Assembly: GCA_030538415.1 (NCBI GenBank)
Contig: JAUNTY010000024.1
Span: 1-40,121, forward strand
Direction: 5' to 3'
Origin: Neisseria sp.
GTDB lineage: Bacteria; Pseudomonadota; Gammaproteobacteria; Burkholderiales; Neisseriaceae
Length of the DNA stretch: 40,121 nucleotides
The notes under the pieces are model-generated. The model had not been told where the DNA came from. It did not search any database and worked only from the letters and a program-made list of their open reading frames with translations. Both the position numbers and the translations under genes were made by a program. Of the stretch, positions 1 through 40,121 are shown piece by piece (the first letter of the stretch is position 1; the number at the start of each line of letters is the position of its first letter).

Positions 1-17
1 GCTATACAGGATAAGGC

Positions 18-42
18 TTTTGGGTGTTTTTAGCACCCAAAA
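18..42. terminator. Small hairpin at window edge
   Basis: Two 9-base arms (TTTTGGGTG at 18-26 and CACCCAAAA at 34-42) are perfect complements around a 7-base loop. It could be a terminator for a gene lying outside the window to the left. There is no clear T-run beyond the stem, so the role is inferred. Confidence 0.35.
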
Positions 43-147
43 TGTCCCTTACGCCAATTTTCAGACGGCCTCGGATTGTCGGGCATGGCTGTCCGGCTTA
101 CGGCGGCTTCGGCTTGCCGCCTTGCCATTATGAACGGGTATAAAAAT

Positions 148-177
148 CAGGCCGTCTGAAAGGTTTCAGACGGCCTG
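148..177 (-). terminator. DUS inverted pair, terminator of pilC
   Basis: Two DUS copies in inverted orientation form 14-bp perfect arms with a 2-base loop. It lies 14 bases past the pilC stop codon on the minus strand. A further single DUS lies at about 57-70. Paired DUS hairpins downstream of genes commonly act as terminators in Neisseria. Confidence 0.75.
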
Positions 178-191
178 CAGATATATGTCAA

Positions 192-3100
192 TCAGAAAAT
201 TTCGCGCCATGAAATCCGGCGGATGGCGAGATTGGTCGGGCAATGCAATTCCATCAGCGAAGCGCCTGTCTGGCTGCTGCCCACGCCTATCTGGATGGCA
301 TCATTCCGGCAGCCCGAATCGATTTCGGGATTGCTGTTGAGGCGGAACGAGCGGCCTGAGCGCGAGCCGCCGAAAATGGTCTGGTCATAAGTGTTGTTGC
401 CTGCCAGTTTGGGCGACGACAGACTGCCGGGGTAATACAGGCCAATCCAGTCCTGGTTTTCCTTGTCAAAACGCAAGCCGGGGGCGCGGCCGCCGGTTTC
501 GGCGTTGACGGCTATCATGAAACCGGATGTGCTGGTGGCAGACGGTGCGGTGCAGCTGGGTACGTTGCTGGTTTCGCCCGGTTTGAAAATGCGGGTGGTA
601 AATACCACCGAGCCGCCGCGCCGTCGGGTGCCGCCCACTTCCGACATGGTGACCACGCGCTCGCCTTCCTGCGCGCCGTTATTGGTCAGATTCATATACC
701 AGCCTTTGTATAGCTGATGATTGAATGTGGTCTGGCCGGTCAGAGTGCGTCTGGCATCGTCGCCGCTGCCTGTTTGCTGGTAGGTTTGCTCCAGCAGGCT
801 CGGGCTGTCGGGCGTCAACGGGTAAAGCGGATTGTTGACTGCCAAGTCATTGCGCACAGCGGGGTCGTCGTCCAGCGGATCCTGAATGCCGTAGAAGCGT
901 TGCAGCGAGGTATCGGTCAGGTCGCCGCTGTAAAGCTCGCTGCCGGTGCCGAACAACACGGTCACGCGCTTGCTGGTGGTGCTGCGGTACACATTGGGCT
1001 GGGCGGTAATCGGTTGGCTGCTGTTGCCCTTGAAGATGATTTCCGCATTCCATTGGCTTTGCTCGGCGCGGAAATCAAAGCGGTATACGTTGCCGTTTTG
1101 GTCGCCCGCATAGGCCACGTCCCAGAGGCCGTCGCCGTCGATATCCAGACCGGTGGGCGAGGTCAGCCCTTTGGGGGTGTTGGTGGCGATATTGTCTGCC
1201 AGCCCGGCCACGCTGATTTGGCGCAGCAGCGCGCCTTGCTGCGTGCTGGCGGTGGGATTCAGGAACCGGCCGTTGGCGTCGGCACCGGCATTCACGCCGA
1301 GGCTGTCGAGCACGAATACCGACGGCGCGGGATATTGGCCGTTGTTGTCGGGCGCGGGGTCGAAGCCGCTGCCCAATACCGTGGCATAGCGCAAATCGGC
1401 GCGATATTGGGCGGCTTTGGCGGCGGTGCTGCCGTCCAAGGCGATGCGGCCGTTAAACGGCTCGCCGAAGGTGTGGCCGATGATGCCGTCGACGCCGTTT
1501 TTCGCCGCGCCGATTTGGCCGGAAGAAGTGTCCCACAGCGGTACGTTGGCCACCCAATTGCTGCCGTCAAGGCCGACCGGGTTGTTGTTGCTGTCCACGC
1601 CGCCGATATTCAGCGCATAGGCCGCCCTGCCGCCTTCGCCCAGCGTGCCGGTGAGGAAAATGCGGCTGCGGTTGTCGGAGGCGAATGTTTCATGCCAGCT
1701 GATGGGGCCGTTGACCAGATTCTGATGCGCTTCCGGATTTTGCGCGCCATAGCCTTCGGCAGCCGTCAGCTGCAGGCGCTCGTTGATGGTTTTGCCTTCC
1801 TGATTTTTCGCCAAACCGGGAATATATTGGAACACGTCGGTGTAGGCATTGTCGGCCGCGCCGGTTTTGCGGTAGATATGCGCCATGCCGTCATTGGCAC
1901 CGACGGCGAGAAATTCCTGATTGGACGCGCCATAGGTGTAGCCGCTCTTGTCCGCCAGCCCCATCGCCGTCAGGCTGCTGCCGAGCACGTCGCCCAGATA
2001 GCGGTCGACATCCGGCTCGCGCACGCGGTAGCCGGTGCTGCCCTCCGCGCCACGGCGGGTCAGCCACTGCACCAGGTTTTGCCATTGGGCGGGATTGCTT
2101 GAGCCGAGCGCAAACGTGGTGTTGCTGAGGGCGGTATTGCTGTTGGCCAACGCCTGCGCGCCGCTGTCGGTGCTGATAACGGCCGTCGAACCTGCGGGAT
2201 TGTAGGTGGCGAGGCTGTAGCTGGTGCCGACCACATTGTTTTCTACGTTATAAAAACGCAGCTGGCTCGACCAGTTGGCCGTGTTTAGTGAAACGGTTTG
2301 GGCGGCGGCGATTTGGCCGTTGCTGTTGTTGACGGCGGTGGGGGCAACGGCTGAGAAATCCGCCGCGCCCAAAGAAGGTATTGATTGGAAAATATTTTTC
2401 AGCGCGTCTTGCAGCTGGGTGGCCGAAGTGGCGGTGAAATACGAGCCGCCGCCTGCTGTGGCCGCATGCGAGAGCATGGGAATATTCTCACCGAAGCCGA
2501 TGGTGTAGGTTTGGATGGTCTGGTTTGGGAATTTTTCGTCATCAAACGACTGCCCTTCTTTATCCTCCCCGCCCTGCATCATGTCCTGATTGTTGGCGAT
2601 GCCTGCAAAATGGGAGAGCCCCAGTTCGTTATACATGGTGCAGGTGTTGTTGATTGTGCATGAGTATACGGTAGAGCCATTCAATGTTTGTTGCGCACGT
2701 GATGAATCGGCAAGTGCCAGATTGGTGCGGGCATGGCCAAACGGCCCGGCCTCGTCATAGGCCGCGCCCAACGGTCGGGTCGGATTGGGAACGTAAAATG
2801 TCCAGTTGGGATAAGTATTGGAATAGGTGGCGCTATAAGTTCGCTCCAGATTGATTCTGTTAGCGGTAGTGATGATATTCCACGGACTGGTTTGCGGCTG
2901 GCCGTCTGAAATGAAAACAATGGCATTTTTCTGGCAGCGGTATTCAATCGGGCTGGTGTATGTAATCGCCCGATTGGCGCCGCCCGCATCCGGATAAGCA
3001 CCGCTCATGCCGCGAAAATAGCGGGTCAGTTCGTAATAGGCCGATGTGGTCGGTGTGCCGCCGGAGAATACCAGGCCGTCGATAGCGCGATCCAAATTGC

Positions 3101-3503
3101 CTTTGTGGGCAGTGGTAATACCGTCCTTATCCGCCACATCATCAATAGGTACACGGATATTGGCACCGTAAATGTAAGGATATGAATGCCCCGATGTTTG
3201 GTTGTCGTTGAATGTGGCCAAGCCGAAGCGCAGATTGGGATTGTCGGCAATCACCTGCTTGGCTGCGTTTTTTGCCGCCACTTGGCGGATTTCGCTGGAA
3301 TTGCTGCTGATGGGATCGCGCATACTGCCCGAAGTATCGATAAACAGCAATACGTTGGTTTTAACCGAGCTCTGCCCGCCGGTCAGCGCCAGCGGCACAT
3401 TCGGATAAGTGGCTGCCCATGCTGCAGGTGCGGCCAGCAGCATGCCGAGCATGGCGCAAATCGGTTTGGGCATAAATTTGGGAGCGGTGGTTTTCAGTTT
3501 CAT
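192..3503 (-). CDS. pilC: PilC/PilY1-family type IV pilus tip adhesin
   Basis: A PilC/PilY1-family protein of 1103 residues, secreted to the outer surface, where family members sit at the tip of the type IV pilus, control retraction and mediate adhesion. The ATG at 3503 is preferred over an in-frame TTG 30 bases upstream because it starts a clean signal peptide (about residues 1-30, ending APAAWA). A von Willebrand A domain follows, with a MIDAS motif DTSGSM at about residue 56. The C-terminal half is the PilC beta-propeller with a calcium-loop motif DIDGDGLWD at about residue 785. The C-terminus RRISWREIF is typical of the family. No poly-G tract is seen in the signal-peptide region, unlike the phase-variable meningococcal and gonococcal pilC genes. 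It is transcribed alone, behind the speA terminator. Confidence 0.93.
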   Translation of the reverse strand: MKLKTTAPKFMPKPICAMLGMLLAAPAAWAATYPNVPLALTGGQSSVKTNVLLFIDTSGSMRDPISSNSSEIRQVAAKNAAKQVIADNPNLRFGLATFNDNQTSGHSYPYIYGANIRVPIDDVADKDGITTAHKGNLDRAIDGLVFSGGTPTTSAYYELTRYFRGMSGAYPDAGGANRAITYTSPIEYRCQKNAIVFISDGQPQTSPWNIITTANRINLERTYSATYSNTYPNWTFYVPNPTRPLGAAYDEAGPFGHARTNLALADSSRAQQTLNGSTVYSCTINNTCTMYNELGLSHFAGIANNQDMMQGGEDKEGQSFDDEKFPNQTIQTYTIGFGENIPMLSHAATAGGGSYFTATSATQLQDALKNIFQSIPSLGAADFSAVAPTAVNNSNGQIAAAQTVSLNTANWSSQLRFYNVENNVVGTSYSLATYNPAGSTAVISTDSGAQALANSNTALSNTTFALGSSNPAQWQNLVQWLTRRGAEGSTGYRVREPDVDRYLGDVLGSSLTAMGLADKSGYTYGASNQEFLAVGANDGMAHIYRKTGAADNAYTDVFQYIPGLAKNQEGKTINERLQLTAAEGYGAQNPEAHQNLVNGPISWHETFASDNRSRIFLTGTLGEGGRAAYALNIGGVDSNNNPVGLDGSNWVANVPLWDTSSGQIGAAKNGVDGIIGHTFGEPFNGRIALDGSTAAKAAQYRADLRYATVLGSGFDPAPDNNGQYPAPSVFVLDSLGVNAGADANGRFLNPTASTQQGALLRQISVAGLADNIATNTPKGLTSPTGLDIDGDGLWDVAYAGDQNGNVYRFDFRAEQSQWNAEIIFKGNSSQPITAQPNVYRSTTSKRVTVLFGTGSELYSGDLTDTSLQRFYGIQDPLDDDPAVRNDLAVNNPLYPLTPDSPSLLEQTYQQTGSGDDARRTLTGQTTFNHQLYKGWYMNLTNNGAQEGERVVTMSEVGGTRRRGGSVVFTTRIFKPGETSNVPSCTAPSATSTSGFMIAVNAETGGRAPGLRFDKENQDWIGLYYPGSLSSPKLAGNNTYDQTIFGGSRSGRSFRLNSNPEIDSGCRNDAIQIGVGSSQTGASLMELHCPTNLAIRRISWREIF

Positions 3504-3676
3504 AAGCCGTCTGCCTGTTATGTGTTGGTTCAACTAAGCGCGGCTTGTTGCCGCTGATTTATTATTCGGATTCGGATTCATTGCGTATTATGCCATTTGT
3601 TGCGGCAATCGGATAATGTCGTTTACATTTTCGGGCGGCAATGGGGATGAATGTGTTGTAATTACCCGCCAAATTA

Positions 3677-3713
3677 CCTCAGGCCGTCTGAAACGGTTTC
3701 AGACGGCCTGAGG
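3677..3713 (-). terminator. DUS inverted pair, terminator of speA
   Basis: The arms are 18 bp (CCTCAGGCCGTCTGAAAC and its complement) with a 1-base loop. It lies downstream of speA and upstream of pilC on the minus strand. Confidence 0.7.
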
Positions 3714-3764
3714 CGTTTGTCGATGTGGGTCGGGCAATCTGCGGAAAGGTTACCGGCGCGGTGG

Positions 3765-3836
3765 TGTAGTCGGAGAAATGAGATTCTGATACAAGGCGAG
3801 CCAACGCCGTAGCAGAAACTCATTTCTTCGACTATA
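3765..3836 (-). repeat. Correia-like element, short form
   Basis: A 72-bp element bounded by near-perfect inverted arms of the type TATAGTCGAAGAAATGAG. It carries only the outer part of the Correia core (TACGGCGTTGGCTCGCCTTGT), and the inner CCGTACTATCTGTACTGTC segment is missing. It directly abuts the speA stop codon, so it would be transcribed as the start of the speA 3' untranslated region. Confidence 0.75.
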
Positions 3837-5738
3837 TCAGCCGTTGTCTTCCAGGCTCAGATACGAGCTTTGTTTGAGGCCGCGGCAGAATTCGGCGAAG
3901 TATTGGTTGTGTTCTGTTTTGCCGAGCTTCGCCCAGCGGGATTTTTCTTCAAACTTGTTCAATACTTCTTCCGGCGAGAGGTGCACGTAGCGCAGCATGT
4001 CTTCGATGGTGTCGTGTTCTTCCATGCCGCCGAATTCCACTTTGCCGTCGTCGCGCACGTAGACGTTGACGGAATCGGTGTCGCCGAAGAGGTTGTGCAT
4101 GTCGCCGAGGATTTCCTGATAGGCGCCGACCATAAACACGCCCAGGAGGTAGGGTTCGCCTTCGTTGGGGGCGTGTATCGGCATGCTGGATTCGATGCTT
4201 TGCTGGTCGACATATTGGCTGACCTTGCCGTCGGAGTCGCAGGTGAGATCCTGCAACACGGCGCGGCGGGTCGGTTTTTCGTCAAGGCGGTGGATGGGCA
4301 TGATCGGCAGCACCTGGCCGATGGCCCAGGTGTCGGGCAGGCTTTGGAAAACGGAGAAGTTGCAGAAATATTTGTCGGCCAGCCTGTCGGTCAGGTCGTC
4401 AAACACCTGCCGCTGCGAGCGCTGGCCTGCCTGCAGCTGGCTTTTCAGACGGCGGCACAACACGGCGTGCAGCTGCTCGGCCAGCGCTTTTTCGCGCAGC
4501 GATACTTTGCCTTCGAGGTAGAGGCCGATGACTTCGGTGAGGTAGTGGCCGATGCGGTAATAGGTTTCGGTGACCATTTCGCTGTCGTCGGCGTCTTGCA
4601 GGCGGGTAATCAGCTTTTTGGTGGCAAACGATAATTCGGCTTCGTCGGCGATGTCGGGCATCTGCTCGGGCAGGCGCTCGACGTCGGTGACGTTCATCAC
4701 CAATACGGCGTGGTGCGCGGTCATGGCGCGGCCGGATTCGGAGAAGATATTGGGATGCGGCACGTTGTTTTCGTTGCAATATTCGGCCAGCATCGACACG
4801 ATTACGTGTGAGTATTCGCCGATGTCGTAATTGATGGAGCTGGCATTGCGCGAGTGGGTGCCGTCGTAGTCGACGCCCAAACCGCCGCCGACGTCGACAT
4901 ATTCTATCGGTAATCCCAAATCGCGCAGCTCGGCAAAATAGCGCACGGCTTCTTTAAAGCCCATGCGGTAGTCGGAAATATTGGAAATTTGCGAGCCCAT
5001 GTGGAAATGCATCAGCTTGACCGTGTCGGCGAGGCCGGCGGCGGTGAGCTTTTCGGCGGCGGAAATCAGCTGCGCGGCAGAGAGGCCGAATTTGCCCTTG
5101 TCGCCGCCGGTGTCCGCCCATTTGCTTGATGCCAGCGAGGAGAGGCGCACGCGCAGGCCGATGTTGGCCTTGACGCCGAGGTTGCGCGATTCTTCAATCA
5201 CGAGGTCGACTTCGGATTCTTTTTCGATGACGATAAACACCTGATGGCCGAGCCGCTGCCCCATCAGCGCGAGGCGGATGAAATCGCGGTCTTTGTAGCC
5301 GTTGCAGACGATGGTGCCGCCTTTGGGGGCAAACGCCAATACAATCATCAATTCGGGCTTGGAGCCTGCTTCGAGGCCGATGGATACTTCGTCGTTTTTC
5401 GGCACGATGATGTTTTTCACCACCGATTCCTGCTGGTTGACCTTGATGGGGTAAATGGCGGTATAGCGCCCCTGGTAGTCGTTTTTGCGGATGGAGCGGT
5501 TGAACGCGGCGCACAATCTGGCCACGCGGTCTTGCAGGATATCGGGAAAGCGGAACAGCATCGGCAAATCCTGCCCGCGCTCGTTGAGCTGCGCCACCAG
5601 CTCATACAGGTCTACCTGCATGTCGCTGCTGTCGTTCGGCTTCACCACCACACGCCCTTTTTCGCTGACCGAAAAATAGCGGTCGCCCCAATGGCGGATA
5701 CCATACAAACCTGCGCTGTCGGCAGCTGTCCACGTCAT
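3837..5738 (-). CDS. speA: Biosynthetic arginine decarboxylase
   Basis: A PLP-dependent enzyme converting arginine to agmatine and CO2, the first step of the agmatine route to putrescine. The ATG at 5738 gives 633 residues, close to the family's usual 630-660. It has a good AAGGA Shine-Dalgarno about 8 bases upstream, so the longer reading to 5819 is not supported. The PLP lysine is in YPIKVNQQ (Lys99). Further family signatures are [20 protein letters not shown] (phosphate-binding glycine loop) and SESGRA. The C-terminal part carries the extra helical region that separates SpeA from the shorter diaminopimelate and ornithine decarboxylases. It is monocistronic here. Confidence 0.96.
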
Positions 5739-6048
5739 CTGTCTGTCCTTTTTCCAAGCGGATATCCAACGGGAAATCCGGCCTGCTATCATATAGCCAA
5801 ACCCGCGCGGAAACAACATCCCGTTGCATGCATCGCGGCATGCGGGCTGCGTGGCCGGAAGGTTTCAGACGGCCTGCGGCGGAATGTGTATGGTCATGGG
5901 GCGGCCTGATTTTTGGCAGGCAAACACGAGCAAGGCCGTCTGAAAAACCACACCTAGGGTTTTCTTTTGCGTTTTCAGGCATCTGTTCATGCAACTGTAA
6001 CCGAAGCAGGTTCATAATGGGCGGGCACAGTCAAACAGGAGCGCCACC
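5739..6048. other. Divergent intergenic region with two DUS
   Basis: About 310 bases between the divergent speA and PAP2 genes. It holds two single DUS copies, at about 5864 (minus orientation) and 5936 (plus orientation), too far apart for a tight hairpin. Promoters for both genes must lie here, but no pair of hexamers stood out. Confidence 0.5.
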
Positions 6049-6579
6049 ATGAAGCTGCATCCGCTCGCCGCCTTCAGCGGCACCGATACCCGCCTGTTGT
6101 TCTGGTTCAACCGCCACAGCCGCAAACGCCTGATCGGCATCACCAGCCGCCAGGTTTCGCGTTTGGGCGACGGCTATTTATATGCGCTCGTCGGTTTGGC
6201 ATTGTGGTTGTTGGAAACGGCGCAGGGGGCGCTGTTTTTTTATAGCGGCCTTGCCGCTTATGCGCTGGAGCTGCCGCTGTATCTCGTGCTCAAAAACAGC
6301 ATCCGCCGCAGCCGCCCCTGCCACGGCGTGCGCGATATTTGTGCGCTTATCGAGCCTTCCGACAAATTCAGCTTTCCTTCCGGCCACACCGCTGCTGCGT
6401 TTGTATTTGCCACGCTGGTGGCGGCGTTTTATCCGCTGTTGGCGCCGTTTGCCTATACGTTGGCGGCTTTAATCGGACTTTCGCGCGTGATGTTGGGCGT
6501 GCATTATCCGTCGGACATTGCCGCCGGTGCGCTTCTGGGTGTGGCATGTTGCGAAGCCGCTTTATATCTGCTGGGGTGA
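6049..6579 (+). CDS. PAP2-family membrane phosphatase
   Basis: A 176-residue integral membrane protein of the type 2 phosphatidic acid phosphatase superfamily. All three catalytic motifs are visible: C1 as KNSIRRSRP (about residue 81), C2 as FPSGHTAA (about 108) and C3 as SRVMLGVHYPSD (about 145, with the catalytic His and Asp). Several hydrophobic segments surround them. The substrate cannot be read from the sequence; family members remove phosphate from phosphatidic acid, phosphatidylglycerol phosphate or undecaprenyl pyrophosphate. The start follows a clear CAGGAG Shine-Dalgarno. The next gene begins 5 bases after the stop, so the two are probably an operon, which hints at lipid-carrier or envelope glycan metabolism. 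Confidence 0.9.
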   Translation: MKLHPLAAFSGTDTRLLFWFNRHSRKRLIGITSRQVSRLGDGYLYALVGLALWLLETAQGALFFYSGLAAYALELPLYLVLKNSIRRSRPCHGVRDICALIEPSDKFSFPSGHTAAAFVFATLVAAFYPLLAPFAYTLAALIGLSRVMLGVHYPSDIAAGALLGVACCEAALYLLG

Positions 6580-6583
6580 AACC

Positions 6584-7633
6584 ATGCGAATTCTCTACGG
6601 CGTGCAGGGCACCGGCAACGGCCACATCACCCGCGCCCGCACCATGCTGCCTGCGCTGCGTGCGGCGGGTATTGATGTGGATTTCGTGTTTAGCGGCAGG
6701 CCGTCTGAACGCTATTTCGACATGGAAAGCTTCGGCCGCTACCGCGCTTTTGCCGGGCTGACCTACCATATGCACAAAGGCCGCGTGCGCTGGCCGCAAA
6801 CGCTCAGAAACGTGCAGGCGGGCAGGCTGGTTCGCGATGTGCGCGAATTGAACCTGAAAGGTTATGACTGCGTGCTCACCGATTTCGAGCCGGTCAGCGC
6901 GTGGGCGGCGAAGCTGCAGGGTGTGCCCGCGGTCGGGCTGGCGCACCAGTATGCCCTGCGCTATCCGATTCCGGGTGTGAAACCGTGGCTGAAATACGGC
7001 GTGAGCGCGTTTGCACCTGCCGACAAATATCTGGGGGTGCACTGGCAGCCGTTCGGCCATCCGGTGTTGCCGCCGCTGATTCAAACCGCGGCCGATGCGG
7101 CCGTCGGCGACGACGGTTTTATTCTGGTGTATCTGCCGTTTGAAAATTTCACTTTTGTCTGCCGCTGGTTGAAAACCATCACCGGCTGCCGCTTCCGCAT
7201 CTACACCGACACGCCGCGCGCGTTTTCAGACGGCCATATTGACGTGCGGCCGCTTTCCCGCGAAATGTTTCCGCAAGATTTGGCGCGTTGCAGCGGCGTG
7301 GTCTGCAACGCCGGGTTCGGCCTCTGCAGCGAGGTGATGGCGCTGGGCAAAAAAATGTTGGTGCGGCCGCTGCAAAACCATGTCGAGCAGCAGTCAAACG
7401 CGCTGATTCTGCAGCAAAGCGGCAGGGCAACCATCATGCGGCAGTTTGATGCGGCCATCTTGCAGGGCTGGCTGGCCGCGCCCGCGCCCGGCAAAATCTG
7501 TTTTCCCGCCGTGGCGCCCGCCGTGGCCGCATGGCTCGCCAACGGCTGCGTTGCAGACACGCAGGATTTGGCGGATTCGGTGTGGCAGAGCCGCATCGAA
7601 GTGCCCGCCGATGGCGCACGCGTGGCGGGGTGA
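6584..7633 (+). CDS. MJ1255/VC2487-family glycosyltransferase
   Basis: A 349-residue protein. The ATG at 6584 opens with MRILYGVQGTGNGHITRA, a glycine-rich nucleotide-sugar-binding N-terminus as in GT-B enzymes related to MurG. The C-terminal half contains FPQDLARCSGVVCNAGFGLCSE and a conserved QQSNAL segment, the MurG-like donor-binding region. This matches the uncharacterised MJ1255/VC2487 glycosyltransferase group. The longer reading from 6518 overlaps the upstream gene and adds no family sequence. It lies 5 bases after the PAP2 gene, probably co-transcribed. Acceptor and sugar are unknown. Two DUS lie inside the gene, encoding GRPSER and FSDGH. Confidence 0.85.
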   Translation: MRILYGVQGTGNGHITRARTMLPALRAAGIDVDFVFSGRPSERYFDMESFGRYRAFAGLTYHMHKGRVRWPQTLRNVQAGRLVRDVRELNLKGYDCVLTDFEPVSAWAAKLQGVPAVGLAHQYALRYPIPGVKPWLKYGVSAFAPADKYLGVHWQPFGHPVLPPLIQTAADAAVGDDGFILVYLPFENFTFVCRWLKTITGCRFRIYTDTPRAFSDGHIDVRPLSREMFPQDLARCSGVVCNAGFGLCSEVMALGKKMLVRPLQNHVEQQSNALILQQSGRATIMRQFDAAILQGWLAAPAPGKICFPAVAPAVAAWLANGCVADTQDLADSVWQSRIEVPADGARVAG

Positions 7634-7654
7634 GTATTCGCGATAATCATGTTG

Positions 7655-7684
7655 AGGCCGTCTGAAAACTTTTTCAGACGGCCT
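7655..7684 (+). terminator. DUS inverted pair after glycosyltransferase
   Basis: Perfect 14-bp arms with a 2-base loop, 22 bases after the stop codon. It directly abuts a MITE end, GAGACC, at 7685. Confidence 0.75.
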
Positions 7685-7740
7685 GAGACCTTTACAAAAT
7701 ACCTTTTGCGATGCAGCAAAAGGTATTTTGCAAAGGTCTC
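7685..7740. repeat. 56-bp palindrome with IS5-type ends
   Basis: It starts GAGACCTTTACAAAATACC and ends with the near-complement GGTATTTTGCAAAGGTCTC, around a short centre, so it is essentially two inverted ends without an interior. The same outer sequence bounds the larger repeats at 7919, 18302, 24895 and 28163. From memory, GAGACCTTTGCAAAATTCC is the terminus of neisserial IS1106/IS1655-type IS5-family elements, so this may be a minimal non-autonomous derivative. Confidence 0.65.
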
Positions 7741-7757
7741 GGCCTTATCAGTAGGTA

Positions 7758-7774
7758 GTGTGGGCTCAGCCCAC
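7758..7774. repeat. Small GC-rich palindrome
   Basis: GTGGGCTCAGCCCAC forms a short hairpin. A similar one (GCGGGCGAAGCCCGT) lies near 18535. Both sit between a MITE end and a Correia-like element. The role is unknown. Confidence 0.4.
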
Positions 7775-7791
7775 GTTTTTGATTAAACCTC

Positions 7792-7897
7792 TATAGTGGA
7801 AAAACTTAATTCCTACTACGGCGTTGCTGCGCCTAGCCGTACTAGCTGTACTGTCTGCGGCTTGCTGCCTTGTATTAGAGTAAGTTTTCCCACTATA
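7792..7897 (+). repeat. Correia-like element, full length
   Basis: A 106-bp element with arms TATAGTGGAAAAACTTA and TAAGTTTTCCCACTATA around the Correia core (TACGGCGTTG, then CCGTACTAGCTGTACTGTC, then GCGGCTTGCTGCCTTGT). This arm type starts TATAGTGG like the canonical Correia element but continues differently. Confidence 0.8.
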
Positions 7898-7918
7898 TAT
7901 CGAGACCTCGGACGGCCT

Positions 7919-8235
7919 GAGACCTTACAAAATGACCCCGCTCGTCGCACCCGCGCAGGCGGGTGCCCAGTCTGAAGCAGCGCTTCAGCTCGAACTAGCC
8001 AGCTCTGGAAATTTATATAGTGAAAAAACTTAATATCTGCTACGGCGTTGCTGCACCTTGCCGTACTATCTGTACTGTCTGCGGCTTGCTGCCTTGTCTC
8101 AATCTAACGAAACGACTATACAACGTTTTGATTCATATTGGATTTTTAGAATCAGAAAATAGGTAGACAAGCAAAGCTGCGCTTTGCACTGGGCACCCGC
8201 CTGCGCGGGTGCGACGAACAGGGGAATTTTGCAAA
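7919..8235. mobile_element. MITE-like palindromic repeat with nested insertion
   Basis: The left end is GAGACCTTACAAAAT; the right end is an eroded AATTTTGCAAA. Inside are inverted blocks of the type CGCACCCGCGCAGGCGGGTG, each followed by a small hairpin (CTGAAG...CTTCAG on the left, AAAGC...GCTTT on the right). Compared with the uninterrupted copy at 28163-28376, it is split by a Correia-like element at 8016-8120. No protein-coding content. Confidence 0.7.
8016..8120 (+). repeat. Correia-like element with mismatched arms, nested in MITE
   Basis: A 105-bp element with the standard core. The left arm TATAGTGAAAAAACTTAATA resembles the element at 7792. The right arm TCTAACGAAACGACTATA resembles the element at 24913. 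The two arms therefore do not pair well beyond TATAGT, unlike the other copies. It interrupts the MITE-like repeat at a TA-rich site. Confidence 0.75.
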
Positions 8236-8270
8236 AATCCCCGTTTGTTCGGCATTTTGAAAGCCCAAAG

Positions 8271-8304
8271 AAAAAAGGCCGTCTGAAAACAGATTCAGAC
8301 GGCC
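8271..8304 (-). terminator. DUS inverted pair with T-run, terminator of DAHP synthase
   Basis: 11-bp arms (8277-8287 and 8294-8304). On the minus strand the hairpin is followed by six T residues, the classic Rho-independent form. Confidence 0.8.
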
Positions 8305-8335
8305 GTTAAGGTTTAATACCAGCTTGAGTCGTTTT

Positions 8336-9379
8336 TTATACGCGGCGGCGGTTGGCTTCGGCCAGCAGCGCCAGCATTTCTTCGGTGGCATCCCAGCCGA
8401 TGCAGGCGTCGGTGATGCTCTGGCCGTAGGTTTCCGGCTTATCCTGGCGGCCTTCGACCAGATGGCTTTCCACCATCACGCCCATGATGTTGTTTTCACC
8501 GTTGCGGATTTGTTCGGCCACATCCACCGCCACTTCCATTTGGCGTTTGTAGTCTTTGCGGCTGTTGGCGTGGCTGAAATCCACCATCAGCTTGGGGGTA
8601 ACGCCTGCTTTGGTGAGCTGCTCGGCGGCGGCTTTGACGTATTCGCTTTCGTAGTTCGGCTCTTTGCCGCCGCGCAGAATCACGTGGCAATGCGGGTTGC
8701 CGGCGGTGTGGACGATGGCGGAATGGCCGGCTTTGGTCACCGACAGGAAGTGGTGCGGATGCGAAGCCGCGCCGATGGCGTCGATGGCGATTTTGAGGTT
8801 GCCGTCGGTGCCGTTTTTGAAGCCGACCGGGCAGGAAAGGCCGCTGGCCAGCTCGCGGTGCACCTGGCTTTCGGTGGTGCGCGCGCCGATGGCGCCCCAT
8901 GAAATCAGGTCGGCATAGTATTGCGGCGTAATCATGTCGAGAAATTCGGTGGAGGCGGGCATGCCCATGTCGTTGAGGGTGAGCAGCAGTTGGCGCGCCC
9001 GGCGCAGGCCGAAATTGATGTCGAAGCTGCCGTCGAGATGCGGGTCGTTAATCAGGCCTTTCCAGCCGACGGTGGTGCGCGGTTTTTCGAAATATACGCG
9101 CATCACAATCAGCAGCTCTTTTTCGTATTTTTTGCGCAGCGGCAGCAATTTTTGTGCGTATTCCAGCGCGGCATCGGTGTCGTGAATCGAGCAGGGGCCG
9201 ATGATGACCAGCAGGCGGTTGTCGTCGCCGCTGACCAGGCGGGCGATGTCGTGGCGGGTATCGTATACCAGCTCGGCGGCGGCTTCGCTGATGGGCAGTT
9301 CGTACAAATGGGCAATCGGCGGCAGCAGTTCTTTGACTTCCTTGATTTTGATATCGTCTGTTTGGCGTTGAGGGCTCAT
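8336..9379 (-). CDS. aroG: 3-deoxy-7-phosphoheptulonate synthase, class I
   Basis: A DAHP synthase of 347 residues that condenses phosphoenolpyruvate with erythrose 4-phosphate, the first step of the shikimate pathway. Length and sequence match the class I alpha group (AroF/AroG/AroH, about 350 residues). Signatures are GPCSIHD (about residue 61), MRVYFEKPRTTVGWKG, GARTTESQ, CPVGFKNGTDG and VDFSHANS, which contain the substrate- and metal-binding residues. The N-terminal extension of about 45 residues is the part that binds feedback inhibitor in this class; the phenylalanine-sensitive type is usual in Neisseria, but this is not proved from sequence. An AAGAAGAA purine run precedes the ATG. 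Confidence 0.95.
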   Translation of the reverse strand: MSPQRQTDDIKIKEVKELLPPIAHLYELPISEAAAELVYDTRHDIARLVSGDDNRLLVIIGPCSIHDTDAALEYAQKLLPLRKKYEKELLIVMRVYFEKPRTTVGWKGLINDPHLDGSFDINFGLRRARQLLLTLNDMGMPASTEFLDMITPQYYADLISWGAIGARTTESQVHRELASGLSCPVGFKNGTDGNLKIAIDAIGAASHPHHFLSVTKAGHSAIVHTAGNPHCHVILRGGKEPNYESEYVKAAAEQLTKAGVTPKLMVDFSHANSRKDYKRQMEVAVDVAEQIRNGENNIMGVMVESHLVEGRQDKPETYGQSITDACIGWDATEEMLALLAEANRRRV

Positions 9380-9470
9380 GGGTTTCTTCTTTTAGATGTT
9401 AAATAATAATGTGGGGTGAAGCTTAACGTGTTTGCGGCGGGCTGGCAAGCGACCTATGCTTTTTTGCGCT

Positions 9471-9499
9471 ATTTTATTGCGTAAAACTCAAATTTTGAA
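9471..9499 (-). promoter_or_regulatory. Candidate promoter for DAHP synthase
   Basis: On the minus strand, TTCAAA (9494-9499) and TAAAAT (9471-9476) are separated by exactly 17 bases in an AT-rich stretch. It would give a leader of roughly 85 bases before the ATG at 9379. It was found by eye; other AT-rich hexamers exist nearby. Confidence 0.35.
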
Positions 9500-9565
9500 T
9501 TTATTCAGAATTTAAATGGGTTAATTTCGCTAATTATAGCATTATGTGTCTTGATAATATGTTGC

Positions 9566-9597
9566 AAGGCCGTCTGAAAACGGTTTCAGACGGCCTT
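9566..9597 (-). terminator. DUS inverted pair downstream of tlpA
   Basis: 14-bp perfect arms with a 4-base loop, about 80 bases after the tlpA-like stop codon. The T-run is on the plus-strand side, so termination in the minus direction is less certain. Confidence 0.6.
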
Positions 9598-9678
9598 TTT
9601 ATGGTCGGGAAACACACTTCATGCAAGGCGCGGCAAGGTCGGATGAAACCTAGGTTTCCCGGCTGCAATATCGAAACA

Positions 9679-10167
9679 TTATTTCGCCAGCTCTTGGTCA
9701 ATTTCCCGATAAAGGGCGTCGAAGTCGGGCTCGCCGACAAAGGTTTTCAAAATTTCGCCTTTTTTGTTGATGAAAAACGAGGTCGGGTAGACCTGCGTGC
9801 CGAAGGCTTTGCCCACGCTGCCGTCGGCGTCATACATCACGGTAAACGGCAGGCCGCGGGTGGCAACGTAGTTTTTCACGCTCTCAAGCGGGTCGAAAGG
9901 CTCGGAGATGGCGATAATCTGGAAATCTTTGCCTTCGTAATCGCGGGCGGTTTTGATGAGCTTGGGCATTTCGCTCACGCAGCCGGGGCAGGAAGGATAC
10001 CAGAAATTAATCAGTGTCACCTTGCCTTCCAGGTTGGCATTGTTGACCGTTTGCCCGTTTAAATCGGGTAGGGAAAAGGCGGGCGCGGGCTGGTTTTTCG
10101 GCCACAGCACCACGCCGATCAATACGGCCACCACGGCAAGGGCGGCCAGGGCAAAAATCTTTTTCAT
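9679..10167 (-). CDS. TlpA-like thiol:disulfide oxidoreductase
   Basis: A 162-residue protein anchored or exported by one N-terminal hydrophobic segment (about residues 3-20), so the thioredoxin fold faces the periplasm. The active site is CPGC in NFWYPSCPGCVSEMP (Cys at about 62 and 65). The cis-proline region is TQVYPTSFFIN. This is the AhpC/TSA-Redoxin arrangement of TlpA/ResA proteins, which reduce disulfides, often in cytochrome c maturation. The ATG at 10167 overlaps the stop of the upstream thioesterase as ATGA, indicating translational coupling and favouring this start over an in-frame TTG at 10191. The partner protein is unknown. Confidence 0.88.
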   Translation of the reverse strand: MKKIFALAALAVVAVLIGVVLWPKNQPAPAFSLPDLNGQTVNNANLEGKVTLINFWYPSCPGCVSEMPKLIKTARDYEGKDFQIIAISEPFDPLESVKNYVATRGLPFTVMYDADGSVGKAFGTQVYPTSFFINKKGEILKTFVGEPDFDALYREIDQELAK

Positions 10168-10568
10168 GCGGGTTGTTTCGGTAATCGGCAAAGGTATTGG
10201 AATAATTCGGGATTCAAATCGGTGGCGCGGCCTGTTGCGCCGCTGACAGGCACCAGCGTGATTTCGGCTTCCACGGCATTTTTGCCCGCTTCGGCCAGCA
10301 CGATGTTTTGCGTCAGCTGCACTTGGCGCGGCTCGACATGGTTGACAAAGGTATCTACGCGCAGTATGTCGCCTGCCGTGGCAGGGCGGCGGTAGCGGAT
10401 GTCGATGCGCGCCACCACCATCATTTCGCCCTGCAGATAGCGCATCAGTTGGTGTTGCTCGAAAAACGCCCAGCGCGCTTCCTCGAGAAACTCCAGATAG
10501 CGCGCGTTGTTGACATGGCCGTAGCCGTCGAGATGGTAGCCGCGTACGCGGATGGTGGTGTCGCTCAT
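10164..10568 (-). CDS. Acyl-CoA thioesterase, 4HBT hotdog family
   Basis: A 134-residue protein with the hotdog-fold signature VRGYHLDGYGHVNNARYLEF near the N-terminus. The Asp and the GHVNN segment are the catalytic region of YbgC/4-hydroxybenzoyl-CoA thioesterase relatives. It is predicted to hydrolyse acyl-CoA thioesters in the cytoplasm; the substrate is not known. It is the middle gene of a three-gene minus-strand set: 17 bases after the upstream unknown gene (a gap that holds a DUS) and overlapping tlpA by ATGA. The linkage to a thioredoxin is positional and does not show a shared pathway. Confidence 0.88.
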   Translation of the reverse strand: MSDTTIRVRGYHLDGYGHVNNARYLEFLEEARWAFFEQHQLMRYLQGEMMVVARIDIRYRRPATAGDILRVDTFVNHVEPRQVQLTQNIVLAEAGKNAVEAEITLVPVSGATGRATDLNPELFQYLCRLPKQPA

Positions 10569-10585
10569 GGGATGGCCGTCTGAAA

Positions 10586-10948
10586 TCAGTTGAGGGTCAG
10601 GGGCTGGAAAGCTTCGCGCTCCAGCGGCTCTTGCGACAAATCGGTGAGCACGGTGGAGAGTTGGATATCAAACCATTCGTTGAAAATATCGGCGTGCAAA
10701 TCCGGCCACAGGCTTTCGTCTTCGCACCAGTCGGCCAGCTCGGCGGCAAAAATTTCTTCGAAGCGCGACTCGATTTCCTCCCACACTTCCTCGGCGCTGT
10801 CGCACGGATTGACCAGATAAGCGTTGGCATCGGCCTGCAAATCTTCCAGCTCGAAGCCGTCAAGCGCCACTTCGGGCAGCGACAGCAGCCAATTCCAGAA
10901 AGGCTCCAAAGGCATCAGAATAAAAACGCTGCGGTTGACTTCATACAT
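10586..10948 (-). CDS. Conserved hypothetical acidic protein
   Basis: A 120-residue cytoplasmic protein, first of a three-gene set with a thioesterase and a TlpA-like protein. The ATG at 10948 (MYEVNRSVFILMPLEPFW) follows a clear CAGGAG Shine-Dalgarno. The longer reading to 11023 adds low-quality sequence. It is strongly acidic and tryptophan-rich, with a central run of Glu/Asp (DSAEEVWEEIESRFEEIF) predicted as helix. There is no signal peptide, membrane segment or metal-binding motif. I recognise it only as a conserved proteobacterial hypothetical and assign no function. Confidence 0.75.
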   Translation of the reverse strand: MYEVNRSVFILMPLEPFWNWLLSLPEVALDGFELEDLQADANAYLVNPCDSAEEVWEEIESRFEEIFAAELADWCEDESLWPDLHADIFNEWFDIQLSTVLTDLSQEPLEREAFQPLTLN

Positions 10949-11262
10949 GGCGATGCTCCTGTCGTAGTGTGCTGGAAACCCTCTTGTCGGCGCCGCCGCA
11001 TCGCAGCGCAACGCGGCGGACAAGCTTTCGCCGGATTGGGCAAGAGGTTCTCCGAATCATAGCGCAAAGGGCAATGAAAAGCCATATGCAGGGCGGCGGT
11101 GAGCCGTTTTTTCTTTTCTTTACCTGCATGACGTTTCGGCTGCGTCTGCCCGCATGTTGTGAAGCTTCTTTTCACGCCTTTTCAACAGGGCAAGCAGATG
11201 GGCAACGGTATGCATGTTTGCAAGGCTGCCCAGACTACAGAGCCGTTACCAGCGGATTGGCC
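10949..11262. other. Gene-free stretch upstream of the thioesterase set
   Basis: About 310 bases between the unknown gene and the mla terminator. Short open frames on both strands lack start signals and family sequence. It presumably contains the promoter of the minus-strand set, but no convincing hexamers were seen. Confidence 0.4.
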
Positions 11263-11308
11263 GGCAAAAGGCCGTCTGAAACATTGGGGTTTCAGACGGC
11301 CTTTTGCC
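11263..11308 (-). terminator. Extended DUS inverted pair, terminator of mla cluster
   Basis: Perfect 20-bp arms starting GGCAAAAGGCCGTCTGAAAC with a 6-base loop, 16 bases after the mlaA stop codon on the minus strand. The arms extend well beyond the DUS itself. Confidence 0.8.
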
Positions 11309-11324
11309 GTTGATTCAAACCGTA

Positions 11325-12245
11325 TCAATAATAAGCCAAACGGATATGCTCGTCATCCGGCTGCCACAGGCTCAGCGGCTGCACGCTGACCGGCTGCCAT
11401 TCGTCGGCATTCAGTTCGATGGGTTCGGCCTGCGGCACATCGTCGGCGACGGGTTCGGCTGCCGGGGCAGATGCGTCCGGCGCATCTGCGGCAATGGCAG
11501 CATCGACAGCCGCGGCGTCGCCGCCGTCTACCAGGTCGTCGATGTCAATGTCGTCGTCATCGCCCTGCGGCAGCGGCGCGCCGGTTTGCTGTGCGCGCAT
11601 GCGCATGTACATATCGCGGGTGTAGGCATATTTGTCTACGGCGGCGGCATCAAGGCTGTCGGTGAGGTCAAGCAGGCCTTCACGGGTGTTGACGGCGCCG
11701 AGGGCAACTGCGGTAATGCGGCCGGCAGGGGTTTCAAATACGGCATTTTGCACCGGATAAACGCTGACTGCGGTGGTGCCGATGCTGTCGCGCACGGTGG
11801 AAGGCCCCAAAAGCGGGTAGACGAAATAATTGCTTTTCTTCCAGCCCCACGAAGCGAAGGTGTCGCCCAAGGTGTTTTTGTTGTTGGGCATGTCGCCGGC
11901 ATCGGCAATATTAATCAGACCGCCGAGGCCGAAGGTGGTGTTGATGCCCACGCGCACCAAATCTTCGCTGGCGCGTTTGATGTCGAGGCGCAATACATTG
12001 CTGCCGAAGCTGACCACATCGCGCAGGTTGTTGAAGAAATTGGTCACGCCGGTGCGCACCGGTTTCGGCGTGACGGCGCGGTAGCCGCGTGCCACGGGGG
12101 TGAGCACGTAACGGTCGGCGGTGTCGTTGACCTTGTACATCATGCGGTTGTAGGGCTCGTAAGGATCGGCCGGATTCCTGTCGGCCCAGGCCGGTTGGCT
12201 GACGGCCAGCATCAGCACGATACATGCGGCGGTGCGTTGTTTCAT
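11325..12245 (-). CDS. mlaA: MlaA (VacJ) outer membrane lipid-asymmetry protein
   Basis: A 306-residue MlaA/VacJ-family protein, which removes mislocalised phospholipids from the outer leaflet of the outer membrane and passes them to MlaC. The conserved core runs from DPYEPYNRMMYKVND through FGLGGLINIAD, GDTFASWGWKKSNYFVYPLLGPS and REGLLDLTD. The ATG at 12245 overlaps the mlaB stop as ATGA. Two oddities are visible. The signal peptide ends VSQPAWADRNP with no lipobox cysteine, whereas E. coli MlaA is a lipoprotein. An acidic, alanine-rich tail of about 90 residues (containing DDDDIDIDD) follows the core. It is the last gene of the mla cluster. Confidence 0.92.
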   Translation of the reverse strand: MKQRTAACIVLMLAVSQPAWADRNPADPYEPYNRMMYKVNDTADRYVLTPVARGYRAVTPKPVRTGVTNFFNNLRDVVSFGSNVLRLDIKRASEDLVRVGINTTFGLGGLINIADAGDMPNNKNTLGDTFASWGWKKSNYFVYPLLGPSTVRDSIGTTAVSVYPVQNAVFETPAGRITAVALGAVNTREGLLDLTDSLDAAAVDKYAYTRDMYMRMRAQQTGAPLPQGDDDDIDIDDLVDGGDAAAVDAAIAADAPDASAPAAEPVADDVPQAEPIELNADEWQPVSVQPLSLWQPDDEHIRLAYY

Positions 12246-12520
12246 TCGCTTACCCAATCTTTGATTTCATATAAGTCGGCCAGTGCCGCCACGGATGCGG
12301 GCACGCTTTGGAAAGCCACACCGGCCGGCTTCAGGCGCAGTGCGGTGAGCAGCAGCGACACGCAGGCCGAATCGGCGCGCTTCACACCGGCCAAATCGAG
12401 CGCCCGCACATCGGCGGCACGGCATTGCTGTTCAAACTGCGCATAGGCGGCGCCGTTGACCGTTTTCACGGTGACGTCGCCCGCCAGATACAATACGCCG
12501 TTGCGGATTTCCGTATTCAT
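12242..12520 (-). CDS. mlaB: MlaB-like STAS-domain protein
   Basis: A 92-residue cytoplasmic STAS-domain protein. In the Mla system MlaB binds the ATPase MlaF and stabilises the inner-membrane complex. The hydrophobic-strand/helix pattern fits STAS, with DLAGVKRADSACVSLLLTAL around the conserved Asp-Ser loop (about residues 42-60). It starts 3 bases after the mlaC stop and overlaps mlaA by ATGA, so it is translationally coupled on both sides. Gene order alone strongly supports the assignment, because STAS proteins are otherwise hard to type. Confidence 0.88.
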   Translation of the reverse strand: MNTEIRNGVLYLAGDVTVKTVNGAAYAQFEQQCRAADVRALDLAGVKRADSACVSLLLTALRLKPAGVAFQSVPASVAALADLYEIKDWVSE

Positions 12521-12523
12521 GCT

Positions 12524-13126
12524 TTATTTGCCGCCGTTGTTTTTGGCACGCAATTCGGCAATCAGGCCGTCGATGCCTTTATTCTTGATGGTTTCGCCAA
12601 ACTGGTTTCGGTAGACGGTCACGAGGCTGGCGCCTTCCACGGCCACGTTGTAGGCGCGGTAGCGGTTGCCGCTCTGATAGGTGGTGAAGTCCATGTTGAC
12701 CGGTTTGCCGCCGGGCTGGGTGATTTCCGCGCGCACCACAATCTCTTTGCCGTCGCGGTTAACCACGGGGTTGTCTTTCACGATAACTTTGGAATTTTTG
12801 AATTTCAGCATGGTGCCCGAATAAGTGCGGATCAGCAGGGTTTGGAATTCTTTGGTCAGCGCCTGTTTCTGCGCGGCGGAAGCCTGGCGCCACGGGTTGC
12901 CGACGGCCAGCGCGGTCATGCGTTGGAAATCGAAATAGGGCAGCGCATAGTTTTCGGCTTCGCGGCGCACGCTGGTGTCGTTGCTGCCGTTGGCTTTTTG
13001 CAGGATGTTCAACACCTGGGTGGCGTTGCTGCGCACTTGGTTGACGGCGTCGGCAGGTGCCGCCACCGCCAGGCCGATGCTCAATACGCCGATGCTCAGG
13101 GCGCTCAGTAATGCAGATTTTTTCAT
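12524..13126 (-). CDS. mlaC: MlaC periplasmic phospholipid-binding protein
   Basis: A 200-residue MlaC (Tol-Tol/Ttg2 family) protein that shuttles phospholipid between MlaA at the outer membrane and the MlaFEDB complex at the inner membrane. A signal peptide of about 22 residues ends LAVAAPADA. Family signatures are YFDFQRMTALAVGNPWR, FQTLLIRTYSGTM and YRAYNVAVEGASLVTVYRNQF. The start has a good AAGGAAGA Shine-Dalgarno. It lies 50 bases downstream of mlaD. Confidence 0.94.
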   Translation of the reverse strand: MKKSALLSALSIGVLSIGLAVAAPADAVNQVRSNATQVLNILQKANGSNDTSVRREAENYALPYFDFQRMTALAVGNPWRQASAAQKQALTKEFQTLLIRTYSGTMLKFKNSKVIVKDNPVVNRDGKEIVVRAEITQPGGKPVNMDFTTYQSGNRYRAYNVAVEGASLVTVYRNQFGETIKNKGIDGLIAELRAKNNGGK

Positions 13127-13176
13127 GATAATCTTCCTTGATATGGTTTTTTATAGACAGACAAAAGGCGGGCGCT

Positions 13177-13689
13177 TTATTCGGCGGCATCCGCAGCGGG
13201 ATTGCCCGCCGCATCTGTAGAATCGCCGCTGCTCTTTTCGGCAAAGCTGGTCATGAATTTGCCGATGAGGTTTTCCAATACCATGGCCGAGCTGGTCATG
13301 GTGATGGTGTCGCCCGGTGCCAGATCTTCTTCATCGCCGCCCTGCAAAAGGCCGATATACTGCTCGCCCAGCAGGCCGGAGGTGAGGATTTGCGCCGATA
13401 CGTCGCTGCTGAATTTGTATTGGTCGTCGATATTCATGGTAACACGCGCCTGATAGGTTTGCGGGTCGAGCTGGATATGGCTCACGCGCCCCACCAATAC
13501 GCCGGAGGTTTTAATCGGCGCCTGCGTTTTCAGGCTGCCGATGTCGGTGAATTCGGCATAGACGGTGTAGCCCTTGCCGGAGCCGCCGAGGCTGCTGCCG
13601 CCCGCCACGCGGAAGGCCAGAAAGCCGATGGCGACCACGCCCAACAATACAAACAGACCCACCCAAAATTCCAAAACACTTTTTTTCAT
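13177..13689 (-). CDS. mlaD: MlaD, MCE-domain lipid transport protein
   Basis: A 170-residue inner-membrane protein with one N-terminal transmembrane helix (about residues 7-26) and a periplasmic MCE domain: YTVYAEFTDIGSLKTQAPIKTSGVLVG, then ILTSGLLGEQYIGL. MlaD forms a hexameric ring that binds phospholipid on the MlaFEDB complex. The C-terminus is a short alanine-rich acidic tail. It begins 5 bases after the mlaE stop. The in-cluster order F-E-D-C-B-A is canonical. Confidence 0.94.
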   Translation of the reverse strand: MKKSVLEFWVGLFVLLGVVAIGFLAFRVAGGSSLGGSGKGYTVYAEFTDIGSLKTQAPIKTSGVLVGRVSHIQLDPQTYQARVTMNIDDQYKFSSDVSAQILTSGLLGEQYIGLLQGGDEEDLAPGDTITMTSSAMVLENLIGKFMTSFAEKSSGDSTDAAGNPAADAAE

Positions 13690-13694
13690 CGCTA

Positions 13695-14471
13695 TTACTC
13701 GGTAAACATCAATGCAGTTAAAATAAAATCAATCGCCAGCACGGTGAGTGCGGAGGAAACCACGGTGCGGGTGCTGGCGCGCAAAATCCCTTCCGAAGTG
13801 GGCACGGCGTGAAAGCCCTGATAGACGGCAATCAGCGTCACCGCCACGCCGAAGCAGAGCGACTTGATGAGGCCGTTGACGACGTCGTAGCCGATGGTGA
13901 TGTTGCTCTGCATCTGCGTCCAGAAAATGCCGCTGTCGAGCCCCAGCCACTGCACGCCGACCAAATAGCCGCCGTAAATGCCGGAGATATTGAAAATCGA
14001 GGCCAAAAGCGGCATCGAAATCACACCCGCCCAAAAACGCGGCACCACCACGCGCGCCACCGGGTTCACCGCCATCACATTCATGGCCTCCAGCTGCTCG
14101 GTGGTTTTCATCAGGCCGATTTCGCTGGTCATCGCGCCGCCCGCGCTGCTGGCAAACAGAATCGCCGCCAATACGGGGCCGAGCTCGCGCAGCAGGCTGG
14201 CCGCCACCATATAGCCCAACACGTTGGCCGACTGGAATTTGGCCAGCTGGGTATAGCCCTGCAAGCCCAGCACCATGCCGACAAACAAGCCCGATACGGC
14301 GATGATCAGCACCGACAACACGCCGGCAAAATACATCTGGCGCACCGACAGCCGGAAACGCGACAGCGCCGTGCCCGATTTGGCCAGAATCTGCAGCAAA
14401 AACAGGCACACGCTGCCCAACTCGCGGATAAAGGCGAGGGTTTTGCGGCCGATGGTTTGGATAAAATTCAT
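13695..14471 (-). CDS. mlaE: MlaE ABC transporter permease
   Basis: A 258-residue multi-pass inner-membrane permease of the MlaE/YrbE family. Signatures include GLFVGMVLGLQGY, LRELGPVLAAILFASSAGGAMTSEIG, TEQLEAMNVMAVNP (the coupling segment that contacts MlaF) and PRFWAG. It forms the transmembrane core of MlaFEDB. In meningococcal literature this locus has also been studied as a glutamate-uptake system (GltT), so lipid transport is inferred from family. The ATG lacks an obvious Shine-Dalgarno. It is separated from mlaF by about 225 bases that hold a DUS hairpin and a Correia-like element. Confidence 0.94.
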   Translation of the reverse strand: MNFIQTIGRKTLAFIRELGSVCLFLLQILAKSGTALSRFRLSVRQMYFAGVLSVLIIAVSGLFVGMVLGLQGYTQLAKFQSANVLGYMVAASLLRELGPVLAAILFASSAGGAMTSEIGLMKTTEQLEAMNVMAVNPVARVVVPRFWAGVISMPLLASIFNISGIYGGYLVGVQWLGLDSGIFWTQMQSNITIGYDVVNGLIKSLCFGVAVTLIAVYQGFHAVPTSEGILRASTRTVVSSALTVLAIDFILTALMFTE

Positions 14472-14498
14472 ATTGGTTATATTGCGTTCGGGTTTATC

Positions 14499-14531
14499 TT
14501 TCAGACGGCCTGATTATCAGGCCGTCTGAAA
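14499..14531 (-). terminator. DUS inverted pair between mlaF and mlaE
   Basis: 16-bp perfect arms (TTTCAGACGGCCTGAT and complement) with a single-base loop. The DUS order is inverted relative to the other hairpins (TTCAGACGGC first). It lies within the mla cluster, so it may attenuate rather than fully stop transcription. Confidence 0.6.
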
Positions 14532-14546
14532 CTCATTAGTCTTGCA

Positions 14547-14621
14547 TATAGTCGAATAAATGAGTTTCTGCTGCGGCGTTGGCTCGCTGCCTTGTATCAG
14601 AATCTCATTTCTCCGACTTTA
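14547..14621 (+). repeat. Correia-like element, short form, in mla cluster
   Basis: 75 bp. Arms of the TATAGTCGAATAAATGAG type flank a shortened core GCGGCGTTGGCTCGCTGCCTTGT. The right end is slightly mutated (GACTTTA for GACTATA). It sits between mlaF and mlaE. Confidence 0.75.
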
Positions 14622-14696
14622 ATAGTCAAAAGTCAAAAAAACAGAAACCCTGCGGCCGCTGCTTTCGCCCGGTATGTTTTCTGTTTTACCCGGCCA

Positions 14697-15500
14697 TCAT
14701 TGCGCGCCCAGCAAATCCTGCTTCAGGCTGGTTTCGGCGGGGTAGCGGAACGCCACCGGGCCGTTGGGCAAACCGCCGACAAACTGCTTCACCCAAGGCG
14801 AATCAAGCTCGCGCATTTCTTCCGGGCTGCCGGAAAACACCACTTCGCCGTGCGCCAGAAAAATCACCTGGTTCACAATCGCCAGCGACTGCTCGATGTC
14901 GTGCGACACCATCACGCTGGTGGAGCGCAGCGCCTTGTTGACGCGGCTGATCAGGTGGGCGATGACGCCCAGCGAAATCGGGTCAAGGCCGGTAAACGGC
15001 TCGTCATACAGCATGATTTCCGGGTCGAGGGCGATGGTGCGCGCCAGCGCCACGCGGCGCGACATGCCGCCCGACAATTCAGACGGCATCAGTTGTTCGA
15101 CACCGTGCAGGCCGACCGCGTTCAATTTCAGCATCACCAAATCGCGAATCACCGCTTCGGGCAGCTTCGTCAGCTCGCGCATCGGAAAGGCGACATTGTC
15201 AAACACCGACAAATCGGTAAACAGCGCGCCGTGCTGGAACAACACGCCCATGCGGCGGCGGTGTTCGTAAAGCTCTGCGGCACTGAATTCGGCGATATTT
15301 TTGCCTTCCACCAACACCCGCCCTTTTTGCGGGGTAATCTGGCCGGTAATCAGGCGCATCAGTGTTGTTTTACCACTACCCGAGCCGCCCATAATCGCAG
15401 CAAAATTACCTTGCGCGATTTGGAAGCTGACATTGTTCAACACGGTGCGCGCGCCATAGGCAAACGCCACGTCTTGCATTTCGATAAACGGGATACTCAT
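14697..15500 (-). CDS. mlaF: MlaF ABC transporter ATP-binding protein
   Basis: A 267-residue ABC ATPase that powers MlaFEDB phospholipid transport. The Walker A motif is GGSGSGKTT (about residue 38). The signature is LSGGMSRRVALARTIALDPE, followed by Walker B MLYDEPFTGLDP and the H-loop VSHD. The ATG at 15500 (MSIPFIEM) is chosen; the longer TTG reading to 15524 has no better ribosome site. It is first in the mla order, but the following 225-base gap holds a hairpin and a Correia-like repeat, so it may be partly uncoupled from mlaEDCBA. A single AT-type DUS lies inside the gene near 15077. Confidence 0.94.
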   Translation of the reverse strand: MSIPFIEMQDVAFAYGARTVLNNVSFQIAQGNFAAIMGGSGSGKTTLMRLITGQITPQKGRVLVEGKNIAEFSAAELYEHRRRMGVLFQHGALFTDLSVFDNVAFPMRELTKLPEAVIRDLVMLKLNAVGLHGVEQLMPSELSGGMSRRVALARTIALDPEIMLYDEPFTGLDPISLGVIAHLISRVNKALRSTSVMVSHDIEQSLAIVNQVIFLAHGEVVFSGSPEEMRELDSPWVKQFVGGLPNGPVAFRYPAETSLKQDLLGAQ

Positions 15501-15666
15501 CGTCGGGATTCGGGTATTCTTCAAAGTATTGTATTTTAATGATTTACGCTTGCCTCGGCAATTTTTCAGACGGTCTGATGCGCGTAAAAATACATCATTG
15601 TATGTAAACCGCTGATATTGCGCAGTTTCACGTAGCGGAAAAAATGCAACACTTTTCCATGCGAAA

Positions 15667-15700
15667 GCCGTCTGAATTGTGAAACAATCTTTCAGACGGC
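15667..15700. terminator. DUS inverted pair with inner stem
   Basis: 10-bp DUS arms at 15667-15676 and 15691-15700, with an extra TTGT/ACAA pairing inside. It lies between two minus-strand genes, downstream of 15984 and upstream of mlaF. It may terminate the pdxA-side transcript. Confidence 0.5.
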
Positions 15701-15983
15701 CTTGCGGAATGCTGCGTGAAGTGCTTCGGATGACAAACCGGCGTATGGCATGATTTTAGGGGATTGCCACAAAAAATACAGGCACATGCAGGAAATTGAT
15801 GCTTTCCTGAAAAGAAACCAACCCGACCGATAAGCGCAGATGGCCACCGCTTCGCTGTCAGGAAGCCCTGACAAGGTATTTTCAGACGGCCTGAAATCGG
15901 GCATCACTGCCCGACCCGCAGCCAAGATAACCGGGTCGGCGTTGGATGCCGAACCATAATCAAATCGGCATCCGGTTGATTTT
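15701..15983. other. Gene-free stretch
   Basis: It holds a single DUS at about 15883. A 77-residue minus-strand frame crosses it but looks like translated DUS and intergenic sequence, with no Shine-Dalgarno or family match. Confidence 0.4.
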
Positions 15984-16217
15984 TTAATCCTTGCTGCCTG
16001 CCGGCAAATCAGGCCGGTCTTTCAACACATCGCTCATGGTCTGGCTGACCGGGTTCACGCCCGCCTGTTGCCGCACGATTGCTTTTTGCTGCTCGGTCAG
16101 CGGCGGGTTGACTGCCGTGGCGTCCTGCTCGCGCTTCTGTTCGGCTTCTTCGAAGCTTTCATACGGTTGAGGCTTCACTTTGGCTGCATCCGTGTTGTCT
16201 TTTTTGAACATGCCCAT
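15984..16217 (-). CDS. Small conserved hypothetical protein
   Basis: A 77-residue hydrophilic, charged protein (MGMFKKDNTDAAKVKPQPYE). It is rich in Glu, Gln and Lys and has no signal peptide or membrane segment. A strong AAGGAG Shine-Dalgarno 5 bases before the ATG supports it as a real gene. It begins 15 bases after the pdxA stop, so it is likely in the same transcript. The composition suggests a helical or disordered protein. I do not recognise a function. Confidence 0.75.
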   Translation of the reverse strand: MGMFKKDNTDAAKVKPQPYESFEEAEQKREQDATAVNPPLTEQQKAIVRQQAGVNPVSQTMSDVLKDRPDLPAGSKD

Positions 16218-16232
16218 GTCTGCTCCTTGGTT

Positions 16233-17216
16233 TCAATGGCTGTGGTGGTGTGTCATCGCCAGCGCGGTGTCTACGGCCACAATCAGGCTGCCGGAATCGG
16301 CGCGGCCGCTGCCCGCAAGGCTCAGGGCGGTGCCGTGGTCGACCGAAGTGCGCACAAACGGCAGGCCGAGGGTGATGTTGACGCCTTTGCCGAAGCTGGC
16401 GTATTTCAATACCGGCAGCCCCTGGTCGTGATACATCGCCAACACGGCATCGGCGCCTTGCAGCATGAAGGGTTGAAACAGCGTGTCGGCGGGGTAGGGG
16501 CCGTGGATGTTCATGCCGCTTTCGCGCAGGCGCTTGAGCGCGGGCGAGATGATGTCGATTTCTTCGTTGCCCAGATGGCCGCCTTCGCCCGCATGCGGGT
16601 TGAGGCCGGTGACGAGGATATTCGGGTTTTCGATGCCGAACTTGCTGCGCAAATCATCGGCGAGGATGGTGGCCACCGATTCCACCAGCGGCGCGGTGAT
16701 GGCGGCGGCGATGTCTTTCAGCGGCAGGTGGGTGGTGACCAGCGCCACGCGCAGGCCGCCGCCCGCCAGCATCATCACCACCTGGCCGGTGCCGCTTTTT
16801 TCGGCGAGGTATTCGGTGTGGCCGCTGAACGGCACGCCGCCGTCGTTGATGATGCCCTTGTGCAGCGGCGCGGTCACCATCGCCGCAAATTCGCCCGCCT
16901 GCACGCCGTCGTAAGCGCGGTCGAGCAGCTTTAACACATAAGCCGAATTGGCCACGTTCAGACGGCCTGCTTCACACGGCTCGTTCAGGGGAATGTGCAA
17001 TACTTCCAGCATGCCGTGCGCAGGCGCCTGCGCCGGATTGTAATCGCAAAAACGCACGGCTTTGCCGAGCATGTCGGCGCGTGCCTGCAGCAGGGTTTTG
17101 TCGCCCAGCACCACGCAGCGGCAGGGCAGCTCGGCGGCGGGCAGATCCAGGCAGATATCCGGGCCGATGCCGGCCGGCTCGCCGCTGGTGACGGCCAAAA
17201 CAGGGAGATGCTTCAT
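16233..17216 (-). CDS. pdxA: 4-hydroxythreonine-4-phosphate dehydrogenase
   Basis: A 327-residue PdxA, which oxidises 4-phosphohydroxy-L-threonine in the DXP-dependent pathway to pyridoxal 5'-phosphate. Family signatures: the N-terminus [54 protein letters not shown] and [13 protein letters not shown]. The three metal-ligand histidines lie in SGHTE, NPHAG and YHDQG. Length is as usual for the family. GGAAAG lies 7 bases before the ATG. A small unknown gene follows it closely. Confidence 0.96.
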
Positions 17217-17465
17217 GAAAAGGCTTTCCGGTAAGGGTTTCGGGCATTATAGCAAAGCCCGCAGGCGGCGGTGGAAATAAAGGCACGGCGGCCGGAATGC
17301 AGTTTTATAGCGGGCTAGAATAAAACAATACGGCGCGGGCTTGTTTTATCGCCTTATTTTTTATGAATCGGTATTCAGATGGTCTTTGCATTTGCCGCCT
17401 TGTTTCTTTACCCTCATTCCTTTAAGCTAAGGCCGTCTGCAATGTTTTCCAAAGGAGAAGCGATT

Positions 17466-18197
17466 ATGGCGATTACAACCCGAACCGTCAGCTACACCAC
17501 CGCCGACGGCCTGACCCTGCAAAGTTATCTGTGCCTGCCCGTGCAGGCGCCGGACGAGCTTTCCGGTGTGTTGGTGGCGCCCGAGTGGTGGGGCTTGAGC
17601 GAGCATGCCAAGCGTTCGGCGGAGCGTTTGGCCGAAGCAGGCTATGCGGCATTGGCGATGGATTTGTATGGTGACGCGCGCCTCACCGACGATGCCGCGC
17701 AGGCCAACGAATGGATGACGGCGGCGCTGGCGGATGCCGACATTCTGGCCGAGCGCACCGACCTGGCTTTCAGGGCGCTGGCGCTGGAGCCGCAGGTGAA
17801 CGCGCTTTCCATCGGCGCCATCGGTTTCTGCTTCGGCGGCAAAGTGGTGTTGGATATGGCGCGGCGCGGCGCCGACCTGAAAGCCGTGGCCAGCTTCCAC
17901 GGTAATCTCAGCCCCAGCGCGCCCGCCCGCGAGGGCTTTGTCAAAGGCGAATTGCTGGTGGAGCACGCCGAACTCGACACCATGGTGACGCTGGACGCGG
18001 TGGACGCGTTCAAACAGGAAATGGATGCGGCCAAGGTGCGCTACCATGTCGACATTTTCCTCGGTGCCAAACACGGTTTCACTAATCCGCAGGCCACCCG
18101 CAACGGCGAGAAAAACGGCGTCGACCTGGCCTATGACGAAAAAGCCGCCGCCGCAGCGTGGCAAAACATGCTCAACCTGCTGGAGCGCGTGTTGTAA
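17466..18197 (+). CDS. Dienelactone hydrolase family protein
   Basis: A 243-residue alpha/beta hydrolase. The nucleophile is Cys122 in GFCFGGKV, as in dienelactone hydrolases. His203 in AKHGFTNP fits the catalytic histidine. The N-terminal part VAPEWWGLSEHAKRSAERLAEAGY is typical of the DLH family. The ATG at 17466 follows a strong AAGGAG; the longer frame from 17379 is non-coding. A one-mismatch DUS lies upstream near 17430. No chloroaromatic pathway genes are nearby, so the physiological substrate is unknown, as for most chromosomal DLH homologues. Confidence 0.9.
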   Translation: MAITTRTVSYTTADGLTLQSYLCLPVQAPDELSGVLVAPEWWGLSEHAKRSAERLAEAGYAALAMDLYGDARLTDDAAQANEWMTAALADADILAERTDLAFRALALEPQVNALSIGAIGFCFGGKVVLDMARRGADLKAVASFHGNLSPSAPAREGFVKGELLVEHAELDTMVTLDAVDAFKQEMDAAKVRYHVDIFLGAKHGFTNPQATRNGEKNGVDLAYDEKAAAAAWQNMLNLLERVL

Positions 18198-18212
18198 ATA
18201 TGATTTGATGTG

Positions 18213-18263
18213 AAAGGCCGTCTGAAAGGGTTGGCGCGTCTGCCGACCGTTCAGACGGCCTTT
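18213..18263 (+). terminator. DUS inverted pair after dienelactone hydrolase
   Basis: 14-bp outer arms (AAAGGCCGTCTGAA and complement) with an inner imperfect stem in the 23-base loop, 15 bases after the stop codon. The next single DUS at about 18290 adjoins a MITE end. Confidence 0.7.
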
Positions 18264-18301
18264 ATGGCTGCGGCAGGGTGTTTGAATGTTTCAGACGGCC
18301 T

Positions 18302-19778
<1,477 letters not shown>

Positions 19779-19922
19779 AATACGTCTTGCCGGATGGCAG
19801 CGGTATGCCGGCCGGATTTTGCCGCGAGTGGGTTTCAGGCGGCCTGTTTTGTGGTACAAGTCTGTCATGACCGTCTGTCTGCTCGCATCAGAGCCGGAAA
19901 CGGTGTAAAAGGAATGCCGCTC

Positions 19923-21779
19923 ATGAAACACTTCTCCCGCTGGCTGGCCGCCTGCCTGCTCCTGCTGGCAGCGCCGTTTGCCGCCGCCGCAACCTGTACG
20001 CCCGACAAACCGGTCAGGCTGGCCGCGCTCGATTGGGAGAGCGGCCAATTCACCACCGCCGTGTTGCACACCATCTTGCAGCAAGGCTACGGCTGCGCGG
20101 TGGAAAGCGTGCCGGGCACCACCACCGCGCTGGAAACGGCGCTGGCGCAAGACGACATTCAGATTATTGCCGAGCAGTGGGTGGGGCGCTCGCCGGTGAT
20201 GCAGCAAGCGGTTGCAGAAGGCCGTGCGGCGGTCATCGGCGACACGCTCAAGGGCGGCGCGCGGCAGGGCTGGTATGTGCCCGATTATGTGAAAACGGCG
20301 CATCCCGATTTGCAGAGTGTGGCCGATTTGGCGCGCTTTGCCGATTTGTTTCCCGACCCCGAAGCGCCCGGCAAGGCGCGCTTTCTCAATTGCCCGAGCG
20401 GCTGGACCTGCGAAACCTTCAACACCCGCCTGCTGGAGAATACCGGCCTGGCAGGCACATTCAACAATGTGTTGCCCGGCACCGGCGCGGCGCTGGATGC
20501 GGAAATCTCTGCGGCCTACGAGCAGAAAAAGCCGCTGCTGTTTTATTACTGGCAGCCCACCGGCCTGATGGCGAAATACCGCTTCGAGCCGCTTCAATTC
20601 CCCGCTTATAACGAAGCCTGCTGGCAAACCCTGTTGCAGGCCGACAGCACCAGGCGCTGCGTGTCGGATTTTCCGGTGTCGCAATTGGCGATGTCGGTAT
20701 CGAAACCGTTTCAGACGGCCTATCCCGAGCTGGTGGCGATGATGGAAAAAATCCAGTTTGAGCCGGATACGCTCAACCGCGCCATTCTGGAAATGACGGA
20801 AAACAAACGCAGCGGGCAAGCGCAGGCGCGTTTGTTTTTGCAGCAGCATCCGGAAATATGGGGCGGCTGGCTGAGCGATGAAGCGGCAGGCCGTCTGAAA
20901 ACGGCCTTGCAAATAGAAGCGGCGGGCGGGCAGAGCCTGTTTGCCTCGTGGTCGGTGGCCGATTGGCTCAACCGCTCGTTGGCGCAAACCGTGCAGCAGC
21001 ACGGCGAGCAATTCCGCAGCGTCAGCCGCCTTACCCTTGATTCGCTATTGCTGCCGCTGGAGCATGCCTTGCAGGCTTTGCCCGCCTGGCTGGTGTGGCT
21101 GCTGGTGGGCGGCATCGGCTGGCACGCCACCCGCAGGCTGTGGTTTGCCGCTTTGTGTGCTTTCGGTTTTTACGCCATCGGCTCGCTCGGCCTGTGGGCG
21201 GCGCTGATGCAGACGCTGGCGCTGCTGATGGCTTCGGCGCTGTTTATCATCATCCTTGGCATTCCGCTCGGCATCTGGATGGCACGCAGCCGCCGGTTGC
21301 AGAAATGGCTCTCGCCGGTGCTGGATGTGATGCAGACCATGCCGAGCTTTGTGTATCTGATTCCGGTGTTGATGCTGTTCGGCATCGGCAAGGTGCCGGC
21401 GCTGTTTGCCACCGTGGTGTATGCGATTGCGCCGCTTATCCGCCTCACCGCGCTGGGCATCCGCCAGGTCAGCCCGCAGATGATTGAAGCGGCCGAATCA
21501 TTCGGCAGCACGCGCTGGCAATTGCTGCGCTGGGTGTTGCTGCCGCAGGCCAAGCCCAGCATCATGGCGGGCATCAATCAGGCGGTGATGATGTCGCTCG
21601 GCATGGTGGTATTGGCCAGTATGATCGGCGCGCGCGGCTTGGGCGAATATGTGTTGCAGGCGGTGCAAACGCTCAATATCGGCCAGGGCGTGGAAGCAGG
21701 CGCGGCGATTGTGATACTGGCGATTATCATCGACCGGATTACCCAGGCCTACGGGCGTAAAAACGACAAGGCCGTCTGA
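19923..21779 (+). CDS. Glycine betaine/choline ABC transporter, binding protein-permease fusion
   Basis: A 618-residue fusion. A signal-like segment (about residues 1-21) is followed by a periplasmic OpuAC-type solute-binding domain (about 25-320). Then comes a linker and a ProW/OpuAB-type permease domain with several helices. The permease motif is EAAESFGSTRWQLLRWVLLPQAKPSI, the EAA loop that contacts the ATPase. It imports quaternary amines such as glycine betaine or choline; the exact substrate is not readable. The ATG at 19923 has AAAGGA upstream; an ATG at 19914 is a less well-spaced alternative. The stop codon is supplied by a DUS (GCC GTC TGA). The ATPase is two genes downstream. Confidence 0.9.
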   Translation: MKHFSRWLAACLLLLAAPFAAAATCTPDKPVRLAALDWESGQFTTAVLHTILQQGYGCAVESVPGTTTALETALAQDDIQIIAEQWVGRSPVMQQAVAEGRAAVIGDTLKGGARQGWYVPDYVKTAHPDLQSVADLARFADLFPDPEAPGKARFLNCPSGWTCETFNTRLLENTGLAGTFNNVLPGTGAALDAEISAAYEQKKPLLFYYWQPTGLMAKYRFEPLQFPAYNEACWQTLLQADSTRRCVSDFPVSQLAMSVSKPFQTAYPELVAMMEKIQFEPDTLNRAILEMTENKRSGQAQARLFLQQHPEIWGGWLSDEAAGRLKTALQIEAAGGQSLFASWSVADWLNRSLAQTVQQHGEQFRSVSRLTLDSLLLPLEHALQALPAWLVWLLVGGIGWHATRRLWFAALCAFGFYAIGSLGLWAALMQTLALLMASALFIIILGIPLGIWMARSRRLQKWLSPVLDVMQTMPSFVYLIPVLMLFGIGKVPALFATVVYAIAPLIRLTALGIRQVSPQMIEAAESFGSTRWQLLRWVLLPQAKPSIMAGINQAVMMSLGMVVLASMIGARGLGEYVLQAVQTLNIGQGVEAGAAIVILAIIIDRITQAYGRKNDKAV

Positions 21780-21804
21780 AACAAAATCCAAATGGAGCAA
21801 CATC

Positions 21805-22764
21805 ATGGAAACCATGAAAGCGGTGGTGATTCGGCAGGCGTGCCGTGCGGAAGATTTGCAGGTCAGCCGCGTACCGGTGCCGAAGGTGAAAAGCGGCTGG
21901 GTGCGGGTGAAAATCAAGGCGTTCGGCCTCAATCGGGCGGAAATTTTCACCCGCAACGGCTTGTCGCCCGCCGTGCATTGGCCGCGCATCATCGGGATTG
22001 AATGCGTGGGCGTGGTGGATGATGCGTCCGACAGCGGTTTGCAGGCGGGGCAGCCGGTCATGTCGATGATGGGCGGGCTGGGGCGCGATTTCGACGGCAG
22101 TTACGCCGAATACGCACTGATTCCCGCCGCGCAGGTGTATCCCGTGCAAAGCCGTTTGGATTGGCCGCTGCTGGCTGCCGTGCCGGAAATGTATTACACC
22201 GCTTATGCCAGCCTGTTTCAGCGCCTCCAACTGGCGGCAGGCGAGACGCTGCTGATTCGCGGCGGCACCAGCTCGGTGGGGCTGGCGGCCCTGCAATTGG
22301 CCAAAGCCTCCGGCGCCCGCGTGATAACGACGACCCGCGATGCCGCCAAAAGCGCGCATTTGTATGCACTCGGTGCCGATGAAGTGTTGGCCGACACAGG
22401 CCGTCTGAAACCCGTGCGCGCCGACAAAGTATTGGAGCTGGTGGGTGCCGCCACTTTGAAAGATTCGCTGCAAACGCTGGGCGAAGGCGGCATCTGTTGC
22501 ATGAGCGGCATCCTTGGCGGTTGGGTGCTCGAACACTTCGAGCCGATGAGCGATATTCCGCAAGGTGCGCTGCTCACCGGTTTCGACAGCACCGAAATCC
22601 GCCCGGCCGTTTTGGCGCAAATGCTGGCATTTATCGAACAACACGGTTTGCAGCCGCCGCTGGCCGCCCGATTTGCGCTGGACGATATTGCCGCCGCCCA
22701 TGCGCAGATGGAAAGCAACCGCAGCAACGGCAAAATCGTGATTGTCAATCCGGAGGGCTTATGA
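21805..22764 (+). CDS. MDR-family zinc-independent NAD(P)-dependent oxidoreductase
   Basis: A 319-residue medium-chain dehydrogenase/reductase of the quinone-oxidoreductase type. It has an N-terminal GroES-like domain (FGLNRAEIFTRNG, IGIECVGVV) and a nucleotide-binding fold with GGTSSVGLAALQLAK at about residue 150. No zinc-ligand cysteines are in the usual positions, so it is a QOR-like enzyme reducing quinones or enones. The substrate is unknown. It lies 25 bases after the transporter fusion gene and overlaps the ATPase gene as ATGA, so it is translationally coupled inside the transporter operon, an unexpected location. Confidence 0.87.
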   Translation: METMKAVVIRQACRAEDLQVSRVPVPKVKSGWVRVKIKAFGLNRAEIFTRNGLSPAVHWPRIIGIECVGVVDDASDSGLQAGQPVMSMMGGLGRDFDGSYAEYALIPAAQVYPVQSRLDWPLLAAVPEMYYTAYASLFQRLQLAAGETLLIRGGTSSVGLAALQLAKASGARVITTTRDAAKSAHLYALGADEVLADTGRLKPVRADKVLELVGAATLKDSLQTLGEGGICCMSGILGGWVLEHFEPMSDIPQGALLTGFDSTEIRPAVLAQMLAFIEQHGLQPPLAARFALDDIAAAHAQMESNRSNGKIVIVNPEGL

Positions 22765-23582
22765 CGTCTATCCGCCTGCACAACATCAGTAAAATCTACG
22801 GCCAGGAAAAAGCCTGCGCGAAGGCGCTGGCCATGTTGCAGCAGCATGCGCCTGCCGATGAAATTTTTCAGGCCACGGGCTGCCAGGTAGGGCTGCGCAG
22901 CATCCATCTGGAGATTCCCGGCGGCGGCATTTTCTGCATCATGGGCTTGTCGGGCTCGGGCAAATCGACGCTGGTGCGCCACATCAACCGCCTGATTGAG
23001 CCCAGTTGCGGCGAAGTGTGGGTGGGCGACATCAATGTAACCGCGCTGGATGCCGCCGGCCTGCGCGATTTGCGCCAACACCGCGTGAGCATGGTGTTTC
23101 AGCATTTCGGCCTGCTGCCGCATCTGACCGTGTTGCAAAACGCCGAATACGCGCTGAGGGTGCGCGGCCTGCCGCCGAACGTGCAGCATGAAACCGCGCG
23201 CCACTGGCTCAACGAAGTGGGGCTGGCGGAATACGAAGCCAGCTATCCCGAAGCGCTTTCCGGCGGCATGCGCCAGCGCGTCGGCCTGGCGCGGGCGCTG
23301 GCGGCGGATACCGACATTATTTTGATGGACGAAGCCTTTTCCGCGCTCGACCCGCTGATTCGCACCAAGCTGCAAGACCAATTGCTCGACTTGCAGCAGC
23401 GGCTCGGCAAAACCATCGTCTTCATCACCCATGATATTGATGAAGCGCTGAAAATGGGCGGCCGCATCGCCATTCTGAATGCGGGCGGGTTGGTGCAGGC
23501 CGGTACGCCGCAGGATTTGCTGGACAACCCTGCCGATGATTATGTGGCCGAATTCATGAGCGCGGCCAAGGTGCGGGCTTGA
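22761..23582 (+). CDS. Glycine betaine/choline ABC transporter ATP-binding protein
   Basis: A 273-residue ABC ATPase of the ProV/OpuAA group. Features: the N-terminal KIYGQ and ADEIFQATGCQVGL segment typical of ProV, Walker A GLSGSGKST, signature LSGGMRQRVGLARAL, Walker B IILMDEAFSALDPLI and H-loop FITHD. It ends soon after the ATPase core; the paired CBS domains that sense ionic strength in longer ProV/OpuAA proteins are absent. Regulation by osmolarity by that route is therefore unlikely. The ATG overlaps the oxidoreductase stop. It must serve the binding protein-permease fusion at 19923. Confidence 0.93.
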   Translation: MTSIRLHNISKIYGQEKACAKALAMLQQHAPADEIFQATGCQVGLRSIHLEIPGGGIFCIMGLSGSGKSTLVRHINRLIEPSCGEVWVGDINVTALDAAGLRDLRQHRVSMVFQHFGLLPHLTVLQNAEYALRVRGLPPNVQHETARHWLNEVGLAEYEASYPEALSGGMRQRVGLARALAADTDIILMDEAFSALDPLIRTKLQDQLLDLQQRLGKTIVFITHDIDEALKMGGRIAILNAGGLVQAGTPQDLLDNPADDYVAEFMSAAKVRA

Positions 23583-23610
23583 AACCGGCAGGCGGCGGTG
23601 ATGCCGCCAT

Positions 23611-23661
23611 AACAATATATCAGGCCGTCTGAAACCTTTTCAGACGGCCTGATATATTGTT
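23611..23661. terminator. Extended DUS hairpin after transporter operon
   Basis: 24-bp perfect arms starting AACAATATATCAGGCCGTCT with a 3-base loop, the longest perfect stem in the window. It lies 28 bases after the ATPase stop. The AATATAT flank gives A/T runs on both sides, suitable for termination in either direction. Confidence 0.8.
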
Positions 23662-23826
23662 GTGTCGCTTTGAGTCAATTAACATAAGATGCGGCAGCGC
23701 CGTATCACGCCGTCTGAAGAATCAAGCTGCCGCGATATGGCTTGCGCTGATGAATTGGTGTGGCACAAACAGACAACGCAGGTTAAAGTAGCAGCCGTCA
23801 TCTGAATGAATACGGGAATCCGGACA

Positions 23827-24741
23827 ATGGCCTTGGACAAGCTGGAAGCCATGCGGGCGTTTTGCCGCATCGTCGAATTGGGCAGCTTCAGCAAAGCAGC
23901 CGATGCCCTGGGCGTGGCCAAAACCACGGTGTCGGGGCAGATTCAGGCGCTGGAGGCGCGGCTGGGCGCCACCCTGCTGCACCGCTCCACCCGCCGCGTG
24001 TCGCCGACCACCGACGGCCTGAAATATTACGAACAGGTGCGGCTGCTGCTGGAAAATATCGACGACATCGAGCAGTCGGTGAAAGACGGCGGCACGCTGC
24101 GGGGCAAAATCCGGGTGGAAACCACCGCGCCGCTGGGCTCGCACCTGCTGATACCGGCACTGCCGGGTTTTATCGGCAGGTATCCCGACATCGAGTTGGA
24201 AATCCGTTGCAGCGAGCGGGCGGTGGATTTGATACAGGAAGGGGTGGATTGCGCCCTGCGCGGCGGGCCGGTGACCGACCCCGACCTGGTGTGCAGGCCG
24301 GTGGGGCAGATGCGCTTCTGCCTGTGTGCCGCGCCGGCCTATCTGGCGGACGCGCCGCCGCTCGAACACCCGCGCGATTTGAGCCGCCACCGCTATATCG
24401 GCTTCCGCTTTCCCGTCACCGACAAGCTGCACACCTACACGCTGCATCAGGGCGGCGACAGCTTGCAGACGGCGCTGTATCCGGTGCTGACGTTCAACAA
24501 CGCCGATGTTTACTGCCACGCCGCGCTGGCGGGGCTGGGCATTGTCGCGGTGCCGACGGCCTCGGTGCAGCGTTATTTCGACAGCGGCGAGCTGGTGGCG
24601 GTGTTGCCCGGCTGGCAGCTCGACAGCATGCCCATCAGCGTGGTTTATCCCTATGCGCGCCGCCTCTCCGTGCGGGTGAGGGTGTTTGTAGACTGGGCGG
24701 TGGATTTGTTTGAAGGCAATCCGCTGTGGCGCAGGGATTGA
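23827..24741 (+). CDS. LysR-family transcriptional regulator
   Basis: A 304-residue LysR-type regulator. The N-terminal winged helix-turn-helix is AMRAFCRIVELGSFSKAADALGVAKTTVSGQIQALEARLGATLLHRSTRRV. The effector domain follows (about residues 92-295), beginning LRGKIRVETTAPLGSHLLIPALPGF. It resembles the CrgA/AaeR-like group of LysR proteins. The ATG at 23827 has GGGAATCCGGA upstream; the ATG at 23806 has no ribosome site. There is no divergent neighbour gene, so the usual guess at a target is unavailable. The regulated genes and the effector are unknown. Confidence 0.9.
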   Translation: MALDKLEAMRAFCRIVELGSFSKAADALGVAKTTVSGQIQALEARLGATLLHRSTRRVSPTTDGLKYYEQVRLLLENIDDIEQSVKDGGTLRGKIRVETTAPLGSHLLIPALPGFIGRYPDIELEIRCSERAVDLIQEGVDCALRGGPVTDPDLVCRPVGQMRFCLCAAPAYLADAPPLEHPRDLSRHRYIGFRFPVTDKLHTYTLHQGGDSLQTALYPVLTFNNADVYCHAALAGLGIVAVPTASVQRYFDSGELVAVLPGWQLDSMPISVVYPYARRLSVRVRVFVDWAVDLFEGNPLWRRD

Positions 24742-24894
24742 GGCGCAGCAATGCCTGTTTATGTTTATAAGTGCGAATGCTTTCAGACGGCCTCGGATTG
24801 TTGGGCACGCTTGTTCTGCGCGGCGGCGGCGGATGCAGTAGAATGATGGCGCTTGGCAAATCATCCGGCTTGGTGCCGGGCAGACTTGCGGCCT

Positions 24895-25214
24895 GAGGCC
24901 TTTGCAAAAAAATATAGTCGTTTCAATTTAGTTTGATACAGCGTTGCTGCGCCTTGCCGTACTATCTGTACTGTCTGCGGCTTGCTGCCTTGTCTCAATC
25001 TAAATTGAAACGACTATAACCGTCGCACCCGCGCAGGCGGGTGCCCGGTCTGAAGCGTAGCTTCAGCTTAAACTTTCCAGTCTTGGGAATACACAACCCA
25101 ATGATTCATCTTAAGCTTTTGAAATCGGAAAGATAGGCAGACAAGTAAAGCTGCGCTTTGCACTAGGCACCCGCCTGCGCGGGTGCGACGAGCGAGGAAT
25201 TTTGCAAAGGTCTC
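24895..25214. mobile_element. MITE-like palindromic repeat with Correia-like insertion near its left end
   Basis: The left end GAGGCCTTTGCAAAAA is immediately followed by a Correia-like element. After that the repeat resumes with CGCACCCGCGCAGGCGGGTG and finishes with the intact right end GAATTTTGCAAAGGTCTC at 25214. Removing the insertion leaves about 214 bp, the size of the copies at 18302 and 28163. Confidence 0.72.
24913..25018 (+). repeat. Correia-like element, full length, nested in MITE
   Basis: 106 bp, arms TATAGTCGTTTCAATTTAG and CTAAATTGAAACGACTATA (perfect), around the full core with CCGTACTATCTGTACTGTC. This is a third arm type, distinct from those at 3765 and 7792. Confidence 0.8.
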
Positions 25215-25266
25215 GGCCTTGCTGTTTTGGGAAGCCGATTGAATCAACAATATATCTGAACCAAAT

Positions 25267-26529
25267 ATGAAATTCACACCGCGTTTATTGTTTTCTCTGG
25301 TGGCCGTCGGCGTTATCGCCGGCCTGGTCGGCATTTGCCTGTCGTGGCTGCTGCATTTTGTCCAGCATCAGGCTTACGGCTATGATTTGCGGGGCGTGGA
25401 GGAAATCCCGTTCCGGGTGGGGGTGGAGCAGGCTTCGGCAGGGCGTCGGGTGGCGGTGTTGACGCTGTGCGGCGTGCTGGCGGGGGTCGGCTGGTATCTG
25501 ATCAGGCGGCGCGGCGCGCCGTTGGTGGGCATCAAGGCGTCGTTGGCCGAGCCGGTGAAAGGCTTGCCGTTTTTCACCACCGTCAGCCATGCGCTGCTGC
25601 AAATCATCACGGTGGGGCTGGGGTCGCCGATGGGGCGCGAGGTGGCGCCGCGGGAGATGAGCGCGGCGTTTACTTCGGTGTGGATACGCCGCTTCGGCCT
25701 CGGTGAAGACGAAGCCCGCCTGCTGCTGGCCTGCGCCTCGGGCGCGGGTTTGGCGGCGGTGTATAACGTGCCGATGGCGGCGTCGATTTTTATTCTGGAA
25801 ACGCTGCTTTTGGTGTGGACGCCGGTGGCGGTGGCTGCCGCGCTGCTGGTGTCGGTGCTGGCGACGGCGGTTTCGCGCTGGGGCATGGGCGATGTGGTGC
25901 AATACCATCTCACCGATGCTTTTGTAAACACGCCGCTGATGTGGTGGGCGCTGCTGATGGGGCCGTTGATCGGCGCGATGGTGGTGCTGTTTCGCAAAAC
26001 GGTGGATCCGCTGCCGTTTTTGAAGCGGGGCGACCCGAAAATCATTCTGTTTGCCGTGGCAGCCTTTTTTGTCATCGGCCTGCTGGCGGTGTATTTTCCG
26101 GCGGTGTTGGGCAACGGCAAGGCGGGCAACCAGCTGAGCTTCGCCGGTATGCTCGACTGGCAGAACGGGCTGGCGCTGTTTGCGGTGAAATGGCTGGTGG
26201 TGCTGCTGGCGCTGGCGGCGGGCGCTTACGGCGGCCTGATTACGCCTTCGATGATGCTGGGCGGCATGCTGGCGCTGGTGTGCGCGGCGGGCTGGAATCT
26301 GCTGTTGCCGCCGCTGTCGGTGGAAGCGGCGGCGCTGGTGGGCGCGACGGCTTTTCTGGCGGTGTCGCAAAAAATGCCGCTGACGGCGCTGGTGTTCATG
26401 CTGGAGCTGACGCGGGTATCGAGCGCGTTCTTGATGCCGATGGCGGTGTGTCTGACCGGCGCGCTGCTGGTCAACCGCTGGCTGACGCGCGAACGGAGGC
26501 ATGCCGATGCGGAGGTGCCAAACAGCTGA
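25267..26529 (+). CDS. CLC-family chloride channel/transporter
   Basis: A 420-residue multi-helix membrane protein of the voltage-gated CLC family. The anion-pathway motifs are recognisable but varied: GLGSPMGREVAPREMS at about residue 118 (canonical GSGIP and GREGP) and GAYGGLITPSMMLGG at about 320 (canonical GGxFxP). The gating glutamate of GRE is kept. The short form has no C-terminal CBS domains. It could be a H+/Cl- exchanger or a channel; sequence does not decide. The ATG at 25267 follows about 50 bases after a MITE end and has no strong Shine-Dalgarno. SelO follows after about 100 bases. Confidence 0.9.
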   Translation: MKFTPRLLFSLVAVGVIAGLVGICLSWLLHFVQHQAYGYDLRGVEEIPFRVGVEQASAGRRVAVLTLCGVLAGVGWYLIRRRGAPLVGIKASLAEPVKGLPFFTTVSHALLQIITVGLGSPMGREVAPREMSAAFTSVWIRRFGLGEDEARLLLACASGAGLAAVYNVPMAASIFILETLLLVWTPVAVAAALLVSVLATAVSRWGMGDVVQYHLTDAFVNTPLMWWALLMGPLIGAMVVLFRKTVDPLPFLKRGDPKIILFAVAAFFVIGLLAVYFPAVLGNGKAGNQLSFAGMLDWQNGLALFAVKWLVVLLALAAGAYGGLITPSMMLGGMLALVCAAGWNLLLPPLSVEAAALVGATAFLAVSQKMPLTALVFMLELTRVSSAFLMPMAVCLTGALLVNRWLTRERRHADAEVPNS

Positions 26530-26631
26530 CGCCGGCTGTTTGGCAGCGTTTGCGTTCAGACGGCCTTTGCCGCACAAAACCAAGGCAACCGTGTTAAGCT
26601 CTGCATCTGTCCCTTTAAAATCCATAACATC

Positions 26632-28101
26632 ATGACCACACACATCCCCTTTTTGGCAGAACCCGCATTCGCGCGGCTGCCGTCGCCGTTTTACACCCGC
26701 CTGTCGCCCGAACCTTTAAACGCGCCGTATTGGTTGGCGCAAAACCATGCGTTGGCGGCGGAAATCAATATGCCGTCTGAAATGTTTTCAGACGGCCTTC
26801 TGGCTTATCTGAGCGGCAGCGCTGAGGTTTACAATCCCGCGCCGCTGGCTTCCGTGTATAGCGGCCACCAGTTCGGCGTGTATGTGCGCCAGCTCGGCGA
26901 CGGGCGGGCGATGCTGTTGGGCGACTGGCTTGATGCGGCGGGCAAACGCTGGGAATGGCAGCTCAAGGGCGCGGGCAAAACGCCGTATTCGCGCTTTGCC
27001 GACGGCCGCGCGGTGTTGCGCTCGTCGATTCGCGAATATTTGTGCTCCGAAGCGATGCACGGCCTCGGCATTCCGACCACGCGCGCACTGGCGCTCACCG
27101 GCAGCGACGATGCGGTTTACCGCGAGGAAGCGGAGACGGCGGCGGTGGTCACTCGCGTGGCGCCGAGTTTTATCCGTTTCGGCCACTTTGAATACATGTA
27201 TCACAACGGCCGCCATGAAAACCTGCAACCTTTGGCCGATTTTCTGATCGAGCACCATTTCCCCGACTGCCGCGAAGCCGACAACCCGTATTCCGCCTTG
27301 TTTCAACAGATTTCGCAGCGCACCGCCGATTTGGTGGCGGCCTGGCAGAGCGTCGGCTTCTGCCACGGCGTGTTGAACACCGACAATATGTCGGCGCTGG
27401 GCTTGACCATCGATTACGGCCCTTTCGGTTTTCTCGACGGCTACGACCGCCGCCACATCTGTAACCATTCCGACAACGGCGGCCGCTACGCCTACAACGA
27501 GCAGCCGTATGTGGTGCATTGGAACCTCTCGCGGCTGGCTTCCTGCCTGCTGCCGTTGGTGTCGGAAAGCGCGCTGATTGACGAATTGGAACGCTTCCCC
27601 GAAATTTTTCAGACGGCCTATCTAAACAAAATGCGCGCCAAAATCGGCCTGCAAACCGAGCAAAAAGGCGACGGCGAATTAATCAGCGATATGTTCGACG
27701 CGCTGCAAAGCCGCAAAGTCGATTTCACACTGTATTTCCGCCATTTGGCCGAGGTGAACAATATTCACGGCGAGCCGCTGCCCGAAGCCTTGATGGCGCT
27801 GTTTCACGGCCCGACCGAATCGTTTGTGAACTGGATAGGGCGCTACCGAGGCCGTTTGCGGGCGGAAAACAGCGATCCGGCCGAGCGCAAAGCGTGCATG
27901 AATGCGGTGAATCCCTTGTATGTGCTGCGTAATTATTTATTGGAACAAGCGATTGCGCTGGCGAAAAACGGCGATTACCGCGAAATCGACCGCCTGCACC
28001 GCTGCCTGCAAAACCCGTTTGTAGAGCAAAAAGAATTCGCCGACTTTGCCGAAACCCCGCCGGATTGGGCGGGCAGCATTTGCGTGAGCTGTTCGAGTTG
28101 A
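26632..28101 (+). CDS. selO: Protein adenylyltransferase SelO
   Basis: A 489-residue SelO (YdiU/UPF0061), a pseudokinase-fold enzyme that transfers AMP to Ser, Thr or Tyr of proteins involved in redox homeostasis. Conserved blocks: VYSGHQFGVYVRQLGDGRAMLLG, KGAGKTPYSRFADGRAVLRSSIREYL, GIPTTRAL, VGFCHGVLNTDNMS and DYGPFGFLD. The C-terminus ends CVSCSS, giving a CxxC pair (Cys484, Cys487) where eukaryotic SelO has selenocysteine. An inverted DUS pair lies inside the coding sequence (26772-26796, encoding MPSEMFSDG). Length matches E. coli SelO. It follows the CLC gene in the same direction. Confidence 0.95.
   Translation: MTTHIPFLAEPAFARLPSPFYTRLSPEPLNAPYWLAQNHALAAEINMPSEMFSDGLLAYLSGSAEVYNPAPLASVYSGHQFGVYVRQLGDGRAMLLGDWLDAAGKRWEWQLKGAGKTPYSRFADGRAVLRSSIREYLCSEAMHGLGIPTTRALALTGSDDAVYREEAETAAVVTRVAPSFIRFGHFEYMYHNGRHENLQPLADFLIEHHFPDCREADNPYSALFQQISQRTADLVAAWQSVGFCHGVLNTDNMSALGLTIDYGPFGFLDGYDRRHICNHSDNGGRYAYNEQPYVVHWNLSRLASCLLPLVSESALIDELERFPEIFQTAYLNKMRAKIGLQTEQKGDGELISDMFDALQSRKVDFTLYFRHLAEVNNIHGEPLPEALMALFHGPTESFVNWIGRYRGRLRAENSDPAERKACMNAVNPLYVLRNYLLEQAIALAKNGDYREIDRLHRCLQNPFVEQKEFADFAETPPDWAGSICVSCSS
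26772..26796. repeat. DUS inverted pair inside selO coding sequence
   Basis: GCCGTCTGAAA at 26772-26782 and its complement at 26786-26796 with a 3-base loop form the same hairpin used as a terminator elsewhere, but within the reading frame (about residues 48-56). There is no T-run after it. Confidence 0.75.
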
Positions 28102-28125
28102 GCATAGTTAACATATAGAAAACAA

Positions 28126-28162
28126 AGGCCGTCTGAAAGGTTTGTCAACTTTCAGACGGCCT
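28126..28162 (+). terminator. DUS inverted pair after selO
   Basis: 14-bp arms (AGGCCGTCTGAAAG and complement) with a 9-base loop, 24 bases past the selO stop. It abuts the MITE at 28163. Confidence 0.7.
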
Positions 28163-28376
28163 GCGACCTTTGTAAAAAATAACCGTCGCACCCGCGCAGG
28201 CGGATGCCCAGTCTGAAGCGCAGCTTCAGCTCAAACTTTCCAGCTCTAGAAATTCACAACCTCAAGATTCATCTTGGATTTTTAGAATCAGGAAAATAGG
28301 CAGACAAGCAAAGCCGTGCTTTGCACTGGGCACCCGCCTGCGCGGGTGCGACGGGTGGGAGATTTTGCAAGGTCTA
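28163..28376. mobile_element. MITE-like palindromic repeat, uninterrupted copy
   Basis: About 214 bp. The left end is GCGACCTTTGTAAAA; the right end is GATTTTGCAAGGTCTA. Inner inverted blocks lie near 28186 and 28328, each with a small adjoining hairpin. This copy has no insertion and serves as the reference for the others. It sits between two DUS hairpins. Confidence 0.7.
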
Positions 28377-28428
28377 AGGCCGTCTGAAAGGTTCGCACTC
28401 AGCTTGTCAAAGTGTTTCAGACGGCCTT
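28376..28428 (+). terminator. DUS inverted pair with T-run
   Basis: 14-bp arms (AAGGCCGTCTGAAA and complement) around a 25-base loop, followed by a T-run to about 28432. It is upstream of the solute-binding protein gene and isolates its promoter from selO. Confidence 0.65.
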
Positions 28429-28533
28429 TTTCTTTAATGCTGCCGTCTGAAGTAAGATTGTTAAATATAGATATATAGAGTTGCCTAGCTTTCAAAAATC
28501 GTTTCTTATTTGTTGATTTTGGTTTTCATTTCT

Positions 28534-28567
28534 GATAATTGTTTTCATTTATCTGCTGACTTATACT
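28534..28567 (+). promoter_or_regulatory. Candidate promoter with overlapping Fur box
   Basis: TTGTTT (28539-28544) and TATACT (28562-28567) are 17 bases apart. Overlapping the -35 is GATAATTGTTTTCATTTATC (28534-28553), close to the Fur consensus GATAATGATAATCATTATC. The gene downstream belongs to a binding-protein group that often carries iron, which fits iron repression. Found by eye only. Confidence 0.4.
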
Positions 28568-28636
28568 GCGCAGCAAGTCGGCAACAAAAGCGCTGCCGCT
28601 TCTGAAACCTGAATAAAATGAAACGGATAACACATC

Positions 28637-29731
28637 ATGAAGAAACTCATTGCAAGCCTGTTTGTCGGCCTCGCCTTTACCGCGCAAGCGGCGCACGCGG
28701 TCGGTATTGAAAAACGCAGCATGGACGAGCTTTATCAGGCCGCTTTGAAAGAGGGCGGCAAGCTGGTGGTGTATGCGGGCGGCGACACGCCCGAGCAGCA
28801 AAACGGCATCAAAGCCGCGTTTGAACAGCGCTTCCCCGGCATGACCCTTGATGTGGTCGTTGATTACAGCAAGGTGCATGATGCCCGCATCGACAACCAA
28901 ATCGCCACCCGAAGCGTGGTTGCCGACATCGTGCAACTGCAAACCCTGCAAGACTTTCCGCGCTGGAAAGCCTCGGGCGATTTGATGGCCTACAAACCGC
29001 GCGGCTGGGATAAGGTTTACAAAGATTTCAAAGATAAAAATGGTGCGTGGACGGGCGTGTTTGTCGATGCCTTCAGCAATGTCGCCTATCTGCCCGCTTT
29101 TCCTCAAGGCAACGTGCCGCGCGAAGCCGCCGATTACCTGAAGCCCGAATTGCAGGGCAAAATTATTTCCACTTATCCGAATGACGACGATGCGGTATTG
29201 TTTTGGTACAAGCAAACCATCGACCGCCACGGCTGGCAATGGATGGCCGATTTTATGAAACAAAAACCGCATTTCGTGCGCGGTACGCAAGCGCCCGCCG
29301 ATGATGTGGAATCGGGCAAATACTGGGCGACCTTCTCAACCGACGGCAGCCTGAAACCCGATGCCGAAGCCAAATCGCGCTTCACCCTGCCCGAAAAAGA
29401 CGGTTTCGTCGCCTGGGCGCAACGCGCCGCGATTCTGAAACAGGCCAAACACCCCGAAGCTGCCAAGCTGTATTTGAACTGGCTGCTGGATAAAGATACT
29501 CAAAGCAATGTTTGGTATATGTGGTCGGTGCGCACCGACGTGGCGCCGCCCGCAGGTTATAAACCGATTTGGGCATACCCGAATGCCAACCTGAAAGCCT
29601 TTGAGCGCTTTATGGCCAACCGCGCCGAAGTGGAACAATTCCGTTCGCAAATCGCTTTGTATGTCGGCGATGTCAAAGGCGAGTCTTCCGCAGGCGTATT
29701 GGGTCTGCATCCTGTGAAAGCTTTGCGCTGA
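28637..29731 (+). CDS. Extracellular solute-binding protein, iron-type family
   Basis: A 364-residue periplasmic binding protein of the family 1/AfuA-like class (PBP2 fold). The signal peptide is about residues 1-21, ending AQAAHA. The mature protein begins with a lobe containing LVVYAGGDTPEQQNGIKAAFEQRFPG, typical of ferric-iron and related binding proteins, then ADIVQLQTL. It is not the classical FbpA sequence, and no permease or ATPase gene lies nearby, so it is an orphan. A possible Fur box lies upstream. Iron, a siderophore, or another small ligand are all possible. Confidence 0.82.
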   Translation: MKKLIASLFVGLAFTAQAAHAVGIEKRSMDELYQAALKEGGKLVVYAGGDTPEQQNGIKAAFEQRFPGMTLDVVVDYSKVHDARIDNQIATRSVVADIVQLQTLQDFPRWKASGDLMAYKPRGWDKVYKDFKDKNGAWTGVFVDAFSNVAYLPAFPQGNVPREAADYLKPELQGKIISTYPNDDDAVLFWYKQTIDRHGWQWMADFMKQKPHFVRGTQAPADDVESGKYWATFSTDGSLKPDAEAKSRFTLPEKDGFVAWAQRAAILKQAKHPEAAKLYLNWLLDKDTQSNVWYMWSVRTDVAPPAGYKPIWAYPNANLKAFERFMANRAEVEQFRSQIALYVGDVKGESSAGVLGLHPVKALR

Positions 29732-29744
29732 TTGAGAAAGCGTA

Positions 29745-29786
29745 AAGGCCGTCTGAAAGAGCCGTTTGGTCTTTCAGACGGCTTTT
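29745..29786 (+). terminator. DUS inverted pair after solute-binding protein
   Basis: GGCCGTCTGAAAG and CTTTCAGACGGC arms 14 bases after the stop codon, followed by TTTT. Confidence 0.7.
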
Positions 29787-29982
29787 ATGGATATGGCGGC
29801 ATTGCCGTAAAACTTACTCTCTGACTATATCTGTTTTATTTTATTCGCATAAAAGCTATTTTCTGCCGACTCTCTGTTCATCAGCCGAACAAAGCACCCG
29901 TTGCATGTAAAAGTCACTTTTCCGATTGGAAACATTGCTTAAAAAATGTACAATCCAAACCTTTCCCCTCGTTTTTACAAGC

Positions 29983-30990
29983 ATGCAAATCGGCGCTTAC
30001 GCCATCGATACCCCTATTGCGCTCGCGCCGATGGCGGGCATTACCGACAAACCGTTTCGCCGCCTGTGCCGTGAATTCGGAGCGGGCTGGCTGGTGGGCG
30101 AGATGCTGACCAGCGATCCGTCATTGCGGCACACACGCAAAAGCCTGCGCCGCAGCGATTTTGACGGCGAAGAGGGTGTGCGCGTGGTGCAGATTGCCGG
30201 CAGCGACCCTGCGCAACTGGCAGAGGCCGCCCGCTATAATGTGGCTCAAGGCGCCGAAGTCATCGACATCAATATGGGCTGCCCGGCGAAAAAAGTATGC
30301 AATGTGCTGGCAGGCAGCGCGCTGTTGCAAAACGAGCCTCTGGTGGCGGCAATCCTGAATGCGGTGGTCAAAGCCGTGGATGTGCCGGTTACCCTGAAAA
30401 CCCGCCTGGGCTGGCACGACGAACATAAAAATATTCTGACCGTTGCGAAAATGGCCGAAGAAGCCGGTATCGCCGCACTGGCCATTCACGGCCGCACACG
30501 CACGCAAATGTACAAAGGTGCAGCCAGCTACGAGCTGATTGCCGAAGTGAAAAGCCGCATCAACCTGCCTTTATGGGCAAACGGTGACATCACCTCGCCG
30601 CAAAAGGGCGTCGCCGTATTGGCGCAAACCGGCGCCGACGGCGTGATGGTCGGGCGCGGTGCGCAAGGGCAGCCGTGGTTGTTTCGTGATTTGAAGCATT
30701 ACCTTGCCACGGGTGAATTGCCTGCGCCGCCGGGTTTGGCCGAATGCAGCGCCACGATGTTGCGCCACTTGCAGGCCATGCACGAATTTTACGGCGGGCT
30801 TGCGGGCATGCGCATCGCGCGCAAACACATAGGCTGGTATCTCGATCCTTTGCCCGGCGGCGAATCGGCGCGGCGTGAAATAAACCGCCTCGACAGCGCG
30901 GCGGCGCAATACGATGCCGTGGCGGCATTTTTGGAAAAGCTGCCGCAAGCGGCTGATGGCTGGGTCTGCGCTTATCGCGAGGCCGTCTGA
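29983..30990 (+). CDS. dusB: tRNA-dihydrouridine synthase B
   Basis: A 335-residue flavoenzyme reducing uridine to dihydrouridine in the tRNA D-loop. The ATG at 29983 gives MQIGAYAIDTPIALAPMAGITD, the canonical DusB start; the longer frame from 29926 is not needed. The catalytic cysteine is Cys100 in INMGCPAKKV. FMN-binding segments are IHGRTRTQMYKG, ANGDI and GVMVGRGAQGQPW. The segment after the catalytic cysteine reads KKVCNVLAGSALL where many DusB proteins have KKVNRKLAGSALL. The stop codon lies within a DUS. In many proteobacteria dusB is followed directly by fis; here an acyltransferase gene lies between them. Confidence 0.94.
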   Translation: MQIGAYAIDTPIALAPMAGITDKPFRRLCREFGAGWLVGEMLTSDPSLRHTRKSLRRSDFDGEEGVRVVQIAGSDPAQLAEAARYNVAQGAEVIDINMGCPAKKVCNVLAGSALLQNEPLVAAILNAVVKAVDVPVTLKTRLGWHDEHKNILTVAKMAEEAGIAALAIHGRTRTQMYKGAASYELIAEVKSRINLPLWANGDITSPQKGVAVLAQTGADGVMVGRGAQGQPWLFRDLKHYLATGELPAPPGLAECSATMLRHLQAMHEFYGGLAGMRIARKHIGWYLDPLPGGESARREINRLDSAAAQYDAVAAFLEKLPQAADGWVCAYREAV

Positions 30991-31604
30991 AACGATTAGA
31001 CCGAGTTAGCAACAAGTGGACACATTTCCATCGTTGTCGTGACAGCCGCATTTCTGACACATACCGCTCCGGCGGTATTTGGAGAATTTCCCAGGCTCTG
31101 CGCTTTTACACGGCCAACGCATCAAATAAAGCACATTGCCCTGCTTTCTTATGCCAAAGGCTTGCAGTGTTTTGCAGCCATGGCCTGCTATCTCGCGTTA
31201 TACCAAACCACGGACACCAATTCATAAAAGTAAGCTGACAAGCCCGCCAGCTTCGTACTTGCAATGGCTAAACAACTGAATTCAGCATACGGCGTTGCTG
31301 CGGCTTGCTGTTTTGTATGAAAAAAATATTGCTGGGCTACATGTGTTTGTGGGGAATAAATTTTGAACAAAATGACACCGTTGTTTTTCTTTCGCCTTTA
31401 TTCTATGCCGTCCAAAATATTTTACGGCTTATGTTTTTTTAGTAGGGCCAACCGGATGGATTTGTCCGGAGCGGGGAAGTTTTGTTTGCGCCCATGCTGA
31501 ACAAATGCTCTGTAGAAGCTGTTGGTTTTCTGGATATGACGACTGATTGGCTCTGCCATATCAGGAATGAATTGTCGCTAAATTAGGAATAGATAAGGAA
31601 CGGA
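30991..31604. other. AT-rich gene-free stretch with degenerate repeat
   Basis: About 610 bases between dusB and the acyltransferase. It is visibly richer in A and T than the neighbours. At 31288-31320 the sequence ATACGGCGTTGCTGCGGCTT...TTTTGTAT is a degraded Correia-like core with recognisable arms lost. No complete DUS and no convincing small gene; the short frames here have no ribosome sites. It probably includes one boundary of a gene acquired between dusB and fis. Confidence 0.5.
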
Positions 31605-33518
31605 ATGAAATATCGTAGTGAAATTGACGGGTTGCGTGCGTTGGCAGTATTGCCGGTAATTTTCTTTCATGCCGGGTTCTCCGCATTTCAAGGTGGCTTT
31701 GTCGGTGTGGATGTATTCTTTGTCATCAGCGGCTATCTCATCACCACTATCCTGCTCTCCGATATGGAAAAAGGGCGCTTTTCGCTGATAACTTTTTACG
31801 AACGGCGATTCCGTCGTATTTTGCCAGCTTTGTTTTTTGTGATGATGGCGACGCTGCCGTTTGCATTGATGTGGCTGATGCCGTCAGAATTAAAAGCCTA
31901 CGGCCAGAGCTGGGTGGCAGTAGCGTTATTTTCCTCCAATATTTTATTTTGGCTTACCAGCGGCTATTTTGAAACTGTTGCTGAATTGAAACCACTTCTG
32001 CACACTTGGAGCCTGGGTGTGGAAGAGCAGTATTACGTATTTTTTCCGCTATTGCTGATGTTGTTGTGGCGGCGGGGGCGGCGTTGGTTGCTGCCGGCAT
32101 TGTTGCTGATTGCGGTGGTGAGTCTGGCGGCATCGGAATGGGCAGTCCGCCAATATCCGTCGGCGGCATTTTATTTGTTGCCTTTCCGTGCCTGGGAGCT
32201 GCTGACTGGAGGATTTATTGCATGGTATTTTTCCCGGCATGATCGCTTGGCACAAAGTTTGGCAGCTAACCAATGGGGCAGTTTGGCCGGGTTGGTTTTC
32301 CTGCTGGTTGCTATCTTCGGGTATAATCGGCATATTCCGTTTCCCGGTATCAGTGCGGTGCTGCCGGTGTTGGGTACGGCGTTGATTATCATTTTTGCCA
32401 CGCCGCAAACCTGGGTTGGCAAGTTGTTGTGCAACAGATTTATGGTGCAGATCGGCCTGATTAGTTACAGTGCCTATTTGTGGCATAATCCGCTGTTTGC
32501 CTTTGCCAGAGTGCGTTCTGAGTTTCATGTCGAGTCGGCGCCATTAATGCTGGCTTTAGCAGTTTTGTCGCTGGTGCTGGCTTACTTTACATGGAAATAT
32601 GTAGAGGCACCGTTCCGCAGGAAAGAAGGCTTTAACCGGCGGCAGATCTTCCAGATGAGTTTCTGCGGCAGTTTTTTGATATTTGCGGTAGGGTTGGCCA
32701 GTCATTTTTATTTCCAAGCCAAGGAACCTCAGATTGATTATCAGTGGGGAAAGCATGTCCGGCAATATGAATGTCTGATTCAGGACAGCCACGAAAACCG
32801 GCAGCAGCCTGAATGTTATGCCGAAGGGAGCAATACGGTATTGCTGTGGGGCGACAGCCATGCGGCTTCACTCTATCCGGGATTGGCCGGTTTTGCCCGT
32901 AATAACGGCATCGCACTGACCCAACTCAATCAATCGGCCTGTCCTCCGATGCTGGGTTTGCCGCAGGCAGATGTTGAGCGGAAAAATTGCAGCCGCATCA
33001 ATCAAAGAATTATCGCAGATATTGCTCATTACCGTTACAATACAATCATTTTGCACAGCATGTGGCTTTATGATCGGGCTCCCGCGAGTTATGAGGAAAT
33101 CAGCAATCATTTGGAAGAAACGATTCGCAGTATTTATCGTGTGTCCCCAAAAACGAAAGTTCTGGTTATAGGCAATATACCGCGCTGGTATATTTCTGCC
33201 GAACGTGCCTACACCCGGGTGTCGGATGATAAGGCCAAATATACGGATAAAGAGGAGGAGCTGTTGGGTGGTGCCGTGCTGTTGCCAGAATTGGAAGCCA
33301 CGTTGAAGCGTACGGCGGAAAGTAATCGGGCGACTTTTATCGCACCCTCTGTATATTTGTGCGAATCGGGAAGCCAGGAACACCGTTTATGCCTACTGTC
33401 ATTGGATGGCAGCCGCGAGGGAATGGCATATATTGATGCCAACCATCTGTCGAAAGCGGGTGCAGATACGCTGATATCAAGAATGGCACCGGAGCTGAAA
33501 GCTGCCTTGCAACCCTGA
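31605..33518 (+). CDS. OafA/OatA-like membrane O-acyltransferase with SGNH domain
   Basis: A 637-residue protein. An N-terminal acyltransferase-3 domain of about ten helices (about residues 1-370) has EIDGLRALAVLPVIFFHAG, RRFRRILPAL and TWSLGVEEQYYVFFP. A C-terminal periplasmic SGNH domain has the nucleophile Ser418 in LWGDSHA and the Asp611/His614 pair in DANHLSKAGA. Such two-domain proteins O-acetylate surface polysaccharide, lipooligosaccharide or peptidoglycan from cytoplasmic acetyl-CoA. The acceptor here is unknown. AAGGA lies 5 bases before the ATG. The gene is visibly AT-richer than dusB and purH, contains no complete DUS and interrupts the dusB-fis pair, all consistent with acquisition. 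Confidence 0.92.
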   Translation: MKYRSEIDGLRALAVLPVIFFHAGFSAFQGGFVGVDVFFVISGYLITTILLSDMEKGRFSLITFYERRFRRILPALFFVMMATLPFALMWLMPSELKAYGQSWVAVALFSSNILFWLTSGYFETVAELKPLLHTWSLGVEEQYYVFFPLLLMLLWRRGRRWLLPALLLIAVVSLAASEWAVRQYPSAAFYLLPFRAWELLTGGFIAWYFSRHDRLAQSLAANQWGSLAGLVFLLVAIFGYNRHIPFPGISAVLPVLGTALIIIFATPQTWVGKLLCNRFMVQIGLISYSAYLWHNPLFAFARVRSEFHVESAPLMLALAVLSLVLAYFTWKYVEAPFRRKEGFNRRQIFQMSFCGSFLIFAVGLASHFYFQAKEPQIDYQWGKHVRQYECLIQDSHENRQQPECYAEGSNTVLLWGDSHAASLYPGLAGFARNNGIALTQLNQSACPPMLGLPQADVERKNCSRINQRIIADIAHYRYNTIILHSMWLYDRAPASYEEISNHLEETIRSIYRVSPKTKVLVIGNIPRWYISAERAYTRVSDDKAKYTDKEEELLGGAVLLPELEATLKRTAESNRATFIAPSVYLCESGSQEHRLCLLSLDGSREGMAYIDANHLSKAGADTLISRMAPELKAALQP

Positions 33519-33675
33519 TGTCTCCATGTCGGGATAATAGTTGCTTGGAATATTCTTAATTTGAGATACAAGAAATCTGAAACTGTTTAATAGCTGCCGG
33601 ATGGCGCGCCTCATTGGGAGGATGCTTGTGCAATGTGGTGAAGTGAGCAGTTCAGAGCAGTAACAAGAAAATATT

Positions 33676-33918
33676 ATGCCGAATAAAAACACTGATATTG
33701 CTCATTGCATCGAGCAGAATTTAAAACAATATTTCCGCGACCTGGATGGCGAAATGCCCTGCGCGGTATATGACATGGTAATTTTCCAAGTGGAAAAACC
33801 GATGCTGGAATGTGTGATGGCCGAATGCGGCGGCAACCAGTCGAAAGCTGCGGCGATGTTGGGGCTCAACCGCAATACCTTGCGCAAGAAATTGTTGCAG
33901 CACGGCCTGATTGAATAA
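33676..33918 (+). CDS. fis: DNA-binding protein Fis
   Basis: An 80-residue Fis-family nucleoid protein. The C-terminal helix-turn-helix [25 protein letters not shown] is highly conserved. The N-terminal arm is shorter than in the 98-residue E. coli protein, as is usual in betaproteobacteria. Fis bends DNA and modulates transcription of stable RNA and many growth-phase genes. The ribosome site is weak (AAGAAAA). In relatives it is co-transcribed with dusB; here the acyltransferase and 157 bases of spacer precede it. A good terminator follows. Confidence 0.94.
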
Positions 33919-33927
33919 TTAAATTTT

Positions 33928-33967
33928 ACGGGTGGTTTGCCGAGCGCAGGCCGCCCGTTGTTTTTTG
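33928..33967 (+). terminator. Rho-independent terminator of fis
   Basis: ACGGGTGG pairs with CCGCCCGT (one G-T pair) around a 16-base loop, followed by TTGTTTTTTG. It is not DUS-based, unlike most in this window. It lies 9 bases after the fis stop. Confidence 0.7.
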
Positions 33968-33998
33968 TTTTACCCATCTCCAAATAAAGGAACGGATA

Positions 33999-35576
33999 AT
34001 GTCAGCAGTAAAACGAGCGTTAATCAGTTTGTCCGACAAAAAAGGCGCGACCGAATTCGCCCGCGCCCTGCATGAAGCAGGCGTGGAAATCCTCTCCACC
34101 GGCGGCACCGCCAAGCTCTTGGCCGATGCGGGCATTCCCGTCATCGAAGTGGCCGACTACACAGGCTTCCCCGAAATGCTCGACGGCCGCGTGAAAACCC
34201 TGCATCCGAAAATCCACGGCGGCATTCTCGGCCGCCGCGATTTGGACGAACACGTCGAAAAAATGGCCGAACACGACATCGGCAACATCGACCTCGTCTG
34301 CGTCAACCTCTACCCCTTTGCCGCCACCATCGCCAAGCCCGGCTGCACGCTGGAAGACGCGATTGAAAACATCGACATCGGCGGCCCGACCATGGTGCGC
34401 TCGGCGGCGAAAAACTGGAAACACGTCGCCATCGTCACCGACAACGCCGATTTTGACAGCGTAATCGCCGAATTACAGGCCAACGGCGGCGCATTGAGCG
34501 ACAAAACCCGCTTCAACCTCTCGCGCAAAGCCTTCAGCCACACCGCCCAATACGACGGCATGATTTCCAACTACCTCACCAGCGTTTCCGATGAAAAACT
34601 CAGCGGCGAACCGGAAGTGGGCGCGTTTCCCGGCCAAATCAACGGCAGCTGGAAAAAAGTGCAAGATCTGCGCTACGGCGAAAACCCGCATCAACAAGCC
34701 GCGTTTTACCGCGATTTTTATCCCGCCGCAGGCAGCCTGAGCGCCTATGAGCAATTGCAGGGTAAAGAATTGTCGTACAACAACATCGCCGATGCCGATG
34801 CCGCCTGGGAAGCCGTGAAAGCCTTTGACGAACCCGCCTGTGTGATCGTGAAACACGCCAACCCCTGCGGCGTAGCGGTGGCCGCCGACACCTTGAGCGC
34901 CTACAAACTCGCTTTTGCCACCGACACCACCAGCGCATTCGGCGGCATCATTGCCTTTAACCGCGAAGTCGATGCCGAAACCGTCGAAGCCGTGACCGGC
35001 CAATTCCTCGAAGTGTTGATGGCGCCGAAATTCACCGACAAAGCCAAAGAAATCATCGCCGCCAAGAAAAACGTGCGCGTGTTGGAAGTGCCGCTGATGG
35101 CCGGTGCCAACCGCTTCGAATTGAAACGCGTCGGCGGCGGTTTGCTGGTGCAAACGCCCGACATCCACCGCATCCGCCGCGATGATTTGAAAGTAGTGAG
35201 CAAACGCCAGCCGACCGAGCAGGAATGGAAAGACCTGATGTTTGTGTGGAACGTGGCCAAATATGTGAAATCAAACGCCATCGTGTTCGGCAAAGGCGGC
35301 CAAACCTACGGCATCGGCGCAGGCCAGATGAGCCGCGTCGATTCCACCCGCATTGCCGCCCGCAAAGCGCAAGACGGCGGTTTTGATTTGAACGGCGCGT
35401 GCGCCGCTTCGGATGCGTTTTTCCCGTTCCGCGACGGCATCGACGTGATTGCCGAGCAGGGTATCAAAGCGATTATCCACCCGGGCGGCTCCATGCGCGA
35501 CCAGGAAGTGTTCGACGCTGCGGATGAACACGGCATCGCCATGATTCTCACCGGCGTGCGCCATTTCCGCCATTAA
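33999..35576 (+). CDS. purH: Bifunctional AICAR transformylase / IMP cyclohydrolase
   Basis: A 525-residue PurH catalysing the last two steps of de novo IMP synthesis. The N-terminal cyclohydrolase (about residues 1-200) has [22 protein letters not shown] and [15 protein letters not shown]. The transformylase domain has [23 protein letters not shown] (catalytic Lys-His) and [21 protein letters not shown] precedes the ATG. The gene immediately follows fis, a linkage I recall from other Neisseria genomes. Its codon use is strongly biased to C-ending codons, as expected for a well-expressed housekeeping gene. Confidence 0.97.
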
Positions 35577-35590
35577 TACCGCATGAGCAT

Positions 35591-35635
35591 CAAAGGCCGT
35601 CTGAAAACCTGTTGCGGGTTTTCAGACGGCCTTTT
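35591..35635 (+). terminator. DUS inverted pair after purH
   Basis: CAAAGGCCGTCTGAAAACC and near-complement arms with a short loop, 15 bases after the stop, followed by a partial T-run. Confidence 0.75.
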
Positions 35636-36093
35636 GCTGCCTGCTGTTAAAAATAATGGGGCAAGCCGAATCCGTGGTTTTTCAGACAAACGGAAGCCCC
35701 AGGCATATATTGGCAATGCGGTATGAGTGCCATCATCAAACATGATGATGAAGACATGAAATGGTTTCTCATGGAAAGTATTGCAAAATCATATATTTGG
35801 CTTGGTTTGAATTATTTCTTGCAGAGCAGGTTGACATAAAATCAACTTGATGACAGTTTTGCTCATGACAAGGTAAACATTGCGTAAAAGCAGGGCGGGC
35901 AAAGGCAATTCCATCGTCATGAAAAATGCTTGATTTTGGGGTTTGTGTGTGAGAAAGCAGGATTATGCAAAAAAGGTAACCATAGGGAAACTACACCGGG
36001 TTACAAGACGTCTGAATACTGCCGACGGAATGTTTCTGCGGCAGTTTTCAAACTTGTTGAACTTGCTGTTTACTTTTAGTGAAGGAATGAATC
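35636..36093. other. AT-rich gene-free stretch upstream of secreted repeat protein
   Basis: About 460 bases. It contains a TTGACA at 35831 without a matching -10 at normal distance and a degenerate DUS (ACGTCTGAA) near 36009. A 67-residue plus-strand frame (35943-36146) overlaps the next gene and looks spurious. It probably carries the long upstream region of the gene at 36094. Nothing else was recognised. Confidence 0.45.
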
Positions 36094-36588
36094 ATGAATA
36101 CAATCGTAAAATTTTTCGCCCTGCCTGCCTTGGCCTTGTCTTTTAGTGCCGCTGCCTATGCCGGTGACCGTGTCTGCAACGGCAGCTTGGGCAGTGTCAA
36201 AATCGACGAAAACGTGGTGGTAGAAAAAGGCGCGAGCTGCACGCTGAACGGTACGGTTATCGACGGCAATGTGAAAGTGTATCAGGGCGGCAAGCTGCAA
36301 AGCCGCAATGCCCGCATCGACGGTGATATTCAGGCCGACAAGGCTGCGTCGCTTAATGTAAGCGGCGGCTCGGTAGACGGCAATATCCAGATTAAAGAAA
36401 GCGGCGCGGTGCAAATCAGCGGTGTGCGCGTCAACGGTGACATCCAGCTGTTTGACAATAAGGCGGCGGTAGCAGTTAACCGCAACACGGTTGACGGCAA
36501 TCTGCAATGCAAGAGCAACAGCCGCCAGCCGACAGGCAGCGGCAACCGTGTGAAAGGTAATAAAGAAGACCAGTGCCGCAGTTTGTAA
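36094..36588 (+). CDS. Small secreted beta-solenoid-like repeat protein
   Basis: A 164-residue exported protein. A clear signal peptide (about residues 1-23, ending AAAYAG) follows GAAGGA and an ATG at 36094. The mature part repeats a motif of about 20 residues: TVIDGNVKV, ARIDGDIQA, GSVDGNIQI, VRVNGDIQL and NTVDGNLQC. This regular [VI]-[DN]-G-[ND]-[IVL]-x pattern is that of a short beta-helix, as in bactofilin-like and related proteins, but I do not recognise a specific family. Four cysteines in the mature protein (two near the start, two near the end) could form two disulfides that cap the solenoid. Function unknown. Confidence 0.8.
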   Translation: MNTIVKFFALPALALSFSAAAYAGDRVCNGSLGSVKIDENVVVEKGASCTLNGTVIDGNVKVYQGGKLQSRNARIDGDIQADKAASLNVSGGSVDGNIQIKESGAVQISGVRVNGDIQLFDNKAAVAVNRNTVDGNLQCKSNSRQPTGSGNRVKGNKEDQCRSL

Positions 36589-36591
36589 GCA

Positions 36592-36748
36592 TATAGTCTG
36601 AGAGTAAGCTTTACTACGGCGTTGGCTCACCTTGCCGTACTATAGTCGAAGAAATTAGTTTCTGCTACGGCGTTGGCTCGCCTTGTCGTACTATCTGTAC
36701 TGTCTGCGGCTCGCCGCCTTGTATTAAAACTTCATTTCTCTGACTATA
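36592..36748 (+). repeat. Composite Correia-like repeat (truncated plus full copy)
   Basis: The left half of one element (36592-36640, arm TATAGTCTGAGAGTAAGC, ending in the core at GCCGTAC) runs straight into a second, complete element (36641-36748, arms TATAGTCGAAGAAATTAG and CTTCATTTCTCTGACTATA). The second copy is full length, with the whole core. The right half of the first is missing. Confidence 0.75.
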
Positions 36749-36757
36749 ATATGCTGG

Positions 36758-36789
36758 AAAGGCCGTCTGAAAGGTTTCAGACGGCCTTT
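36758..36789. terminator. DUS inverted pair after secreted repeat protein
   Basis: 15-bp arms with a 2-base loop followed by a T-rich stretch (TGTTATTTTTA). The gene upstream ends 170 bases earlier, across the composite repeat. It could also serve the minus-strand gene ending at 36874. Confidence 0.65.
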
Positions 36790-36873
36790 TGTTATTTTTA
36801 TCGGCGTGTTGTGCGGGCGGCAGATGTATTTTCAGGGGCGAAAATCCCTTTATAAACGAATTGTCAGGAAGCC

Positions 36874-37071
36874 CTAACGCCCGAACAGATTGGCGATTGC
36901 GTCTGCTTCTTCTTCAGTATAGGCAGGCTGCCCGAGCCGCGCGGCCACCGCCCATTCGCCGCTGAGGCCGTGTTTGGTGGCGGTGTCGCGCCATTTTTCC
37001 ACTTTGGCGTCGTTGCTGGCGTTTTTCGGCAGCGGGGTGGTTTTGACGATTTGTTGCGGCGGTGTGCGCAT
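36874..37071 (-). CDS. Small hypothetical protein
   Basis: A 65-residue soluble, charged protein (MRTPPQQIVKTTPLPKN..., ending AIANLFGR). It contains KVEKWRDTATKHGLSGEW and an acidic helix EEEADAIA. The ATG at 37071 is preferred; an ATG at 37134 would add 21 residues (MCKTAKKAYA), lying right behind the ligase terminator hairpin. The frame upstream of that is DUS and antisense ligase sequence. The ribosome site is weak. No family recognised, moderate confidence that it is a gene. Confidence 0.55.
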   Translation of the reverse strand: MRTPPQQIVKTTPLPKNASNDAKVEKWRDTATKHGLSGEWAVAARLGQPAYTEEEADAIANLFGR

Positions 37072-37137
37072 TATCTTGCTCTGATAACAGGTTAACGTGA
37101 TTGCAGCATACGCTTTTTTTGCTGTTTTGCACATCAA

Positions 37138-37185
37138 AGGCCGTCTGAATGGTTTGATAAGCCGCCACAACCTTTCAGACGGCCT
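37138..37185 (-). terminator. DUS inverted pair, terminator of ligase
   Basis: 12-bp arms (AGGCCGTCTGAA and complement) with a 24-base loop, 20 bases after the ligase stop on the minus strand. Confidence 0.65.
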
Positions 37186-37205
37186 GTTTATCGTTATCTG
37201 TTTCA

Positions 37206-38012
37206 TCACTCGTTGCGCACGCGCACAAATGTGGCGAAGCGCGGCGTGCCTTTTTGGGTGAAGCCGCGGTATTTGTAGGTGACGGTGCTGCCTATGGGCG
37301 GCGGATTGCTGCGGTCGACATCTTTGAAGCCGCTGCCGATGCGGAATTCGCCGTGTCGGTTTTTGCAGCTGAGCGCGCCGAGCTTGCCCGCGTATTTGCC
37401 TTTGCCCGGGTGGTGGCGGGTGACGGTGCATTCTGCATCATGCGCTGATTTCAGTTTCAGCAGGTTGCTGCTGCGGCCGCCGGAATAGGGCGTGTCGGGG
37501 CGGCGCAGCATCACGCCTTCACCGCCGGCGGCTTCGATTTGCTGCAGAAATGCCTGCGCATGGGCGTTGTCGCGCGCGGTGGTTTGGGGAATCACCACGA
37601 TTGGCGCATCGGGATGGCTTTTGAGCCAGCGCTGCAACACCGCCAGCCGCTGGTGGAGGTTGCCCTGCGCCTGCGGCACGTCGAATACGTGCAGGCGGAT
37701 GCCCTGCCAGTCGCCCGAGCTTTTGCGCACGGCGGCGGAAATCTGCTCGAATTGGCCGCGGCGGCTGTAGAGCTCGCCGTCGAGCGGATACGGCGGGAAA
37801 TGGCGGGTGTAGCCTGCGGGCGGGGTGAAGGCGTAGCCCTGGCGGCTGAGCAGGCGTTTGCCGTCCCAATAGGCGCGCACGCCGTCAAGCTTTTCGCTCA
37901 TCGCCCAGCCGCTGACATTCTGGCCTTTGAACTCCTGCGCCAGCAGTAAATCGGCGGCAAATGCAGGGGCGGAGGTGAAAAAGACGGCGCAAAGCGGTAT
38001 GATGGCTTTCAT
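37206..38012 (-). CDS. ligE: Periplasmic ATP-dependent DNA ligase (LigE type)
   Basis: A 268-residue minimal ATP-dependent DNA ligase with a signal peptide (about residues 1-19, ending APAFA), so it is exported. The adenylation motif I is EKLDGVRA, with catalytic Lys41. Motif III DGEL, motif IV EGVMLRR and motif V LLKLK are in order, followed by a small OB domain. This matches the Haemophilus/Neisseria Lig E group; in N. gonorrhoeae this enzyme has been linked to extracellular DNA and biofilm. The ATG at 38012 has CAGGAAA upstream; the longer frame into the divergent gene is spurious. It is divergent from the MBL hydrolase with an 80-base spacer containing one DUS. Confidence 0.93.
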   Translation of the reverse strand: MKAIIPLCAVFFTSAPAFAADLLLAQEFKGQNVSGWAMSEKLDGVRAYWDGKRLLSRQGYAFTPPAGYTRHFPPYPLDGELYSRRGQFEQISAAVRKSSGDWQGIRLHVFDVPQAQGNLHQRLAVLQRWLKSHPDAPIVVIPQTTARDNAHAQAFLQQIEAAGGEGVMLRRPDTPYSGGRSSNLLKLKSAHDAECTVTRHHPGKGKYAGKLGALSCKNRHGEFRIGSGFKDVDRSNPPPIGSTVTYKYRGFTQKGTPRFATFVRVRNE

Positions 38013-38091
38013 GGTGATGCGGTTTCCTGTAATGTGTTTATAGTTAATGTAAATATTATGACAGGCCGTCTGAAAAATAAAGAGGCAAATT

Positions 38092-38724
38092 ATGGCTTTA
38101 CAAGTAGAAATCATGGCAGTGACGCCGTTTCGGCAAAACTGCTGCCTGATTTGGGATGATGAAACCCGCGAGGCGGTGTTGACCGATGTGGGCGGCGACG
38201 TGCCGGTGTTGTTGCAGGAAATTGCCGCAAAAGGCGTGACGCTGAAGGAAATCTGGCTCACCCACGGCCATCTCGACCATGCGGGCGGCGTGGCGGCGTT
38301 TTTACAGCAGCAGGATGTGCCGGTTATCGGGCCGCATGCGGACGATTTGTTTTTGTTGGAACAGCTGCCCGAGCGCACGGCGGAATTCGGCTTTCCGATA
38401 TCGCCGTCGTTTGTGCCGACGCGCTGGCTGCAGGAGGGCGACAGATTGTCGGTGGGCGCGTATGGATTTGAGGTGTTGCACATTCCCGGCCACACGCCCG
38501 GCCACGTGGTGTTTTATTGCGCAGAAGCGGGCTTGTTGGTGGCAGGCGACGTGTTGTTTTACGAAAGCATCGGCCGCACCGACTTTCCGCGCGGCAATCA
38601 TGCCGACCTGATTGACAACATCAGTCGCAAGCTGCTGGTATTGCCGGAAGCGGTCAACGTGATTCCCGGACACGGCAGAATGACCACAATTGGACATGAA
38701 AAACGACATAATCCGTTTCTGTAA
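38092..38724 (+). CDS. Metallo-beta-lactamase-fold hydrolase (YcbL/glyoxalase II-like)
   Basis: A 210-residue cytoplasmic MBL-fold protein. The metal-binding motif is THGHLDH (His58, His60, Asp62, His63), with IPGHTPGH, VAGDVLFYESIGRTDFPRGN and IPGHG. This is the YcbL/GloB2-like subgroup: hydroxyacylglutathione hydrolases of type II form, lacking the C-terminal domain of classical GloB. The activity may be S-lactoylglutathione hydrolysis; it is not proved. A strong AAGAGG precedes the ATG. The promoter region is shared with the divergent ligase and includes a DUS at about 38064. Confidence 0.9.
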   Translation: MALQVEIMAVTPFRQNCCLIWDDETREAVLTDVGGDVPVLLQEIAAKGVTLKEIWLTHGHLDHAGGVAAFLQQQDVPVIGPHADDLFLLEQLPERTAEFGFPISPSFVPTRWLQEGDRLSVGAYGFEVLHIPGHTPGHVVFYCAEAGLLVAGDVLFYESIGRTDFPRGNHADLIDNISRKLLVLPEAVNVIPGHGRMTTIGHEKRHNPFL

Positions 38725-38807
38725 TGCGGGTATCTGTAAAAAAACGTTTAAATTGCTTCACAAATACGCGCTATTCTCATTTACCGATGTAAGATTCTTT
38801 CCGTGTA

Positions 38808-38831
38808 GCCCTGCAGCCAACCCTGCGGGGC
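38808..38831 (+). promoter_or_regulatory. Hairpin in the leader of the DUF937-OmpA gene
   Basis: GCCCTGCAG pairs with CTGCGGGGC over 9 bp (one G-T pair) with a 6-base loop, 33 bases upstream of the ATG at 38865. It is not a DUS structure and lacks a T-run. It could affect mRNA stability or translation. Inferred only. Confidence 0.35.
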
Positions 38832-38864
38832 AAACCATCTATTTCAAACATCAAGGAGCGAGTA

Positions 38865-40058
38865 ATGTCTATTGATTTGGGTAATTTGCTGCAAAGCCAG
38901 TTGGGCGACGTATTGGGCAGCTTTCTGAGCAACAACGGCGAAGCCGCCGAAAGCAGCAGCCAGGCCGGCGCATTGGCCATTCCTGCCGTGGTGGCCGGTT
39001 TGATCAAACATGTCACCAGCAACCCGAGCAACACCTCGGGTTTGTTTGACCTGATTAAAGGCGCGGCCGGCAGCCAGCTGACCGGCGCGGTATCGCAAGC
39101 CGCCGAAGGCAGCAACCTCGGCAGCCTGATCGAGCTGGGCAAAAGCCTGTTGCCGAACCTGCTGGGCGGCAATGCGGCCAGCGTGGCTGACCAGATTGCC
39201 CAAGAGAGCGGCGTATCCAAAGCTTCCGCAGGCTCGCTTCTTTCCCTGGCGCTGCCGTTGGTGTTGTCGGTGTTGCGCGGTCAGGCGCAAACCAACGATT
39301 TGAGCCAGGGCCAGCTGCTGGGCCTGCTCGGCCAGCAACAAGGCTGGTTGTCGCAAGTGCTCAACAGCAACATGCTGTCTGCGCTGGGCATCGGCAGCCT
39401 GAGCGGCCTGTTTGGCAGCCTCTCCAACCTCGCCAGCGGCCTGGGCACCGGCGCGGCGGCTGCAGGCGCTGCCGCGGCAACGGCTGCGGGCGCCAAAAAA
39501 TCAGGCCTCGGCAAATGGATTGCGCTGGCCGCTGCGGTGATTGTGGCGCTGCTGGCATTCAAGAGCTGCGGCAGCGGCGAGCAGGCCGCCCCGGCTGCTG
39601 CCGAACCGGCTGCTTCTGCCGCTTCCGTGGCCACCGCATCCGATGCGGCCGCATCCGAAGCTTCCGCTGCGGTTGAAGCTTCTGCTCCGGCTGCCGCATC
39701 CGAAGCGGCTGCCACGGCCGCAGCCGACAATGCCCGCGTGGTCTATGAAAACGGCGTGGCCAAATTCTTCTTCGCCACCGGTAAAAACGACGTGGCCGAA
39801 GGCGCGGAAACCATCGTGGCCGACGTGATTACCGCCGGTAAAGACGGCAAAAAACTGGTCATCAGCGGCTTTGCCGACAGCACCGGTGACGCTGCGGCCA
39901 ATGAAGAACTGTCGAAACAACGCGCCGAAGCCGTAAAAGCTTTCTTTGAAGCCCAAGGCGTGGGCACCGACAACATCGAATTGCGCAAACCGGAAAGCAC
40001 CACCGGCGCAGTGGGCGATGATGTGGAAGGCCGCCGCGTAGAAGTGACCGTGGAATAA
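38865..40058 (+). CDS. DUF937-OmpA fusion protein
   Basis: A 397-residue protein with an unusual layout. The N-terminal DUF937-like region (about residues 1-200) is rich in Leu, Ser and Gly (DLGNLLQSQLGDVLGSFL, then QLLGLLGQQQGWL). One transmembrane segment follows (WIALAAAVIVALLAF, about 217-232), then an Ala-rich Glu/Ser linker. The C-terminal OmpA domain (about 290-397) has FFATGKNDVAEGA and LVISGFADSTGDAAANEELSKQRAEAVKAFF. No N-terminal signal peptide is seen, so the DUF937 part should be cytoplasmic and the OmpA part periplasmic, where it may bind peptidoglycan. The ATG follows AAGGAG. Probably the last gene before a terminator. Confidence 0.9.
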   Translation: MSIDLGNLLQSQLGDVLGSFLSNNGEAAESSSQAGALAIPAVVAGLIKHVTSNPSNTSGLFDLIKGAAGSQLTGAVSQAAEGSNLGSLIELGKSLLPNLLGGNAASVADQIAQESGVSKASAGSLLSLALPLVLSVLRGQAQTNDLSQGQLLGLLGQQQGWLSQVLNSNMLSALGIGSLSGLFGSLSNLASGLGTGAAAAGAAAATAAGAKKSGLGKWIALAAAVIVALLAFKSCGSGEQAAPAAAEPAASAASVATASDAAASEASAAVEASAPAAASEAAATAAADNARVVYENGVAKFFFATGKNDVAEGAETIVADVITAGKDGKKLVISGFADSTGDAAANEELSKQRAEAVKAFFEAQGVGTDNIELRKPESTTGAVGDDVEGRRVEVTVE

Positions 40059-40090
40059 TTTTCCGTATGTAATAGTATTTGACCGATAAA

Positions 40091-40121
40091 TGGCCGTCTG
40101 AAACAGCGTTTCAGACGGCCA
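40091..40121 (+). terminator. DUS inverted pair at window end
   Basis: Perfect 14-bp arms (TGGCCGTCTGAAAC and complement) with a 3-base loop, 32 bases after the OmpA-fusion stop codon. It may extend beyond the window. Confidence 0.75.

What the first reader, a model, noticed from the sequence alone, without database searches (positions are those of the whole stretch)
3765..36748. Correia-like elements keep a constant core but swap whole arm sequences
At least six elements plus a composite share the core TACGGCGTTG ... CCGTACTATCTGTACTGTC ... GCCTTGT. Their inverted arms fall into three types: TATAGTCGAAGAAATGAG (3765, 14547, 18561, 36641), TATAGTGGAAAAACTTA (7792) and TATAGTCGTTTCAATTTAG (24913). 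Within an element the two arms still match almost perfectly, so both change together while the centre stays fixed. This is odd for simple decay and suggests arm conversion, selection for the palindrome, or separate source elements. Canonical Correia arms (TATAGTGGATTAAA) are absent.
Basis: partly seen in the sequence, partly recalled or inferred. Interest (0 to 1): 0.75.

Follow-up and report, generated by a model that had tools for sequence, protein, structure and literature searches.

The report
Correia-like repeats with interchangeable arms
A Neisseria genome is full of small repeats that keep the centre of the well-known Correia elements but wear several different pairs of end sequences, and some of those ends look like the ends of IS630 insertion sequences, which points to a candidate for the unidentified enzyme that moves them.

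Summary
The core 16-mer occurs 272 times in this genome (reversed control 0). In the 687 kb examined (24% of it), 140 of 158 candidates had both arms classified: 119 matched (shuffled mean 44), 20 hybrid, 1 unclear. Arms also covary within other genomes (310 of 378 positions; within-genome shuffles at most 298).

Ongoing arm-to-arm conversion is poorly supported, because fixed left/right differences persist. Separate amplified lineages fit, with exchange by recombination in the core and nesting at a core TA.

New here: IS630 insertion sequences of Neisseriaceae mostly end in TATAG arms resembling element arms (hand-compiled 10-unit test p=0.0005, though the home IS630 is the best match in only 2 of 10). 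Both G038 copies of the A-arm 17-mer are IS630 ends. This genome has IS630 remnants with ends like arms A and B. Arm C has no found source.

Best reading: a Correia-type core moved in trans by IS630 transposases. Movement is untested. New variant of a known kind.

The parts
3765..3836 (-). short (72 bp) element, A arms, central core segment missing
   Evidence: RNA fold z -7.8
7792..7897 (+). 106 bp element, B arms (left TATAGTGGAAAAACTTAATTCC, right TATAGTGGGAAAACTTACTC)
   Evidence: fold z -3.5
8016..8120 (+). hybrid element: B-type left arm, C'-type right arm, full core; inserted with a TA duplication into a 192-nt repeat whose three other copies in the window are uninterrupted
   Evidence: no long hairpin, fold z -1.3
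7919..8235 (.). 192-nt repeat copy (others at 18314-18506, 25016-25207, 28179-28370) interrupted by the hybrid element; the others supply its empty site
14547..14621 (+). short (75 bp) element, A arms
   Evidence: fold z -4.5
18561..18627 (-). short (67 bp) element, A arms, reduced core
   Evidence: not among the 158 pattern candidates and not folded
24913..25018 (+). 106 bp element, C arms (TATAGTCGTTTCAATTTAG), full core
   Evidence: fold z -8.3
36592..36640 (+). composite, outer-left arm (A2 type TATAGTCTGAGAGTAAGC) and left half-core up to CCGTAC
36641..36748 (+). composite, inner A-type left arm at the core TA, core, and a right arm whose inner part resembles the A2 type
   Evidence: fold z -5.1

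Best explanation
These are non-autonomous mobile elements (MITEs) built on the Correia core, in several source lineages that differ in their terminal arms. The arms are transposase-recognition ends of the IS630 type: TATAG start, TA target, TA duplication. IS630-family transposases, present now or in the past, move the elements in trans, so both ends of a mobile lineage must suit the same enzyme and change together, while the core is a passenger or is constrained for another reason. Several lineages (A, B, C, D and sub-types) were amplified in one genome. Half-elements were then exchanged by homologous recombination inside the shared core and by one element inserting into another's core TA, which leaves hybrids and composites. 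Shown: paired arms, hybrids, TA insertion, nesting, IS630 ends with similar arms, IS630 remnants in this genome. Inferred: that IS630 transposase moves the elements, and the order of events.
For: Paired arms: 119 of 140 matched (118 as scored plus L108:382, on reading a matched pair of a further arm type); shuffled mean 44, max 62. Covariation in other genomes: 310 of 378, within-genome shuffles max 298. Fixed left/right differences kept across copies.

TA duplication: of 114 usable elements 11 sit at the TA of another element's GTAC-TA-TCTG core with both half-cores flanking (1-2 mismatches allowed), 10 more have one half-core, 9 have A-arm sequence on at least one side. The hybrid's empty site agrees.

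IS630: PF13358 in 29 of 83 family genomes; in the genus in 20 of 36 core-bearing genomes but 1 of 10 core-less ones (Fisher p=0.013; 4 of the 10 are under 90% complete). Most copies end in TATAG. A-arm 17-mer: 347 here, 44 in G010, 1 in G008, 2 in G038, none in the other 79; both G038 places are IS630 ends; the G008 one reads as a Correia-type right end. This genome: a 55-bp IS630 3' end opens contigs C6 and C12; 5'-end sequence closes C78 and, on C22, is cut by an A-type element; a further fragment with PF01710, 53.3 bits, has a B-like end.

Ungapped identity, positions 7-28, hand-picked pairs: arm A right vs own IS630 3' end 14/22 (7 of 20000 shuffles as good); B2 left vs the second IS630 5' end 16/22 (0); canonical left/right vs IS630 5'/3' ends 15/22 (3) and 16/22 (0). 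Same-unit association p=0.0005, 0.0016 and 0.0028. An IS630 junction in G039 lies at the same core TA, one side seen.
Against: 16 of 36 core-bearing genus genomes have no PF13358 match at E<=0.001, among them G024 with 164 exact core copies, and this genome itself; G005, G008, G012 and G026 have none at E<=0.01 either. In the association test the unit's own IS630 is the best match in only 2 of 10 units, is beaten by one unit in 5, and by 2 to 6 units in 3; the effect is modest (0.583 vs 0.521), the maximum statistic gives p=0.007-0.014, and the lists were compiled by hand. Arm C matches this genome's IS630 3' end poorly (6/22; 12575 of 20000 shuffles as good), arm A the own 5' end weakly (10/22; 1801). 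No IS630 with C arms was found, though that search held only 5 family genomes. Crossed canonical pairings score nearly as well (14/22, 15/22). The C78 and C29 matches to the G038 element are weak (E 0.026 and 0.014), and C29 is an element arm, not an IS630. Shared descent and AT-rich composition could inflate similarity.
Confidence: 0.58

Rival explanations
1. Arm families are old source lineages, and the paired arms are kept by selection for an RNA (or single-strand) hairpin, for example as an RNase III substrate; the IS630 likeness is incidental.
For: Six folds of matched or composite elements beat shuffles (z -3.5 to -8.6) and the two folds of the hybrid do not stand out (z -1.3 and -1.1). 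RNase III cleavage depending on symmetric ends is described in PMC2649163 (passages).
Against: Any matched inverted repeat folds well, so folding cannot separate the readings. A strand-biased wobble signal is not robust: 17 vs 3 distinct mismatches (p=0.003) in other genomes at positions 6-12, but 6 vs 6 in this genome, and p=0.21 and 0.82 over positions 6-18. It does not explain IS630 likeness or TA insertion.
Confidence: 0.19
2. Arm conversion: one arm is copied onto the other through the hairpin (template switching), so both change at once.
For: Three elements carry a rare substitution in both arms (L096:14722, L089:12180, L086:16686), more than independent mutation would suggest by rough reckoning, not tested. 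Terminal paired changes occur with the inner arms left different (TATAGTTAATC vs TATAGTCAATC in N. wadsworthii and G006), as a short copied tract could give.
Against: Fixed left/right differences persist, and 31 of 40 rare-variant counts are not mirrored. The mirrored cases could be small subfamilies. 20 hybrids remain unconverted.
Confidence: 0.13
3. Ordinary divergence of one MITE family with no link to IS630; recombination among copies makes the mosaics.
For: Recombination in the core is supported: in 5 of the 7 full-length hybrids with a class-A arm (A2 and A3 left out) the switch lies in mid-core (read). 16 of 36 core-bearing genomes show no PF13358 match.
Against: Arms A, B and C are very unlike while the core is nearly invariant; IS630 ends share start, target, spacing and, in several lineages, arm sequence.
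Confidence: 0.1

Closest known systems
Correia repeat enclosed elements (CREE, NEMIS) of Neisseria
   Same: Core CGTACTATCTGTACTGTCTGCGGC, asymmetric inner ends (...TACGG on one side...ACAAGG on the other), size classes near 70, 105 and 155 bp, TA duplication, over 100 copies; canonical-arm copies in relatives share the same core.
   Different: The 26-bp repeat TATAGTGGATTAA..., by which the surveys seen here find these elements, is nearly absent from the 687 kb examined; at least four other arm families replace it, several in one genome, with hybrids between families.
RUP of Streptococcus pneumoniae (MITE thought to be moved by IS630-Spn1)
   Same: 107 bp, TA target, ends like those of an IS630 element (PMC2229807, passages).
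   Different: Here one core is combined with several arm families that differ by lineage.
IS630-family insertion sequences of Neisseriaceae
   Same: Mostly TATAG ends, TA target, ends matched within a copy and differing between lineages; one copy (L300, G043) has ends of two types.
   Different: About 900 bp with a transposase gene; visible likeness to the repeats is confined to roughly the outer 28 bases.

Membership tests
Correia repeat enclosed element | conserved core | tested here: met
   272 exact 16-mers in this genome; matches in 36 of 46 genus genomes, this one included; reversed control 0
Correia repeat enclosed element | canonical 26-bp terminal repeat TATAGTGGATTAA... | tested here: not met
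   0 in the window; in 687 kb only 2 places within 1 mismatch of the 13-mer
Correia repeat enclosed element | size classes 69-73, 104-108, 153-157 bp | tested here: met
   lengths of 158 candidates cluster near 72, 104-108 and 150-157, with others between, against PMC2649163 (passages)
Correia repeat enclosed element | TA target duplication | tested here: met
   11 nested insertions; empty site of 8016-8120
Correia repeat enclosed element | IHF site in the long form | not tested
   long forms seen; IHF site not examined
IS630-derived MITE | terminal repeats like those of an IS630 element | tested here: inconclusive
   arms A, B and canonical resemble an IS630 of the same genome or group; D only one of another genome (15/22); C poorly the own IS630 (6/22), better the canonical-group one (13/22)
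IS630-derived MITE | mobilised by the IS630 transposase | not testable with these tools
   needs an assay
IS630-derived MITE | internal sequence derived from the IS element by deletion | not tested
   printed ends look alike only over about 28 bases; the core was not compared with IS630 interiors

The most novel reading that the evidence does not exclude
The Correia core is a transposon chassis that has repeatedly changed its transposase: over Neisseria evolution it took on the ends of successive IS630 families, so the core, not the 26-bp Correia repeat, defines the family, and IS630 transposases are the missing Correia mobilisers. Arm-based surveys would then have overlooked large populations of these elements.
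Probability: 0.37. Interest if true: 0.78.

Novelty: new variant of a known kind. Interest (0 to 1): 0.62.

Why it matters
Papers seen here, from 2007 and 2009, state that the mechanism moving Correia elements was undetermined (PMC2229807, PMC2649163; passages). IS630 elements with similar ends, target and lineage pattern make that question directly testable in a harmless laboratory host. Two published surveys searched by arm sequence (PMC5039591, first of four parts seen; PMC2911385, passages), and such a search would miss most of this population of over 270 exact core copies. The system also offers a natural experiment on how a non-autonomous element keeps two ends matched while changing both.

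Tried and rejected
Rfam scan of the window: nothing at gathering threshold. PF01609 in this genome: 2 matches, no TATAG ends seen. Long inverted TATAG pairs without a core in the 115 loci then held plus the window: 36 pairs, 34 at Correia-type elements, 2 unconvincing. C-arm search over 200 genomes of the order, only 5 of them from this family, this genome included: 228 here, scattered 2-mismatch hits in 6 others, no more than the reversed control gave; G010, not in that sample, has a C-type right end at a contig edge (L195). Strand-biased wobble as evidence of RNA selection: not robust.

Rows dropped: 18 of 158 candidates (12 with one arm classified, 6 with neither). Of the 22 rows printed there as hybrids, L108:382 was re-read as a matched pair of a further type (TATAGTCAGGAAA) and L082:11369 as unclear. 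In some searches, 22 of 28 labels gave parsed elements; 68 of 76 rows passed the end filter, 54 distinct, 21 labels; some labels may be the same species (Nwads and MAG33 against G handles) and one is Pasteurella.

Literature searches. No title or abstract listed there ties Neisseria IS630 ends to Correia arm types; most listed papers were not opened. PMC2817692 (passage) calls Correia elements IS630-derived, citing a 2002 paper of which I saw nothing. PMC3024310 is not held.

Bias: the own-genome stretches were chosen around known core hits, so the 687 kb is element-rich. The arm lists were compiled by hand after I had looked at the sequences, from a few loci per genome, without correction for the number of pairs.
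Full report
What is there. The window (contig C60 of genome G000, 2.84 Mb in 106 contigs) carries six small elements and one composite: 3765-3836, 7792-7897, 8016-8120, 14547-14621, 18561-18627, 24913-25018 and 36592-36748. The shared central motif has no chance matches in shuffles. The element at 8016-8120 was missed, and it matters: its left arm is B-type and its right arm C-type.

Genome-wide. TACTGTCTGCGGCTT occurs 206 times exactly in this genome and CTGTACTGTCTGCGGC 272 times; the latter is in 36 of 46 genus genomes, this one included, with no hit for the reversed control. I took 40 stretches around known hits; with the window they make 687,422 bases, 24% of the genome. A pattern search gave 158 candidates. 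Both arms could be classified in 140: 118 fall in one super-class as scored, 119 after re-reading one; shuffled mean 44, maximum 62; 20 are hybrids and 1 is unclear. Core subtypes go with the neighbouring arm: left arm A with GCTCGC in 36 of 48, with CTGC in 1, unscored in 11; left arms B and C with CTGC in 38 of 40 and 43 of 47. In 5 of the 7 full-length hybrids with a class-A arm the switch lies in mid-core; in one it lies between left arm and core, in one between core and right arm (read).

Do the arms change together? Yes, by lineage. In 54 distinct arm pairs under 21 labels, positions 6-12 agree at 310 of 378; shuffling right arms within each label gives mean 277 and maximum 298 in 2000 trials (a few rows are evident mis-parses and were left in). 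Within A/A elements the G/T choice at position 16 is correlated between arms (22, 4, 4, 9; Fisher p=0.003). Yet fixed left/right differences persist: position 9 is A/G in 27 of 39. In N. wadsworthii and G006 the tips change in both arms (TATAGTTAATC or TATAGTCAATC) while the inner arms stay different. Copying of whole arms would have erased those differences.

How they insert. Of 114 elements with clean ends and enough flank, 11 sit at the TA of GTAC-TA-TCTG in another element's core with both half-cores flanking (1-2 mismatches allowed), 10 show one half-core, and 9 have A-arm sequence on at least one side. The hybrid 8016-8120 interrupts a 192-nt repeat whose three other window copies supply its empty site; with one TA removed the length fits. 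In the composite, CCGTAC of an outer-left half-core stands directly before an A-type left arm, and the right end resembles the outer type; nesting followed by loss between repeated right half-cores is the simplest reading (inference).

The IS630 link. PF13358 finds nothing in this genome at E<=0.001 but matches in 29 of 83 family genomes. Within the genus, 20 of 36 core-bearing genomes have a match against 1 of 10 core-less ones (Fisher p=0.013; 4 of those 10 are under 90% complete). The other 16 core-bearing genomes, G024 with 164 copies among them, have none, which counts against a resident IS630 as a constant partner. The IS630 copies examined, found with a 860-945 base limit, mostly end in TATAG arms that match within a copy and differ between lineages. 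In the canonical group the IS630 5' end (..AATAGTAC..) and 3' end (..AATAGGACA..) mirror the canonical elements' ..CCAGTAC and ..TCAGGACA sides; identity at positions 7-28 is 15/22 and 16/22 (3 and 0 of 20000 shuffles), while crossed pairings score 14/22 and 15/22. The A-arm 17-mer TATAGTCGRAGAAATKA occurs 347 times here, 44 in G010, once in G008, twice in G038 and in no other of 83 genomes. Both G038 places are IS630 ends; the G008 one reads as a Correia-type right end. From matching contig number and position, G010 appears to be Bergeriella denitrificans (L064).

IS630 in this genome. Contigs C6 and C12 open with the same 55 bases, an IS630 3' end 86-88% like those of G038 over about 50 bases. 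A 5' end closes contig C78 (E 0.026) and a 5' fragment on C22 (E 9e-15) is interrupted by an A-type element. Identical contig starts suggest a repeat that the assembly could not cross (inference). C6 also holds a second IS630 fragment with an HTH_Tnp_IS630 domain (53.3 bits, cut-off 21.3) and the end TATAGTTAAAACACTTAATTTG, which matches arm B2 left at 16/22. So arms A and B have related IS630 ends at home. Arm D is nearest to an IS630 of G011 (15/22); arm C has no good partner (6/22 with the own IS630, 13/22 with the canonical one).

Association test. For 10 units with both IS630 ends and elements, mean similarity within a unit was 0.583 against 0.521 after permuting units (p=0.0005); without the canonical unit p=0.0016, without this genome p=0.0028; with the maximum statistic p=0.007, 0.012 and 0.014. 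The unit's own IS630 was the single best in 2 of 10, beaten by one other in 5 and by 2, 3 and 6 others in the rest (from the printed two-decimal matrix). The lists were hand-compiled from few loci, so this is support, not proof.

Arms without core. Among the 14 G010 loci looked at, several hold only the two arms back to back, TATAGTCGGAGAAATTAATTTCTCCGACTATA or a near copy (L171, L183, L185, L189); this genome has one such palindrome (L095:13549). The arms thus occur without the core, which fits the view that arms and core are separable; whether these arose by insertion or by loss of the core was not tested.

Function. Six folds of matched or composite window elements beat their shuffles (z -3.5 to -8.6); the two strands of the hybrid do not stand out (z -1.3 and -1.1). 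Symmetric ends are reported to govern RNase III cleavage (PMC2649163, passages), so arm exchange could switch that property; this is inference.

Verdict. By the core these are Correia-type elements; by the published arm definition they are not. The best reading is a Correia-core MITE with several IS630-type end pairs, moved in trans by IS630 transposases. The movement step is untested.

Noticed in passing
L171, L183, L185, L189 (G010) and L095 13549 (G000): Core-less palindromes of about 32 bases made of two A arms back to back.
   Followed up: partly
L054 6899-6923 (Pasteurella testudinis) and L070 1588-1612 (Testudinibacter aquarius): Elements with this genome's arm types (B; C'/C) in Pasteurellaceae, beside GCCGTCTGAA uptake sequences joined to CCGCACTTT, which I recall as part of the Pasteurellaceae uptake signal; suggests transfer between families.
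   Followed up: partly
window 7919-8235, 18314-18506, 25016-25207, 28179-28370: A separate 192-nt repeat with a CGTCGCACCCGCGCAGGCGGGTGC dyad at both ends, four copies in the window, one interrupted by the hybrid element.
   Followed up: partly
L300 438-1318 (G043): IS630 copy with 5' and 3' ends of two different arm types, so IS630 ends seem to recombine too.
   Followed up: no
L316 360-415 (G039): An IS630 copy starts at the core TA of a canonical element, the site used by nested elements (one base different in the flank); the contig ends inside, so one side only was seen.
   Followed up: partly
window 29813-29829 and 31278-31316: A lone A2-like arm without core, and a degenerate core-like stretch without arms.
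   Followed up: no
L084 3265-3348: A pair of A2-like arms, about 84 bases end to end, with no Correia core between them.
   Followed up: no
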